This document shows positions 1 through 64,000 of a stretch of DNA of 64,000 bases, piece after piece (within the stretch, counting starts at the first letter, position 1; every line of letters starts with the position of its first letter). Origin of the DNA: Thiocapsa marina 5811 (GTDB lineage: Bacteria; Pseudomonadota; Gammaproteobacteria; Chromatiales; Chromatiaceae); contig NZ_AFWV01000004.1 of assembly GCF_000223985.1 (NCBI RefSeq), positions 310,001-374,000 on the forward strand. Direction: 5' to 3'. The position numbers were made by a program, and so were the translations under genes. The notes beneath the pieces are model-generated. The model ran no database searches and was not told the origin of the DNA. It saw only the letters and a program-made list of their open reading frames with translations.

Positions 1-527
1 GAGAGCATGAGCAGGTCGGACGGTGTCTTGACCCCGAGCTCCCGCAGGCGCCGTGCCTCTCCCGTGCCGCATGCGCGCCCGGGCAGGCCATGTCGCGACG
101 CCACCTCGGCAAACGCCGGGATCAGCTCCCGCCGGCAATGCACGTGGTGGTGGCTGTCCAGATGGGTCGGCTCGATCCCCCAGCCGCGCAAGCGCGCGAT
201 CTGCGCGTCCCACTCCCGAACGACCTCGTCCGGATGACAGGCACCGAGTCCGCTTCGATGATCGGGAAATCGCCCGTCGAGCCCCACCAACGACGGGATA
301 TCGCGCGGATCGAGCAAGGGTCGGCCTCCGGTCAACTGGAGGTGACAACCGATCCGCCCAGCGAGCCGGTCGGCGACCCTGCACAGCCGAGCCTCGGCCC
401 CGGGGACACAGACCATTGCGGTGGTCGAGGACAGGACACCGCGGGTTGCGGTCTCCAGTGTCGCCTCGGTGACCATATCGGTCAGAGCGAGGTCGTCGGC
501 ATTGATGATGACGCGTGCGCGGATCAT
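1..527 (-). CDS. ChbG/HpnK (YdjC)-family carbohydrate deacetylase, C-terminus beyond window
   Basis: The reading frame starts at ATG 527 and stays open to the window edge, giving 175 visible residues. The family removes N-acetyl groups from small sugars or glycolipids (ChbG acts on chito-oligosaccharides, HpnK on hopanoid glycosides). Visible motifs are the metal-binding NADD at residues 9-12, GCHLQLTGG around 60-68 and the histidine-rich THLDSHHHVH at 121-130. All are characteristic of this fold. The start codon overlaps the stop of the upstream glycosyltransferase as ATGA, so the two are probably translated together. The context suggests deacetylation of a sugar added by that glycosyltransferase to the product of the neighbouring PKS/NRPS genes. 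The family call is firm; the substrate is inferred. Confidence 0.85.
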   Translation of the reverse strand, partial: MIRARVIINADDLALTDMVTEATLETATRGVLSSTTAMVCVPGAEARLCRVADRLAGRIGCHLQLTGGRPLLDPRDIPSLVGLDGRFPDHRSGLGACHPDEVVREWDAQIARLRGWGIEPTHLDSHHHVHCRRELIPAFAEVASRHGLPGRACGTGEARRLRELGVKTPSDLLML

Positions 528-1648
528 AGCGTAATTCGTCTCTTTGCAAGGGAGGCAAGCACGTGGGCCGCCCGTTCGGCACCGTCGCAATCCAGAGATG
601 CGGCACGCCCCGCAGTGCGGGCGCCGAGCGCCTCGTCGATCAGGGCCGCGAGGGACGTTGCACCTGCCTTCTCGTCGAAGTCCCAGACAGCATCCAGTTG
701 TCCGAGCGCGGCGGCGCGCTCGATCTGGTCGCTGCCGGATTCCGCATACGGGCAGAAAACGACCGGGAGGGCGGTTCGCAGCAGGGCGTACGCGGTGTTG
801 TACCCGCAGCGCGACACCACGAGGGATGCGCCGTCCACCGCCTGCTGCAAGGGCGCCCGTGTCAGCACGTGGATCCGGGATGCATCGATGCAGGATGCCG
901 TCGGATCGCCCAGAGGGCCGGCGACGACGCGCAAGCGGATCTCGCCGCGATCGAGTCGGGTGCGCAGGGCGGCTTCGAGCAACCGGAAGAGACGGACCCC
1001 GGTGCTGCCGCCTCCTGCGAGGCCGACCACCAAAGGCGGCGATTGCGGCGGCGCGGGCACGAATGCGGACTCGACGACATAGCCGACCGCGTGGCGCTCC
1101 TCGGGCAGGAGGTAGCCCTGTCGCTCGAAGGCCTCGGCGGCACGCTCGTGTCGCGGGTCCACGTAGCAGAGCGCGACGTCGTAGCGAGCGATGGCGCGCC
1201 GCACGCCGAGGTTCCGCGGCCCGCGCGCCGAGGGCCGGGGCCCGTAAGGGACACCGATGACGAACAGCGGCGCGTTCGGATTCCGAGGGGTCGATGCGAG
1301 CAGGGGCGCGAGCTCTCCGCCGAGCCCGAGAAAGAGATGGTCCACGAGCACCGCATGCGGGGCAAAGACCCGCAACGCCTCCGCGATCCGCTCGCTGCGC
1401 TCGCGCACGCACGCCGGGCCTGCGGGGTCGTCGGGTGCGGGCCAGTCGGGCAGCGCCGCGACCTGCAGCCCGGGCGGGAGGCGGAGACCGTCGAGCCCTT
1501 TTCGGCACGCCAGCAGCATGCAGGCGGCGTCCTGACGCTCCATCAGGGCGGCCGCGATCAGCAGGCTGCGTTGCACGTGGCCCACACCCAGCTGGGCATG
1601 GGCGTAGAGGAGAATTCGCGGAGTCGAGGGGCTCTGCGTCGGTGTCAC
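524..1648 (-). CDS. GT-B glycosyltransferase, MurG/UGT-like
   Basis: This encodes about 374 residues with a GT-B layout. The N-terminus reads RILLYAHAQLGVGHVQRSL, a MurG-like glycine- and histidine-containing nucleotide-sugar fold start. The C-terminal half has a donor-binding segment (SRCGYNTAYALL, then PVVFCPYAESGSDQIERA). It probably transfers a sugar to a lipid or natural product at the cytoplasmic membrane. I chose GTG 1648 because the frame open to 1765 would overlap the upstream ACP gene by 65 bases with low-complexity residues and has no better start. The downstream deacetylase gene overlaps it by four bases. The pairing resembles transfer of GlcNAc followed by deacetylation, but donor and acceptor cannot be read from the sequence. 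Confidence 0.8.
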   Translation of the reverse strand: MTPTQSPSTPRILLYAHAQLGVGHVQRSLLIAAALMERQDAACMLLACRKGLDGLRLPPGLQVAALPDWPAPDDPAGPACVRERSERIAEALRVFAPHAVLVDHLFLGLGGELAPLLASTPRNPNAPLFVIGVPYGPRPSARGPRNLGVRRAIARYDVALCYVDPRHERAAEAFERQGYLLPEERHAVGYVVESAFVPAPPQSPPLVVGLAGGGSTGVRLFRLLEAALRTRLDRGEIRLRVVAGPLGDPTASCIDASRIHVLTRAPLQQAVDGASLVVSRCGYNTAYALLRTALPVVFCPYAESGSDQIERAAALGQLDAVWDFDEKAGATSLAALIDEALGARTAGRAASLDCDGAERAAHVLASLAKRRITL

Positions 1649-1700
1649 CGCTGCAGGATCCGAGTGTCTTCGATGCGCGTTCGAGCGTCGCTCATCCGGT

Positions 1701-2012
1701 TCACATCGCCTGCGGACGCGGTGCCGGGGCGTCCTGATGGGTGAAGGCGAACTCGACCAGCTCACCGACGGTGAGCTCGTCGCGATACTGACCGTCGGCC
1801 ATGACCAGGGCCTCGTAGGGCAGACGCAGGCTCAGACGCAGGTCGAGCATGGCGAAGAGCTCCATCGCCTCGACGGAGGTCAGACAGAGATCGGTGTTCA
1901 GCATGGTCGCGGCGCCGAGCGGCTCCTCGAGCTCGAGGTCGGTATCGGCCAGGATGTCCTGGATGCATAGGAGCACTGCGTCTTGAATCTGTGCCTGTGT
2001 CAGGTTGTCCAT
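1701..2012 (-). CDS. free-standing acyl carrier protein
   Basis: A 103-residue acidic protein with a typical four-helix carrier-protein pattern. The phosphopantetheine attachment serine is S46 in LCLTSVEAMEL; most carrier proteins have Asp where this one has Thr before the Ser. Its ATG overlaps the last 13 bases of the upstream AT/DH megaprotein, so the pair is probably co-translated. It would carry acyl intermediates or a starter unit for the neighbouring synthases after activation by the Sfp-type transferase encoded at 17216-18118. The C-terminal tail after residue 90 is proline-rich and probably disordered. Confidence 0.85.
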   Translation of the reverse strand: MDNLTQAQIQDAVLLCIQDILADTDLELEEPLGAATMLNTDLCLTSVEAMELFAMLDLRLSLRLPYEALVMADGQYRDELTVGELVEFAFTHQDAPAPRPQAM

Positions 2013-5000
2013 TCGACCCTCGTTTTGTGTGTGATGGATTGTTCATGCTCGATGGCGTGAGCGGCGTTCAGCTGCATGTCGATGACCGCCCGGATCCGCC
2101 TGCCGACCCTCTCGATCTTCACGGGCGGAAGGGCCCCGCGGAGCCGGTCGGCCCAGTTCCCGACGGGACGGATGCGAGCGAGATGCCCTTGTGTTGCGGC
2201 CTCCTCGGTCAGCTCCACGCAAAGATCGAGGTGATCGGGCGATTGGCCCTCATGCTCCCTCAGCCAGACGATGGTCGCCTCTTTGGCCGCGAGACGCATC
2301 AGTAAATCGGTGTGTTTCCCGTCGCCGCCTGCCGGCAGCCTATCCTCCGGTCTGTTCCCGGCTTGTTGTTCCGTTTCGACGAGGACCAAACGTGCGAGCG
2401 CCGCGACGAAGATGCCGCCCGCGAGGTCCAGGTCATCGACGAGTTGTTCCGGGCACTCGCGCACGAGTCTCCGCGCGTCCGTCGCGGATCCGCCGGTTGT
2501 CAGCAGAGGTTGATTCTCGCGCCAATACAGCCGCGAGAGCATCGGCTGAAAGGGGTGGTAGACCATCAGGCGCATGCCGTCCATACGGGCGAAGACAGGT
2601 CCGTGCGGACGCGCGAAGCTCGCGTCCGCGACGAGCGTGTCGCCCTGCTGACGCACCCGGACCGAGCAGGCGACCCGATCGCCCGGTGCCGGAAGGTCGC
2701 CGGTCTGCCGATACCGATCGATCGCGACCGGAAATGCCGTGAACCAGCGGGTTCCGCGCGCGAGGAGCCAGAACGCGACCGCTTGGCCCACGGCGTCGAG
2801 CAAGGCGGCGGGTGTTGCCGCCTCCGCCTGGCGGTCCGGCCCGAATAGCCGGTCGCGCCGCGGTGCAACCGCCGTCAGCTCCAACCCGTCCTCGCGCAGG
2901 GCGATCAGACGATCGAGACAGCGAAACGCCGGCCCGTGAAAGAGCGCCAGCCGGTTGAAGTCGGCCATACTCCAAGCGGTCGCGAAGGGTGCGCCTCGGG
3001 TTTGAACCGGTTCCAAGGGGATGCTTGCGGTGCCGAGTATCACCTGTGCGGACACCGCCTCCCGAGCCGGCTCGTCGTCCCGCGTCGGCGGCGCAAAGAG
3101 TGCGGCGGAGAGGCGTTCGAGACCGTCGGCGTCGCGATGCCGTCCCTGTAGGCGGATGCGCAGACGCGATTGCCGCTGCGGCACGCTGATCCAGCGTTTT
3201 CCGAGGAGACCGTCGACACCCAAGAAGGCGAGCGGACCGCTGCCATTCCGGCCGGACAGCCCGCTTGCTGCACGGGCCATGACCTCCAGCGCCATCACCA
3301 TGGCCATGACCGGCAGTGGACGTTCGGGACGGGATTCTTCGCCGGCCGGGACCCGACCAAGGCGGTGATGGTCCAGATGTGTATCCCGATCCGGTTCCAA
3401 CAGCAGGTCGAGCTCGACCCCGCCGGCGACCTCGCGGGCGGGACCGTCGAAGGGTCCGTGGGATACTGCTCGGGGTGTGCTGCTCGGTAACGCAACCTCC
3501 CGCGGTTTCCGGGCCCTGGCGGCGGCGATGAATCCGAGCGCGACCCGTTCCTGAGTCTCGATGAATTGCCGTGTCAGGGCCAGTTGTCGATGCATGAGGG
3601 CGATGCGATCGGGGGTGAGCCCCCGCGGAATCGCGTCCGGGAAGCCGCGTGCGGGCTCGGGTGTGTTCGGTGCTTGGATGTGCTCGGCGGGATCCTGCTC
3701 GCCCAACGCCTCGGGTGGACTTGTCCGGACCCATTCAATGAGGTCCCGCTCGTTTTCGTCGGGTCCGGGAACGATCCCGAAATCCATCAGTTGCGCGGGG
3801 CCCGGCCGCAATCCGCCCAGGTCGATGCGCACGCCCGCCACGAATAAGGTCGCGAGCGCATCCAGGACGATCCGGGCGCCGTCTCCGCCTTCCCGATCGA
3901 GGCCCACCAGCGTAGCCGGCCGACGCCGCAGCACATCCTTGGTGTAGCCGACCAGTTGGCTGCGCCCGCCGATCTCCACGAAGGTGCGAATTCCGCGTGC
4001 GTAAAGCGATTCGATTGCCTCGCGAAACCGCACGGTCCCCGTCAGCGCCTGCTTGACGACTCCGGGGAAGCGTTGCGGATCGGACGGGTAGGGCGCGTTT
4101 GCCGCGCAGCTCCAGATCCGTGTCGCCGGCTTGCGATACCCCAGCCGGGCAAGCAGGCGCTCCAAGGGTTCGAGCTCCTCGCGATAGAGCGGGGTGTGGA
4201 ACGGGCGGTCGAAGGGTAGGTGCAGGCAGATATTGGCGCCCTCGTCGAGTGCGGCCACGACCCTATCGATCTCGGGCGCAAGACCGAACAGCACCACGTG
4301 TTTCGGCGAGGCGTCGATCGCGAGAAACACGCGACCGGCATGGATCTCCAGCAGCTCTCCGAGGCGCTCCCGGCCCTGGTCGACGAGGTGAACGGCCACC
4401 ATTCGCCCGGTTTGAATCAGGCCGTCGCAGCGTCGGCTCCTGCCCGAGGCCGCCGTATCCCAGATCAATCGTTCCCTGGTCATGCCGGGAGGCGGTTGCA
4501 TGGCGCCGGCGAGCAGCAGGGCGGCCATCTCGCCGTTGCTGAAGCCGAGCAAGGTGTCGGGCTCGAGTCCGGCTCGCGCGAGGAGTCTCGCCGATGCCAT
4601 GACGGCCATGGAGCCGACGGCGCCGCTCCAATCGAAATCGTTCCAGGCAGCAGACGCGGCAACCCCCACTCGATAGAGACTGTTGCAGAGATCCCCCGGC
4701 GGACCGGGCCACGCGGCTGCGAAGTCGTCCAAGGTGTCCATCACGGGCGGGAAGCTCAGTGCTTGGCTGCGCAGGATGCCGGGGTAGGCCGAGCCTATAC
4801 CGGGCGCCATGAAGGCGATGGAGGGCGGACCCTGGACCCCTGTCGGTGTGGCGTCCGGGAGCGAAAGATGGACGCCGATGCGCTTTGCTCGCATCGAACT
4901 GCCGACGCCGTCGAGGAGGTCGGCCGCGACCCGCAGTCGGTCCTCGAGCTCCTGTCGGTCGGCGGCGACGAATCCCAGTCGGGCAAGCCCCTCGTCGCGA

Positions 5001-6013
5001 TACACGGATTCGGCGAGCGCGGTCATGGAGAAGATCGCGGGGACCGCAGCCAGCCGATCGGCGAGAGTCGCGACCTCGGCACGCAGGGCCGCGGCCGATT
5101 CCGCGGCCATCAGGAACGGCTCGGCGGGCCAGGCGGTGACCGAATGCTGCAGGAGCACGCCTGGCTCGTCCGCGGCCCTCAGTCGGACAATCCGCTCCGA
5201 GCCGTCGGCACGCAGGACAATATCGGCACGCCGCGGACCTGCGCCGAGGCCGTGGACCCAGGGCGTTGCAGGTGTCGATTTCGTCCCCGACGGCGGCGGT
5301 CCGTACGGCGGAATCATGCGCTCGCGCACGGCGAGGGCGGCGACCGCCAGGGGCAACAGGCTGGTGAAGGTCTGCGAGAGGTGGAGCGCGTGTTCGGGTG
5401 ACCACCACCAGAGTTCGGGGCAGTCTCCCGCGGACTCCGAGGCGAGGTCGGATTGTGCCGCCGGACTCTCCGAGCCTAGCCGCAGGGCGGCCGGCTGAAA
5501 TGCACCAGGGTCGATGACCGCGAAGACCGGGGTGCGCGACGAGACCGCGACGGACAGGGGCATGAGCCCGACGATGGCGCCGCGGTCGAGCTCGCACGAG
5601 GCGATCAGGACCCGGGAAAAGCCCTCGCGAAGCAGCTCGCCGGCATGATCGAGCGCGCGCGCGCCGGACTCGGAGCCGCCGCCCAGCGACCAGACGCGAA
5701 CATCCGTCGGCGCGCACGGTGCGAGCCGGACCTCCAGATCGCGACGACGGACCGGCGCGCCCGGCGCGGAGCTGTCGCACACGACGATCGCTAGGGGCTG
5801 GGGTCTCTCGGGCGTGGTGAGTCGACGCAGGGCGGATGCGATCAGCTCGACCGGATCGAGCGTCGCTGTCGTGGATTCCAGCGAGCGCCCGGCCAGAAGC
5901 CCGTTCCAAACCGCCGCGACATCGGGCAGGCGGCCGACCCGCAAAGTCAGGTCGGTGATGGCGATCGGCCGGGAGTCATGCCCCCGATCGGTCTGCTGAC
6001 TGCGCTCGGACAT
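2000..6013 (-). CDS. polyketide synthase-like protein: degenerate KS, AT, DH
   Basis: A 1337-residue protein. Residues about 1-290 follow the outline of a ketosynthase (start IAITDLTLRVGRLPDV) but show no TACSSS cysteine motif and no EAHGTGT, so this part looks inactive. An acyltransferase-like domain follows at about 395-725, with GFSNGE near 489 instead of GHSxGE. It has FDRPFHTP where ATs usually read SHAFHSP, so the catalytic His position is Arg. A hot-dog dehydratase-like domain spans about 850-1160, with DHHRLG near 881 and LLDAVGQ near 1071, so the His/Asp pair is kept. The C-terminal segment has RLAAKEA near 1239, reminiscent of a phosphopantetheinyl transferase motif but too degenerate to call. 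The KS*-AT layout resembles PfaB-type subunits of PUFA synthases. It is divergently transcribed from the main PKS gene and probably works with it in trans. Confidence 0.8.
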   Translation of the reverse strand: MSERSQQTDRGHDSRPIAITDLTLRVGRLPDVAAVWNGLLAGRSLESTTATLDPVELIASALRRLTTPERPQPLAIVVCDSSAPGAPVRRRDLEVRLAPCAPTDVRVWSLGGGSESGARALDHAGELLREGFSRVLIASCELDRGAIVGLMPLSVAVSSRTPVFAVIDPGAFQPAALRLGSESPAAQSDLASESAGDCPELWWWSPEHALHLSQTFTSLLPLAVAALAVRERMIPPYGPPPSGTKSTPATPWVHGLGAGPRRADIVLRADGSERIVRLRAADEPGVLLQHSVTAWPAEPFLMAAESAAALRAEVATLADRLAAVPAIFSMTALAESVYRDEGLARLGFVAADRQELEDRLRVAADLLDGVGSSMRAKRIGVHLSLPDATPTGVQGPPSIAFMAPGIGSAYPGILRSQALSFPPVMDTLDDFAAAWPGPPGDLCNSLYRVGVAASAAWNDFDWSGAVGSMAVMASARLLARAGLEPDTLLGFSNGEMAALLLAGAMQPPPGMTRERLIWDTAASGRSRRCDGLIQTGRMVAVHLVDQGRERLGELLEIHAGRVFLAIDASPKHVVLFGLAPEIDRVVAALDEGANICLHLPFDRPFHTPLYREELEPLERLLARLGYRKPATRIWSCAANAPYPSDPQRFPGVVKQALTGTVRFREAIESLYARGIRTFVEIGGRSQLVGYTKDVLRRRPATLVGLDREGGDGARIVLDALATLFVAGVRIDLGGLRPGPAQLMDFGIVPGPDENERDLIEWVRTSPPEALGEQDPAEHIQAPNTPEPARGFPDAIPRGLTPDRIALMHRQLALTRQFIETQERVALGFIAAARARKPREVALPSSTPRAVSHGPFDGPAREVAGGVELDLLLEPDRDTHLDHHRLGRVPAGEESRPERPLPVMAMVMALEVMARAASGLSGRNGSGPLAFLGVDGLLGKRWISVPQRQSRLRIRLQGRHRDADGLERLSAALFAPPTRDDEPAREAVSAQVILGTASIPLEPVQTRGAPFATAWSMADFNRLALFHGPAFRCLDRLIALREDGLELTAVAPRRDRLFGPDRQAEAATPAALLDAVGQAVAFWLLARGTRWFTAFPVAIDRYRQTGDLPAPGDRVACSVRVRQQGDTLVADASFARPHGPVFARMDGMRLMVYHPFQPMLSRLYWRENQPLLTTGGSATDARRLVRECPEQLVDDLDLAGGIFVAALARLVLVETEQQAGNRPEDRLPAGGDGKHTDLLMRLAAKEATIVWLREHEGQSPDHLDLCVELTEEAATQGHLARIRPVGNWADRLRGALPPVKIERVGRRIRAVIDMQLNAAHAIEHEQSITHKTRVEWTT

Positions 6014-6305
6014 TCAGTGTTCCAGGGGGGTACGCGGCGAGGCTTGTGGTTCGGGACCGAGCCCCGCGGGCGTCAGGATACCCTCGGGCTCACAGGAGCG
6101 ATGACCTGCCGGGCAGGTCCGGGGCGGCTGGCTGTCTTGGCTTGACACGCGGCGCAGTATATTGTCCCCTCCGATCGCCTTCAAATCGAAATACGGTGGG
6201 CCGATTCGAGTCGGCTCTTGCAGCCGACCTGGAGCCCATGGCGTCTATGCATGCATCACGGGGCGGCGCGTTGAAAGAAACCTTCCCATTGGTAACCATC
6301 TCCCT
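6014..6305. promoter_or_regulatory. divergent intergenic region between the two synthase operons
   Basis: This gap separates two divergent operons, so it must hold at least two promoters. A -10-like TATATT lies at 6158-6163, facing right. The exact TTGACA at 6142-6147 is only 10 bases upstream of it, too close for a sigma-70 pair; TTGGCT at 6137-6142 with a 15-base spacer is the better but weak partner. The region also contains an open in-frame extension of the rightward synthase from TTG 6162, so part of it may be coding. I see no operator palindrome or regulator gene nearby. Confidence 0.35.
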
Positions 6306-9300
6306 GTGAAGAGCGCACAAGACCGCGCAGCCGACGCCGCACGTTCCTCCGTCGGCACTCAAGCATCCCGACTTCATCTCCTCTGCGCGCCCGCTCGGGC
6401 CGATCTATGCCGTGCGCTGCGCCGGGTTCTGGAGCGCGGGTCCGACAGGTTCGAGCCTCCGGCGGCGGGCGCTGTCCCGGAGAGGCATCGACTGGCCATT
6501 GTCAGTACGGACCCTGCCGACTTTGCAGGCTCCGTTGCCCGGGCACTCGATGCCCTCGAGACGCGTTCGAGCATGCGCTTGAATCTGGGCAACCGAATCT
6601 ACTACCGCGACGCCGGCGGGCTCGAGGAACCGGGCCGTGTTGCGGTGCTCTTTCCGGGGTTCGGTCATCGCGACACCGGGCTTGCGCGGCAGCTGTGCGG
6701 TCTGTCTCCGGCAGTCGATGCTTGGTACGGAAGCGTTGCGGGTCCACGTCCGTTCGGTCTCGCCTCGGGTGATTCGGGGTCGGAGCTTGCGGGGATGCTC
6801 GATGATGTCCTGATGGCCGATCTGGCCATGTGGGTCTTGCTGCGGGATCTCGGCCTAAGCTGCGATCTGCTCGTCGGCCATAGTTTCGGCGAGCATGCTG
6901 CTTTGGTGGCGTCCGGGATGGTGCCGAGCCTGGCCGATTTGAGCCCGCTCTTCGCGTCGGTCGCGAGCCTCGATGCCGAGGGCGACCCGCTCGGGATGCT
7001 GGCGATCACGGAGGCCGCCGTCGATCTGATCGCGCCCGAGATGCAACGCGATCCGCCGTCGGTCTTCATGGCGCTGGACAATTGTCGACAGCAAAAGGTC
7101 TTCTGGGGCCAGCCCGAGGTGCTCGGACGTGTCGAAGCGCAAGTCAAGGCACAAGGTCTGCTGGCATACCGTCTCGCGGGTTTGGCGTGTCCCGTGCACA
7201 CGCCCGCCTTCCCTGTTGGCGGTGAACAGTTGCGCCGAGACTATGCGGCACTCGCGCTCTCTGCGCCGCGGATCCCGGTGTGGAGCTGCAGCCGGCTGCG
7301 CCCGCTGCCCGAGGAGCGCACAGCCGCCACCGAGGTGCTGGCCGCGCAATGGCATGAGCCGGTGCGCTTCCGCGAAAGCATCCTTGCGCTCTTCGACGCC
7401 GGTTTCCGGACCTTCGTCGAGGTCGGCCCCGGCGAGCGGCTCTCCGGGTTCGTGCGCGAGACCCTTCGCGGCAAGGGCGTGTCGGCGGTGCCGACGCATC
7501 GCGAGGGCCACCCGCCCTTGCAGACGATCCACGTCGCCTTGGCTCAGCTTTATCTGCTCGGTCAGGCGATCGCTCCGGATCGCCTGAGCCCTCGGCCGAG
7601 CGTGTCCGAGGAGCGGTTCGACGGCCGCGGGATCACGTCGAGCGGTCCGCCGGAGACGCGTGGCGAATCCGGGCCGCCGCCGGCTGTGCAGCAACCCGCC
7701 TCGACGGATCGACAGCGGTTCCGGGATCTCGTCGAGGTGATTCAGGGCGAGGTCGCGGGATTGTTGGATCTCGCGGACCCCGAGTCGCTTGACTCCGAGA
7801 CCGGGTTTTTCGATCTCGGGCTCGGCTCTTTGGGTTGCGTGGAGCTCAGCGAACGTCTCGGGCGGGTGCTCGGGAGATCTCTGCCGCAAACACTCGCATT
7901 CGATTACCCGGACATCACGCGGCTGGCGCGGGCCTTGGCGAGCGCCCCGGGGACGTCTCCCGAGTGCGCCGGCAGCGACGCCGGGCGCGCAACCGCAGCG
8001 TCCGAATCCGCGTCCGAGAATGAGCCGATCGCGATTGTCGGGATCGGTTGCCGCTTTCCGGGCGGGGTCGATTCACCCGATGCATTCTGGCAACTGCTCC
8101 GAGAGGGCCGGGATGCGATCTCCGAGGTCCCGCCGGAGCGTTGGGATCCGGGGGTCTACGAGGGTTGGATCGACGCCGACCAGCGCGAGGCGGCCCGATT
8201 CGGCGGGTTTCTCGCCGACGCCTTGGGCTTCGACGCGGATTTCTTCGGTATCTCGCCCCGCGAAGCCAAGACACTCGATCCGCAGCAGCGCATGCTTCTG
8301 GAGGTCAGCTGGGAATCGCTCGAAGACGCCTGCATCGATCCTAAAGGTCTCGGCGGCTCCCGCACCGGCGTCTTTGTCGGCATCAGCAGCGCGGACTATG
8401 TTCAGCGGCTCTCGCCCACGCAGCGTCTGGAGGTCGGCGGCTATCTCGCCACGGGCAATGCGCCCAGCACGGCAGCCGGACGAATCGCGTTCGCGTTGGG
8501 CCTGAACGGCCCGGCGATGGCGGTCGATACGGCCTGCTCGTCGTCACTCGTCGCGGTACACCTGGCCTGCGCCAGCTTACGGCGCGGCGAGAGCGATCTG
8601 GCGTTGGCCGGGGGTGTCAATTTGATGCTCAATCCGGAGACGACCGTCTTTCTGGCCAATGCGCATGCCCTCTCGAGGAGCGGGCGGTGCCGGACCTTCG
8701 ATGCGGGCGCCGACGGCTATGTGCGTGCCGAGGGTTGCGGCGTCGTGGTGCTGAAACGGCTTTCGGATGCCTTGGCTGCGGGGGATGCGGTCGTCGCAGT
8801 GGTCTTGGGATCGGCCGTCAATCACGACGGGCGCACCTCCGGCTTGACGGTCCCGAGCGGTCCGGCCCAGAACGCATTGATCCGCGACTGTCTGCACTCG
8901 GCGGGGGTCGAGCCCTCGGAGGTCGGTTATCTCGAGGCCCACGGAACCGGGACTCCTTTGGGTGATCCGATCGAGCTACAGGCCCTGGGTGAGGTCTTTC
9001 GCTCGACGCGGGCGGTGCCGCTGCGACTCGGATCGGTCAAGTCCAATATCGGCCACCTCGAGGCGGCGGCCGGGATCGCCGGGCTGATCAAGGCCGCACT
9101 GCAACTACGCCGCCGTCGGCTGGTGCCGAGCCTCCATTTCCGGACACCGAACCCTCGCAGCAACTGGGCGTCTCTGCCGTTCGAGGTGAACCGGGACGAC
9201 CGGGATTGGGACTCGGTCGGGCGGCGGATCGCCGGGGTCAGCTCCTTCGGCATCAGTGGAACCAACGCCCATGTGATCCTTGCCGAGGCGCAGTCAACGC

Positions 9301-12119
9301 GTTCGGCGATCGAGCAGAATGCGGAGTCGGATGGGGCCGACACGGGCCGCGCGCATCTGCTGGTTCTGTCGGCCCGAACCCCCGAGGCACTGCGCACCGC
9401 GGCGCTGCGGATGGTTGATCGCCTGGAGGAGAGTCCGGTGGATCGCTCGATGGATCCTGGAGCCGTCGAGCCGGGTGCGTTTACAACGCTGGTTGGTTGC
9501 CCTGCGTCGACGTTGGTGGACTGCGCTTCGCTTGTCCACCCTACACCGCTTGTCCACCCTACACCGCTTGTCCAGCCTACCGCTCCGATCGGGGATGTCG
9601 CCGGGTTTATCGGCGACGCCGTCGAGCCACTGTCGGCACTGTGCCGGACCAGTTGGCTGGGACGCCATCATTGGCGCTACCGCATCGGGGTGGTTGCACG
9701 CAGCCGCTTGGAGGCGCGCGATCGACTGCGCGAGCGTATGGCCTCTGCGGCTGTCGACCGGGCAGGGGCCGAGGCGCGTGCCCCGCGTGTCGCCTTTCTG
9801 TTCACCGGGCAGGGCTCGCACGAGCCGGGGATGGGGCGTGAGCTCTACGCGACCGAGCCGGTCTTTCGCCGGGCATTCGATCGCTGTTGCGAGGGACTCG
9901 CCCCCGATCTGGAGGCGCCGCTGGCCGAGGTGGTGCTGGATCCTCGCGACCGGCGTTTGGAGCAAACGGCTTGGGCCCAACCCGGGCTCTTTGCCCTCGA
10001 ATACGCCTTGGTCGAGACCTGGCGCAGCCGCGGAATCGTTCCGGATGTGGTGATGGGTCATAGCCTCGGCGAGTACGTCGCGGCCTGCGTCGCGGGCGTG
10101 ATGTCGCTCGAAGATGCGTTGCGACTGGTCGCCGTGCGTGCGCGTTTGATGCAGTCCTTGCCCGCAGGTGGCGGCATGCTGAGCGTCGCGGCCTCTCCCG
10201 AGGGGCTGGAGTCCGTCGTCTCGCTCGCGTCGCTCGGGCTTGACCTGGCTGCGGTCAACGGCCCCGCGAGCCTTGTGGTCGCGGGTCCGGTCGGCGCACT
10301 CGATCGCGCGGAGCGTCGGCTCATGGAGGCCGGGATCGGTTGTCGACGCCTGCCCGTCTCCCATGCTTTTCATTCGCGCTTGGTCGAGCCGATCCTGGCC
10401 GAATTCGGTCGATATGTGGCGGCCTGTCGGCTCTCGGAGCCGCGCATCGAGATGGTGTCCAATCTCACCGGCGAGAGGGTGCGGCATGAGGTGACGGATC
10501 CCGCGTACTGGGTCGACCACCTTCGACGCACGGTTCGATTCGAGGCCGGGATGCGGACGCTCTCGACGCTCGGCTGCGATGCCTATGTCGAGATCGGTCC
10601 CAAACCCGTGTTGACCGCGCTCGGCCGCGAGTCGGCAGACGATGCCCGAGGCGTGCTCTGGCTGGCGAGCATGCAGCCGCCGGTCGATCCAAGCCTGACC
10701 CTGTTGAACGCCTTGGGCCAACTTTACGAGCGAGGCGCCGATCCGGAATGGACGGGGTTGGAGCCCGCAGCCGCGAAGCGGCCTCGGGCCCGGCTGCCGA
10801 CCACGCCCTTTGAACGCAGGAGCTTCTGGATCGAGATCGCCGAAGGGCGTCATGACGCCGTTGCTCCGTCGGATGCGCCGCCGCGTTTGCCCGGGCTTCT
10901 CTTGAACCTGCCCGGCAACACCGGTGCTCTGCGCTTCGAGGCCCGAACGGGCGTCGGCCTGACCCCCGAGCTCGACGGCTATCCGGCGCTCGCCGAGCGA
11001 GCTCTTCCTCCGGGTCTTCTCCTCTACGCGGCGCTGCGGGCGGCGCGTCGGGCCGCACCCGGTATCGAGATGTGGTTGGAGGCCCTACGGCTTGTCGATG
11101 TTCAGCGATTGGCGGACCCCTGCGTGATCCTGCACACCCTGGTGAAGACGCCGAACGCCGATCCCGGGGTGGTCGAGATCTACGGTCGCGCCGAGGGTGT
11201 AGAGGATGCGCCTTGGAGCCTGCTCATACAGGCGCGTTTGCGCGCCGTATCGGGTTCACCTCAGCCTGAGCCCCGGCCCATGTCCGGTCGTACTCGGGAT
11301 GCGGACGAATCGCTGCTCGCGCGTCTTCGCTCGGCACATTCCGCCATCGAGAAGGCCGCTTTTTATCGCGCGGGTGAGCAGCTCGGATTCCGATACGGTC
11401 CCGATCTGCAGGTGCTGCGCGAGATCCGCCTCGGCATGCACGCGGCGAGCGCCGTTCTGGATCTGCAGACCGGCGGCGGCGTCGACCCCTCGCCCCTACC
11501 CGATCTACCGCTGGCGGCGATCGAAGGCGGGCTGCAGCTCCTGGGCGGACTTGATGCCGGTGCGACGCCGCCGCGGGTCAGACAGCTGCGCGCGATCGAC
11601 CGCATCGACGTCGCCGCCCCGCTCCCGCGCGAGGTCTTGGTGTTGGTGTGGCGAGCGGAGGATCACGCATCCGCGACGATTCGGCTCCTCGATGCGCGGT
11701 CCTTTTTATTGTGTGCCGAGCTCTCAGGGATTCAGTCGGACGCGATGGAAATCACCCGGGTCTCGACGGCGGAGGGCGAGATTCGAGACAGGCTCGAGCG
11801 TGTGCCTCGCGAGGAGTGGCCACCGCTCATCGTGGGCTTCGTGAACCGAATCGCCGGTCTGATCATCGACGGGAGTCCCGATTACCGCATCGACCCGAGC
11901 CGACCTCTCACCGAGCTCGGCTTGGATTCGCTGATGGCCTTGCGGATCGCCATCGAGCTCAAGGCCGATCTCGGCGTGGAGATCCCGGTCTCGCAGATCG
12001 TCTCGGGTGCCACGATCGAGACACTGGCGGCCGTGAGCGTGGAGCAGGTCATGGACGGCGATCTGACGACGGAGGTCTCGCAAAGGCTCGACGGATTCTT
12101 CCAAGAGGGCGAGCTGTGA
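6306..12119 (+). CDS. modular type I polyketide synthase AT-ACP-KS-AT-DH*-ACP
   Basis: About 1937 residues. In order: a loading-type AT with GHSFGE near 191; ACP1 with LGLGSLG near 506; and a full KS at about 573-995 with [15 protein letters not shown] and NIGHLE. Next is AT2 at about 1159-1450 with GHSLGE and HAFHS, the latter favouring malonyl-CoA. A dehydratase-fold region follows at about 1520-1810, in which the catalytic His reads Tyr (LDGYPAL) and the Asp reads Glu (AAIEGGLQ), so it is probably inactive. ACP2 has [11 protein letters not shown] near 1865. No ketoreductase or enoylreductase is present. I prefer GTG 6306; TTG 6162 is an in-frame alternative with a non-homologous 48-residue extension. 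The stop overlaps the NRPS start as GTGA, and the ACP end meets a TubC docking domain, so the chain passes directly to the NRPS. Confidence 0.92.
9515..9580 (+). repeat. palindromic GGTGGAC repeat with 18-bp tandem tail, inside the PKS gene
   Basis: The block begins with an imperfect palindrome (GGTGGACTGCGCTTCGCTTGTCCACC) of the kind also found between genes at 44579-44608 and 52753-52782. An 18-base unit starting CGCTTGTCCACCCTACAC at 9529 then recurs at 9547 and, shortened, at 9565. It lies in frame in the linker between KS and AT2 and encodes a repeated LVHPTP peptide. It looks like a mobile palindromic repeat that landed in a tolerant linker and then expanded. Confidence 0.75.
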
Positions 12120-15100
12120 CCGGTCTGGAGTCATTCGAGACCCTGGTGCTTGCCGGATGGCGATTCTGGCTGGACGGGGAGCGGCTGCGCTATCGCGCTC
12201 CGAAATCGGGTCTCGACGCGGAGGTCTTGGAGCGGCTGCGAGCCGATCGGGGGCGCCTGGTCGAGGCGCTGCAGCGCGATCCGGGATGCTTGGATCTTGC
12301 ACCTCTCTCGCACGGCCAAAAGGCGCTTTGGCTGCTGCAACAGCTCGAACCCGGGTCTGTCGCATACAACCAGTCGATGCTCCTGCATCCGGGGCCTACT
12401 GCCGACGCGGCGCTTTGGCGCGCGGTCTGCCGACACCTCCTGAGGCGTCATCCCGTCCTGGGTACGACATTCAGCCTGCGGGACGGAGAACCGGTCCAGC
12501 GCTTCGGCGCGTCGGCCGGACTGGATTGGGCGGAGATCCGGCCGTCGTCCGAGACCTCGGATCTGACGGAAACGCTGCAACGCCTTCAAGCGGAGCCGTT
12601 CGATTTGGAGCATGGGCCCGTCGCCCGGTTTCGGTGGATCCTCGCCGAGACGGGGCCGACCTTGGCGATCCTCATCCACCATATCGCCTGCGATGGCTGG
12701 TCTTTCGAGATCATGCGGCGCGAGCTGCTCGCGCTGTGCGATCGGGCGGACGCGGTCGGGGATCCGGCGCAAAGCCTCCCCGAGCTCCGCCACGATTATC
12801 GCGATTTCGTGCTTTGGCAGCGGGAGATGTTGGCGAGCACCCGGGGCGAGCAACTCTGGGATTTCTGGAAGACCGTGCTCACCGGCCCGATTGCACCGCT
12901 TGAGCTTCCAAGGGATTTCGAGCGATCGCCGAAGCGATTGCGTTGCGCGGGCACCGTCGAGAGCGTCCTCGACGCCGAGGCGTCCGCGCGGCTCGGCGTG
13001 CTGGCCAAGTCACGCGGAGTGACCCTCAATGTCCTCATGCTGGCGGGGTTCCTGGCCCTATTGCACCGCTGGACGCGGCATACGGATCTTCTCGTCGGGG
13101 TGCCGACGGCAGGTCGCGGACTCCCCGAATGGCAGGGGGTGGTCGGTTACTTTGTCGACCCCGTCGCGATCCGCGCCGGGCTCGATCCGGACGACGCCTT
13201 CGATACCTTGCTCGAGCAGGTGCGCTCGCGCTTTCTGGCTGCCCTCGAGCATCGGGATCTCCCCTTCGCTTTGATCGTCGAACGCCTGGGTGGGCAACGC
13301 GATCCCGAGCGCTCGCCGCTCTTCGATGTCCTCTTCAATTTCATCGGCCGTCGGGGCGCGGATCCGCTCGCGGAGATTGCGGCGGTCGACGCGAAGTTCG
13401 AGCTTACGCTCACCGTCGTCGAGCTCGACGCAGGTCTTCGGTTAAGCTTCGGGTTTCGCACTGATCTTTTCGAGGCGGCAACGATCGAGCAGCTCTCAGC
13501 CGGTTTCAAGCGGTTGCTCGCCGCCATCTGCGACGATTCGAGCCGGCCGGTGGCGCATTTGCCGCTCTTGGCCGATTCGATTCCCGAACCTGCGATCCGC
13601 GGCCGCGCGCTCGACTCGGCGGCACTCCAGCCGGTCTACGTCCTGATCCGCGAGGCCGCTCGTCGCCATCCCGATGCCGTGGCGTTGGCCGATTGGCCCG
13701 AGTCCGACACGGGCGCGGTGCGCTCCTTGAGCTACCGCGCTCTGTCGAAAGAGATCGATCGCATTGCCGGCGGGCTTCTGTCCGCCGGCTGTGTCAGGGG
13801 ATCGCGGATCGGTCTGTGTTGCGAGCGCGGCTCCGATGCCGTGGTCGGCCTGCTCGCGGTCCTCGCCGCAGGCGGCGCCTATGTCCCGCTGGACCCGGAC
13901 GATCCGCCGCACCTGATGCGCGAAATGCTCGCCCGGGCCGGGGTCTCGCTGCTGTTGACCCAAGGTGAGCTTGCACAACGTCTCCAGACGTTGGGCGCGC
14001 CGGTGCTGCTCTTGGAGGACATGCAGGCACCGATGTACGACCGGACGTTACCCGAGGCTTGCGTCGGTCCGGACGACCTCGCCTATGTCATCTTCACATC
14101 GGGCTCCACCGGACGACCCAAAGGGGTCGCCGTCGAGCATCGCGGCCTGACGAACTACGTGGCCAGCATGACCGAGGAGCTCGGGATCCAGCCGGAATCC
14201 AGTTTCGCGTTGGTCTCCTCGCTCACCGCGGATCTCGGCAACACCGCCATCTTTCTCGCGCTGACGAGCGGCGGAACCCTGCATGTCCTGCCGAAGGCGA
14301 TGACGACGGAGCCGGCCGGCTTTCGGGAGGCGCTCGCGCACGGGATCGACTACCTCAAGATCGCACCCTCGCATCTTGCTGCACTCGGGGTCGGCGGGCC
14401 GCGGCCATTGCCGCGCAAGGGCCTGATTCTCGGCGGCGAGTCGAGCCCATCCGAGTGGGTGCAGGGTCTGCTTGCGAAGGGCCGGTGTCGGATCTTCAAT
14501 CATTACGGCCCAACCGAGGCAACGATCGGCGTCTTGATGCATGAGGTCCGGCGCGGGGAGAGGAATTCGGGTTCGACCTTGCCCTTGAGCCGGGCGGTCG
14601 CGAACTGCGCGATCTTACTTCTGGATCCGAGCCGGCAGCCTGTACCGAAGGGGTTTCCGGGAGAGATCTGGATCGCCGGGCCCTGCCTGGCGCGAGGATA
14701 CGTCGGCGAATCGGCGGGAGATACGTCTGGTTTCGCCGTCCTCCCGGGGATCGGGCGTGCTTACCGGACGGGTGATCTGGCGAGGCAATGGTCGGATGGG
14801 GTGCTGCGGATCCTGGGCCGTGTCGATCGGCAAGTCAATCTCCACGGACATCGCATCGAGCTGGCCCAGATCGAGCAGGCGTTGCTGGCGCACGACGAGG
14901 TCGAGCAGGCGCTCGTCCTTCCCGATGCCGACGGGCTGCATGCGTCGCGACTGATCGCGTGGGTCGTGGCGTCAGAGGTCGGACGCGCGGACTTGTCGCG
15001 GGACGCGCTTCGCGGCTTTCTCGCCGCGCGGCTGCCGGCTCATTTGATCCCGAATCGGTTCCACCTCGTCGATCGCATCATTCTGACTCCGAACGGAAAG

Positions 15101-16261
15101 GTCGATGCTCGAGCCATGCGCGCGCTGCAGCCGGCGGAGATCACCGGCCAACGGCGTGCACCGATCACGGATGCGACCCAGTTGCGGCTGGGCGTGATCT
15201 TCTCGGAGGTCTTGCGTGTCGAGCAGTTGAGTGCGCAGGACGATTTCTTTGCGCTCGGCGGCCATTCGCTCTTGGCTGTCCAGCTGGCGGGGCGGATCTT
15301 CGAAGAATTCGGTAAGCGGCTGCCGCTGGCCGTCTTCTTCACACATCGCACGATCGAGGCCCTGGCCGAGGCGCTCCGGCAGTCGGGCGACCCTGTCGAG
15401 CGGGATACCGTTCTCGTTCCGATCCGCCGAAGCGGGGACGGCGCGCCGATCATCCTCTTTCCCGGTGCCGGCGGCAGCATTCTTTACTTCGAGGCATTGG
15501 CCGTCGCCCTGGGCGCCTTGGCTCCGATCTGGGGTGCACAAGGTTCGAGGGGCGATGTTGCCTCGATGGCCTCGCGATACCACGAGGCGATCCTGCGCCA
15601 TCTCGGGCCTCGACCCTGCCATCTGATCGGCCATTCCTTCGGTGCATTGGTCGCTTTCGAGCTTGCGCGTTTGCGTGAGGCCGCTGGTTATCCGACCGGA
15701 TCGCTCTGGGCCTTGGACAATCCGGGCCCGCGGGCGGTGGGCGAGGAACGATACCGTGACTGGAGCCTTCCCGATTGGTATGCCCATATCGCTCGACGCA
15801 TCGCCCGACTCTACGATGTCCCTTTGGCCCTTGATCGCGCCGCGTTGGACGGCAGGACAGGCGCCGAGCAGGCCGAACGCTTCGCCGATTATCTGGTCGA
15901 GGCCGGTGCCCTGCCGCGCGGGACGCCCCGGGAGCAGCTCGAGGAGTACGTCGCGACCTATCGCGAGAACGTCATTGCGGGGGAGCGCTATGCTGGACCC
16001 GTCGCGCCCCTGCGCATGCCGATCCAACTGGTCAAGGCGCGCGATCGGGACGGGCTTCTCGCATCCGAGGATGCCCCCGAGGATCTGTCGTCGGATTGGA
16101 TGTCCTGCAGCGCGCAACCGATCCGCTCGTTCGAGGTTCCCGGAACCCACATCACGATGCTGCTGAGGCCCCATGTGGATCATCTTGCCGAGCGCATTCG
16201 GTCGCTGATCGGGGCGTCATCCGAATCCAACGACATGGATCGCGAGGTACTGTCCCCATGA
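12116..16261 (+). CDS. non-ribosomal peptide synthetase TubC-C-A-PCP-TE
   Basis: A 1381-residue single-module synthetase. Residues 1-60 match a TubC N-terminal docking domain ([17 protein letters not shown]), the type that receives a chain from an upstream PKS ACP. The condensation domain carries HHIACDGWS near 187. The adenylation domain at about 505-1000 has [14 protein letters not shown] near 656 and PNGKVD at its end. Placing its pocket residues on GrsA gives D-L-T-K-I-G-H-I-G plus the usual Lys, very close to the published aspartate code. The PCP has GGHSLLAV near 1051. The C-terminal thioesterase has [11 protein letters not shown] near 1173 and a late GTH. There is no epimerase or reductase domain. 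The start overlaps the PKS stop and its own stop overlaps the next gene, so it lies mid-operon. It probably condenses the polyketide with one amino acid and releases it by hydrolysis or cyclisation. Confidence 0.92.
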
Positions 16262-17274
16262 ATGCTGCCTTTCTTGCCTGCGGCGGTATGCTGGCCTGCG
16301 CCGTCGGAGCCGCGGCCCGTCTCGGGATTGCCGACCTGCTGGCTGACGAGCACTTGTCGGCGGGCGCTCTGGCTGAACGAACCGCGACGCTTCCCGACGT
16401 TCTCGAAGTCGTCCTCGATCTACTTTGTACCCAAGGGGTGTTCCGTCGCGATGAAGCGGGTCGCTTCTCCAACACGCCGGACTCCGAACCGTTGCGCTCC
16501 GATCATCCGCGATCGATGCGCCATTTCTGCATCTTGGCGTCTGCCGAGTACCAACAGGCCTTCGGGGCACTGATGGTGACCCTCTCGACCGGAGAGTCGG
16601 GGTTCCGCGCGACCTTCAACGGCTCCATCTACGACTATATGACGCGAAATCCGGAGCCCGGCCGCGTCTACGATCTGGCGATGGAGGATTTGTCCCGTCC
16701 GTTGTCGGCGATCCTTGCGAGCGAGTGGCCCTTTGCGGAGGCCGCGACGCTCTTGGACCTCGGCGGCGGACACGGCGTTTTGCTGCGTGGTCTCCTTCGC
16801 GCTCGACCGGACTTGCGGGGGGTCTGCTTCGATCGCCGAGACGTCTGCGTGCGAGGTGATCTCGATCTCCGGCAGATGGCCCCGGATTTGGTCGGACGCT
16901 TGCGTTTCCTGGGCGGCGACTTCTTCGCCGACGTCTTGCCCGATGCCGATGTGTATCTGCTGAAGAACGTCATTCACAACTGGACGGACGAGAGCGCGAT
17001 CCGGCTTCTTGCGAACGTCGCGAACGCTTTGAGCACGCGCTCGAATGCCCGCCTCTTGGTGATCGAATCGCTCACGGATGGCGGATTCTCCGAGACCTAT
17101 CGTGCGATCGACGCGTTGCTTGCGCGCGTACTCTGCGAATCCGGGACGCGTCTGCGCGACCTGAATACCTTGAGCCGTTTGGTCGAAAGTAGCGGCCTCG
17201 TGGTGTTGCGGGCGAATGTGCTGTCGACCGGGCATACCCTTCTGGAATGCGCAGGCACATCCGTTGAGTCGTGA
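16258..17274 (+). CDS. O-methyltransferase, Methyltransf_2-like
   Basis: A 338-residue protein. The N-terminal half is a helical winged-helix dimerisation region (GAAARLGIADLLADEHLSAG). The C-terminal half is a Rossmann SAM-binding domain with LLDLGGGHGVLL near 165 and the family signature LLKNVIHNWTDE near 240. Members such as plant and antibiotic O-methyltransferases methylate hydroxyls or enols of secondary metabolites. The ATG overlaps the NRPS stop as ATGA, so it is almost certainly a tailoring enzyme of this cluster, perhaps acting on a beta-keto enol or carboxylate. The acceptor is inferred only. Confidence 0.88.
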   Translation: MNAAFLACGGMLACAVGAAARLGIADLLADEHLSAGALAERTATLPDVLEVVLDLLCTQGVFRRDEAGRFSNTPDSEPLRSDHPRSMRHFCILASAEYQQAFGALMVTLSTGESGFRATFNGSIYDYMTRNPEPGRVYDLAMEDLSRPLSAILASEWPFAEAATLLDLGGGHGVLLRGLLRARPDLRGVCFDRRDVCVRGDLDLRQMAPDLVGRLRFLGGDFFADVLPDADVYLLKNVIHNWTDESAIRLLANVANALSTRSNARLLVIESLTDGGFSETYRAIDALLARVLCESGTRLRDLNTLSRLVESSGLVVLRANVLSTGHTLLECAGTSVES

Positions 17275-18118
17275 GGAGCGACGAGCCACGCCACTGCCGG
17301 ATGGCGATCGGCGACCGACGAATCAGTTCCACGGGGGCCATGCTGCCCCACCGAGCAGCCGATTCCCGCCCCTCGTCGAGCGACCGCTTCCCCCGCTCGA
17401 CGACGAGATTCATCTCTATACTTGGAATCTAGACAGGCCCGACCTACAGATCGACGCCGACTGGATGTCGCGCGACGAGCGCAACCGCGCCGAGAGGTTT
17501 CGATTCGAGCGAGACCGTGGCAGATTCCGCGCCGCGCGACAAACGTTGCGTTGGATCCTCGGGTCGTGTTGCGGATCTTCCCCGGACGCGATCCGATTCG
17601 ACTACGGCGGTGCAGGGAAGCCGTACCTCTTCGGTAGCGAGCTGGCCTTCAATCTCTCCCACTCGGCTGGGCGGGCACTCCTCGCGGTCGTCTCGCGCGG
17701 TCCCGTCGGGGTCGATCTAGAGGAGATCAGGCCTATCGGGGGGCTGCTCACCATTGCAGAGCGCTATTTCTCGCCGATCGAAGCCGCGGAGCTCACGCGG
17801 ATCTCCGGTCGATTCCCGGGGCTTGCTCGGCAGGCATTCTTCCGGTGCTGGACACGCAAGGAGGCCTTTCTGAAGGCGTCCGGCGCGGGGCTGTCGGAAG
17901 AGGCTCTTCGCGCCTTCGCAGTCTCCTGTCATCCGGACGAGGCGCCGCGTCTTTTGATTGACAATAGCTCCATTGGGGATCGTTCGGGGTGGTCCTTGAC
18001 CGATGTCGCGCCTTATGACGGCTTCGTCGGTGCCGTGGTGACGTCCGGGTCGCGCCGACGTTGGTCGGCCTGGGAGCTCGGGAGCGAACTGCCGCCAAGC
18101 GTGTCCGCTTCTCGGTGA
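17216..18118 (+). CDS. Sfp-type 4'-phosphopantetheinyl transferase
   Basis: It converts apo carrier proteins to holo form using coenzyme A. The diagnostic motifs are all visible: GKPYL and FNLSHSAG in the middle, GVDLEEI (magnesium-binding Asp and Glu), and WTRKEAFLKASGAGL near the end. The total of 300 residues is somewhat long because of an N-terminal proline-rich leader of about 60 residues. ATG 17216 overlaps the methyltransferase gene by 59 bases; TTG 17264, with an 11-base overlap, is a plausible alternative that removes most of the overlap. It lies in the PKS/NRPS operon and would activate the two ACPs of the PKS, the PCP of the NRPS and the free ACP. Confidence 0.9.
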   Translation: MCCRPGIPFWNAQAHPLSREERRATPLPDGDRRPTNQFHGGHAAPPSSRFPPLVERPLPPLDDEIHLYTWNLDRPDLQIDADWMSRDERNRAERFRFERDRGRFRAARQTLRWILGSCCGSSPDAIRFDYGGAGKPYLFGSELAFNLSHSAGRALLAVVSRGPVGVDLEEIRPIGGLLTIAERYFSPIEAAELTRISGRFPGLARQAFFRCWTRKEAFLKASGAGLSEEALRAFAVSCHPDEAPRLLIDNSSIGDRSGWSLTDVAPYDGFVGAVVTSGSRRRWSAWELGSELPPSVSASR

Positions 18119-18252
18119 TCGATCGGATCAAAAGTGCACGGCTCGCTTGCCAGTCGGAAGGCCGCTGCCTTAGCATAGCCGCGATCGACGGTCGCCCCTT
18201 GATCGGCCGCGATCTTAAGCATCAGAAGCGCATTCCAACGGGTTAACTCGCC

Positions 18253-18864
18253 ATGCCAGAACAGCCCCCCTCCGAGATCGTCAACAGCCTGTTCGCCGAC
18301 CTGCCGCAAGTCCATGCCGAGCTTGGTAATCCGGAAGGCGGTGTGTGGCGCACGGATCGACCTTGCTATGAATTCATCGCGGATCGATGCGAGCCGCAAT
18401 GGCGAACCCTGGAGACGGGATTGGGGCTCTCAACGATGCTGTTTGTGCTGATTGGCACCGAGCATACCTGCGTCGCACCTTGGAAGAGCGAGATCGACAA
18501 TCTTCTGCTGCATTGTCGGGACAGGCAAATCGCGACCGAGCGACTGACCTTGATCCAAGGCTTCAGCGACGATGTATTGTCGACCTTACCGCAGACTGAG
18601 CTCGACCTTGTTCTGATCGACGGCGGCCACGGCTTTCCGACTCCCATGATCGATTGGTATTACAGTGCCGGGCGCTTGCGGCAAGGTGGCGTGCTGGTGA
18701 TCGACGACGTCCATCTGCCTGCCGTCCGGCTTCTTCTGGGCTATCTCGATGCCGATCCCCGGTGGACCTCGATCGTAAAGACGCCGAAGTGGGTCGCCTA
18801 CGAACGTGAATCCAATGGTCCGCTCAGGGAGAGTCACGCTCAGCAAAGGTTCTGGAGTATCTAG
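18253..18864 (+). CDS. small class I SAM-dependent methyltransferase-like protein
   Basis: A 203-residue protein of the Methyltransf_24 type. The SAM-binding loop reads ETGLGLSTMLF from residue 54. Later come DLVLIDGGHGFPTPMIDW and GGVLVIDDVH, which are typical strand-4 and strand-5 regions. Expected catalytic residues for a particular acceptor are not recognisable. It starts 134 bases after the phosphopantetheinyl transferase gene on the same strand, so it may be the last gene of the synthase operon or a stand-alone gene. The 216 bases after it, up to 19080, hold no gene or clear terminator that I can see. Confidence 0.7.
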   Translation: MPEQPPSEIVNSLFADLPQVHAELGNPEGGVWRTDRPCYEFIADRCEPQWRTLETGLGLSTMLFVLIGTEHTCVAPWKSEIDNLLLHCRDRQIATERLTLIQGFSDDVLSTLPQTELDLVLIDGGHGFPTPMIDWYYSAGRLRQGGVLVIDDVHLPAVRLLLGYLDADPRWTSIVKTPKWVAYERESNGPLRESHAQQRFWSI

Positions 18865-19080
18865 CGCCGGAGCATAAGACCCTCCGTGCGGTAATCGAGC
18901 AGATATTCAGAAGGATGCGTGAGCCACGGTCCGCCGATTCATCTCCAACGCAAAGCCCAGATCCACAGGAGACCTGACAAAGCCAGATCCTGCAATCCGG
19001 GATGCAGCACACGCAGGTGTGGGAGCCAATGTGGGTGGGGCAGTACGCGTGAAGTCTTCGGGAAACGCCCCAAGCGGTGA

Positions 19081-21357
19081 TTAATGCTCGCCGATCACTG
19101 TGATTTGCGTGCGCACTGACATGGATGGTCCGTTTTCTCGGCTCAAGACGGCCTCGATCGAGTAGCTTCCGGACTTGTCGAATCGCTTGGTGAGGACATT
19201 CCCGCTCGCATTCTCTAGAGGCGTTCCGTCGATCCGCCATGTGATCCGTTCCGGGGGTGTCGATGTAGGGTCAAGCAGAAGAAAACGAGCGGCTCGGTGT
19301 TGTTCGATGAGTGTTCGCGCGACGAGTAGCCGAGGCTCGGCGACTGCGTTGCCTGTGCCCTCTCGGCAAGTAAAGAGCGTGTTGCTCGAAGGCGGAACAA
19401 AACGCTCCAAGGTGCCGTCGGGCCATTCGACCAAGAGGTCTTTCACTGTCTCGGCTGCGCCGAGACCGAAGTGAAGTGTTGGCTCGTCTTGGGCCGTGAC
19501 GCGTATCCCACCCGAGGCGGAGCGCATCTGCCAGCGATCTCCGGCATTGACAAAAGCCCGGGCTCCGAAGGCGTCGGACGCGCTTTTGTTCCCCTTGAGC
19601 TCGACACGGAGCCAATGGTTTCGGTTGCCGCGGTTGCGCAACAGCGTCAGCGGGCCATGTTCTTCAACGATTTCGGCCTGTCCCCGCGTAACAAGGATAT
19701 CGAGAAAACCGTCCTTGTCGAAATCCGCGGTGGAGACCGAGTCGATCAGGCCCGTTTGGTAGTGCTCTTCCGTCCCTGAAGGCAGGCTCGCTGCGAAGTG
19801 GGTTTCATGGTTCTCGTAAAGCAGGTAGGGACGGGATCCGAGGTCATCGGCACAACCCAGGAAGATGTCCACGTCCATATCGTTGTCGAAGTCGCCTGCG
19901 ACGGCCGAGACACAACTGGTCTTGACTGTCGATAGACCGTAGTCGCCAGGTGTGCGCTGCCAGGTTTTCTCACCTTGAACATAGAACACATCGCTTGAGC
20001 CGGCGTCGATGGGTTCCGTGATCGGGATCTCGCCGACAAGGTCGATCCGGCCGTTTCCGATGATCTCCAAAAAGAAAGGAATGCTTTCGTTCTTCTTGAC
20101 CGTGACCGACCAGAGATGTGTTTCCGGATCGAACGCCAAATAAAAACCTGTCGCCGAGAGATTGAGGCTGGCGCGCCCGTGAAATCGAGTGTCGCCGCTG
20201 TCGAGCTCGAATTGGTAGGCACTAGAATTAGCACCGGACCTGCCCAGGAAGATACGCTGTTGGCTCGAATCGATCCAGCTCTTGGGTCCCGATGCTGGTC
20301 GGACGATGACCATGGCCTCGCCTTCAACCTTGAATTCGAGGCCCGCGATCGTTTCTCGACCGGGCAAACCAATCGTGACTTGTTTGAGGTTTGTCTTGCG
20401 AATGAAAGGCCCGCCCGCCTTCGTCGGACCAAAATAATCCAGACTCAGATCCCCCGTAAAATCCGCCAATACTAGGTCATAGGCATACCGAGCCCCAAGC
20501 GCCCTATCGGGCGAGACCTCGATGAAAGAGCAGGAGCCGAGCGCATTTTCGCGGTAAAGCTTACCCGGTGCACCGCTGAACTGAAGGTGTCTAGCTTGGT
20601 CTCGGAAGCCCCTGAATTGGATCACTGCACCCGATGAGTCGTCGGGTCCTAAGCCCGGGAGCGCCTGAGTGCAGGGTTCGAAATGCCCAAATTGGTTTTG
20701 AAGGTAGATCAGAGCGCGGGGATCCGGGGGGCTCGCCAGGGCGAAAATGATGTCCAGTCGTCCGTCGAGGTCGATGTCGAACCAAGATGCGCGCCGACCT
20801 CGTTGCCAGGGAAGGGCGAGACCTCTTTCCTCTGATCGATCGACGAAGCGGCCGTTTGACTGGATAAAGAGCAGGTTCGTATTCAGAATACGATCGACGT
20901 TCGTGATCGGTCCCGGTCTTAATAGGCCGGACCCGCCTCCGCGCGCGACAAACAGATCCGGTGCATTGTCGTTATCGACGTCGGCCCAAGAGGCCCCGTG
21001 CCAATCTCCCGGGGTCGATCCGAGGGCGACCGAGCCTTGATCGGAGAACCGTGCTCCGCCTTCATTGCGATAGAGTGATGCCGGAACCTTGCCGCCTGGG
21101 GCGAACTTGAATGGTCTTGGATGCGTAAAATGATGGGAGACAAAGATGTCGACGAAGCCGTCGTTGTCGAAATCGCGCCAAGATGCCCCCCAAGTCTGGC
21201 CACGGTAAGTCAGGCCGGCCTGATCGGACCAGTCCGTGAAGCCGATGGTGGTCTCGAATTCGTCTGCAGGCAGCTCCCGTGATGCCATCGCCGGCAGGAG
21301 CAACACCGCAAACGAAAATAGCATGAATCGGCGATACGTATGGCGCTGAATTCTCAC
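19081..21357 (-). CDS. secreted FG-GAP/VCBS repeat protein with ASPIC/UnbV domain
   Basis: A 758-residue protein with a hydrophobic signal sequence after a basic start (RRFMLFSFAVLLLPAMA). It contains repeated calcium-binding loops of the beta-propeller type, DxDxDGxxD: DFDNDGFVDIFV, DVDNDNAPDLFV, DIDLDGRLDIIF, DFDNDMDVDIFL and DFDKDGFLDILV. Near residues 590-670 is an ASPIC/UnbV segment (SASGGIRVTAQDEPTLHFGLG, then VEWPDGT). The C-terminal 80 residues resemble a PKD-like immunoglobulin fold. The start is GTG 21357; ATG 21324 is an alternative that still leaves the signal. It probably acts in the periplasm or at the cell surface as a binding or adhesion protein. It lies beside polysaccharide genes but its role there is unknown. 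Confidence 0.85.
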   Translation of the reverse strand: MRIQRHTYRRFMLFSFAVLLLPAMASRELPADEFETTIGFTDWSDQAGLTYRGQTWGASWRDFDNDGFVDIFVSHHFTHPRPFKFAPGGKVPASLYRNEGGARFSDQGSVALGSTPGDWHGASWADVDNDNAPDLFVARGGGSGLLRPGPITNVDRILNTNLLFIQSNGRFVDRSEERGLALPWQRGRRASWFDIDLDGRLDIIFALASPPDPRALIYLQNQFGHFEPCTQALPGLGPDDSSGAVIQFRGFRDQARHLQFSGAPGKLYRENALGSCSFIEVSPDRALGARYAYDLVLADFTGDLSLDYFGPTKAGGPFIRKTNLKQVTIGLPGRETIAGLEFKVEGEAMVIVRPASGPKSWIDSSQQRIFLGRSGANSSAYQFELDSGDTRFHGRASLNLSATGFYLAFDPETHLWSVTVKKNESIPFFLEIIGNGRIDLVGEIPITEPIDAGSSDVFYVQGEKTWQRTPGDYGLSTVKTSCVSAVAGDFDNDMDVDIFLGCADDLGSRPYLLYENHETHFAASLPSGTEEHYQTGLIDSVSTADFDKDGFLDILVTRGQAEIVEEHGPLTLLRNRGNRNHWLRVELKGNKSASDAFGARAFVNAGDRWQMRSASGGIRVTAQDEPTLHFGLGAAETVKDLLVEWPDGTLERFVPPSSNTLFTCREGTGNAVAEPRLLVARTLIEQHRAARFLLLDPTSTPPERITWRIDGTPLENASGNVLTKRFDKSGSYSIEAVLSRENGPSMSVRTQITVIGEH

Positions 21358-21408
21358 GTTCTTCGCCCTCGAATCGGATGAAGATGGTAGGATCGACGGT
21401 CTCGCATG

Positions 21409-22125
21409 TTACGATCTCGGGCGGCGCAAATCCATTTTAGCCTCCTCCGGGGAGTAACCGAAGACCTCGAAATCCGAACGATATTTCTCGTATACGACGG
21501 CTAGATCGTCTTCCGATGAATAGAAATGATGAAGACCCTTAAGCATGTTCGACGAGGTGTTGCGCGGCGAGATATTTTCGGGTGGAGGTATTCCGATACG
21601 CTGAAAAACCTTCGCGATGTCCCGATCGAAATACTCGACTCGTCCGACGTAGTCGACGAGAACCCTGAATGATCCGCCGGACGGTTCCGTCAATAGCTTC
21701 GTCATTGACGGCTCGACGAAGGCGGGATGACGGATGAATTCGGAAAAACCGTCGCTTTCAAGGAATGCTTTCGAGATAGGCCACGTGTCGATGATCTCCT
21801 TATTGGCTCCGAGAATCGTACGATGCAGTTTCGCGATGAAGGTATAGAAAGAGATCACCCGAAGAAACGGATTTCGGACGAAGCCGAACTTAAAATAGGC
21901 TTCAAACGTTTCATCGCCAACGACATCGCGAACGTCGCAAGCGCCGGCATGTTTCCAGAGGCCGAAACGTTGCTGATAGACGCCCTGAAGGGTCTCGCCC
22001 AGGGTTGAGACACCGAGCTCGATGTCGTTCCAGCAGCTGTAGGGGCTAAGAAGATCCGTGATGGTTGAGCCGGCGCATTTATGAGTATGGATAAAGATGA
22101 ACTTTCTGCTGTTGGATATAATCAT
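21409..22125 (-). CDS. PAPS-dependent carbohydrate sulfotransferase family protein
   Basis: A 238-residue protein of the Sulfotransfer_2-like class, which moves a sulfate from PAPS to a sugar hydroxyl. The 5'-phosphosulfate loop is HTHKCAGSTITD at 13-24, with K16 as the expected binding residue. The 3'-phosphate motif is FVRNPFLRVISFY from residue 82, with R84 and S92. The gene has visibly more A/T-rich codons than its neighbours, which may indicate later acquisition. It lies between the FG-GAP protein and glycosyltransferase genes on the same strand. A sulfated exopolysaccharide or glycan is therefore a reasonable inference. Confidence 0.82.
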   Translation of the reverse strand: MIISNSRKFIFIHTHKCAGSTITDLLSPYSCWNDIELGVSTLGETLQGVYQQRFGLWKHAGACDVRDVVGDETFEAYFKFGFVRNPFLRVISFYTFIAKLHRTILGANKEIIDTWPISKAFLESDGFSEFIRHPAFVEPSMTKLLTEPSGGSFRVLVDYVGRVEYFDRDIAKVFQRIGIPPPENISPRNTSSNMLKGLHHFYSSEDDLAVVYEKYRSDFEVFGYSPEEAKMDLRRPRS

Positions 22126-22192
22126 CAGATCGGGTCCATGAGTGAGCGGTATCCGTGTTGAGTCTTTCGTGGCCGGGCTGCGGTTTTATCGA

Positions 22193-24109
22193 TCAAATCC
22201 GGGTCGCTGCAAAAAACAATTGATCGCGTCCGAGATAGCCATAGATGAGAGAGTGATAATGCAACGCATGCACATCCTTGAAATCTGCATTCCGAATGTC
22301 ATCGAGCAGATCCCATCCGAAATGGTAGAAGCTTAGGCATCCCTCGGGCCGTAATGGGTCGCCGTGGTATTCGGGAGCCGTAAGATGGCTGATGTTGCCG
22401 AGCTCGTCGACCGTGGCGCGCACCAGTGTTGTCTCCTCTCGAGGCCGAAAAGGAATACTCAGGAACAATGTACCACCGGGTCTCAAGATCCTCGCGAATT
22501 CCGACAATGCAGACCGATACGCAGGAACATGCTCAAGAACGTCGAACGATAGAACGACGTCAAAAGAGCGGTCGTCGAAGCTCAGGCATGTCACGTCTTC
22601 GTTGCGAATGCCCGCAGCGTTCGTGGAACCGAGAGCCAAGGTTCCGCCTAAGAACTCACTGCCGACGCTGTTGGGATAGCGCGTCTTGAGTTGCTTGAAA
22701 AACGGCGTCGCGCACTCGGTGATATAGATCTTGGATTCCTGCGTCGGAGCGACTACTTCGTTCAGGACGTGTAGGGTGGCGCGCATCCTATTGTTCAAGC
22801 CGCATAGGGTGCATGCAGCCGTCTCTCGCCAATTCGGCGTGAGCTTTCCGCGCAGCCTATATGCGTGATCGAAGGTGACCCTGAATCGACCGGGTTGATC
22901 ACACGCGTAGCAGTAGCCCTCGATCTCGCGTGTGCTGCCGATCTCGACGATGGAAGATTCGATATCAAACCCATCCACCTCGTTCTTTTGAAGATTTGCC
23001 TCTAAGGAGAGGTAATCTGCGAGACGCGACAGCGGGGTGACAATGAGCGGAGGCGCCGGCTCGCCGGGACTTGGATCCGCCGGGTGCAGAGGTTTCCGCA
23101 GGGTTGTCGTTTGCGCATGTTGCGGATCTTCGCGCATGCGTTCCGAGGTGCCCCGAATCCGGTTCGCTTCGAAGGCTGCCCGGTAGCCGCGGTAGAGAAG
23201 AGCTTCGGTTGTCTCGTTGATCGGTAAACCGAGGTCGGCTCTCGTGCCGACGAATCGATCAAGCTCGCGAGCGGACTTCATAATCGCGTCGAAGCGCGGT
23301 GCGATCTGCTCCCATTCGAGGGCCGCTTGCCCGGATCGAGTCCAAGTTTGGACCTCGGGATCCGGATGCAGTCGGCTGAACAGCCAATTCGACCGACCCT
23401 GCGCATGACAGCGCCTGCAGAAGTCCTCGAAGTTCAGCGTTCTGACCATATGACTGATCGCGTTGGCGTTATAGACAACACGCAGTCCGACCCGCTGAAG
23501 CCTGAATCCGAGCTCGATGTCTTCCGCGCCGAATCGAAAGGCTGGATTAAAAACGCCATGCTCGAGCAGGAATCCGCGCTTACAGGAGGAGCGACCGCCC
23601 CAGAAATAACTGAAATCGAGTTCCGAGCCGTGGGTCAGATGAGGATAGGAAAAGAGCTGGCAGCCGATTTCCGTCACGTAATGCATTAATGGGGATCGGG
23701 CGGGCTCGCGAGCAAGGTCGGTGTATCCGAGTACGGCGAAATTGGGCAGCGGGAAGCGCTGATGGCTAAGGTAATGCTCTTCCAAGCAGCGTTCGTCCAG
23801 TATGTCGTCATCGTCAAGGAAGGTGACGATGGGTGATCGAGACAGGAATAATCCATGGTTCTTCGCGCTTGCTAGACCGGAATTTCTTTGGTAGGCGTAG
23901 CGCAAGGAGAGAAGGGAGCGAAAGCGCTCGACCGTCTTCGGGGTTTCGTCCGTGGAGCCATCGTCGATCACGACCACTTCGAATCGGTTAATGCCGATGG
24001 TCTGGTTGCACAGCGAGTCCAATGCTTGTTGCAGCAGCGAGGCCCGATTGTGGGTGCAGATGACTGCGCTGATAAGTGGCGCTGGGCCGGGTAGATCAAC
24101 TGGGTTCAC
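22193..24109 (-). CDS. GT2 glycosyltransferase fused to a SAM methyltransferase
   Basis: About 638 residues in two parts. Residues 1-300 are a GT-A glycosyltransferase: SAVICTHNRASLLQQALDSL, the nucleotide-sugar motif VIDDGSTDETP, DDDD as the metal site, and GAEDIELGFRL as the catalytic ED. Residues from about 400 form a methyltransferase with CYAC and CTLCG pairs that look like a zinc-binding knuckle. This is followed by FDVVLSFDVLEHVPAYRSAL and ILRPGGTLFLSIPF, the usual Methyltransf_11 core. GTG 24109 is chosen because the frame open to 24232 overlaps the upstream gene with non-homologous residues, and GAGAAGG lies shortly upstream. A shorter, catalytically degraded relative of the GT2 half is encoded at 35115-36110. 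Confidence 0.85.
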   Translation of the reverse strand: MNPVDLPGPAPLISAVICTHNRASLLQQALDSLCNQTIGINRFEVVVIDDGSTDETPKTVERFRSLLSLRYAYQRNSGLASAKNHGLFLSRSPIVTFLDDDDILDERCLEEHYLSHQRFPLPNFAVLGYTDLAREPARSPLMHYVTEIGCQLFSYPHLTHGSELDFSYFWGGRSSCKRGFLLEHGVFNPAFRFGAEDIELGFRLQRVGLRVVYNANAISHMVRTLNFEDFCRRCHAQGRSNWLFSRLHPDPEVQTWTRSGQAALEWEQIAPRFDAIMKSARELDRFVGTRADLGLPINETTEALLYRGYRAAFEANRIRGTSERMREDPQHAQTTTLRKPLHPADPSPGEPAPPLIVTPLSRLADYLSLEANLQKNEVDGFDIESSIVEIGSTREIEGYCYACDQPGRFRVTFDHAYRLRGKLTPNWRETAACTLCGLNNRMRATLHVLNEVVAPTQESKIYITECATPFFKQLKTRYPNSVGSEFLGGTLALGSTNAAGIRNEDVTCLSFDDRSFDVVLSFDVLEHVPAYRSALSEFARILRPGGTLFLSIPFRPREETTLVRATVDELGNISHLTAPEYHGDPLRPEGCLSFYHFGWDLLDDIRNADFKDVHALHYHSLIYGYLGRDQLFFAATRI

Positions 24110-24179
24110 GGTCAATGCCTTCTCGTGGCGGTGATCTTGACGTCGAAAAAGACCTCGCGATCGAGGATGTCGGATCCGG

Positions 24180-24983
24180 TTATGTGCTCTGCGGGTGCAG
24201 TGGATACGTCTCGATCGCGATGAACGCATCATCCCTTGCGAGGTGTTTTCGTTCGGCGAGAAAGCGGCTCATCTCGGTGTCGGTCTCGCCATAATCGTAG
24301 GTCGTCACCGGTTTGCGCAGGGCGTGTTTGACCGGCGCGGCATCGACGATTCCGAGCCGACAGCCTTTGGCCTCCAACTGTACCGGCCACACGAAATCGA
24401 GACCCCAGCCCATCGGCGCTTCTTCGTTGAAAGGCAATATATGTGGAAAGGCGTCGCGTCGGAGTGAGAAGACAGGACCGATCTCGACGAAGCGAGTCCA
24501 TCGCGCTGCGACGCCGAGCAATTGGGCCACGAAATAGTGATCGATATAGCTGTCGTGTGTGCGGGCGGGTTGTGCCAGGGCGAGATCGTAGGTTGTTTGA
24601 AGCTCCAAAAAACGGTCGAGGAATGTGGGGCCGATTTCGATATCGTCGTCGATGACGATGATGTAGCGGTATCTATCGAGCTCGATGCCGGCGAGCAGCC
24701 GATTCAGAAGAGCGTACTTGGGAACAGGCGAGGCGAGTGCCAGCGCGGTATGGTCGCGAACCAGCTCCGGCACGGGCCCTTCCCCGATTGCAGCCCATCG
24801 AAGATCAACCCTCCAGCGCCGGGCACCCAGCAGATCCGCCGAAATACTATCTGCATGGTTGGCGATCGTCGGCAAATAAACGCCGACGATAAGAACGCTG
24901 TTGTCTTCGCCTGTCGGCATGGCGGGCTCCGATAATTGAACCGGCGAGGCGTGTCGGCTCGGCTTGCTCTTTGGAGATTTCAT
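24180..24983 (-). CDS. GT-A-like glycosyltransferase (DUF707-like), putative
   Basis: A 267-residue protein. Its middle has a strand ending in DDD (YIIVIDDDIEIGPTFLDRF, DDD at 112-114), the typical metal and nucleotide-sugar site of GT-A enzymes. EEAPMGWGLDFVWP follows, and near the end PVTTYDYGETDTEM. This pattern recalls DUF707-type bacterial proteins, but the family assignment is from memory and not tested. The ATG overlaps the stop of the 1514-residue gene upstream as ATGA, so the two are likely co-translated. Probably one more sugar-transfer step for the same polysaccharide. Confidence 0.65.
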   Translation of the reverse strand: MKSPKSKPSRHASPVQLSEPAMPTGEDNSVLIVGVYLPTIANHADSISADLLGARRWRVDLRWAAIGEGPVPELVRDHTALALASPVPKYALLNRLLAGIELDRYRYIIVIDDDIEIGPTFLDRFLELQTTYDLALAQPARTHDSYIDHYFVAQLLGVAARWTRFVEIGPVFSLRRDAFPHILPFNEEAPMGWGLDFVWPVQLEAKGCRLGIVDAAPVKHALRKPVTTYDYGETDTEMSRFLAERKHLARDDAFIAIETYPLHPQST

Positions 24984-27900
24984 TCGAAAAGGGGTAGGAG
25001 CTTCTTTGCAACGGCTTCCTTGGAAAAGTGGCGTTTGATCAGTCCACACCCTGCCGCCGAGAGACTCTCCCAAAACGTGTCGTCTCGATAGAGCCGCAGA
25101 ATTGCCGCAGCGAAATCCTCCGGGTCATCGCAAATCATAGCGTTCACCTCATGCGTCAGCCCCATGCCCTCGGCACCGATCCGACTCGTGACGACGGGCA
25201 ATCCATAGCTGAGGCTTTGGCCGATCTTGCCCTTCATCCCGGCACCGTGGCGCAGCGGCGCAACGAAGACCCGACTTTGGTCGAACCAAGCGGCGACATC
25301 CGGGACATAACCGACGGGGTTGATCAAGGATGATTCGAGTGCGCGAATCACATCCGGCATATCGCTTCCGACGATGTTGAATCGGATATCGCGCTGCCGA
25401 GCATGTACGAGCGGCAGTATACGTTGAACGAAATAGAGCACGGCATCGACGTTCGGTGTGTGCTGAAAGCCGCCGATGAAAAATAGGTCGCGGCGGGACG
25501 ACGGGGGTGCGACGGTCGGGCAGACGCGATGAACGTTCGGCACGACGGCGACCTCAAGCCTCGGACTTTGCTCGAGCAGTGCATGCTTTTCGTCTTCGGT
25601 GATGGCGACTGTGAGGTCTGCGCCGATTGCGTTGGACAGCTCGATGCGTCGGTAGTGCTCGGCCAGGGAGACCAGTCGATCGGGATCGGCTTCGAAAGAG
25701 GCACCGCGTAGGAAACGGATCCAATGGAGATCGACGGTGTCGTAGATGACCCGAGCGGCGACGGCAAATGCTCGCACGATCGGCAGATAGACCTCTGCAA
25801 GCTCGGGCCGAGAGATCCAAGCGCTGCGATAGGTTCCGCCTTTGGTTCGCAGGTGCTCGAGCGCTGCCTGTTGACCGATGATAATCCCGATGCCCTTAAC
25901 CTCGAGGGACCGGGCGTAACCCGGATCCTCTGCGGGTCGATCTGCAATGAAATCGACTGCATGTCCGGCTTCCAGGAGGAGCTCCAGGATCATCTGCATT
26001 CGGTAGGAGCCGGAGTCGCGGTCGGGCGTCGGGGGTTTCCAGTCGATCACGAGCAGTCGGGTCGGCACGGTCTCGGGTTCCGGAAAAAGAGACCGCCAAT
26101 CTCCGTCCCAGTCGCAGCTGGCACGCCCGGCCGTTTGGTTCGGGTCTCCCTTTCCAAAAGCTCCCGGCTTGAGCTCAGGGCGTCCTTTGGCGCCGCTGTG
26201 TTCGGGGTTTAGGGGCAAACGGCCTTCGGATGCGCCCGCTATTAGGTAGTGGATCAATGGGTTGATTGCTTGGGTGTCCGGATACCGACTGCGGTACCAT
26301 GCCGAGTCGAAGCCGGGCCCCGGGCTGCAGCCCCGTTCAGCGCCGAACAGCAAAAAGTCGACGAGAGGATTACGTCCGCTTTCCGAAACGTCCGGGTAGT
26401 TCTCGAGATACCAGGACGTATTGAAGAACGGGTGGGGATCACGTCCCTCGTCGGCGCCGGCAGAGAGGTAATGATAAAGCGGGTTGGCACCGCAGATATC
26501 GGCGTTGTGCTCGCGATACCAATCCGTATCGAAAAGCGGACAGGGATCTCGGCCTTCGGATGCCCCCGCAACGATGTAGTGCCGCAGAGGATCAATTCCT
26601 GCATCTCGCACATCGGCGCTGTGTTCGAGATACCATGTCGAATCAAATAGCGGATGCGGAGCGAGGTGCTCCGTCCAGCCCTGAGTGACGTAATGAATAA
26701 AGGGGTGCAGTCCGCTGGATGCCACGGTCGGGTTAACTGCCGCGTACCAGGGGCCGTCAAACAACGCATGAGGACCCTCGTTCGTCTTTGTGCCATCGAC
26801 CAGAAAATGACGAAGCGGATTGATGTCGGATCCTCGAAGAGCGGGATTGTTCTCGAGATACCAATCCAATCGGAACAGGGGGTGCGGATCTCGGCCCTCT
26901 CGGGCGCCTTGTTCGACAAAATGGATGAGGGGATTCTTTCCTGCTGCGGCGACGTCCGGGTTGTTCTCGAGATACCAAGCTGCATCGAAGAGAGGATGCG
27001 GGCTCCGACCTTCCCGGGCGCCTGTAGCGATATAATGCGCGAGCGGATTGACACCCATCGCCGCGATATCAGGGTTGTTCTCGAGGTACCAGGCGGTGTC
27101 GAAGAATGGATGCGGGTCGATGCCTGTGTTTGCGCCGACTTGCAGATAATGAATAAGAGGATTGATTGGGCTCTCGGCCGCCTCCGGACAGTGAGCGAGA
27201 TACCATGCCGTATCGAATAAGGGATGCGGGTCGCGGTGCTCTTGCCACCCGATGCTCAGCCAATGCAGTATCGGTCGGTAACCGCCAAGCAGAACCTCCG
27301 GATAACGCTGGGTATACCAGAATTCATCGAACAAACCCGACGCGTTGATTTGTCGTGCATGTGATCGACGACGTAAGGCCGATGGAAGTGTAAAAGTCGC
27401 CGACCACCAAGCGATTTTCATCGCTGTCGTCATTGTCCGAGGAAGCGTTCGCTGGTCTCGCTCGAGCAGGAGGAGTTTCGCCGCCCATGGCCAAAACGCA
27501 CTGCTGTATATCGTGTTGAGCCGTTCTGCGAGCTGGTCCCTCTGATTCGCGCTCGCTTGTGCCAACTCGAGGGCCGAAGAGAGGTCGCGCTCAAGCGAAC
27601 AGTTCTTCTGCTCGTGGGCAGCGGCAATCTGTTCGAGTGCTGCGACCTGCTCGCGCTCCGCACTCAACGCCGATCGAAGCGCATGCATCTCCGAGATGGA
27701 CTCGCCGAGCGAGGACTCCAGCTCCAGGGACCGCGTTTCATGGTTGGAAGACGCATACTCCAACTGATCGATTTGCAGCGATTTTTCGATACTCTCCGAC
27801 TCAAGTTTGGCTATGCGCGCTTGACATGCGGCGAGCGCCGTCGTGAGTTTGTCCAAGCTCGCGATTCTGCCGTCGGTTGTCGTTTCGAGGAAGGAGATTC

Positions 27901-29524
27901 GAGCCTCGCGCGCAGCCAGCGTGGCCTGCATCCTCTCCAACGCCTGTTCTCGCTCCGCGTCCTTTTTGTGCTGCGCACGTAATTTCCGGAGATCCTCCCG
28001 CAGTGCATCGCATTGCCGTTGAGATTCCGCTTTCGCCGCAGCGACCTGATGTTTGGTGTAACCGGCGATCGCGATCACTTCCGTCAAGTTCCAGCGCCGA
28101 CGCCAGAGATCGAAGAAGGCTTCCAAGCCGACACGCGTCTCGGGTGTCGGGGCACGTACCCCGAAGCCGCTCCCTTCCGATATGCGATAAACGGTGGTGA
28201 TTCGGTCGACATGCAGGAAATTGGTTCGGCGACTCAGTTTGACCCAGAAATCCCAATCTTCGTAGAGTGCCAAATTATCGTCGAAGCGAATATCGTCATC
28301 GAACAGCGATCGTTCGAAGAGGACGGCATGGATGGGAAGGTAGTTTTCGACGAGAAGTCGGGTTGCATCGTGCCGCTCGTTGAACACGTGGATGACTTCC
28401 CAATCCCCGTTTTCGCTCCTCTTTCGGCATTCAACCCCCGCATAGGCGGCGCGAGCGGTATCCGACCGGCTCAAGGCGGTGACGAGGCAGCTCACGTGAT
28501 CCGGGAGGAACCAGTCGTCGTCATCCAAAAAGACGACATATTGGCCGATCGCCGAAGTTACGCCGAGGTTGGCGGCAGCTCCGCGGCCGAGCGGGGCGCC
28601 GCTCGACGCCGTGCGCACCGGAAACTGCCCGCACCAGGGTTCTGCGTCGAGCATTCCGTTCCCCGCGACATCGACCAAAACAACTTCGATGTGTCGGTAG
28701 GTTTGCGCTGCGATTGAATCGAGGGCGTCCGCGAGCTCGGGACGATGCGCGCTACGGATTACGACGGAAACGAGGGGTTGGTCGGACGGCGATTCAGCCC
28801 ACGTCTTCATTCGCGATGATGTGCCCGGCACCGGCCGCGAGAGGTCTTCGCCGCGACTGACCATCAGCCCCTCGGCGGCCTTGGCCTGGGCGGGAAGTTT
28901 GAAGGCGCGCAGGCGATTCAGTGCTGCGACTTGATCGCTGCGCAGCTGCTCGTGCGGCTGCGAGCTGAAACACGCTGCGGCGGCCAGTTTCAGGTCGAAG
29001 ACGGCAGTGATGTCGCTCAGCAGATTCGGTTGGAGCGGTACATCGATCTCGTACCCGACTAAAGCCGAATCAACGGGAAGCCGACGGACCGCTTCGTGTG
29101 CGATCAAGCCGATGACGGAGCGTGTCGGATCGGGGTCTTGAACGGAGGGGGCGTAGATGAGTTTGGCGCCGGCCTCGGTGGCGACCTGAACGAGACGTTG
29201 GATCATCTTCTCACCGTATTCGATTGCCGAAGATGCTTCGCCCCAGAATATCGGCTCTCGAGACTCCAACACTCGCGAGGCCTTGCGGCTTTGGGCTTCG
29301 AGCCTGCCTCTGACCTCGGCGCGAGCCGATGGGTCCGCGAGATCACGACAACCGTCGGTGATGACCAACACCACGACGGTGTCTCCCGCAACGGCGTGTC
29401 GGCGGCAGGTGCCGCCGCAGCCGAAAATCTCGTCGCCGGGCTCGGCAGCGACGACCAGGACGGGTCCACGTCCCGCAAGGTCTTCGGATGAGGTCGGGAA
29501 AAAGGCACCTGGAAGGTTCTTCAT
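24980..29524 (-). CDS. giant glycosyltransferase: PIG-L-like, GT2, coiled coil, ten repeats, GT4
   Basis: A 1514-residue cytoplasmic protein with five parts. Residues 1-215 have the PIG-L deacetylase fold, but the motif AHPDDE reads AEPGDE (27-32) and the later HPDH reads DPTR, so this domain is probably inactive. A GT2 domain follows at about 245-490 with VFLDDDDWFLPDH and LYEDWDFWVKLS, intact. Residues about 500-700 are a long heptad-rich coiled coil. About 735-1105 holds ten repeats of roughly 38 residues, consensus WYLENNPDVxxxGxNPLxHY then GAxEGRDPHPLFD. The last 390 residues are a GT4 domain ending GAGMKGKIGQSLSYGLPVV. The GT4 half is a close relative of the protein encoded at 33755-35128. 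Probably a multi-step polymer or glycan assembly enzyme. Confidence 0.85.
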   Translation of the reverse strand: MKNLPGAFFPTSSEDLAGRGPVLVVAAEPGDEIFGCGGTCRRHAVAGDTVVVLVITDGCRDLADPSARAEVRGRLEAQSRKASRVLESREPIFWGEASSAIEYGEKMIQRLVQVATEAGAKLIYAPSVQDPDPTRSVIGLIAHEAVRRLPVDSALVGYEIDVPLQPNLLSDITAVFDLKLAAAACFSSQPHEQLRSDQVAALNRLRAFKLPAQAKAAEGLMVSRGEDLSRPVPGTSSRMKTWAESPSDQPLVSVVIRSAHRPELADALDSIAAQTYRHIEVVLVDVAGNGMLDAEPWCGQFPVRTASSGAPLGRGAAANLGVTSAIGQYVVFLDDDDWFLPDHVSCLVTALSRSDTARAAYAGVECRKRSENGDWEVIHVFNERHDATRLLVENYLPIHAVLFERSLFDDDIRFDDNLALYEDWDFWVKLSRRTNFLHVDRITTVYRISEGSGFGVRAPTPETRVGLEAFFDLWRRRWNLTEVIAIAGYTKHQVAAAKAESQRQCDALREDLRKLRAQHKKDAEREQALERMQATLAAREARISFLETTTDGRIASLDKLTTALAACQARIAKLESESIEKSLQIDQLEYASSNHETRSLELESSLGESISEMHALRSALSAEREQVAALEQIAAAHEQKNCSLERDLSSALELAQASANQRDQLAERLNTIYSSAFWPWAAKLLLLERDQRTLPRTMTTAMKIAWWSATFTLPSALRRRSHARQINASGLFDEFWYTQRYPEVLLGGYRPILHWLSIGWQEHRDPHPLFDTAWYLAHCPEAAESPINPLIHYLQVGANTGIDPHPFFDTAWYLENNPDIAAMGVNPLAHYIATGAREGRSPHPLFDAAWYLENNPDVAAAGKNPLIHFVEQGAREGRDPHPLFRLDWYLENNPALRGSDINPLRHFLVDGTKTNEGPHALFDGPWYAAVNPTVASSGLHPFIHYVTQGWTEHLAPHPLFDSTWYLEHSADVRDAGIDPLRHYIVAGASEGRDPCPLFDTDWYREHNADICGANPLYHYLSAGADEGRDPHPFFNTSWYLENYPDVSESGRNPLVDFLLFGAERGCSPGPGFDSAWYRSRYPDTQAINPLIHYLIAGASEGRLPLNPEHSGAKGRPELKPGAFGKGDPNQTAGRASCDWDGDWRSLFPEPETVPTRLLVIDWKPPTPDRDSGSYRMQMILELLLEAGHAVDFIADRPAEDPGYARSLEVKGIGIIIGQQAALEHLRTKGGTYRSAWISRPELAEVYLPIVRAFAVAARVIYDTVDLHWIRFLRGASFEADPDRLVSLAEHYRRIELSNAIGADLTVAITEDEKHALLEQSPRLEVAVVPNVHRVCPTVAPPSSRRDLFFIGGFQHTPNVDAVLYFVQRILPLVHARQRDIRFNIVGSDMPDVIRALESSLINPVGYVPDVAAWFDQSRVFVAPLRHGAGMKGKIGQSLSYGLPVVTSRIGAEGMGLTHEVNAMICDDPEDFAAAILRLYRDDTFWESLSAAGCGLIKRHFSKEAVAKKLLPLFE
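26212..27336 (-). repeat. ten coding repeats of about 114 bp (38 residues)
   Basis: Inside the giant glycosyltransferase gene, ten tandem units encode the pattern (L/F)FDxxWYLxxNPD...NPLxHY...GAxEGRDPHP. Units vary at the protein level and more at the DNA level. This looks like an old, selected protein repeat rather than a recent DNA expansion or a CRISPR array. Units 8 and 10 are two residues shorter than the rest. Confidence 0.85.
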
Positions 29525-30076
29525 ATCGCAAATCGAAGCGTCTTAGCGAGATAGAGCGGCTCTCGCCGCGGCCGCTCGGTCAAGTTCGTGAGGGTGATGC
29601 GCGTCGAGGCCGAGGGAGACGCATCTAGAATGACCAGAACGCGCTCGGTTCGCCGTGGCCCACCCGAGCGATGCGCCCGGGCGATTTCTAATGTTTGCAG
29701 CGAGGGCGTGGGCCTGCCTCTCGACACAATGGTGATGATCCGACGCGGATCGCTCCGTGTCCGGCGCTCGCGAAACTTGCCCGTCGGCCCCATCCGACGA
29801 TGATACTGGAGAAACGATCGGAGGTGCTAATCGTCGACGATACCCTGCGCCGGCCGTCGCGATTGGCGAGGCGGCGACGGGATCTTGGAGGATGCAAGGG
29901 CAACATCGATGCTGGCATGCGTCTTGGCTGCTGTTAAGATGTCGCGTCGCCCGCGCAAAGCCTCGGCGTTTAGGTTGCCCTGCTGGATCGCCTAGTCGCA
30001 GTCTCGCCGACGACTATGCTCCGGCTCGTTCGCTTGAACGGAAGGGCGAGCGATCGGTGCCAGCCTTGGAGATCCG
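29525..30076. other. 552-bp divergent gap with no convincing gene
   Basis: The region separates two divergent glycosyltransferase operons, so promoters for both must lie here, but I see no clear -35/-10 pair. A minus-strand frame from 29793 to 29521 (90 codons) ends in an ATGA overlap with the giant gene start, and its last 40 codons look plausibly coding. Its first half is arginine-rich and matches nothing I recognise. It could be a remnant or a short unrecognised gene, and I do not call it. Confidence 0.4.
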
Positions 30077-32344
30077 GTGAGTTTCGGAGTCCGATCGTTT
30101 CATAATCACGTTTTTCAACGATTTAGTCGTCTCGTCCACATGAGAATTCCGCGCCTTCAGCACGTCGCCACCCTGTACGATGCGCGAGCGATCGTCGGGC
30201 GCGCGTTACGCGCTATCTACCATAGGCTTCCGCTGCCATCTGGTGGAAGACTACGCTTCAAGTCACTGTTGTACAGATCGTTCTCTTTTTTCATCAAGGA
30301 TACCGCGAGTTACCGGCATTGGCTGCAGGAGCGGCACCCCGACGGGGTCTCGGAGCGCGAAGAGGATGTTTCGCGAATTGCACCCCCGCACCTACTTCCT
30401 GCTCTCGAGAGCGGGTTCGTGGAGGCGGCCTCCGATCTTACTCTTCCCTTCGATCGGGATCCCGAGGTCACGATCCTCATGCCGGTCTACAATCAAGCCG
30501 GATTCACGCTTTGTTGTCTGCAGTCCATCGCGGCAGCGCCGCCACGGGCTTCGATCGAGATCATCGTGATCGACGATGCGTCGACCGACGAAACACCTGA
30601 GATGCTGCGTGCCGTCTCGGGGATCCGTCATGTACGTAATGACGTCAACCAAGGCTTCCTCTTGAGCTGCAACCGCGGCGCAGCTCTGGCCCGAGGCCGC
30701 TACCTGCACATTCTGAACAACGACACCCAGGTCCAGGCCGGGTGGCTCGATGCCTTGCTCGACGTCTTTGTGCATGAGCCGGACACCGGGATTGCAGGCT
30801 CCAAGCTGATTTATCCAAGCGGGCATTTGCAGGAGGCGGGAGCTGCTCTAAAGCGTAACGGGAGTGTCGAGTTGATCGGACTCAACGAAGACCCTTCGGA
30901 CCCGCTTTATGGTTGGCGCCGTCGGGTCGATCATTGCTCGGGCGCGAGTATCCTGATCGAGGCGTCGCTGTTCAACAGTCTGGGCGGATTCGACGAAGTC
31001 TATGCGCCGGCGTACTACGAGGACTGCGATCTCTCCTTGCGCGTTCAAGCGGCCGGGCGTCACGTGGTCTATGAGCCGAGCTCGGTCGTTGTGCATCATC
31101 TGAGCATCTCGACGAATGCCCGCCCGGCCGAGAAGTTGACGCGTATTGCAGCCAACAGTGCAATCTTTCTCGACCGGTGGCAGTCGACACTCGATGATCT
31201 GGATACGGTCAAGCTCATTGCGTTCTTTTTGCCGCAGTTTCATCCCATCCCGGAAAACGATCTATGGTGGGGCAAAGGATTCACCGAGTGGACCAATGTC
31301 ACCCGCGCGAAACCGAACTTTTCGGGGCACCGGCAGCCCCATCTCCCTTCGGATCTCGGATTTTATGATCTGAGGCTTGCGGAGACCCGGCAGGCACAAG
31401 CCGATTTGGCGCGGCATTATGGTATTTACGGGTTTTGTTACTACCATTATTGGTTTGCCGGCAAACGATTGCTGCAGCGCCCGATCGATGAAATGTTGGC
31501 ATCCGGAAAGCCCGATTTCCCGTTTTGTATCTGCTGGGCCAACGAGAGCTGGTCTCGGCGCTGGGACGGGCGTGAGGCGGATATCCTGATCGCGCAGCAG
31601 CATTCGGAAACCGACGACTTGGCATTCATTCGTCACCTGCAGCCGTTCCTCCGAGACCACCGCTATATTCGTATCAACGGCCGTCCGTTGATTCTCGTTT
31701 ATCGTATCGAATTGTTTCCCGATCCGATGCATACTGCCGAGATCTGGCGCGAGTACTGCGTTCGTTCGGGGTTGGGCGAGATTTATCTTGCCTGCGTTCA
31801 AAGTTTTGGTTTGTCTTCCGATCCGGCGGATTTCGGATTCGACGCGATCGTAGAGTTCCCTCCGCACGATCTCTCGGTACCGCTCGAAACGCGGCCTCCT
31901 TTAGACAACTCGGCATTCTCGGGCCAGGTCTATGATTATCCGGCAACCGCCGAGCGGTTCATGCAGCGGCCGTTGCCCGATCATCGATTTTTTCGCACGG
32001 CAATGCCCTCCTGGGACAATACTGCTCGAAGGCAGGATGCGGGCACGATCTTTCTGAATTCCACGCCCGACCTGTACGAACATTGGCTTTCGACGCTCGT
32101 CACGCAGTCGAGACGTTTGAACCCGCCTGGCGAGCGGTTCGTCTTCGTGAATGCCTGGAACGAATGGGCGGAAGGAAATCACTTGGAGCCGGATCAGTAT
32201 TACGGCCATGGCTACCTCGAAGCAACGCGGTCGGCTCTGGACGATATGGCGCCGCCGCAGCTCGGAAGTGATCCGGGCGCCACCGTCGCGGCGAGCTCTG
32301 CCGCATCCGCCCACGCCCAATCCGTTAGATCCAGCGCATGTTGA
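30077..32344 (+). CDS. GT2 glycosyltransferase fused to WbsX-type (GH99-like) domain
   Basis: A 755-residue protein. The first 120 residues are a leader with no clear domain. Then comes a GT2 domain (TILMPVYNQAGFTLCCLQSI, IVIDDASTDETPEML, HILNNDTQ, YYEDCDLSLRVQ). From about residue 375 it is a WbsX/GH99-like domain: LIAFFLPQFHPIPENDLWWG, GFTEWTNV, YGFCYYHYWFAGKRLL and FVNAWNEWAEGNHLEPD. WbsX-type domains occur in O-antigen and other polysaccharide loci and are often called glycosyltransferases, although the fold is that of a glycosidase. The start is GTG 30077; ATG 30140 is an alternative. Its end overlaps the next gene, so it opens the rightward polysaccharide operon. Confidence 0.85.
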   Translation: MSFGVRSFHNHVFQRFSRLVHMRIPRLQHVATLYDARAIVGRALRAIYHRLPLPSGGRLRFKSLLYRSFSFFIKDTASYRHWLQERHPDGVSEREEDVSRIAPPHLLPALESGFVEAASDLTLPFDRDPEVTILMPVYNQAGFTLCCLQSIAAAPPRASIEIIVIDDASTDETPEMLRAVSGIRHVRNDVNQGFLLSCNRGAALARGRYLHILNNDTQVQAGWLDALLDVFVHEPDTGIAGSKLIYPSGHLQEAGAALKRNGSVELIGLNEDPSDPLYGWRRRVDHCSGASILIEASLFNSLGGFDEVYAPAYYEDCDLSLRVQAAGRHVVYEPSSVVVHHLSISTNARPAEKLTRIAANSAIFLDRWQSTLDDLDTVKLIAFFLPQFHPIPENDLWWGKGFTEWTNVTRAKPNFSGHRQPHLPSDLGFYDLRLAETRQAQADLARHYGIYGFCYYHYWFAGKRLLQRPIDEMLASGKPDFPFCICWANESWSRRWDGREADILIAQQHSETDDLAFIRHLQPFLRDHRYIRINGRPLILVYRIELFPDPMHTAEIWREYCVRSGLGEIYLACVQSFGLSSDPADFGFDAIVEFPPHDLSVPLETRPPLDNSAFSGQVYDYPATAERFMQRPLPDHRFFRTAMPSWDNTARRQDAGTIFLNSTPDLYEHWLSTLVTQSRRLNPPGERFVFVNAWNEWAEGNHLEPDQYYGHGYLEATRSALDDMAPPQLGSDPGATVAASSAASAHAQSVRSSAC

Positions 32345-33696
32345 TGCCAATCCGCAAAATTGTCACTCGGCATGGTGGACTCTTCACTGCCATCTCGCGA
32401 GCGCTGACGATCACGCGTGCAGATGGTTTTGCGGGTTTGCGTGATCGTTTCCTCTGCGCATGGAGATCGGCCCGCGAACGGTCGGTCGATTTGTCGAGCA
32501 CCGAACAACCGTCGGATCGGTTGCTTTCGGACCGACCGATGGGGCTGCGGCGAAACACTCCCGTGCCGGGCGCTCTCTTGATTGGGCACCCTTATGCCGT
32601 ACTGGGCCGAGCGGAGGATATTCGAACGGCCGCATCTGCCTGCGATGCCGCAGCGATCCCCTTCGCTCTGCGAAACCTCTACGGTGACTACGGCCGCGAG
32701 ACGGCGGGGTTGCATAAGGATTTCGACATGATGCACCGCGAGGATTCGACGGCGGTCTACCGCGCAAACATTCTCGTATTGAACGCCGACGAGATGGAGA
32801 GGGCGTGGCAGCATCAGGGCGAAAGTCTGGATAGCGGTGCCTACAATATCGGCTATTGGGCTTGGGAGCTCAGCCGCTTTCCGGATGCTTGGTTGCCGGC
32901 ATTCGAGGGCTTGAACGAGATCTGGGCGCCATCGCGTTTCATTCAACAGGCGATCGCCGAGAAGGCTAGTTGTCCCGTGGTATGGATGCCGCTTGCAGTG
33001 GAGCACCGTATCACCGCAGCCGTGTCGCGTCGGACACTCGGGCTGCCCGAAGATCGCTTTCTCTTTCTTTTCTTTTTTGACTTTCGCTCATTCGTCAGCC
33101 GTAAGAACCCATTGGCCGTCCTTAGGGCGTTTCGACAAGCGTTCTCGAGTGCCGACGATTCGGTCGGTCTCGTCATCAAAACGAATGGTATGTCGGAGTG
33201 CTCGGACGCCTACGAGGAATTCAAGAGCAGCGGCGTCGCGGACGACGAGCGGATCACTTGGCTCGATCGTGTGATGGACGATCGGGAGATCAGGTCGCTG
33301 ATGAGCCGGTGCGATTGCTTCGTCTCTCTGCACAGATCGGAGGGCTTCGGGCGCGGTCTTGCAGAGGCGATGTTGATGGGCAAACCGGTTATTGCGACCG
33401 GATATTCCGGCAATCTGGATTTCACGAACGAAGAGAACTGTTGCCTGGTCGATTACGCCTTGGCTCCGGTCGGCGACGACGAATATCCGCATGGTGCAGG
33501 GCAGCTCTGGGCTGAGGCCGACGTCGAGATGGCGGCCGATTTTATGAGGCGTCTTGTCGATGACCGATCCTTTGCTGCGGCGAAGGGGAGTGCAGGTGCT
33601 CGCTACATTCGGGCGTTTCATAGTCTCGCAGCGGTCGGTGCCCGTTACCGCCGCCGCCTTGAGCGGCTTGGTTTAGTGGATCCGTTGACCGCATGA
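32338..33696 (+). CDS. GT4 family glycosyltransferase
   Basis: A 452-residue retaining GT-B enzyme. The C-terminal domain shows FFFDFRSFVSRKNPLAVLRA (start of the donor-binding Rossmann fold), and later the EX7E signature SEGFGRGLAEAMLMGKPVIA. The N-terminal part has NILVLNADEMERAW and IGYWAWELSRFPDAWLPAF, typical of GT4 members that recognise glycan acceptors. The first 75 residues are not conserved-looking and may be a membrane-associated basic leader. It overlaps the preceding gene by 7 bases, so it is likely translated from the same mRNA. Confidence 0.85.
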   Translation: MLMPIRKIVTRHGGLFTAISRALTITRADGFAGLRDRFLCAWRSARERSVDLSSTEQPSDRLLSDRPMGLRRNTPVPGALLIGHPYAVLGRAEDIRTAASACDAAAIPFALRNLYGDYGRETAGLHKDFDMMHREDSTAVYRANILVLNADEMERAWQHQGESLDSGAYNIGYWAWELSRFPDAWLPAFEGLNEIWAPSRFIQQAIAEKASCPVVWMPLAVEHRITAAVSRRTLGLPEDRFLFLFFFDFRSFVSRKNPLAVLRAFRQAFSSADDSVGLVIKTNGMSECSDAYEEFKSSGVADDERITWLDRVMDDREIRSLMSRCDCFVSLHRSEGFGRGLAEAMLMGKPVIATGYSGNLDFTNEENCCLVDYALAPVGDDEYPHGAGQLWAEADVEMAADFMRRLVDDRSFAAAKGSAGARYIRAFHSLAAVGARYRRRLERLGLVDPLTA

Positions 33697-33754
33697 TGTC
33701 GGACTCGCGGCGCATCAGGATATACGCTTCGCGTGCCGGATTTCGGCAAGACGA

Positions 33755-35128
33755 ATGAAGTCCCCGGCTAGGCTGTTCTCAAGCGTCATTGTATCTTGGA
33801 GAGCCGCGATGGAGCGTTCGCTTCGATCCCTATTCCGGCGGCTGCCGCTGCAGGATACCCGGCGGCAAAAGATCAAAGCTGCAATTCGCTCATCGCGGAT
33901 GCCCCTGTTCGGCAGAAATGGTTTGGAGGAGCCGGGCTGGTCCCAGCTGGTTCCTCCCTGGACAGGAGACTGGTCTTGCCTGTTTCCGACTCCGCGTGTC
34001 GGAGCACAAGATATTCTCGTGATTGATTGGAAACCGCCGACTCCCGACCGCGATTCCGGCTCGTATCGTATGCGCATGATTTTGGATGTGATGCGCGAGG
34101 CGGGATGTGGTGTCGATTTTATCGGTGATCACGACGCCGAAGGTGTTTCCTATACGAGGTCGCTTGAGAAGCTCGGAATCTCCGTCGTTATCGGTCGGGA
34201 GGCGGCATGGCGGCATCTGATCGTCAACGGCGCTATGTACCGATTTGTGTGGATTTCGCGTCCGGAGATTGCCGAGCGGTATTTGCCGATGGTGCGGGCA
34301 CTCGCGCCACGGGCCGAAGTGATCTACGACACGGTCGATCTGCATTGGATCCGTTTGCGCCGCGGTATCCCCTTCAGTCCCGAACCCGAGCCGCTTGCTC
34401 ATCTTGCGGAGTCATTTCGGCGCATCGAAATATGCAACGCTCGTTGTTCCGATCTGACGATTGCGATAACCGAGGATGAAAAGCGCGCTCTTTTGGACGA
34501 GGATCCGGGAATAAAGGTTCACGTCTTGCCGAATATTCATGCGGTTTCTTCGGTTGTCGCTCCGGTTTCTGGCCGATCCGGCCTTTTCTTTATCGGTAGT
34601 TTTAGTCATCCACCAAACATAGACGCGGTATTTTACTTCGTCAGAGATATTCTCCCCCGTATTCTCGATCAGATCCCGACAGTGCACTTCTACATCGTTG
34701 GCAGTGATATGCCTTACTCCATTCGCGCGCTCAAGTCACGATGCGTCCGTCCGGTCGGTTACGTTCGCGACGTGGAGTCGTGGTTCCGACGCATGCGTGT
34801 CTTCGTTGCACCGTTACGGCATGGTGCCGGGATGAAGGGAAAAGTCGGCCAGAGCCTTGCCCTCGGATTGCCGGTGGTGACGACATCTGTCGGCGCGGAA
34901 GGTATGGGGTTGACCCACGAGGTCGAGGCTATGGTCAGCGAGGATCCGGGAGACTTCGCCTCTTCGGTAATTCGTGTCTGCCTGGACAATGATCTTTGGG
35001 GCCGTCTCTCTTCGGCAGGCCAAGCGCTCGTCGCTCAGCGTTTTTCGAAGGAGGCTGCCGAGCGTGCCCTGATTCCCCTTCTGCGAGTCGAGCCGTTGCA
35101 ACGGGGTATGCGATGTGAGCGGGATTGA
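33755..35128 (+). CDS. GT4 glycosyltransferase, paralog of the giant protein's C-terminus
   Basis: A 457-residue GT-B enzyme. From residue 85 onward it aligns with the last 390 residues of the protein encoded at 24980-29524. Shared blocks include VIDWKPPTPDRDSGSYRM, VIYDTVDLHWIR, LTIAITEDEK, RVFVAPLRHGAGMKGK and GLPVVTTSVGAEGMGLTHEV. The two genes flank the divergent promoter region in opposite orientation, which points to duplication inside this locus. It lies 58 bases after the previous gene and overlaps the next by 14. The sugar specificity cannot be read. Confidence 0.86.
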   Translation: MKSPARLFSSVIVSWRAAMERSLRSLFRRLPLQDTRRQKIKAAIRSSRMPLFGRNGLEEPGWSQLVPPWTGDWSCLFPTPRVGAQDILVIDWKPPTPDRDSGSYRMRMILDVMREAGCGVDFIGDHDAEGVSYTRSLEKLGISVVIGREAAWRHLIVNGAMYRFVWISRPEIAERYLPMVRALAPRAEVIYDTVDLHWIRLRRGIPFSPEPEPLAHLAESFRRIEICNARCSDLTIAITEDEKRALLDEDPGIKVHVLPNIHAVSSVVAPVSGRSGLFFIGSFSHPPNIDAVFYFVRDILPRILDQIPTVHFYIVGSDMPYSIRALKSRCVRPVGYVRDVESWFRRMRVFVAPLRHGAGMKGKVGQSLALGLPVVTTSVGAEGMGLTHEVEAMVSEDPGDFASSVIRVCLDNDLWGRLSSAGQALVAQRFSKEAAERALIPLLRVEPLQRGMRCERD

Positions 35129-36110
35129 TCCGGAGGGACCGGTGCCTCCGATCAGCGTCGTTCTCCGCCTTTCGGATCAGTGTCGGGGGCTGAGGGATTG
35201 TCTTGACAGTCTTCATGCTCAGAGCATCGGCGTAGAGCGGTTCGAGGTCTGCGTTTCAGCGGAAGGGCTTGCGGAGGCGTTGCCGGAGGACCTTCAAGCG
35301 ATCAGGTCCACTCTGCCTTTCCGGTATGCTTCGGGACGCCATTCCAAGACTTCCGTTGATTCCTATGCCGGGTTGTCGGTTGCTCGTGGCCGCATCGTGT
35401 TTTTTGTGAGCGGGGATGAGGTCTTGGACCCTTGCTGCCTGGAGGAGCACCAACGCACCCATAAGGAGTACCCGGACCCGCATGTCTGCGTCCTCGGTTA
35501 TACTCGGCTGCGGGGCGAGGCCGCACGTTCTCCGCTGATGCATTACCTCGCCGACGCCGGTTGCATGCCTTGCGACCATCCCGAGGCGTCGTCCGGGTCC
35601 GCTATGGATGGCTCAGCATTTTTTGGAGAATCGCGGTCCTTCAAGCGCGCGTTTCTTCTTGAGCAGGGTGCGTTGGATCCACGTCTTCCACTTGGCTTCG
35701 AATGGGGCGAGTTGGGCTATCGTCTGCATAGCAACGGTCTGAAGGTCACTCGCAACGCGGCGGCGGTGACCGAGATGGCGCGGTCTTTGAGTTTCGAAGA
35801 TGCCTGCAGTCATAGCTATCGACAAGGTCGGGCGGATCGGGTCTTGGTTCAAGTTCATCCCGAGCCCGAGGCCCGCGCCTGGTCGCAGATCGATCGTGCA
35901 GAATCAGACTGGGAGGTTGTCGAGCCGATTTTCGAAGACGTTGTGAAAGCGGCCCGTGAGCTCGATCGATTCGCGCAAGAGCGGTGTCGCTTCGACCTTC
36001 CTATCGACGAGCTGGCGACACGCCTTCTTTATCGTAGCTATGCAGCTGCTTTTCGTGCACACCGCCTTCTGGGTGCTGTAGGCGGCGTCGTCAACGGAAC
36101 CAATCCATGA
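35115..36110 (+). CDS. GT2-like protein with lost catalytic motifs (probable pseudoenzyme)
   Basis: A 331-residue protein that aligns end to end with the GT2 half of the protein encoded at 22193-24109 (shared VLGYT, RSPLMHY, LLYRSY and more). The key motifs differ. The nucleotide-sugar motif DDGSTDETP is replaced by VSAEGLAEALP, the DDDD metal site reads SGDEV, and the catalytic ED reads EW. The frame is intact with no stop or frameshift, so the protein is probably made and kept for another reason. An ABC-transporter gene follows with an ATGA overlap. The start GTG 35115 overlaps the previous gene. Possible roles are scaffold, chaperone or regulator of the active paralog. Confidence 0.8.
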   Translation: MSGIDPEGPVPPISVVLRLSDQCRGLRDCLDSLHAQSIGVERFEVCVSAEGLAEALPEDLQAIRSTLPFRYASGRHSKTSVDSYAGLSVARGRIVFFVSGDEVLDPCCLEEHQRTHKEYPDPHVCVLGYTRLRGEAARSPLMHYLADAGCMPCDHPEASSGSAMDGSAFFGESRSFKRAFLLEQGALDPRLPLGFEWGELGYRLHSNGLKVTRNAAAVTEMARSLSFEDACSHSYRQGRADRVLVQVHPEPEARAWSQIDRAESDWEVVEPIFEDVVKAARELDRFAQERCRFDLPIDELATRLLYRSYAAAFRAHRLLGAVGGVVNGTNP

Positions 36111-36958
36111 CATCCAATACCGTTAATGTTCAATCACCACTGCTTCAGCAGCTCAGTCATGGTCTTGAGCCTGAGCAGCTCAAAAAGGCTTGGCGCGATA
36201 TATTCGAAGGTTGGCGTCGGCGAGAGCTTTGGGCCACCTTGGGTCTGCATGACATCCGCCAACGTTATCGGCGTTCTACCCTTGGGCCTTTCTGGATTAC
36301 GATCTCAATGGGTGTGATGGTCTTCGCACTGGGTCTTCTATACGGACAGATCTTCGGTCAAGAGCTGCATGACTACCTGCCGTTTCTCGCCGCCGGATTC
36401 GTGATTTGGGGTCTCGTATCCGCGATGATCTTGGGAGGGTGTACGACCTTTATCTCTGCGGAGGGAATGATTCGCCAGCTCAATGCGCCAGTGTCCATCT
36501 ACGCGTATCGCGAGGTTTGGACGGCGGTTATCGCCTTCGCCCACAATATCTGGATCTTCGTTGCCGTAGCTTGGTGGTATGACGTGGATCTAAGCTGGAA
36601 TGCACTTTGGATTCTCCCGGCGGTTGCGATTCTCCTGATCAACGGTTTCTGGATGGCGCTCTTCTTCGGTCTGCTGAGCGCGCGTTTTCGAGATGTTCCA
36701 CTGATCATCGGCAGTATCGTACAGGTGCTGTTCTTTTTGACGCCGGTCATTTGGCGGCCCGAGATGTTGCCGGACCGTGCACTTTTGCTGGAGTTGAATC
36801 CCTTCTACCACATGGTCGAAATCCTCCGCGCGCCGATGCTCGGTCACACACCTTCTCTCAGTAATTGGTTGGCGGTCTTGCTTATTGCCGTGGTCGGCTG
36901 GGGGGTTACGCTCTTCTTTTACTCCGCTTATCGTTGGCGGATCGCCTACTGGGTCTGA
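36107..36958 (+). CDS. polysaccharide ABC transporter permease, Wzm-like
   Basis: A 283-residue inner-membrane protein of the ABC-2 type that exports O-antigen or capsule chains. It opens with a cytoplasmic region containing ELWATLGLHDIRQRYRRSTLGPFW, the family hallmark. About six hydrophobic segments follow (MGVMVFALGLLYG, FLAAGFVIWGLVSAMIL, LPAVAILLINGFWMALFFGL and others), and the C-terminal part contains LNPFYHMVEILRAPML. Its ATG overlaps the previous stop as ATGA, and the ATPase gene starts 10 bases after it. The two form the exporter of the polysaccharide made by this locus. Confidence 0.92.
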   Translation: MTSNTVNVQSPLLQQLSHGLEPEQLKKAWRDIFEGWRRRELWATLGLHDIRQRYRRSTLGPFWITISMGVMVFALGLLYGQIFGQELHDYLPFLAAGFVIWGLVSAMILGGCTTFISAEGMIRQLNAPVSIYAYREVWTAVIAFAHNIWIFVAVAWWYDVDLSWNALWILPAVAILLINGFWMALFFGLLSARFRDVPLIIGSIVQVLFFLTPVIWRPEMLPDRALLLELNPFYHMVEILRAPMLGHTPSLSNWLAVLLIAVVGWGVTLFFYSAYRWRIAYWV

Positions 36959-36968
36959 GGATAGGCAG

Positions 36969-38255
36969 ATGGCATCCATTACCCTGGAGAAGGTCTCGGT
37001 ATCCTTCCCGGTCTATAGCTCCGCAACCCGATCCATCAAGAATCGTTTGATACAGAGTGCGACGGGCGGGCAGATCCGTTCCGAATCCGGCTCCGATCGA
37101 ATTTCGGTCGTGCAAGCGTTACAGGATATCAACCTTCAACTCGAGAGCGGGGATCGGATCGGTTTGGTGGGCCATAACGGCGCAGGCAAAACGACGCTAC
37201 TCCGTGTCCTGGGTGGCATTTACGAGCCGAATGAGGGGCGGGTTGCGGTCGATGGGTCGACGGTACCGCTGTTCGACATCAGCCTCGGGATGGATCCGGA
37301 GAGTACGGGCTATGAGAATATCATTCTGCGTGGTCTCTATTTGGGTCTGAGCCGGTCTCAGATGCGTGGTCGGCTCGATGAGATTGCGGACTTCACCGAG
37401 CTCGGGGATTTTCTCAACTTGCCGATCCGCACCTATTCGGCCGGCATGCGGATGCGTCTGGCCTTCGCCGTCTCGACGTCGGTTGCTCCGGATATTCTTT
37501 TGATCGACGAGGGCATCGGAGCCGGCGATGCAGCATTCTTACAGAAAGCCAGCGAGCGCTTGAAGCTCTTTACCGAGCAGGTGTCGATCATTGTGTTGTC
37601 GTCCCATTCAGAGGAGCTGATCAAGCGAATGTGCAACAAGGCGCTGCTGATGGAGCACGGTCGCGTTGTGGGATCAGGGTCGACCCAGGATGTTTTGACG
37701 CAGTATCGGCAGCGGCAGGAAGGGGGGGGAAGCGTCGAAATCAGCGCTCCGCTCCCGCTCGAGATCGCGTCCAAACCCGCGACCCCATCCGACCCATCGG
37801 CTTGGGCGATGGAAACGGCGAGATTCCTGAGAGAAGGTCGTTGGGATGCCGTGGACGTCGACCGTCTTGTGGAAGAGGTTGTCTCCCTCGTGGATCCCGA
37901 TCCCGATCGCGATCTGATTGAAGGGCAGCTGACTTATCTTTTGGTGCAGTTGCTGATATGGCATTGGCGCGAATCGGAGAGATCCGGACTAAGGCGCGAG
38001 ACTATCGATCAGGTCAGGCACCAGACGGAGTTGATGATCAGGGAGGATAAAAACGTCGTCGATGCCGCAGAAAAGTCTCTAGAGAGCGCCTACAAGAAGG
38101 CGCGATCGACGGCAGCGCAACGTATGGACATCGAAGAATCGCAGCTCCCTGCGAAATGCCCGGTTACATTGCCGCTCCTGCTGGATCGCACCTGGTTCCC
38201 GGGGCAGGCGGCAGCCGACGATGCGGTCGCTAGCCGGCGAGCTGCTGACGCCTAG
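36969..38255 (+). CDS. polysaccharide ABC transporter ATPase (Wzt-like) fused to DUF29
   Basis: A 428-residue protein. Residues 1-250 are the ATPase: Walker A GHNGAGKT at 68-75, signature [13 protein letters not shown] from 156, Walker B ILLIDEG at 176-182, and an H-loop in SSHSEE. Wzt proteins normally end with a beta-sandwich that recognises the glycan cap. Here residues about 277-412 instead match the helical DUF29 domain ([20 protein letters not shown], then [13 protein letters not shown] and [10 protein letters not shown]). A proline-rich linker of about 25 residues separates the parts. The start ATG 36969 follows the permease closely. The stop codon shares CTAG with the convergent ubiB stop. 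Confidence 0.9.
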
Positions 38256-39913
38256 GCCTGACGCGCCGCAGAGAAAAACAGCAGCGCGCCGAGCATGTAG
38301 CAGCCTGCGACGAGTGCAACTCCGGTCGTGGCAGGCAGCCACGGACCCGGGCCGAGCAGCAGCACGAGTGTGCCGCAGACGATCACGGTGGCGCCCCCGA
38401 GTGCGCGGACCGACTGGGATGTCGAATTGGCCGTGTCGTGGCTGCCGTTGCGGCCGTGGTCTCGGAGTGATCCGGCCTCGGCAGCCCGTAGACGCTTGTC
38501 GTAGGTGCTGAGTATCCGGTAGGCCATTAAGGGGATCTCGGGTGTCTGGTCGGCGACCGAGATGAAGTTCTTTTTGGTCCGGTCGAGCAGACCCACGACG
38601 CCGATCTGATCCTTCATCCAGCGTTCCATGTAAGGCTTGGCGGTCGTCCAGAGATCCAGCTCGGGGTAGAGCTGTCGGCCGAGGCCCTCGATGTTCAGGA
38701 GTGTCTTCTCGAGCAGCACCAACTGCGGCTGGATCTCCATGTCGAAGCGTCGGGCGGTCTGAAACAGGCGCACCAGGAAGTGTCCGAAGGAGATCTCGGC
38801 CAGAGGCTTCTCGAAGATGGGCTCGCTGACGGTGCGGATGGCGGACTCGAATTCATCCACGCGTGTCCCGGACGGGACCCAGCCGGATTCCACGTGCAGC
38901 TCGGCGACGCGCCGATAGTCGCGCTCGAAGAAGGCGAGCAGGTTCTCGGCGAGATAGCGTTGATCCTCGGTCGTGAGTGTGCCGACGATCCCGAAGTCGA
39001 TCGAGATATAGCGCCCGGACGGCTCGACGAAGATGTTGCCCGGGTGCATGTCCGCGTGGAAGAAGTTGTCTCGGAAGACCTGGGTGAAGAAGATCTCGAC
39101 CCCGCGCTCCCCGAGCTGCTTCATGCTCACGCCTTGGGCCTTGAGCCGCGCGACATCGCTGACCGGGGTCCCGTAGATGCGCTCCATGACCATGACGCCG
39201 GGGCGGGTCCAGTCCCAGTAGACCTCCGGGATGTAGAGCATCTCGCTGTGGATCCAGTTGCGACGCAGCAGGGAGGCGTTGGCGGCCTCGCGTTGCAGAT
39301 CCAGCTCGTCGTAGATGGTCTTTTCGTACTCGCGGACCACATCGACCGGGCGCAGCCGACGCCCGTCTTTCCAGTAGCGCTCGGCGAGATGGGCGACGGT
39401 GTACATCAGCCCGAGATCACCGCGGATGGTCCGCTCGATGCCTGGGCGCAGCACCTTGACCACGACCTCGGTGCCGTTCTTCAAGCGTCCGGTGTGGACC
39501 TGAGCGATGGAGGCGGATGCGAGCGGGATGGGGTTGAACTCATCGAGGACATCGTCGACCGAGCAGCCCCAGGCCTTCTCGATGATGGCGCGGGCCTCCG
39601 CGCCGTCGAAGGGCGGCACCCGATCCTGGAGCTTGGCCAGCTCGACGGCCAGGTCGTCCGGGAGCAGATCGCGTCGGGTCGAGAGGATCTGACCGAATTT
39701 GACGAAGATCGGACCCAAATCCTCCAGCGCGAGGCGCACGCGCACGGGGTAGGAGGTCGGCAGGTCGCGCCGAAACCAGTGCCAGGGCGAGATGTACATG
39801 ACCCAGCGCAGCGGCCGAAAGAGATGGGTCGCGAGGATGACCTCGTCGAGTCCGTGGCGCAGAAGGATCCAGTTGATGCGGAAGAGCCGCAGGGCCTCGC
39901 GGGGTCCGATCAT
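38252..39913 (-). CDS. ubiB: UbiB, ABC1-family atypical kinase for ubiquinone synthesis
   Basis: A 553-residue membrane-associated protein needed for ubiquinone biosynthesis, formerly taken for a 2-polyprenylphenol hydroxylase. ABC1-kinase motifs are intact: [14 protein letters not shown] near 75, ASASIAQVH near 125, HADMHPGN near 287 and DFGIVG near 305. The C-terminal 60 residues form two hydrophobic helices ([36 protein letters not shown]), the usual membrane anchor. ATG 39913 overlaps the stop of ubiJ as ATGA. It belongs to the ubiE-ubiJ-ubiB operon. Confidence 0.95.
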
Positions 39914-40560
39914 GACGGGGTGCCGGACCCCGCATGCGGTCGAGCGAGGCGCTCGAGGCGTTCGATACGCGCCTCGGCGCGCTCGACATCGTCGCGCAGG
40001 ATGTCGACCTGCGCGAGGAATGCCTCGACCTCGTAGCGGGTCGGGGTCAGGCGGGCCTCTTCCTGAAGGTATTCCTGAAGATCCTCGGTCAGGGACTCGG
40101 ATGTCTTGCGTGCCCACTGCGCCGCTGCACGCGCTTGGTTGCCGACCTGGTGGGCGAAGGGGTCGCCGATCACGCGGGCGAGCTGCTCCTCCCAATCCAC
40201 GTCGAGGCCGGCGATGGCACGGTTGAAGGCTTGGGCCAGGGACGTATCGCCGAGGATCTCGACCTCGCCCTGGATGATCTGCGTCTCCTTGCGCTCGGCC
40301 ATGCCCATGCGGGCGAGCGCGAGCGGGGTGCCGCGGATCAGGCAATCGGGCTCGGCGTCGTAACCGCCGAAGAGCTGGAGGCGCTGCTCACTCGGGATGA
40401 TGGTCACGCGCGTGCCGAACCCTTTGAGCTCGATGCCGATGATCCGTCCTTCCAGTGCAGCGAATGCGGCCGAGCCCTCGGGGTCCAGCGCGATGTAGCG
40501 GTTCAGGGCCTGCTCGACGACGGCCAGCACCGCGTCCGGGATCTGGATGCCTTCGGTCAC
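39910..40560 (-). CDS. ubiJ: UbiJ, SCP2-domain ubiquinone biosynthesis accessory factor
   Basis: About 216 residues. The N-terminal half is an SCP2 lipid-binding domain (residues about 15-115: [45 protein letters not shown]). The C-terminal part is a long charged helix or coiled coil ([21 protein letters not shown]). UbiJ binds ubiquinone intermediates and organises the soluble Ubi complex. The GTG start at 40560 overlaps the ubiE stop as GTGA. Its place between ubiE and ubiB is the usual gammaproteobacterial order. Confidence 0.92.
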
Positions 40561-41306
40561 AGTTTGTAACCTCGGTGGATGGCGACGATACCGCCGCTGT
40601 GGTTGAAGTAGTCGCAGCGCTCGAACCCGGCCGCCTCCATCATCGCGCGCAGCGTCTCTTGGTCCGGGTGCATGCGGATGGATTCGGCCAGATAGCGATA
40701 GCTTTCGGGGTCGTTCACGACCAAGCGCCCGAGCGTGGGCAGGACCGAGAAGGAGTAGAGGTCGTAGGCCTTGCTCAAGGGGCGGCTGACCGGGTGCGAG
40801 AACTCCAGGATCAGCGCCCGTCCGCCCGGACGCAGCACACGCTGCATCTCCACGAGTGCGGCCTGCTTGTCGGTGACGTTGCGCAGACCGAAACCGATGG
40901 TGACGCAGTCGAAATAATCCGAGGGGAACGGCAGCTTCTCGGCGTTGATCAGGGCGTAGTGCAGGTTGCCGACGCGTCCGCGGTCGAGCATGCGCTCGCG
41001 CCCTTCGGTCAGCATGGAGGCATTGATGTCGGACATGACCACCAGCCCCTGCGCGCCGACGATGCCGGAGAAGCGCTCGGCGAGATCGCCCGTCCCGGAG
41101 GCGAGATCCAGCACCCGCTGACCACGGCGCACGCCCGAGAGCTCGATGGTGTGACGCTTCCAGAGCCGATGGATGCCCAAGGACATGAGGTCGTTCATGA
41201 GGTCGTATCGGGAGGCGACCGAATCGAACACGGCGCGCACGCGCGATGCCTTCTCCTCGACCGGTACCTGCTGATAACCGAAATGTGTCGTCTTGTCGTC
41301 GGACAT
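40557..41306 (-). CDS. ubiE: UbiE, demethylubiquinone/demethylmenaquinone C-methyltransferase
   Basis: A 249-residue SAM-dependent methyltransferase of quinone biosynthesis. Family motifs: THFGYQQV at the start, [22 protein letters not shown], the SAM loop [26 protein letters not shown] and [21 protein letters not shown] chose ATG 41306 because [11 protein letters not shown] matches the usual N-terminus; the frame is open to 41345 but the extra residues are not conserved. It heads the ubiE-ubiJ-ubiB operon, directly preceded by a palindromic repeat. Confidence 0.95.
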
Positions 41307-41318
41307 GCTGTGTCTCTG

Positions 41319-41402
41319 CTGAACCGCGCGTGATTGGATCTGCACCGCTTCGGGGTTTGCTTGGCCTTGACGCGAACAAGGGCCGTCGGCGGCGCGGTTC
41401 AG
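41319..41402. repeat. AACCGCG palindromic repeat, copy 1
   Basis: Ends CTGAACCGCGC and GCGCGGTTCAG are perfect inverted repeats about 84 bases apart. It belongs to the family described at 42082-42168. It lies just upstream of ubiE, so any fold would be in the untranslated leader or promoter region. The remaining bases up to the DUF971 gene hold nothing I can identify. Confidence 0.7.
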
Positions 41403-41542
41403 ATCGATGATGTTTTCAAAGGCCGAGGCCTTGATGCGCCGATGGCCGTGTGATCCGGGTCGGTCGACGCGAGCTTCAGGCGTGCGTCGTGCCGGGCGGG
41501 CGACAGTTTACAACATCGGGTCCACGACAGCGGCGTCGGGGA

Positions 41543-41905
41543 TCAGGACGCGCGGACCTTTCGCTTCTGTCCGGCCTTCTCGAGCTCGTCGAGATATTCC
41601 TTCCACAGGCGTTCCTGCTCGACCCCGAGGCGGTACAGGTGCTCCCAGGAGTAGATTCCCGTGTTGTGCTCGTCGTCGAAGTGCAGACAGATGGCGTAGT
41701 TGCCGACGGGCTCGATCTTGTCGATCCCGACGTCCTCCTTGCCGAGCTGCAGGACGCGCTGCCCGGGGCCGTGGCCCTGGACCTCGGCGGAGGGGGAGTA
41801 GACGCGCAGGTACTCGCACGGCAGGTTGAAGTGCGAGCCGTCGTCGAAGGTGATCTCGAGGATCCGCGATTGTTGATGCAGGTTAAGCTCGGTGGGTGTC
41901 GGCAT
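41543..41905 (-). CDS. DUF971 (gamma-butyrobetaine hydroxylase-like N-domain) protein
   Basis: A 120-residue small protein consisting of one DUF971 domain: LEITFDDGSHFNLPCEYLRV, then VQGHGPGQRVLQLGKEDVGI, VGNYAICLHFDDEHNTGIYS and WEHLYRLG. The domain is the N-terminal part of gamma-butyrobetaine hydroxylases, and stand-alone copies are linked with iron-sulfur or oxygenase partners, but no definite function is known. It sits between hslU and ubiE, a conserved neighbourhood in many gammaproteobacteria. Confidence 0.88.
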   Translation of the reverse strand: MPTPTELNLHQQSRILEITFDDGSHFNLPCEYLRVYSPSAEVQGHGPGQRVLQLGKEDVGIDKIEPVGNYAICLHFDDEHNTGIYSWEHLYRLGVEQERLWKEYLDELEKAGQKRKVRAS

Positions 41906-41980
41906 GGGATTCTCCGGCGTCCGCGATGCTGTCGCGGACGTTTTTGGATGGAATTGATCGGCTCAAGAAAGATGTTGCTC

Positions 41981-42064
41981 TAAACCGCGTCCAGAGCGAC
42001 ATGCGTCATTTTCATGTTGCGTTTGGCTTCGGAGATGTCCTCGGTCTCGATGAGGCGCGGTTTA
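41981..42064. repeat. AACCGCG palindromic repeat, copy 2
   Basis: Ends TAAACCGCG and CGCGGTTTA. The inner sequence includes a block (ATGACGCATGTCG on the minus strand) also present at 57578-57611. It lies in the gap between the DUF971 gene and hslU, 18 bases from copy 3. Confidence 0.75.
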
Positions 42065-42081
42065 AAATTTCTTTAATACTC

Positions 42082-42168
42082 TAAACCGCGCCGACTCCGA
42101 CAGTCATCGGAGCTGGCGCGGCCAAGCCAGGCCAACACATGATGCATACCGCACCGGGCGCGGTTTAC
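42082..42168. repeat. AACCGCG palindromic repeat, copy 3, contains the hslU stop
   Basis: An 87-base element with ends TAAACCGCGCC and GGGCGCGGTTTA. Read on the minus strand it matches copy 59282-59367 closely over its whole length, including GGTGCGGTATG and TTGGCCGCGCCAGCTCCGA. The first three bases of its minus-strand end are the TAA stop codon of hslU. It could act as a terminator or mRNA-stabilising hairpin. Confidence 0.82.
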
Positions 42169-43496
42169 AGGATGTAGCGCGACAGGTCCTCGTCGGCCGC
42201 GAGCCCGGCCAGATTCCGATCGACATAGGCGGCGTTGATGGTCACGGTCACGCGATCCAAGTCCGATGCGTTGTAGGAGACGTCCTCGAGCAGCCGTTCC
42301 AGAACGGTGTGCAGGCGACGTGCCCCAATGTTTTCGGTCCGCTCGTTGACCTGCCAGGCGATCTCGGCGAGTCGACGAATGCCGTCCTCGGTGAACTCCA
42401 GGGCGACGCCCTCGGTGGCCATCAGGGCACGGTACTGATCCGTCAAGGAGGCGTCCGGCTCGGTCAGAATCCGCACGAAGTCCTCCGTGGTCAGTGCCTT
42501 GAGCTCGACACGGATCGGCAGGCGGCCCTGCAGCTCAGGGATCAGATCGGACGGCTTGGAGAGATGGAAGGCACCGGAGGCGATGAAGAGGATGTGATCG
42601 GTGCGCACCGAGCCGTGCTTGGTCGATACAGTGCTGCCCTCCACCAGCGGCAAGAGATCGCGTTGAACGCCCTCGCGCGAGACATCGGCGCCGGCCATGC
42701 CTTCGCCGCGCTTGGTGACCTTGTCGAGCTCGTCGAGGAACACGATGCCGTTTTGCTCGACGTTCTCGATGGCGCGCAGCTTCAGCTCCTCGTCGTTGAC
42801 CCGCTTGGCGGCCTCCTCATCCTTGAGTAGCTGTCGTGCGTCGCGGATGCGCAGCTTGCGACGCTTCATGCGGCCCTGGCCCAGGTTCTGGAAGAGCCCC
42901 TGAAGCTGGTTCGTCATCTCCTCCATGCCGGGCGGCGCCATGATCTCGACACCCATCGGCGAGGCGGAGACCTGGATCTCGATCTCGCGCTCGTCGAGCT
43001 CGCCGGCGCGCAGGCGATCACGGAACTTCTCGCGGGTCGCCGAGCTGGTGACGGAGCGGCTCTCTTCCTCGAAGCTCGACGGCGGCGGGAGGAGTGCATC
43101 GAGGATCCGCTCCTCCGCGGCGGCCTCGGCCTGTCCCGCGAGCTTCGCCATCTCCTGCTCGCGCGCAAGCTTGATCCCGATGTCCGCCAGATCGCGAATG
43201 ATGGACTCGACATCGCGTCCGACGTAGCCGACCTCGGTGAACTTGGTCGCCTCGACCTTCAAGAAGGGTGCGTTGGCCAGGCGGGCCAGACGCCGCGCGA
43301 TCTCGGTCTTGCCTACACCGGTCGGCCCGATCATCAGGATGTTCTTGGGTGTGATCTCCGAGCGCATCGGCTCCGGGATCTGAGCCCGACGCCAGCGGTT
43401 ACGCAAGGCGATGGCGACGGCGCGCTTGGCCTCGTCCTGACCGACGATGTGCTTGTCGAGCTCCGAAACGATGCGTTGTGGGGTGATTTCCGACAT
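42165..43496 (-). CDS. hslU: HslU, ATPase subunit of the HslVU protease
   Basis: A 443-residue AAA+ unfoldase that feeds substrates to HslV. Visible: [20 protein letters not shown], Walker [10 protein letters not shown], pore loop VGYVGRD, the variable intermediate domain at about 110-240, Walker [11 protein letters not shown], arginine-finger region [14 protein letters not shown], and the C-terminal docking tail ending SRYIL. ATG 43496 gives the normal family N-terminus ([10 protein letters not shown]); the frame is open to 43562. The stop TAA lies inside a palindromic repeat. It follows hslV by about 190 bases. Confidence 0.97.
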
Positions 43497-43686
43497 CTGG
43501 ATCTGTCCGTCGAGAGGGTCGCCCGGGTCGAGCGACCGGTTGGGATGGAGGATTGACCTCACAAGGCTTCGCCATGGAGCGCCGTCGGCTCGTCGACAGG
43601 GTCGCCGTCGCCGGCCGAAGACCGTACTTGCGGGGATCGCCCCGGGGTTCCGCCAAGACGCGGGACCACGACGCCGCGAATGGCCT

Positions 43687-44238
43687 TCACCCTTCGGTAT
43701 CGAGCTCTTCGATCACCAGGTTGTGATTGGTATAGATGCAAATGTCCGCGGCGATGTTCAAGCCCTTCTCCACGATCTCGCGGGCGCCGAGCTCGGTGTT
43801 CTCGAGCAGCGCACGGGCCGCGGCCTGAGCGAAGGATCCACCGGATCCGATGGCCATGAGGTCGTTCTCCGGCTCCACCACGTCGCCGGTGCCCGAGATG
43901 ATGAGCGAGGTCTGCGCGTCGGCGATGCAGAGCAACGCCTCGAGTCGACGCAGCATGCGATCCGTCCGCCAGTCCTTTGCGAGCTCGACGGCGGATCGGG
44001 TCAGATGGCCCTGGTGTTTCTCGAGCTTGCCCTCGAAGCGCTCGAAGAGCGTGAAGGCGTCCGCCGTGGCCCCGGCGAATCCGGCGATGACCTGACCCTT
44101 GAACAGGCGCCGAACCTTGCGCGCGTTGCCCTTCATGACCGTCTGCCCGAGCGAAACCTGCCCGTCGCCGCCGATCACGACCTTGCCGCCGCGCCGAACC
44201 GAGAGAATCGTCGTACCGCGAAAACTTTCCATCGTCAT
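43687..44238 (-). CDS. hslV: HslV, peptidase subunit of the HslVU protease
   Basis: A 183-residue proteasome-like threonine peptidase. After removal of the propeptide MTMESFRG the mature N-terminus is TTILSV, with T9 as the catalytic nucleophile. Other family blocks are [35 protein letters not shown] and [17 protein letters not shown]. It forms a double-hexamer core capped by HslU. It is the first gene of the hslVU pair. The 190-base hslV-hslU gap holds no gene I can identify. Confidence 0.97.
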
Positions 44239-44344
44239 GCTTCGTTGCTGGACCGATCCGGCTATTCTACGGCATCGGCGCGCGAAGCGATGCGCTTTGA
44301 GGCGGCACGGTGATGCACGAAACTCCTGCTACCCACGAGATCAA

Positions 44345-44423
44345 TCGCTCGTGGCATCCGCTCTGCGGCGTCACGCATGCCCTGTGGCGCTCTACGCCAG
44401 GTGCCGCGATGGCCGGAGTGACG
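44345..44423 (+). repeat. 79-bp dispersed repeat, copy 1 (partner at 60168-60246)
   Basis: This block aligns without gaps to the reverse complement of 60168-60246; roughly five of six bases agree by eye. The shared core is GTCACGCATGCCC followed by GTGGCGCTC. The centre is palindromic (GTGGCGC...GCGCCAC in the partner), so a short hairpin is possible. Both copies lie between genes. Confidence 0.7.
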
Positions 44424-44529
44424 AGCAAGCTCGGCGGCGTTGCGGTATCCCGGGACGACCGGCGGCCTCGCGCGCACGGCCGGCCCCGATCACCAGAACG
44501 GCTGGATCGCAGTCGTCGGGATAAGCGCC

Positions 44530-44608
44530 GTAGCGTGGACAAGCGCCAGCGCAGTCCGCCAACTCCGGCGCCTGAATCGGTGGACTGCGCTGCGCTTGTC
44601 CACCCTAC
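44530..44608. repeat. GTGGAC palindromic repeat, full two-arm copy
   Basis: Left arm GTAGCGTGGACAAGCG... (44530-44560) and right arm GGTGGACTGCGCTGCGCTTG... (44579-44608) are inverted copies separated by 18 bases. Related copies lie at 9515-9540 (inside the PKS gene), 50641-50671 (one arm) and 52705-52782 (both arms). This is a REP-like or MITE-like palindrome. Confidence 0.8.
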
Positions 44609-44721
44609 CGGCCGGGCTTACTGCCGAAGGCTCGGTGTTGGCTTGTCACGAATTGGCATTTCCGGCATCCTCTATAAGGTAATTCTTGATCTCTCTTCAT
44701 TTCATTTGCGATGGATCTATC

Positions 44722-47421
44722 ATGCGAGTGTTGATCGTGACGCATGCCGCGTGTTTTCAGACCGATCGAATCGTGTCTGGAAACGCGGTTCGAGCGCACT
44801 ATTTCGGTAAAGGGCTTGTCCAGAACGGTATTGATGTCACCTTCGCGTATCCCAAGGATTTGGCTTCGGATGAAGAGCGCAATGAATCGGGTGCCGATTC
44901 AAGCGATGTTCGCTTCTTCGGGAGTCGGTCCGAGCTTCACGAACTGATCGGCGAGGTCAAGCCGCACGCCATCCTGGTCGGTTATTGGGAATTCTTGGAG
45001 CATTTCCCCGACGATTACGAGATCCCGTTGATCGCGGATGTCATTGCGCCGCGAATTCTCGAGGCGCTTTTTCAGGATCACCAGGACGTCAATCTGCACG
45101 CGAGCAGGATGCTTGCATTGTATCGCAAAGCCAGTCGCTTTATCTGCGGCACACAGCGGCAGCGTCAGTTTCTGATTCCCTGGCTCATTCTGGCCGGGTT
45201 TGATTGCCGCTTCGGGGCTCCCATCGACATCATTCCGATCTCGACGGAACCTTTGTTGCCGCGCCGTCGCTTGGATCCGACGGATCCTTGGGTCATCGTT
45301 ACGGGCGGCGTGTCTTGGCCTTGGCGTATGGGACAACGCTATACCGATGTAATACGGGAGACTCTTGCCGACGGCAAGGCGATGAAGGGGCGCTTGCTTC
45401 TGCTTTCGGGCGGCTATGTTCACGAAAATGCGCCCGACTCCGAGAGTGCATCCTCCGCGAATGAAGACAGGCAATGCGACGCGACGCTTCAGCATGTCGG
45501 TCTATTACCGTACGGTGACATGGAGCGGTTGTTCAACGAGCAGTGTAATATCGGTCTTGAGCTCTCCGACTACAATATCGAACGGGATTTCAGCGCGTCC
45601 TTTCGCTCCATCGAGTTTTTGCGGTGCGGGCTGCCGGTGATCTGCAATCACACGCTTGAGTTGGCCCGCCAGGTCAACGACTATGATGCGGGGTGGGTCA
45701 TCGAAAAACCGGAGGACTTGCCGTCGCTGCTCGCAGCGATTGCGGGTGATCCGCTGGGTTACGATCGGAAATCCGCCAATGCCATCCGATTGATCGAAGA
45801 GCGCTACCATTATCTCGAGACGATCGTCCCTTTGGTGGAATATCTTCAAGATCCCATGGCGCCGGAAAAGACCGATGATTGGTTCTTTCGTGGATCCGAG
45901 ACACTGGCGTTGGATCTCTATCACCAGGTCAGCGAGCTGGATCATCAACTGCGCATCCGCGACAAACAGATCACCGATTTGCGGCGGGATGGCGAGAGTC
46001 TCAAGGCGCAATTGGACGAGGTGCTCGGAAGCGCAAGTTGGCGGATCGTTCAACCCGTCAGAAACCTTGCCCGGAGACTGGTGACCTTGAAGGGCTTGCT
46101 CCTGCGTGCGGGGGCGCGCGTCTATCGGCAAGCCTGGAAGCATCCCGGGCCGCGCGAGGAGTTCGCGTTGGGGTCGGGTCGATACGCCCCGCGGGCGGCG
46201 GAGTCTTCGCGGGACAAGTGGTTTGATCGCAAGGGTCGCTATGTCGCGATCGTGAGTCGGGAGGATGTCTTTCCGACGAATCACGGCGCGGCGGTAAAGA
46301 TCGAGCGAACCGCATGGGGCTTATCGCATCTCGTCGACGGGGTCTTTCTGATTACGGGTGACTGGGGGCGCTATTACGAATTCAAGAACGGAGGCGCCAC
46401 GGAGAAGTATTTTCCGTTGCCGATCAGGCTCTCCGGGGTCTCCGGGATGGTGTTGAGAAAAAGGCTGCTGCGAACGGGCATTCCGATCAACGAGGCCTAC
46501 ATTTACCAGGCGCTGTTTGATTGGGGCTATTTCGTTCGTCTCATGTATCTCGCCCTGCGGTATCGCGTTGTGCTGTATCAGGCGGAATTTCCGGCGTACG
46601 CGCAGGCGTGTGTCAGGGCGAAGCGTCTTCTGCGCGGAAAGACCCTGTTGGTCGAGCACAACGTCGAGTGCGATCGTATCAAGGCCCAATATCCCGAGGT
46701 GTCGGCGCAGACCTACGCATGGCTGCGGGATCAGGAGGTCGGACTCTGTAATCAGGTCGATGAGGTCATCGCGGTCTCTCAGCCGGATCGGGATTTGCTC
46801 GTCGGTCACGGCGTGATTGCGGACAAGGTGCATGTGATCCCGCACGGGGTTGATCTGGGGGCGTTCGAGAAGACCTATGCGTTCAGCCTTCGCGAGGCCT
46901 ATGGTGTGTCTGCGGATACTCGCATCATCCTGTACCACGGAATTTACAGCTACGCGCCGAATCTCGAATCCATCCGTCTGCTCGCGACAGAGATCCTGCC
47001 GCGACTGAGGCTGCGGGGCTGGAAGGCTAAGGTCTTTGCCATCGGACCCGAGGCGCCCCTCGACGCGATCGATCCGGATGTCGTCTTTACCGGTTCAGTC
47101 GATCAGCTTGCGCCTTATCTCACAAGCGGGGACGTGGCCGTGGTTCCGCTTCAAAAAGGCGGCGGAACGCGGATGAAGATCTTGGAGTATTTTGCGGCCT
47201 CGATACCAGTCGTGACCACCTCGAAAGGAGTCGAGGGGATCCCGGCCGAGAACGGCTCTCAGGTCCTCATCGAAGATACCTTCGACGGCATGGCGAATGC
47301 GATCATTCGATTGTTCGAGCACCCGGAGGAAGGGAGGGTAATGGCCGAGCGGGCGAAGGACATCGTCGAGCGTTCGGATTGGAAATCGATTGCCGATCAG
47401 TACTTGAGCCTCATCGAATGA
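44722..47421 (+). CDS. tandem GT4 glycosyltransferase (two GT-B units)
   Basis: An 899-residue protein. The first unit (about 1-410) opens with RVLIVTHAACFQTDRIVSGNAVRAHYFGK and has DYNIERDFSASFRSIEFLRCGLPVI in its donor domain. A short charged linker with heptads follows (ELDHQLRIRDKQITDLRRDG). The second unit from about 505 starts RYVAIVSREDVFPTNHGAAVKIER and contains VEHNVECDRIK, VIPHGVDLGAFEKT, ILYHGIYSYAPNLES and GGGTRMKILEYFAASIPVV, all typical of GT4 enzymes. I prefer ATG 44722 because the conserved strand begins there; the frame is open from 44686. It heads the second sugar operon. Confidence 0.85.
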   Translation: MRVLIVTHAACFQTDRIVSGNAVRAHYFGKGLVQNGIDVTFAYPKDLASDEERNESGADSSDVRFFGSRSELHELIGEVKPHAILVGYWEFLEHFPDDYEIPLIADVIAPRILEALFQDHQDVNLHASRMLALYRKASRFICGTQRQRQFLIPWLILAGFDCRFGAPIDIIPISTEPLLPRRRLDPTDPWVIVTGGVSWPWRMGQRYTDVIRETLADGKAMKGRLLLLSGGYVHENAPDSESASSANEDRQCDATLQHVGLLPYGDMERLFNEQCNIGLELSDYNIERDFSASFRSIEFLRCGLPVICNHTLELARQVNDYDAGWVIEKPEDLPSLLAAIAGDPLGYDRKSANAIRLIEERYHYLETIVPLVEYLQDPMAPEKTDDWFFRGSETLALDLYHQVSELDHQLRIRDKQITDLRRDGESLKAQLDEVLGSASWRIVQPVRNLARRLVTLKGLLLRAGARVYRQAWKHPGPREEFALGSGRYAPRAAESSRDKWFDRKGRYVAIVSREDVFPTNHGAAVKIERTAWGLSHLVDGVFLITGDWGRYYEFKNGGATEKYFPLPIRLSGVSGMVLRKRLLRTGIPINEAYIYQALFDWGYFVRLMYLALRYRVVLYQAEFPAYAQACVRAKRLLRGKTLLVEHNVECDRIKAQYPEVSAQTYAWLRDQEVGLCNQVDEVIAVSQPDRDLLVGHGVIADKVHVIPHGVDLGAFEKTYAFSLREAYGVSADTRIILYHGIYSYAPNLESIRLLATEILPRLRLRGWKAKVFAIGPEAPLDAIDPDVVFTGSVDQLAPYLTSGDVAVVPLQKGGGTRMKILEYFAASIPVVTTSKGVEGIPAENGSQVLIEDTFDGMANAIIRLFEHPEEGRVMAERAKDIVERSDWKSIADQYLSLIE

Positions 47422-48665
47422 GGGTCCGGCAATCGGGCTATGTTAAGCTTGCCGTCTTGCCGGGGGGCGGCCCCTCGGCGTTCGTGCAGGGCATTCGGCG
47501 GTGTACGTTGCCGAATCCAGCCATTGTTCCATCGGTTATCCATAGGGCTTTGATCTTGATCAGCATCAACGAACCCGCGCGCGAATACGAAGCCTTGTCC
47601 TCGGAGATCGAGACCGCGGTCCTTGAAGCCTTGCGCAGCGGACGCTGGCTTTTCGGAAAGGCAACCGAAGCCTTCGTGCGGCGTTTTTCCGAGTCTGTCG
47701 GCGTCGAGCATGTGATCCCGGTCGCGAACGGGACCGATGCCCTCGAGATCGGTCTCCGGGCGGTCGGCGTCGGGTTCGGGGACGAGGTTGTGACCGCGGC
47801 CAATGCGGGTGGCTATACCTCGATCGCCTGTCGGATCATCGGGGCCGTGCCTGTATATACCGACATCGCGCTACCGGGTATGACGATCGATCCGGCCGAG
47901 GTATCGGCCCTGTTGTCGCCGAAGGTCAGGGCCGTTGTGGTGACGCATCTTTACGGCAATCTGGGCGATGTCGATGGCGTGCGCCGCGTTCTCGCCGAGG
48001 CCGGACGCGAGGATGTCGCCGTCGTCGAGGACTGCGCCCAGGCGCATGGTGTCGGCGATCCGGGGCGCAGAGGTGGCAGTCTCGGCGACCTCGCCACCTT
48101 CAGCTTCTATCCGTCGAAAAACCTGGGTGCCCTCGGGGACGCGGGTGCCGTGGTCACGGGGCGAGACGACCTCGCGCGTCAGGTCCGGTTGCTCGCGCAG
48201 TACGGTTGGGAGAGTCGGTACAGGAGCGTCGTGCCTTACGGGCGCAACAGCCGGATGGACGAGGTGCAGGCCTCGATCCTTACGATCAAGCTCGGCCACC
48301 TCGCTGCCGTCACCGCCTCGCGCCGTGCTGTCCTGTCGCGCTACCGGGCCGCGTTGCCCGCGAGCTACCGACTCTGCGCGCTCGAGGGCGCGGCATCGGT
48401 CGGACATCTTGCGGTCATCCTCTGCCCAGATCGTTCCGCTGCGGAGGATCATCTCAAGCGTCGCGGGATTCAAACGGACATCCATTATCCGACCCTCGAT
48501 TGTGACCAGCCGGCCTGGCGTGACCTGCCGATGCGCCTCGGCGATTTGCGGAAGAGTCGTGACGCGGTCGAGCGGATCCTGACGCTGCCCTGTCATCCCC
48601 ATCTTTCCGAGTCCGAGTTGACGCTTGTATGCGACGCCCTTGCGTCGCTCCCCGCAGCGAGTTGA
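47418..48665 (+). CDS. DegT/DnrJ/EryC1 sugar aminotransferase, FdtB/QdtB-like
   Basis: A PLP-dependent aminotransferase of nucleotide-sugar pathways. Visible: VANGTDALEIGLRAVGVGFGDEV, VVEDCAQAHG, SFYPSKNLGALGD with the Schiff-base lysine K234, and YGWESRY...GRNSRMDEVQA. Paired with the ketoisomerase/acetyltransferase at 49631, it should add a 3-amino group to a dTDP-3-keto-6-deoxyhexose. ATG 47418 overlaps the previous stop as ATGA and is taken as the start. The conserved fold begins at ISINEPAREYEAL, so TTG 47550 or 47556, behind a TAGGG, may be the real start and would remove about 45 residues. Confidence 0.85.
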   Translation: MRVRQSGYVKLAVLPGGGPSAFVQGIRRCTLPNPAIVPSVIHRALILISINEPAREYEALSSEIETAVLEALRSGRWLFGKATEAFVRRFSESVGVEHVIPVANGTDALEIGLRAVGVGFGDEVVTAANAGGYTSIACRIIGAVPVYTDIALPGMTIDPAEVSALLSPKVRAVVVTHLYGNLGDVDGVRRVLAEAGREDVAVVEDCAQAHGVGDPGRRGGSLGDLATFSFYPSKNLGALGDAGAVVTGRDDLARQVRLLAQYGWESRYRSVVPYGRNSRMDEVQASILTIKLGHLAAVTASRRAVLSRYRAALPASYRLCALEGAASVGHLAVILCPDRSAAEDHLKRRGIQTDIHYPTLDCDQPAWRDLPMRLGDLRKSRDAVERILTLPCHPHLSESELTLVCDALASLPAAS

Positions 48666-48669
48666 GCCC

Positions 48670-49638
48670 ATGTCTCAGTCAATCGATCGCTCCATCATCA
48701 TCCCGGTCTACCGCAACGAGGAGAACATTCCGGATCTTCTCCCGGTACTCGAGCAGCTGACGGAGTCGCTGGACGGGGTCACGGAGGTGGTTTTCGTCGT
48801 CGACGGATCTCCCGATCGCTCGGGAGACGCGCTGCGGGCCGGTCTTGAGAGCTGCGCGTTTCCGGCGCGCCTGCTCTTTCACAGTCGCAACTTCGGATCC
48901 TTCGCGGCCATCCGAACGGGCCTTGTCCATGCGAGGGGCGAGCATTTCGCCGCCATGGCGGCGGATCTTCAAGAGCCGCCGGAGTTGATACTGGACTTTT
49001 TCCGCACGCTCGAGCGGGACGAGGCGGATGTCGTTTTCGGCCACCGCGCCGAGCGCAACGACAGTCGATCCTCGATGTTCTTGTCGAATCTGTTCTGGGG
49101 CTTTTATCGGCGCTTTGTAGTGCCCGATGTCCCGAGCGGCGGGGTCGATATCTTCGCCTGCAACCGCAAAGTCAGGGATGCGCTCTTGTCGATCGAGGAG
49201 AGCAACAGCTCGCTGGTGGCGCAGCTCTTTTGGGTCGGTTTCCGTCGCAAGTTCGCGAGCTACAGCCGGCGCGCTCGGGAGAAGGGAAAAAGTGCCTGGT
49301 CGTTCAAGCGTCGCTTCAATTACATGCTGGACAGCATCTTTTCCTATTCGGATCTGCCGGTCATGGTCTTGTTGTGGACAGGGATCCTCGGCATCGTCTT
49401 CTCGCTGCTGCTGTCCCTGCTCATCCTGACCGCGAAGATGTTGGGGTTCATCGAGGTCGCGGGGTATACCCCTGTGATGTTGACGATCCTGATCATGGGG
49501 AGCATCACGCTCTTTTCCCAAGGGTTGATGGGATGCTATCTCTGGCGGACGCTGGAGAATACGAAGCATCGGCCCCTGAGCCTGATCTGCGATGAATGCG
49601 TGTTTCCAGGCCGAGAGACGAGTCAAGGCGATGACTGA
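48670..49638 (+). CDS. membrane GT2 glycosyltransferase, DPM1/ArnC-like
   Basis: A 322-residue protein. The N-terminal GT-A domain has SIIIPVYRNEENIPDLL, the motif VVFVVDGSPDRS, and HFAAMAADLQEPPEL (DxQ metal site). GRF-like basic segments precede the membrane part. The last 90 residues form two transmembrane helices (VMVLLWTGILGIVFSLLLSLLIL and TPVMLTILIMGSITLFSQGLMG). Enzymes of this shape transfer sugars to polyprenyl phosphate at the inner membrane. It could load the modified deoxy-amino sugar made by its neighbours. GtrA, encoded two genes on, is the usual flippase partner of such enzymes. Confidence 0.85.
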   Translation: MSQSIDRSIIIPVYRNEENIPDLLPVLEQLTESLDGVTEVVFVVDGSPDRSGDALRAGLESCAFPARLLFHSRNFGSFAAIRTGLVHARGEHFAAMAADLQEPPELILDFFRTLERDEADVVFGHRAERNDSRSSMFLSNLFWGFYRRFVVPDVPSGGVDIFACNRKVRDALLSIEESNSSLVAQLFWVGFRRKFASYSRRAREKGKSAWSFKRRFNYMLDSIFSYSDLPVMVLLWTGILGIVFSLLLSLLILTAKMLGFIEVAGYTPVMLTILIMGSITLFSQGLMGCYLWRTLENTKHRPLSLICDECVFPGRETSQGDD

Positions 49639-50605
49639 GCAAGCTTATTTCGTTCATCCTGCCGGGATCTGCGAAAGCAGCACGATCGGCGCGGGAACCC
49701 GTATTTGGGCCTTTTCGCATGTCCTTCCGGGTGCCCGAGTCGGCGGCGACTGCAACATCTGTGATCACGTGTTCATCGAGAACGATGTCAACCTCGGTGA
49801 CCGCGTCACGATCAAAAGCGGCGTGCAGCTTTGGGATGGCATTCGCGTCGGCGACGACGTTTTTATCGGTCCGAATGCGACCTTTACCAACGATCGCTTT
49901 CCGCGTTCCAAGCGTTACCCGGAATCCTTTGCGGTGACGACGCTCGAGGACGGTGCCTCGATCGGGGCAAACGCAACGATCCTGCCGGGCTTGACGATCG
50001 GAAAGCGCGCCATGGTGGGTGCCGGCGCGGTGGTCACGCGGTCGGTTCCGCCGAATGCCGTCGTTGCCGGCAACCCGGCGCAGATCATCGGATATCAGTC
50101 GGCGTCCGAGAGCAAGCAGGCGCGGCTCGGCACCCTATCCGTTCTGGAGGCGAGCCGCCTCGCTGTCGAGGGTCTGCCCGCGCTCGCGGTCAAGGGGTGC
50201 GGCCTGGTGCAATTGCCGGTCTTCAATGACTTGCGCGGCGATCTGATGGTCGCCCAATTCGATCGGCATTTGCCGTTTTCGCCGAAGCGCGTCTTCTTCG
50301 TTTACCATGTTCCGAACGATCACGTGCGCGGCGAGCACGCCCATCGCGAATGTGCGCAGTTTTTGGTGGCCTTGAACGGCGCCCTGTCGGTGGTCGTGGA
50401 TGACGGCGCGGAGCGACAGGAGATCCGACTCGATTACCCCGGGGTCGGTCTCTTGATCCCGCCGCTGGTCTGGGGAATACAGTACCGCTTCTCCGCCGAT
50501 GCGGTCTTGGCGGTATTCGCGTCGCACGACTACGAGTCGAATGAATACATTCGTGATTACGACGAGTTTCTGCGTCTGGTGACCGCGCCTGAATCACCGA
50601 CATGA
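49631..50605 (+). CDS. fused sugar N-acetyltransferase and 3,4-ketoisomerase (FdtC-FdtA/WxcM-like)
   Basis: A 324-residue bifunctional protein. Residues 1-175 are a left-handed beta-helix acetyltransferase with hexapeptide repeats (STIGAGTRIWAFSHVLPGA, VTIKSGVQLWDG, SIGANATILPGLTIGKRAMV). Residues about 185-324 are a cupin ketoisomerase (LPVFNDLRGDLMVAQFDR, RVFFVYHVPNDHVRGEHAHRE from about 218, LIPPLVWGIQYRF). Together with the aminotransferase at 47418 this covers isomerisation, amination and acetylation towards dTDP-Fuc3NAc or dTDP-Qui3NAc. The ATG overlaps the previous stop. Which epimer is made cannot be read. Confidence 0.88.
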   Translation: MTEQAYFVHPAGICESSTIGAGTRIWAFSHVLPGARVGGDCNICDHVFIENDVNLGDRVTIKSGVQLWDGIRVGDDVFIGPNATFTNDRFPRSKRYPESFAVTTLEDGASIGANATILPGLTIGKRAMVGAGAVVTRSVPPNAVVAGNPAQIIGYQSASESKQARLGTLSVLEASRLAVEGLPALAVKGCGLVQLPVFNDLRGDLMVAQFDRHLPFSPKRVFFVYHVPNDHVRGEHAHRECAQFLVALNGALSVVVDDGAERQEIRLDYPGVGLLIPPLVWGIQYRFSADAVLAVFASHDYESNEYIRDYDEFLRLVTAPESPT

Positions 50606-50736
50606 TGAAGCACCTGTTGGCATTGTTCATCATCCCGGCCGTAGGGTGGGCGAGCGAGAGCGAAGTCCACCGAACCTCGCGCCGACTGAGTTCCGTGAGC
50701 GCGCCCGCGTCGCCGGCATGATGAAACGCTTGTTGG
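50597..50736 (+). repeat. GTGGAC half-repeat flanked by a near-duplicate of the gtrA start
   Basis: A single arm of the GTGGAC family lies at 50641-50671. On its left, at about 50597-50620, CCGACATGATGAAGCACCTGTTGG nearly repeats the sequence around the gtrA start on its right, about 50712-50736 (GGCATGATGAAACGCTTGTTGG). This looks like an element insertion with duplication of some 24 bases, or a slipped duplication, which left a second false start 115 bases upstream. Confidence 0.6.
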
Positions 50737-51125
50737 GTGATCAGGGTCTGCTCGGCGACGGTCTGCGTTTTGCGCTCGTCGGTGCAGGCAACACCCTGTT
50801 CACCCTGGCTGTCTTCCAGCTCCTGCTGTTTTGGCTGTCGCCTCTGCCCTCCTATTACCTGTCTTGGGCGATCGGCTTGGCAGTCTTGCTGGTAGCCTTT
50901 CCGAGCTATGTCTTCAAAGGCAGCACCGCGACGGTATGGCGTACCATATCGACCGTCGCGATCTACCTCGCAAGCCTCCTGATCGGCGGCATTCTCTTGA
51001 GTGAGCTGACCTCGATCGGGATCAGTCCGCGCCTCGGCATTCTGATCGCGATCGCCTTTACAACCCTCTTTAATTTTGCGGCGTCGCGGCTGGTGTATCG
51101 GTTGATTCGGCCGAATCCGGCTTAG
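50718..51125 (+). CDS. GtrA-family membrane protein
   Basis: A 135-residue protein with four predicted transmembrane helices: LRFALVGAGNTLFTLAVFQLLLF, SYYLSWAIGLAVLLVAFPSYVF, TISTVAIYLASLLIGGILL and LGILIAIAFTTLFNFAASRLVY. The opening GLRFALVGAGNT and closing NFAASRLVYR are GtrA hallmarks. GtrA-type proteins flip polyprenyl-linked sugars across the inner membrane for glycan modification. The start MMKRLLGDQG at ATG 50718 is preferred; the frame open to 50646 runs through a palindromic repeat. Its 3' end overlaps a convergent gene by 56 bases. Confidence 0.85.
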   Translation: MMKRLLGDQGLLGDGLRFALVGAGNTLFTLAVFQLLLFWLSPLPSYYLSWAIGLAVLLVAFPSYVFKGSTATVWRTISTVAIYLASLLIGGILLSELTSIGISPRLGILIAIAFTTLFNFAASRLVYRLIRPNPA

Positions 51126-52587
51126 TCGGACCCGCCGATTCGGCACTGCCTTCTTGTTGCTCCGCTAAGGTGCTTAAGTAAGTTGAAAAATCCAGCCGCG
51201 GGCTGTTGCGAAGCTCGTCGCTCAAGGTCTTGGGGTCGAACGGCTCCCAGGCATCCTCGCCCCAATCGGGATTCTCGATGATGGTCTGTACCTTGCCCTG
51301 CTCGGCGAGGATGACGCTCATAGTCGGATAGGTCCATCCCCAGCTCATGTTGACAAACTGGCGCTGAGCTTCGGGGGTCAGCTCGGCGAGGGCTTGCTCG
51401 TGAGAGAGAAGACCGCGGTGGTTGTCCAACAGGCCGCGGAAGCTCGCGATGTAATGCCGCCATTCGTTCGTTGCGGCAACGTTCCATCCGACCTGCCCAA
51501 GCGCAAGCGCAAGGACAACGCCTGCAACGAAACCGGACTCGATGTATGCCTTGGTTTGGGTTGCACGCAAGGACGCGACTGCCATCAGAAACACCAACGG
51601 CGGGATCAGGATTGGCCCGTAGCTTCTTGCATCGAATTGCAGCTTGGCCGACAGCGCGCGCTCGGCGATCAAGGGCGAGAGTGCGGCGAGGGCTGCGGCG
51701 AGGGCGATGATCATCCACAAGACGCGCTGTGCCTTCACGAATCCGCGGCGCGTCACATAGACCCCGACAAGCAGGATGGCGCCGGCGATCAGTCCGAGAA
51801 TTGCGGGTGGATTGTAGTAGCCGTAGCTTCGGATGAAGGCGAGCGACGTGATGGTGGAAAAATAGGAGAGCGAGCGGCTTTCGTAGTACTCGGATTTCGG
51901 TATCAATATAAACGACAGCACGACGGCCGTGACCGCGATCAAGAGTGCGGTCAAAGCGACGAAATAGAGGCGGTCGCTGGCTGTCTTGGAGCGGAGCAAG
52001 CGGTATAGCCCCGCCAAGGCAAGGAGCGGCGCCATCAGGACGAAGGTCTCGTGGATGACGAAAATGGGCAGGACGAGTGCAAAGACGAAGATGTTGTTGA
52101 AGAGCCCGGTCCGGAAAAACAGGATCGTAAAGAAGAGTAGCCAAAAATAGCTGCCGGCAAGCTGTGCCTCTCCGATGGCGGAGAAGGCGCCCGCCATGAC
52201 ACCGGCGAGATAGTAAAACATCGGGAAGATGAAAAGATGCTTGTACTCCTTCGGGAGTACGAGGTAGGAGAGTGCGATCAAGACGATCGGTGTCATCAGC
52301 ATCGTGAGGCCGTGAATCCGCGCCAAGACGACAAGGTCGTCGATGCCCAGCTTCATGGCAAGGATCGTCGCCCACTGATGCAGGAGATAGGATGCGTTGC
52401 GGGGGGTCTCCCAAAAGAGAAACTTTTCGCCGGTCGCGAGACTCAGGAGATGAAAGGCGCCGTCGGCATGAAGTCCCCGCAATGCGTAAGCGCCGTAGGC
52501 GGCAGCAATGGCGCAGAGCAGGAGCGAAAAGAGCAAAACGAAAGATGTATAGGATCGGTTGGCCGACGTATTCTCGACTACGAACAT
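51070..52587 (-). CDS. multi-pass membrane protein, unknown function
   Basis: A 505-residue protein with about ten transmembrane helices (for example SFVLLFSLLLCAIAAAYGAY, LIAVTAVVLSFILIP, AILGLIAGAILLVGVYV, VLWMIIALAAALAALSPLIA). A periplasmic or cytoplasmic tail of about 120 residues ends in a Ser/Thr/Pro/Glu-rich stretch. The loop ADGAFHLLSLATGEKFLFWETPR after the first helix resembles the Asp-containing first loop of GT-C enzymes, but I cannot assign it. It lies next to gtrA in convergent orientation, so a role in the same glycan modification is possible. Confidence 0.75.
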   Translation of the reverse strand: MFVVENTSANRSYTSFVLLFSLLLCAIAAAYGAYALRGLHADGAFHLLSLATGEKFLFWETPRNASYLLHQWATILAMKLGIDDLVVLARIHGLTMLMTPIVLIALSYLVLPKEYKHLFIFPMFYYLAGVMAGAFSAIGEAQLAGSYFWLLFFTILFFRTGLFNNIFVFALVLPIFVIHETFVLMAPLLALAGLYRLLRSKTASDRLYFVALTALLIAVTAVVLSFILIPKSEYYESRSLSYFSTITSLAFIRSYGYYNPPAILGLIAGAILLVGVYVTRRGFVKAQRVLWMIIALAAALAALSPLIAERALSAKLQFDARSYGPILIPPLVFLMAVASLRATQTKAYIESGFVAGVVLALALGQVGWNVAATNEWRHYIASFRGLLDNHRGLLSHEQALAELTPEAQRQFVNMSWGWTYPTMSVILAEQGKVQTIIENPDWGEDAWEPFDPKTLSDELRNSPRLDFSTYLSTLAEQQEGSAESAGPTKPDSAESTDTPAATPQN

Positions 52588-52704
52588 GGTGACGGGTCCT
52601 TGTATTCCATCAAAACAACAGCCTGCAGGCTGGCGAATGAGCGATATTGACGGTCGGGTGCGCGGCGCGCATCACGTCTGTGGCGACGTTCATAATCGCG
52701 GCAG

Positions 52705-52782
52705 GTCGGGTGGACGAGCGGGAACGAAGTCCACCTAACCCCGCGCCGGCGCTGGTGGACTGCGCTTCGCTTATCCACCCTA
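52705..52782. repeat. GTGGAC palindromic repeat, full copy upstream of the membrane protein
   Basis: Arms GTCGGGTGGACGAGCGGGAACG... (52705-52735) and GGTGGACTGCGCTTCGCTTATCC... (52753-52782) are inverted copies of each other around 17 bases. It is the same family as 44530-44608. It lies between the membrane protein start and the end of dgkA; the remainder of that 259-base gap shows nothing else. Confidence 0.8.
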
Positions 52783-52846
52783 CAGCGCAGAATCATCGCA
52801 GTGGCCGGCGTTATGAGCACTGCCATGGCTGCCGAGTCGCGACGTC

Positions 52847-53218
52847 TCAGAACACCTTCGGGATCAGGATCAACCCCCAGACCACGACGGCAAACACGAT
52901 ACTCGAAAAGACCGCGGCGGAGGCAATGTCCTTTGCGCGGGCCGACAGCTCGTTGCGCTCCATGCCGACACGATCGACATTCGCCTCGATCGCCGAGTTC
53001 AGCAGCTCGACGATGGGGACGATGAGCAGGCTGCCGACGAGCATGGCGCGTTCGACTGCGGAATCGCCGAACCACAGACCGAGGGGGATGAGCGGAATCA
53101 GCAGGAAGACCTCCTGACGGAAGGCCTCTTCCAGCTCGAAACAGGCTTTGAACCCTTTCATGGAGTAGCCGAAGGCGTAAACGACCCGCCGCCAGCCCTT
53201 GGATTTTCCTTTGGTCAT
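52847..53218 (-). CDS. dgkA: diacylglycerol kinase
   Basis: A 123-residue integral membrane kinase that recycles diacylglycerol to phosphatidic acid. Three transmembrane helices are visible (EVFLLIPLIPLGLWF, AMLVGSLLIVPIVELLNSAI, AVFSSIVFAVVVWGLILIP). The family motif is ELLNSAIEANVDRVG, with conserved ELSARAKDIASAAV. The length is normal. It starts 8 bases after the gcvPB stop on the same strand, so it may be co-transcribed with the glycine cleavage genes. Confidence 0.95.
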   Translation of the reverse strand: MTKGKSKGWRRVVYAFGYSMKGFKACFELEEAFRQEVFLLIPLIPLGLWFGDSAVERAMLVGSLLIVPIVELLNSAIEANVDRVGMERNELSARAKDIASAAVFSSIVFAVVVWGLILIPKVF

Positions 53219-53226
53219 GTGGATCC

Positions 53227-54684
53227 TTACTGCTGTCCCTGAGATTGCCAGGCGAGATCGAGCTGACGAGCTGCGCGCACGTCATCGAGTCGTCGCACCG
53301 GCATGGTGTGTGGAGCCGTCTTCACGAGCTCGGGATTGGTTTGCGCCTCCTCGCGGATCGCGACCATGGCCGCGACGAAGCCGTCGAGATCCTCCTTGCT
53401 CTCGCTCTCGGTCGGCTCGATCAGCAGACATTCGGGCACCAGCAGCGGGAAGTAGGTGGTCGGGGCGTGATAGCCGTAGTCGAGCAGGCGCTTGGCGAAA
53501 TCCATCGCGTTGACGTCCAGCTCCTTCGCCTCGCGCCTGAGCGTGATGATGAACTCGTGGCTGGCGCGCCGCTGCGGGTAGGCGGCATCGAATCCGGCGG
53601 TCTTGAGCCGTGCCATCAGATAGTTCGCGTTCAGGGTGGCGAATTCGGAGACGCGGCGCATCCCCTCGCGTCCGAGCATCCGGGCATAAATGTAGGCGCG
53701 CAGCAGGATGCCCATGTTGCCGCCGAAGGCGGTGAGGCGCCCGATGCTCTCGGGGCGCTCGGGCTCGCCGAGCCAGCGGTACGCGTCTGCTTCGAAGGCA
53801 ACCAAGGGAACCGGCAGATAGGGCTCCAGTCTTGCCGAGACACCGACCGGTCCGGCACCCGGACCGCCCCCGCCGTGGGGCGTGGAGAATGTTTTGTGCA
53901 GGTTCATATGGATGACATCGAAGCCCATGTCGCCCGGGCGTACCTTGCCGAGAATGGCGTTGAGATTGGCCCCGTCGTAATAGAGCAGCCCGCCGGCGGC
54001 ATGCACGCGCGCGGCGATCGCCTGGATGTTGCGGTCGAACACGCCGACCGTGCTCGGGTTGGTCAGCATGATGCCTGCGGTCTGAGGCCCGACGGCCTGC
54101 TCGAGCGCGGCAAGGTCGACGTCGCCGTCGGGACCGGTCGGGATCTCGCGGACCTTGAAGCCGCACATGACCGCGGAGGCCGGGTTGGTGCCGTGTGCCG
54201 CGTCCGGGACCAGGATTTCGGTGCGGGCGAGATCGCCGCGAGCCAGATGATAGGCGCGGATCATGGCCACACCGGCTAGCTCGCCTTGTGCGCCGGCAGC
54301 TGGGGCCAAGGAGACCGCGTGCATGCCCGTGACCTCCTTGAGCATCTCCTGCAGCTCGTAGAGACAGGCCATGAAGCCTTGGCTGTGTGACTCGGGTGCC
54401 AGCGGATGGCGCGCCAGAAAACCGGGCAGCATCGCCAAGCTGTTACAGGCCCGCGGGTTGTACTTCATGGTACAGGAGCCCAGCGGGTAGAAATGGGTGT
54501 CGATCGAGAAGTTCTTCTGCGACAGCCGTGTGTAATGGCGTACCGCCTGAAGCTCCGAGATCTCCGGCAGGGTCGGTCGACTCCGACGCAGCAGCGCGGC
54601 CGGAATGTCGGTGACCTCGGGCATGGCGAGCGGTGCCTGCGCGGTGGCACGGCGTCCGGGTCTGGAGCGGTCGTATATCAGCAT
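53227..54684 (-). CDS. gcvPB: glycine dehydrogenase (decarboxylating) subunit 2
   Basis: A 485-residue PLP subunit of the two-subunit P-protein of the glycine cleavage system. Key features: [20 protein letters not shown] and [12 protein letters not shown] near the N-terminus, [18 protein letters not shown], the PLP lysine near 263 in [19 protein letters not shown], and the C-terminal [18 protein letters not shown] 54684 gives the usual start ([12 protein letters not shown]); the frame open to 54750 adds unrelated residues. It is separated from gcvPA by tpx and a strong inverted repeat. Confidence 0.96.
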
Positions 54685-54710
54685 GGCAGTCGGCTTCGGT
54701 GAGTGAATCG

Positions 54711-54844
54711 GTTCGGAACCGCAAGGGCGCAGCGGCGCAACAAGCGACACGGTCGGGGGCAGGTCTCGGCTCGGCGATGCCGTCGTCGTGCCGGGCTTGG
54801 CCTGCCCCCGAGAATCCGTTGCGCCGCTGCGGTTCGGAATGAAC
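54711..54844. repeat. long nested inverted repeat between tpx and gcvPB
   Basis: Outer arms GCAGCGGCGCAAC (left) and GTTGCGCCGCTGC (right) pair perfectly and are extended by GGAACCGCA/TGCGGTTCGG with a small bulge. Inside, GGGGGCAGG (54755-54763) pairs with CCTGCCCCC (54801-54809). On the minus-strand transcript this would form a long hairpin just after the tpx stop and before gcvPB. It could act as a terminator, attenuator or mRNA-processing site. No U-tract follows, so a simple intrinsic terminator is less likely. Confidence 0.75.
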
Positions 54845-54849
54845 GTGCC

Positions 54850-55347
54850 TCAGAGTGCTGCCAAGGCCGCGTCGTAATCGGGCTCTTGGGTGATCTCGGG
54901 CACGAGCTGGGTGTAGACCACCTTGTTGTCGGCATCCAGGACCACGACGGCGCGGGCGGTGATGCCGGCGAGCGGGCCGTCCTCGATGAGCACGCCGTAG
55001 TCCTTGGCGAAGCTGCGCGAGCGCATCATGGAGAGTGCGACGACGTTCTCGATGCCTTCGGCTCCGCAGAAGCGGCCCATCGCGAAGGGCAGGTCGGCCG
55101 AGATCACCAGGGCGACGGCGTCGGATTTGCCGGCCATGGAGGTGTTGAAGTGCTTGGTGGAGGTCGCGCAAACCGGCGTATCGAGGCTGGGCACGATGTT
55201 GAGCAGCTTCTTCTTGCCGGCGAAATCGGCCAATGACTTGTCGCCGAGGTCCTTGTCGACCAGCTTGAAGTCGGGCGCGGCGCTGCCGACGGCGGGCAGA
55301 TCGCCGGAGAGCTTGACTGGATTGCCTTGCAGTGCTGTTTGAGCCAT
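54850..55347 (-). CDS. tpx: thiol peroxidase, atypical 2-Cys peroxiredoxin
   Basis: A 165-residue enzyme that reduces lipid and other hydroperoxides with thioredoxin. The peroxidatic cysteine is C60 in [11 protein letters not shown] and the resolving cysteine is C94 in [12 protein letters not shown], matching the usual spacing in Tpx. The C-terminal blocks [20 protein letters not shown] and [16 protein letters not shown] are also typical. It sits on the same strand between gcvPA and gcvPB, an unusual place that would put it under the glycine riboswitch if the operon is one transcript. Confidence 0.96.
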
Positions 55348-55491
55348 GAGCCTATCCCCATCGTTTGTGGTTGGATGTTGCGTCCGCGTCTGTCGATCGA
55401 GCTGTCGCTGCCCGACCTCCCGAGGCCGGCGTGGTGGGCCTGTTCGCCCTAGTCGCCCTCGGTCCAGCGGACAGTGCTAACGCAAGCGCCG

Positions 55492-56892
55492 CTAGGGGGC
55501 GGGTGCCACCGGTCGGGGTGCCTGCGTTCCGGTGGCGATGATACGCCCGAGCTTGCTTGCGTAGGATTGCATCTCATCCTCCGTTCTCAGCTCGGTCGCG
55601 CAGACCAGGGCCGCGGGATCGAGCTCCGGATAGTCCGTGCCGAGATCGAATCCGCCCAGGATGTCGTGTGCAGCCAGCGAGCGAAGGACATCCGCCGCCG
55701 GTGCGGGCAGCCGCAGCACCTGCTCGTGAAAGACCGGGCGGTCGAACAAGGGCTCCACGCCCGGCACCTCGCACAGCAGTTGCGTCAGGTGTGCGGTATT
55801 GGCATGACAGGCCGCGGCGACCCGCTCCAAACCCTCGGCGCCCAGGAGGGTCATGTGGATGGTCGCGGCGGTGACCAGCAAGCCTTGATTGGTGCAAATG
55901 TTCGAGGTCGCCTTGTTGCGCCGGATGTGCTGCTCGCGGGCCTGCAGGGTCAGGGTGAAGCCCGGCTTGCCGTCGAGATCGAGTGTGCGGCCGACGATGC
56001 GTCCGGGCAGTTGGCGGACGAATTCCTGACGGCAGCAGAGAAATCCGGCATAGGGTCCCCCGGAGGCGAGCGGCATGCCCAGGGGCTGCGCCTCGCCGCA
56101 GGCGATATCCGCTCCGGCGCTTCCCCAGTCGCCGGGCGGGGAGAGCAGGGCGAGCGCGACCGGGTTGACGACCCCGATAACCAGGGCGTTTCGGGCATGG
56201 GCCCAGTCGGTGAGCGCGTCGACGTCTTCGAGCACACCGAAAAAGTTGGGCTGATTGACCACGAGCGCGGCGTAGGGGCCTTGCGCCTCCAGCGCATCCA
56301 GGGCCTCGATTGCGGTGTGTCCGCCACGCGGGTCAAACGGCACCTCCACCAGCTCGATCCCCTGGGTGGAGACGATGCTGCGCAGGGTGCTTCGATAGGC
56401 CGGATGCAGGGATCGCGGTACGAGAACCTTCTCCGACTTGACCTTGCGGTTCGCGCGCACGGCCATCAAGACCGCCTCGGCCAGGCCCGAGGCGCCGTCG
56501 TAGAGCGATGCGTTGGAGACGTCCAGTCCGGTTAAGGCGACCATCATGGATTGGAACTCGTAGAGCAGCTGCAGGGTGCCCTGGCTGGCCTCGGCCTGAT
56601 AGGGCGTGTAGGCGCTGTAGAACTCCCCGCGGGTCGCGATCTGCCAGACGGCGGCCGGGATGTGATGATCGTAGGCGCCGGCGCCGATGAAGCAGAGCGG
56701 CTGCCCGTCGGCACGTGCGCGCGACTGCATCAGTCGCGCGATGTCCATTTCGGCCATGCCGGCGGGAATGGCCGCCAGCTCCCCGATCTGAAGCTCGGCC
56801 GGGATCTCGTCGAACAGATCCTCGATGGAGGCAACGCCGACGGTGTCGAGCATCGCGGCGATGTCGTCGGGGGTGTGGGGTACAAAAGGCAT
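55492..56892 (-). CDS. gcvPA: glycine dehydrogenase (decarboxylating) subunit 1
   Basis: A 466-residue partner of GcvPB. Visible: [20 protein letters not shown], SFxGxGxYDH-like [68 protein letters not shown] and [23 protein letters not shown] sequence ([20 protein letters not shown]). It forms a heterotetramer with GcvPB that decarboxylates glycine and passes the aminomethyl group to lipoyl-GcvH. The length is normal. Palindromic repeats lie just upstream. Confidence 0.96.
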
Positions 56893-56907
56893 AGCTTAGG
56901 GTCCCGG

Positions 56908-56993
56908 CTGAACCGCGTCTGGTGCGGTATGCGTTGTTCGAGCGTCGATTCGGCCGCGTACTCATTCACAAGCCTCGCAGCGGACGCGGTTCA
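56908..56993. repeat. AACCGCG palindromic repeat, copy 4
   Basis: Ends GCTGAACCGCGTC and GGACGCGGTTCAG; the inner left part GGTGCGGTATGCGTTG matches copies at 42082 and 59282. It lies 16 bases upstream of the gcvPA start, so the gcvPA ribosome binding site is next to a possible hairpin. Confidence 0.75.
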
Positions 56994-57016
56994 GAGATTT
57001 AAAGGCTTTTCAACAC

Positions 57017-57101
57017 GAAACCGCGTCACCTGCGGGCGTTCGTGGCGCCTGCTCGGTTCGACCTCATGAGTGCATGGCATGTCCTACCGGACGCGGTTTA
57101 G
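57017..57101. repeat. AACCGCG palindromic repeat, copy 5, contains the gcvH stop
   Basis: Ends GAAACCGCGT and ACGCGGTTTA. As at hslU, the minus-strand end begins with the TAA that stops gcvH (57098-57100). With copy 4 it makes a tandem palindromic pair between gcvH and gcvPA. Confidence 0.75.
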
Positions 57102-57490
57102 GTCTCGTCCTCGACGACCTGCTGATAAGCGGCTGCATCCAGGAGCCCGGCGAGCGCAGTCATGTCGTTCGGCGCGATGCGGAAGATCCAGCCTTCGTCG
57201 TACGGGCTGTTGTTGATCGACTCCGGGCTGTCGTTCAGAAGCGCGTTGGATTCGATGACCTCGCCGGCGAGCGGGGCATAGATATCGGACGCGGCCTTGA
57301 CCGACTCGACCACGGCACAGGCCTCTTCGGCGTCGACCTCGCGCCCTTGATCCGGGATTTCGACGAAGACGATGTCGCCGAGCGCCTCCTGGGCGTGATC
57401 GGTGATGCCGACGGTGACGGTACCGTCGCCGTTGTCTCTGATCCACTCGTGGCTCTTGGTGTATCTCAGGTCAGCAGGGACGTCGCTCAT
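57098..57490 (-). CDS. gcvH: glycine cleavage system H protein
   Basis: A 130-residue lipoyl carrier that shuttles the aminomethyl group between P, T and L proteins. The lipoylated lysine is K65 in [19 protein letters not shown]. Other conserved blocks: [32 protein letters not shown] and [20 protein letters not shown]. The stop codon is supplied by the end of a palindromic repeat. It lies between gcvT and gcvPA on the same strand. Confidence 0.97.
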
Positions 57491-57577
57491 GGTTCTCTCC
57501 GGTCAATCGACGGGTTGTCTTGGCGCTCTTCGCGCATTTCAAAATAAGGTCGGAAAGGTCCCCGAGCCCGACACGAC

Positions 57578-57611
57578 GTGCAAATGACGCATGTCGTTCT
57601 GGACGCGGTTT
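57578..57611. repeat. AACCGCG repeat, partial copy 6
   Basis: The sequence GTGCAAATGACGCATGTCG followed by GGACGCGGTTT matches one end of copy 2 (minus strand of 41981-42021). The other end is not recognisable, so this looks like a decayed or partial element. It lies in the 138-base gap between gcvT and gcvH. Confidence 0.55.
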
Positions 57612-57628
57612 CGACCTGACCACATGGG

Positions 57629-58720
57629 TCAGAGGTCGATAAGGACTTGGCCGTTGCGCACGAACGGCGGTTTGACGATGCGCGCGCTCACCGGCTTGCC
57701 GCGGATGTCGACCGCGCAGTCCGCGGGTGTGCCGGGCTCGACCCGAGCGAACGCGATCGAGCGCTCCAGGGTCGGCGAGAAGCCGCCCGAGGTGACCTCG
57801 CCGACCACCCGGCCGTCCGCGAGGACGCTCTGGTGGGGGCGCAAGACGCCGCGGCCGGTCAGGAGGAGACCGACGAAGTCGCGTCGCTCCGGGTGATCGC
57901 GTCGAGCGGCCAGTGCCTTGCGGCCGATGAAGTCGCGCTCCTCCGGCTGCCAGGCGATGGTCCAGCCCAGGCCGGCGTCGAGCGGGCCGACCGTCTCGTC
58001 CATGTCCTGGCCGTAAAGGTTCATGCCGGCCTCCAAGCGAAGCGTATCGCGAGCGCCGAGACCGCAGGGGCGCACGTCCGCCGCGACGAGTGCACGCCAG
58101 AGTGCCGCGGCATCCGCGCTCGGAAGCATGATCTCGAAGCCGTCCTCTCCGGTGTAGCCGGTGCGCCCGACGAACCAGTTCGCGGACTCGGCGGCGAAGA
58201 AGGGCCCGGCCTGCATCGCCGGCGCGCGCAGGTCCTCGGGCAAGAGCGACTCGACGCGGTTCCGTGCATCGGGTCCCTGTACGGCGATCATGGCGAGGTC
58301 GTCGCGGCTTCGGATCTCGACCTGACGGCCCTCGGCCTGTGACAGCATCCAGGCGATATCCTTCTCGGCGGTCCCTGCGTTGACCACCGCGCGGTACCGC
58401 TCGGGTCCGCGAAAGTAGAGGATGAGGTCGTCGATGACGCCGCCTTGCGGATCGAGCATGCAGGCGTAGAGGGCCTTGCCCGGCGCGGTGAGTTTGGCGG
58501 CATCGTTGGCGAGCAGATGTCTCAGGAAAGGCAGGGCATCCGGACCCTCGATGTCGACCGGGCGCATGTGGGAGACGTCGAACATACCGGCGGCGCGGCG
58601 CACCGCGTGATGCTCTTCGATCTGAGACCCGTAGTGCAGCGGCATGTCCCAGCCGCCGAAGGGGACGATCCGCGCGCCGAGACGCTCATGCTCCGAAAAC
58701 AAGGGGGTGCGCAATCCCAT
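57629..58720 (-). CDS. gcvT: aminomethyltransferase, glycine cleavage T protein
   Basis: A 363-residue folate-dependent enzyme that releases ammonia from the aminomethyl-lipoyl group and forms methylene-tetrahydrofolate. Conserved: [45 protein letters not shown], the catalytic-site [40 protein letters not shown] and [21 protein letters not shown]. The ATG at 58720 gives the usual N-terminus. It is the first gene after the glycine riboswitch, with a leader of about 300 bases between them that contains no gene I can identify. Confidence 0.97.
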
Positions 58721-59019
58721 CGGACTCTCCGTTCGCCTAGAGGGCTCGCCCGGCGGGCTGGCCTGTTAAGTCGACACCGCTTGCGAGGCGCCGACCTGGA
58801 TCAAAACCGAGCGCGCGTGCGCTCGGTGATAACGGGCGAAGAAAGCGGGTGATGTGCGAGGGCCGCGTGCAGCACCTGTCGTCCGCTACGGGACGTCGGG
58901 CCGGGTTGCGAGTGCGCTCGAGGGCGCGGCCCCGGATGCGGGGACGACGGAGCAGGCGCGCGTCGCGTTCCGGACCCGTGCAGGCACGAGCCTTCGGGAT
59001 CCACCCGGATCCTCGACAC

Positions 59020-59216
59020 CGCCCCTCTGTCCCAGACCTGAGAGTTTGCAGGCGACCGAACGGCTCGGTCGCTGCTGCCCCTTCGGTGGGTCCGGACTGT
59101 CGATGCAGTCCGGACCGCTCTCCAGAGTCGGTCGTTATTCCCGCGGTCCTTTTGCCTGAGCGATTCCGGGCAGTGTTGCGCCTTCGGCGCCGGCCGAGGC
59201 CGGACTCTCCCGCGGG
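59020..59216 (-). ncRNA. tandem glycine riboswitch upstream of the gcv operon
   Basis: Read on the minus strand, the first aptamer starts near 59216 with CGGGAGAGTCCGG, contains CGCCGAAGGCGCAA, and ends CGGAATCGCTCAGGCAAAAG. The second begins CTCTGGAGAGCGGTCCGG, contains CACCGAAGGGGCAGCAG, and ends AACTCTCAGGTCTGGGACAG near 59022. These are the classic paired glycine aptamers (two GAGAG stems with CCGAAGG internal loops). Glycine binding normally turns on expression of gcv genes, here gcvT through gcvPB and perhaps tpx and dgkA. The expression platform is not obvious. Confidence 0.92.
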
Positions 59217-59281
59217 ACTTGACGCGAAACGGGACTATAAGCGCGGTTCGGTCGGATTTCCAGACATGAGGGGTGCGGACT

Positions 59282-59367
59282 TAAACCGCGCTCGGTGCGG
59301 TATGTGTCGCGGCTTGGATGGGCTTGGCCGCGCCAGCTCCGACAACCCCCCGAGCCGGCGCGGTTTA
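59282..59367. repeat. AACCGCG palindromic repeat, copy 7
   Basis: Ends TAAACCGCGCT and GGCGCGGTTTA; the inside (GGTGCGGTATG, TTGGCCGCGCCAGCTCCGA) matches the reverse complement of copy 42082-42168. It lies between the riboswitch promoter region and the SCP2-like gene. Confidence 0.82.
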
Positions 59368-59496
59368 AGGTGATTCACGGGAAAGGAAGAATCTGTGTCG
59401 GTGCGCATTGATTCGCACGTACGGATTAGGCTTGCCTGCTGGTTCTGTCCGGGTCCCGAGGGGCGACCTCGATCGCCCCGACCGTCGCGCGTCGAC

Positions 59497-60015
59497 CTAC
59501 GGGCAAGCACTCTTATCGCCCGGGACCTTGCCGGTCAGCTGCAGGAAGGTGTCGAACGGACCCATGACGCCCATGGCCTCCATCTTGGGGCCTTTGAACT
59601 TGAGCTTGCCGGTCGCCATCGCGCCCATCGCACCGCAGCCTAGGCGGCCTTCGCCCATGCAGACCCAGTCCTCGTCGGTTGCATTCATCAGATAATCGAC
59701 GTTCGGGTCGAGCGTCGTGGTCTTCACCGCGCCGCCGTAGGTGCACATCGCCTTGCCGTCCTTGTCGCTGATCTGCAGCTCGACACGGCTGCCCTCGCCG
59801 CACTTGGTGCGGTAGAGCTGGATGACCTTGTATCCACGACCGGCGTTGTTTGCCGCCCAGTTATCGCCCCCCAGACCGGCGGTGAGCGTGCCGGCGCCGT
59901 TCCAGGCCTGGCAGGCGGAGGCGGCCCAATCGGCGTCCATGAAGGTTGCGGCCTGAGCGCCGGCAGAGACGGTCAGGGCGAGTGCCGGGAGAGCGAACGC
60001 GATGCGGCGAATCAT
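59497..60015 (-). CDS. secreted SCP2-domain protein
   Basis: A 172-residue protein with a clear signal peptide (MIRRIAFALPALALTVSAGAQA, cleavage before ATF). The C-terminal half resembles an SCP2 sterol/lipid-carrier domain: VDYLMNATDEDWVCMGEGRL, MATGKLKFKGPKMEAMGVMG. Six cysteines suggest disulfides, in line with an exported location. Lipid binding in the periplasm is the likely role but no partner is known. ATG 60015 is chosen over the frame open to 60165 because of the signal peptide. Confidence 0.8.
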   Translation of the reverse strand: MIRRIAFALPALALTVSAGAQAATFMDADWAASACQAWNGAGTLTAGLGGDNWAANNAGRGYKVIQLYRTKCGEGSRVELQISDKDGKAMCTYGGAVKTTTLDPNVDYLMNATDEDWVCMGEGRLGCGAMGAMATGKLKFKGPKMEAMGVMGPFDTFLQLTGKVPGDKSACP

Positions 60016-60167
60016 GATGGTGTCCTCGTCTGGTGTGTTGTGCGGGCGCGGAAGGTGCCCGTTCTTGGTCTTATCGTTCGAGCATCTCGATGCTAGTCGG
60101 CGCGGGGTCTGTGATGCAACTGCGGGGCGACGAGCTGATCGGGTCGCTCGCGGGGCGGGGTCCATTC

Positions 60168-60246
60168 GTCATGTCGGCGATGGCGGCACGTGGCGCGGAG
60201 CGCCACGGGGCATGCGTGACACCGCGGAGCGGATGTCAAGAGCGCT
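60168..60246 (-). repeat. 79-bp dispersed repeat, copy 2 (partner at 44345-44423)
   Basis: The reverse complement of this segment matches 44345-44423 without gaps. It contains a short perfect hairpin GTGGCGC...GCGCCAC. It lies between the zinc-ribbon gene (downstream end) and the SCP2-like gene start. The rest of the 239-base gap shows nothing else. Confidence 0.7.
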
Positions 60247-60254
60247 GTCGATCC

Positions 60255-60794
60255 TCAACCCTTGTCGCGAGGCTCGTCGCCGCGGCGGAAGCTCATGCCG
60301 CCGCAGTCTGCACAGGGCGGGATGCGTCCGGCCTTGACGAAATGGGTCTCGGCCCCGCAGCGGTCGCAGACCAAGGTGCCGGGGCCCGTGACCTCGCCGG
60401 CCTGATAGAGGCTCATCTGGCGCGCAACCTCGGCCCACTGGGCCAGCTGCAAACTGGTCTGATCGGCGACCTTGGAGAAGGCGTCCATCATGCGCTGCTC
60501 GATCAGCTGGAGGTCGAAACGCCACCAATCGCGGATGTCTTGGCCGGTCTCGGCGATATAGTTGGCCGCGTCCTCGATGTCGCGCTTGATGTAGTCGGAG
60601 ACCTTGTCGGCCTCTTCGCGTGTCAACTCGCCGAGCTCGACCATATTGTCGCGTGCCTTCTCGAGGATCTCGCGGAACTTGGGGGCCGATTCTTCCCGGG
60701 TCTTTTCGATGGTCTCATGGGTTTCCTTGAGCATCCGCTCGTAGGCATCCACCAGTTTGTCCGTCGTCGAGCCTTTGTCTTCTTCTTTCATCAT
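60255..60794 (-). CDS. zinc ribbon-containing protein (DUF1451, YbeL-like)
   Basis: A 179-residue protein. The N-terminal 130 residues are a long charged alpha-helical region (VDAYERMLKETHETIEKTRE, SDYIKRDIEDAANYIAETG). The C-terminus is a zinc ribbon with two CxxC pairs, C143/C146 and C161/C164 (CDRCG, CADCG). This matches the YbeL/DUF1451 family of unknown function. It is divergent from leuS, whose start is 260 bases away. Confidence 0.82.
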   Translation of the reverse strand: MMKEEDKGSTTDKLVDAYERMLKETHETIEKTREESAPKFREILEKARDNMVELGELTREEADKVSDYIKRDIEDAANYIAETGQDIRDWWRFDLQLIEQRMMDAFSKVADQTSLQLAQWAEVARQMSLYQAGEVTGPGTLVCDRCGAETHFVKAGRIPPCADCGGMSFRRGDEPRDKG

Positions 60795-61053
60795 CCTCTC
60801 CGGTGGGTAGGGCGCGGGGGCAGCACTTGCCGCTGCGTCGGCGTCCGACGCGTGTCACGCAAGGGTGCCGATTCCTGAAGTGTGCAGCATGGCCGCAATT
60901 TCGCAAGGACCGGGTGCATCGGCCGCTCTTGCCCTGCCCTTGTGGTTGTGCCCCCGATGTGCTCCGTTCCCGTGTCCAAGTCGCCGCGGATCCGTCCGCT
61001 GCGGTATCCTAACGCCCATCGCCGTCACCCCCTTGCCGGAAGACCGAAGATCC

Positions 61054-63714
61054 ATGCAGACAGACTACGACCCGCAGGCCGTCGAGGCCGCGGCCCAGCG
61101 CTATTGGGAAGACAACCAGTCCTTCAAGGCCGTCGAGGACCGCTCGCGGGAGAAGTTCTACTGTCTCTCGATGTTCCCCTATCCCTCGGGGCGTCTGCAC
61201 ATGGGTCATGTGCGCAACTACACCATCGGCGACGTGATCGCGCGTCATCAGCGCATGCTCGGCAAGAACGTGCTCCAGCCGATGGGGTGGGACGCCTTCG
61301 GTCTGCCCGCCGAGAACGCGGCCATCCAGAAGGGCATCCCGCCCTCGGAATGGACCAAATCGAACATCGATTACATGCGTACCCAGCTCAAGCAGCTCGG
61401 TTTCGGGTACGACTGGGATCGGGAGCTTGCGACCTGCAATCCGGAGTATTACCGCTGGGAGCAGTGGCTCTTCACGCGCCTGATGGAGAAGGGGCTGGTC
61501 TATCGCTCGCAGGCGACGGTCAACTGGGATCCGATCGACCAGACGGTGCTCGCCAACGAGCAGGTCATCGACGGCAAGGGATGGCGCTCGGGCGCGCCGG
61601 TAGAGAAGCGCGAGATCCAGCAATGGTTCGTGCGCATCACCGATTATGCCCAGGAGCTGCTGGACGCGCTCGACGGCCTGGACGGCTGGCCGGAGCAGGT
61701 CCGCACCATGCAGCGCAATTGGATCGGGCGCTCCGAGGGTGTCGAGATGCGCTTCGGGATCGAGGGCTCGGACGAGACGCTGGAGATCTACACGACCCGT
61801 CCGGATACGCTCATGGGCGTGACCTATGTGGCCGTTGCTGCCGAGCATCCGCTCGCGCGCCGTGCCGCCGAGGATCAGCCTGCACTCGCGGCCTTCATCG
61901 AGGAGTGCCGCAAGGGCGGGACCTCCGAGGCCGAGATCGAGACGATGGAGAAGAAGGGCCATCCGCTCGGCCTGAACGCACTGCATCCGGTCACCGGCGA
62001 GGCGGTGCCGATCTTCGCCGCCAACTTCGTGTTGATGGGCTACGGCACGGGTGCGGTGATGGCAGTCCCGGCGCACGACGAGCGCGATTTTCATTTCGCG
62101 CACAAATACGGCATTCCGATCCGGCCCGTGATCGTGCCCGAGGATTGGAAAGATCTCGCGCTGGAGATCACGTCCGCTGCCGGAACGCCCGCGGAAAGCC
62201 GCCCGGTCGTCGCGGTGCCCGGAGACGCGTCACGCGTCCCGCTGGACTGGTCGCAATGGGACGCGCGTTTCGAGCAAAAAGGCGTTCTCATCAACTCCGG
62301 CCCTTTCTCGACATTGACAAGTAGCGATGCCTTCGAATCCATCGCGACCTGGCTGACGAAGCACGATAAGGGCCGGAAGCGCGTGAACTTCAGGCTGCGC
62401 GACTGGGGTGTTTCGCGCCAACGCTACTGGGGCTGCCCCATCCCGGTGGTGAACGGCCCCGACGGCAGTCTGCGCCCCGAGACCGACCTGCCGGTGCGCC
62501 TGCCCGAGAACGTCGTGGTCGACGGTTCGGGCTCGCCGCTCAAAAAGATGCCGGCCTTCTCGGATCTTCCCGGCGGCGAGACCCGCGAGACCGACACCTT
62601 CGATACCTTCGTCGAATCGAGCTGGTACTACGCCCGCTACTGCTCGGCGGATTGCGACACCGCCATGCTCGACGAGCGTGCGCGCTACTGGCTCCCGGTC
62701 GATCAGTATGTCGGCGGGATCGAGCACGCCATCCTGCATCTGCTCTACGCGCGCTTCTTCCACAAGCTGATGCGCGACGAGGGTTTGATCGACTGCGACG
62801 AGCCCTTCGCCCGGCTCTTGACCCAAGGGATGGTGGTCGCCGAGACCTGGTACCGCGAGGACGCCGACGGGCGCAAGCAGTGGATCAATCCCGCCGAGGT
62901 CGAGACCGAGCGCGACGAGAAGGGCCGCTTGGTGCGCGCCTGGCTCGCGGCCGACGGCCTGCCGGTGACCTTCGGCGGCATCGAGAAGATGTCGAAGTCC
63001 AAGAACAACGGGGTCGACCCGCAGATCCTGACCGAGCGCTACGGTGCGGATACGGTGCGGCTCTACACCATGTTCACCTCCCCGCCCGAGCAGTCGCTCG
63101 AATGGAACGACGAGGGTGTCGAGGGCGCCTTCCGTTTCCTCAAGCGGCTGTGGTGGCTGGCGACGACCGAAGCGGAGACCATCCGCGGCGCAGGCGATCC
63201 GGCCGCGATCGATCTCGACGAGGCGACCGGCGAGGCCAGGCGCGAGATCCACGGCGTGCTCAAGAAGGCGCGCTTCGACTACGAGCGTCAGCAGTTCAAT
63301 ACCGTCGTCTCCGGTTGCATGACCCTGGTCAACGTGCTCTACAAGCTCGACCCGGACTCACCGGCACGCGGCACCGTTTTGCGCGAGGGTCTGGCGATCG
63401 TGCTGCGTCTTCTCGCACCGATCGCACCCCATGTCACCCATCATCTGTGGCGCGAGCTGGGGTTCGGGGAAGACATCCTGGGCTCGACCTGGCCCGAGGT
63501 CGACGCAGCGGCACTGGTGCAGTCGACGATCGACTACGTGGTCCAGGTCAACGGGAAGCTGCGCGACAGCGTGAAGGTCCCCGCCGACGCCGATCGCGCG
63601 ACCATCGAGGCGGCCGCGTTGGCGAGCGAGAACGCGCGTCGCTTTATCGGCGAGGCGACCGTACGCAAGGTCATCGTCGTCCCGAACAAGCTTGTCAACA
63701 TCGTCGCCAACTGA
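61054..63714 (+). CDS. leuS: leucyl-tRNA synthetase
   Basis: An 886-residue class I synthetase that charges tRNA-Leu. Visible: HIGH-type motif [17 protein letters not shown] near 45, the CP1 editing domain with [20 protein letters not shown] near 245, [22 protein letters not shown], and the KMSKS motif [13 protein letters not shown] near 647. The C-terminal tRNA-binding domain ends [14 protein letters not shown] 61054 gives the normal N-terminus ([18 protein letters not shown]); the frame is open from 60865. It is followed by lptE with a TGATG overlap. Confidence 0.98.
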
Positions 63715-64000
63715 TGTCGAAGCCCGGCCAGCAGCTTGATCTTCAGACCGACCCCCGGCGCGATTTTCAGGCCGAGATGTCTCTGCGTGCCCCGGCTCTC
63801 GCACGGCAAGCGTCTGCATCGCGAGTCCGGCTCCTGGCGTCGGCGCGGTTCGCCCGTCTCTTGGTCCTGGGTCTGGTGTGTCTTGCCCAGCTCGGCTGCG
63901 GCTTTCATTTGCGGGGTGTCGTGGAGATCCCGACCGAGCTGAATCCGCTCTACATCCAGGCCGCCGGCAACTCGCCCGTACGCGAAGCCCTCGTCGACCA
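63714..64000 (+). CDS. lptE: LptE, LPS-assembly lipoprotein, 3' end beyond window
   Basis: The ATG at 63714 overlaps the leuS stop as TGATG and the frame is open to the window edge (95 full codons). A lipobox LAQLGC lies at residues 57-62 after a hydrophobic run (LLVLGLVCLAQLGC), followed by GFHLRGVVEIPTELNPLYIQ, the LptE signature. LptE plugs the LptD outer-membrane channel. An in-frame ATG at 63777 would give a more normal leader length before the cysteine. leuS-lptE is the standard gammaproteobacterial order. Confidence 0.9.
   Translation, partial: MSKPGQQLDLQTDPRRDFQAEMSLRAPALARQASASRVRLLASARFARLLVLGLVCLAQLGCGFHLRGVVEIPTELNPLYIQAAGNSPVREALVD

What the first reader, a model, noticed from the sequence alone, without database searches (positions are those of the whole stretch)
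1..18118. Divergent hybrid PKS/NRPS locus with trans-acting PKS-like protein, sugar tailoring and its own PPTase
One operon carries AT-ACP-KS-AT-DH*-ACP, TubC-C-A-PCP-TE, O-methyltransferase and PPTase; the divergent one carries KS*-AT-DH, ACP, glycosyltransferase and ChbG-type deacetylase. Neither has a ketoreductase. I do not recognise this combination as a known pathway. The inferred product is a glycosylated, possibly methylated acyl-amino acid or small lipopeptide.
Basis: partly seen in the sequence, partly recalled or inferred. Interest (0 to 1): 0.8.

Follow-up and report, generated by a model that had tools for sequence, protein, structure and literature searches.

The report
Hybrid lipid-aspartate-sugar gene cluster
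The window cuts through a gene cluster, probably of a purple sulfur bacterium, that seems to build a long fatty chain, hand it to a second assembly line that adds one amino acid (probably aspartate), and attach sugars; it is a new variant of a recently charted type of cluster and suggests how the two assembly lines are joined.

Summary
Left of position 1 the minus-strand operon runs another 13.3 kb and encodes a 2521-aa PUFA-synthase-like enzyme (PfaD-type ER fused to KS-MAT-ACP-ACP-KR), a Gfo/Idh dehydrogenase, a DegT aminotransferase, a second glycosyltransferase and an MsbA-like exporter. So a ketoreductase is present, and the 'KS*-AT-DH' protein is the PfaB/PfaC-like subunit of that synthase. 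All 13 genes keep their order in a second species; 2 of 11 held genomes of the genus have the cluster. It is a 'triple hybrid' (PUFA-synthase-like + PKS + NRPS), a kind charted in 2026 (63 clusters). New here: the N-terminal AT of the modular PKS is a PfaB-type acyltransferase followed by an ACP, a plausible built-in bridge for chain hand-off, a step left open for the described chitinimine pathway. The PKS module has no KR and a DH without its catalytic His, and the A domain reads DLTKIGHIGK (Asp-like); the product is predicted to be an amino-sugar glycoside of an N-(beta-ketoacyl)-aspartate or of its tetramic acid, resembling ancorinosides. Hand-off, tetramate, sugar position and chain length are inference.

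The parts
2000..6013 (-). PfaBC-like subunit, 1337 aa: N-terminal remnant without KS active site, PfaB-type AT (GFSNGE), DH
   Evidence: Pfam Acyl_transf_1 2.1e-15 and PS-DH 8.9e-08; AT tree and profiles; 82% identical in G023
1701..2012 (-). small free-standing carrier-protein-like gene, 103 aa
   Evidence: weak AsbD-like NCBIfam match 7.6e-04, no Pfam match; 94% identical in G023
524..1648 (-). glycosyltransferase with GT28 C-terminal domain
   Evidence: PF04101 4.5e-07; start; no PDB relative at E 0.01
1..527 (-). YdjC/ChbG-type carbohydrate deacetylase; 258 aa in all, continues 249 bases beyond the window
   Evidence: PF04794 1.3e-47; coordinates
1..1 (-). left continuation OUTSIDE the window, contig C59 coordinates (window position 1 = 310001): Gfo/Idh dehydrogenase 308527-309612, DegT aminotransferase 307325-308521, fused PfaD-PfaA-like synthase ER-KS-MAT-ACP-ACP-KR 299436-307001, PLOD-type glycosyltransferase 298589-299449, MsbA-like ABC exporter 296651-298573, all on the minus strand
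6162..12119 (+). modular PKS AT1(PfaB-type)-ACP-KS-AT2(malonyl-type)-DH(inactive)-ACP; open frame given, start probably GTG 6306
   Evidence: Pfam; AT classes; DH motifs
6609..7571 (+). AT1 domain, PfaB-type acyltransferase
   Evidence: groups with PfaBC ATs 100/99; profile 209 against 150 bits
12116..16261 (+). NRPS TubC-C-A-PCP-TE, A-domain code DLTKIGHIGK (Asp-like)
   Evidence: Pfam; code and motifs
16258..17274 (+). O-methyltransferase, Methyltransf_2 family
   Evidence: PF00891 1.2e-25; start
17264..18118 (+). Sfp/HetI-type phosphopantetheinyl transferase, start uncertain
   Evidence: PF01648 1.1e-14; NCBIfam HetI 162 bits, below its cut-off of 370

Best explanation
One biosynthetic cluster for a glycosylated hybrid lipid. 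(1) The fused PfaD-PfaA-like enzyme (ER-KS-MAT-ACP2-KR) with the PfaBC-like subunit (PfaB-type AT and DH) builds a long acyl chain iteratively from malonyl units; KR-only cycles can leave hydroxyl groups. (2) The PfaB-type AT1 at the front of the modular PKS takes the finished chain and loads it on the adjacent ACP1. (3) KS and the malonyl-type AT2 add one C2 unit; with no KR and an inactive DH the beta-keto group stays. (4) The NRPS module joins this to an amino acid, most likely aspartate, and the TE releases it, by hydrolysis or by Dieckmann cyclisation to a 3-acyl tetramic acid. (5) Gfo/Idh and DegT make a nucleotide-bound amino sugar (by analogy 3-amino-3-deoxy), two glycosyltransferases attach sugars, the YdjC deacetylase may free an amino group, the O-methyltransferase methylates. 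(6) The local PPTase activates the carriers and the MsbA-like ABC protein exports the amphiphile. Shown by sequence: the domains, their conservation, the class of AT1, the lost DH motif. Inferred: substrates, hand-off, order of tailoring, product.
For: 13 genes in the same order in two species, 75-96% identical. Complete iterative set KS, MAT, 2 ACP, KR, ER, DH once the left flank is read. pfaDA KS lies among KSs of fused PfaDA enzymes of other bacteria, PKS KS outside. AT1 groups with PfaBC ATs in two trees (100/99) and by profile (209 against 150 bits, 202 against 153 in G023; 33 of 33 left-out controls right). Its best matches in other genomes of the family include the PfaBC-like open frames of G004, G028, G051 and G002. 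[quoted passage not shown] the Arg is also missing in AT1 (by eye). PKS DH lacks His and evolves at dN/dS 0.40, against 0.21 for the PfaBC DH. A code DLTKIGHIGK in both species, two residues from DLTKVGHVGK, predicted Asp in PMC10391617.
Against: No product is known. AU test does not reject AT1 at the base of MATs plus modular ATs (p 0.159), and AT1 sits on a long branch (2.3-2.7 changes per column). Neither ER, KS-AT, Gfo/Idh, DegT, PPTase nor ABC protein reaches the curated NCBIfam cut-off of its best model. In PDB sequence searches AT1's best match is a malonyl transacylase, with no PfaB among the 56 matches. PMC13291983 reads the AT of the chitinimine PfaBC-like protein as malonyl-specific, so a PfaB-type place in the tree need not mean long-chain substrates. 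ACP1 and ACP2 of the PKS show dN/dS 0.34 and 0.31, not much below the DH. No hydroxylase or epimerase was seen, and no site for the sugar is known.
Confidence: 0.62

Rival explanations
1. Two separate pathways: the left operon makes a heterocyst-glycolipid-like glycosylated lipid, the right operon makes a small beta-ketoacyl-aspartate from a short starter loaded by AT1; they share only the promoter region and the PPTase.
For: The operons are divergent. Each has its own logic; PfaDA and PfaBC pairs occur without any NRPS in other bacteria: none of the 15 loci showed an NRPS match (several loci end at contig ends).
Against: The two operons are kept together in both species that have either; the only PPTase found in the cluster lies in the right operon; AT1 is of the PfaB class, which would be odd for a short starter.
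Confidence: 0.2
2. Same cluster, but the chain is passed directly from the PfaDA ACPs to the PKS KS, as proposed for chitinimine, and AT1-ACP1 does something else (editing hydrolase, or loading of a different starter).
For: Direct transfer to the KS is the published proposal for chitinimine (PMC13291983 section 9); hydrolase activity was reported for some PfaB homologues (PMC12895367 passages).
Against: AT1 is fused to an ACP directly before the KS and is conserved at dN/dS 0.13; the PfaBC-like protein already supplies a PfaB-type AT for editing or release.
Confidence: 0.3
3. A decaying, silent cluster.
For: Two domains have lost catalytic motifs and evolve faster, dN/dS about 0.4.
Against: No inner stop in any of the 14 frames checked in the window's genome, MT24 included; KS, AT, KR, ER, C, A, PCP and TE domains at dN/dS 0.09-0.27; a lost DH is expected where no KR precedes it.
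Confidence: 0.05

Closest known systems
Ottowia thiooxydans DSM 14619 triple hybrid (PMC13291983, section 7 read)
   Same: Fused PfaDA, fused PfaBC without the canonical KS-CLF, PKS-NRPS beside it, one glycosyltransferase
   Different: Ottowia: trimodular PKS-NRPS following in line and an extra NAPAA-type NRPS; here one PKS and one NRPS module on a divergent operon, two glycosyltransferases and amino-sugar genes.
Chitinimine/dioxanopeptin, megapolipeptin and zeamine clusters (PMC13291983 sections; PMC12964715 and PMC3547906 passages)
   Same: PUFA-synthase-like enzymes feeding or joining a PKS-NRPS line
   Different: Those lines have several NRPS modules; no glycosylation genes are named in what I read; zeamine has no PfaB (PMC3547906); chain transfer in chitinimine is presumed to go straight to a KS
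Heterocyst glycolipid synthases (Type F) and other secondary lipid synthases (PMC3098273, section 5 parts 1-2 read)
   Same: Pfa-like synthase for a long chain; glycosylated lipid in Type F
   Different: No NRPS in the Type F description read; ER position and fusion differ
Ancorinosides A-D, sponge compounds (PMC8541288 and PMC6163716, passages)
   Same: Chemistry only: aspartate-derived 3-acyl tetramic acid, long plain chain, two sugars
   Different: Hexose and uronic acid instead of amino sugar; D-Asp, while no epimerisation domain was found here; 'biosynth' does not occur in PMC8541288, and searches listed no gene cluster for them

Membership tests
[quoted passage not shown]
   Left operon ends 149 bases from the PKS frame; PfaDA-like gene about 9 kb from the PKS, NRPS adjacent
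[quoted passage not shown]
   Same order in G023; only one relative has it, 2 of 11 genomes of the genus
Pfa (secondary lipid) synthase | PfaA-type KS, ACP and KR in one system, with MAT, ER, DH | tested here: met
   KS tree places it among KSs of fused PfaDA enzymes, 97/93 and 99/99 splits
Canonical omega-3 PUFA synthase (pfaABCD) | NCBIfam PfaA model cut-off, KS-CLF pair, two DH domains | tested here: not met
   TIGR02813 875.6 bits against cut-off 1010.1; no KS or CLF found in the PfaBC-like protein and one PS-DH stretch
PfaB-type acyltransferase (AT1) | Tree or profile position with PfaB-type ATs | tested here: met
   100/99 in two trees, profile 209 against 150 bits; AU test leaves a basal alternative, p 0.159
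PfaB-type acyltransferase (AT1) | No malonyl-binding arginine; catalytic Ser and His kept | tested here: met
   Column table (by eye): no Arg in AT1 (2 of 2) or the PfaBC ATs, GHSFGE and His kept. HTP after the His region: AT1 2 of 2, PfaBC ATs 13 of 16, MATs 1 of 21, AT2 and modular 0 of 3
PfaB-type acyltransferase (AT1) | Transfers long acyl chains | not testable with these tools
   needs enzyme assay
Tetramate-forming PKS-NRPS | Unreduced beta-ketoacyl donor followed by one amino acid module | tested here: met
   No KR in the module; DH without His; C-A-PCP-TE next
Tetramate-forming PKS-NRPS | Dieckmann-competent release domain | tested here: inconclusive
   TE with GHSFG present; sequence alone does not tell hydrolysis from Dieckmann. 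TE modules are one known bacterial route (PMC9685919 passage)

The most novel reading that the evidence does not exclude
The PfaB-type AT fused to an ACP is a dedicated transfer didomain that moves a finished PUFA-synthase-type chain onto a modular PKS, and the cluster makes an ancorinoside-like, amino-sugar-bearing, aspartate-derived 3-acyl tetramic acid in a phototrophic purple sulfur bacterium, which would give a genetic model for that compound class.
Probability: 0.3. Interest if true: 0.72.

Novelty: new variant of a known kind. Interest (0 to 1): 0.52.

Why it matters
How a chain made on a PUFA-type synthase is passed to a PKS-NRPS line is unsettled: for chitinimine, transfer is presumed to go directly to a KS, and a role for a thioesterase is left to be investigated (PMC13291983, section 9). 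An AT of the PfaB class in front of the modular PKS, next to its own ACP, is a small, discrete test object for that step. The cluster would also add amino-sugar glycosylation and a single aspartate to the range of such hybrids, in a family (Chromatiaceae) that the main text of that survey does not name (its supplements were not readable here).

Tried and rejected
Considered and dropped: 'no ketoreductase' (a KR lies left of the window); an A domain close to the second module of linear gramicidin synthase (the high PDB score was the sum of two domains, 210 and 223 bits); plasmid-borne relatives of P0001 (no match at E 1e-40); phage families for P0007 and P0014 (none at E 0.001); membership of the methyltransferase gene 18253-18864 (no match at E 1e-5 in the two G023 stretches).

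Led nowhere: fold of residues 1-293 of P0001 (block pLDDT mostly 20-39); its fold search gave ordinary PKS KS-AT and AT structures in the 50 rows shown, none named PfaB; PDB sequence search for the glycosyltransferase (no match). Literature searches for a Chromatiaceae or Thiocapsa cluster and for ancorinoside biosynthesis (passages) showed none in the rows listed. Flank searches did not find the border of the shared island, since both flanks have close orthologues only in the same two genomes. The species name was not found.

Errors of mine: the OMT row was read in a wrong frame and is not used, and the PPTase row (dN/dS 0.39) used an approximate start; adjacent stretches were joined with one base doubled, so frames printed right of window 9999 were off and were not used.

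Rows and limits: before the trees and profiles, duplicate stretches of one genome and fragments were dropped (AT under 200, KS under 300 residues, plus a named skip list in the scripts). The profiles used 14 PfaB-type and 19 MAT rows and left out the two genomes' own ATs and the C57 PKS. Genome searches score only the best few candidates of a first look per genome (2 to 7), so absence there is not strict. One search printed rows above 70 bits only. One search returned 15 loci; L032 matches only the KR part.
Full report
Where it is. The window is contig C59, positions 310001-374000, of a 5.6-Mb genome. The genome has two matches to the reaction-centre family Photo_RC. Its family handle f1 is shared with G004, whose locus L010 is contained letter for letter in the Rhabdochromatium marinum DSM 5261 locus L018, which the tree tool labels Chromatiaceae. 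I take the host to be a purple sulfur bacterium of that family; the species name is unknown.

What is there. The left (minus) series does not end at the window edge. It runs from 6013 to contig position 296651 with nine genes: PfaBC-like protein, small ACP-like protein, GT28-like glycosyltransferase, YdjC deacetylase, Gfo/Idh dehydrogenase, DegT aminotransferase, a 2521-aa synthase, a PLOD-type glycosyltransferase and an ABC exporter. That it is one operon is inferred from strand and spacing; the two widest gaps are about 140 and 320 bases. The synthase reads NMO/FabK-type ER, KS (1.6e-60), AT (2.9e-46), two ACPs, KR (1.1e-31). Its best NCBIfam model is the PUFA synthase PfaA, 875.6 bits, below that model's cut-off of 1010.1. 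So the missing ketoreductase is next door.

Conservation. In G023, another species of the genus, all thirteen genes are present in the same order and orientation, from 75% (PPTase) to 96% (Gfo/Idh) identical. Of 11 held genomes of the genus 2 have the PfaBC-like protein. In the order 4 of 210 genomes match it at E 1e-50, two of them at only 29-31% identity; in the class sample 2 of 369 and in the phylum sample 2 of 398, each time this genome and one relative at 30-31%. Between the two species, KS, MAT/AT, ER and KR domains show dN/dS 0.09-0.20, the C, A, PCP and TE domains 0.18-0.27, the DH of the PfaBC-like protein 0.21; the PKS DH shows 0.40 and the N-terminal remnant of the PfaBC-like protein 0.41, as do linkers (0.44-0.52); the PKS ACPs lie between (0.34, 0.31). 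The two domains that look dead by motif thus evolve like linkers.

The bridge. In a tree of 42 AT domains the N-terminal AT of the PKS falls with the ATs of PfaBC-like proteins (split 100/99), away from malonyl transferases and from the PKS's own second AT. The tool warned of long branches; with the two genomes' own PfaBC ATs and the two actinobacterial ones left out, AT1 stays there, again 100/99. Profiles from 14 PfaB-type and 19 MAT domains classify 33 of 33 left-out controls rightly and score AT1 at 209 against 150 bits (202 against 153 in G023) and AT2 at 129 against 188. By eye, AT1 and the PfaBC ATs lack the arginine that MATs have in this column; HTP follows in 2 of 2 AT1, 13 of 16 PfaBC ATs, 1 of 21 MATs and 0 of 3 modular ATs. 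Against this, the AU test rejects AT1 as sister of the modular ATs (p 0.018) but not a place with MATs plus modular ATs (p 0.159), and the PDB sequence search gives malonyl transacylase as AT1's best match. With AT1-ACP1 as query 11 of 204 genomes of the order and 22 of 398 of the phylum sample match at E 1e-20; apart from G000 and G023's PKS, all listed matches stop at or before residue 375 of 473, before the ACP. Bacterial PfaB was reported in 2026 as a terminal long-chain acyltransferase without the Gln-Arg pair; its authors call off-loading to another ACP possible but unconfirmed (PMC12895367, abstract and passages). I infer that AT1 moves the finished chain onto ACP1. A caution: PMC13291983 reads the AT of the chitinimine PfaBC-like protein as malonyl-specific.

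The head group. AT2 has the HAFH motif and the arginine of malonyl-type ATs, the module has no KR, and in both species its DH lacks the catalytic His and has Glu for the catalytic Asp (read by eye). The beta-keto group should stay. The A-domain code, read at recalled GrsA positions, is DLTKIGHIGK in both species. DLTKVGHVGK, two residues different, is predicted Asp and belongs to the beta-hydroxy-Asp position of tistrellabactin (PMC10391617 table); the same code is listed for both Asp and Asn domains (PMC12283262 passage). TE-bearing PKS-NRPS modules are one of the known releases to bacterial tetramic acids (PMC9685919 passage). Hence a 3-acyl tetramic acid with a carboxymethyl group, or the linear beta-ketoacyl-aspartate.

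The sugars. The Gfo/Idh protein's best solved relatives are 3q2k and 3q2i, which I recall as WlbA; the DegT protein's two matches at E 1e-30 are 1b9h and 1b9i, 3-amino-5-hydroxybenzoic acid synthase. Pairs of these two families make 3-amino-3-deoxy sugar nucleotides (WlbA/WlbE, GnnA/GnnB, RifL/RifK; recalled). The donor is thus probably a 3-amino sugar, though neither protein reaches a curated cut-off. Where the sugar goes is open. In dioxanopeptin and chitinimine early KR-only cycles leave hydroxyls near the far end of the chain (PMC12964715 passages; PMC13291983 section 9); the same here would give a two-headed amphiphile.

Comparison. The cluster meets the search rule of the triple hybrids charted in PMC13291983 (sections 5, 7 and 9 read; 63 clusters kept). 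'Chromatiaceae', 'Thiocapsa' and 'tetramic' do not occur in that paper's main text; its supplements could not be read, so this cluster may be listed there. Of 15 named loci found with the PfaDA alignment none showed an NRPS or sugar-gene match in the stretch held; the only tailoring or export match was an ABC ATPase in L023 (several loci end at contig ends). The known chemistry most like the prediction is that of the ancorinosides, aspartate tetramates with a C20-21 chain and two sugars (PMC8541288, PMC6163716 passages), which differ in sugar type and carry D-Asp.

Verdict. A real, apparently intact and conserved gene cluster; the kind is known, the variant is new as far as these searches go. 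The strongest new point is the PfaB-type AT-ACP front end of the modular PKS.

Noticed in passing
G000 contig C57:38001-56000 (L035:4532-9409, minus): A second PKS in the same genome: KS-AT-ACP followed by a class III aminotransferase domain, a combination known from beta-amino-acyl lipopeptide and microcystin-type pathways (recalled). Its neighbours were not read.
   Followed up: partly
window 19081-32344: Right of the cluster lie a UnbV/ASPIC FG-GAP protein, a sulfotransferase, and large multi-domain glycosyltransferases (GT2-methyltransferase, PIG-L-GT2-GT1, GT2-WbsX), which look like a surface-glycan locus. The PIG-L-GT2 protein left of the cluster is 38% identical to part of the one on the right.
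   Followed up: partly
window 18253-18864: Methyltransf_24 gene just after the PPTase, in the same direction, with no match in the G023 stretches at E 1e-5; possibly not part of the cluster.
   Followed up: partly
window 59134-59222 (minus): Glycine riboswitch aptamer, 74.8 bits, the only Rfam match over gathering score in the window.
   Followed up: no
L018, L019, L039, L036 (Rhabdochromatium and other genomes of the family): Other members of the family carry a fused PfaDA-like gene beside a PfaBC-like gene with an intact KS Cys, with no NRPS match in the stretches compared by tblastn (L036 and L039 themselves were not so compared, L017 and L016 of the same genomes were). I know no product for them.
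   Followed up: partly
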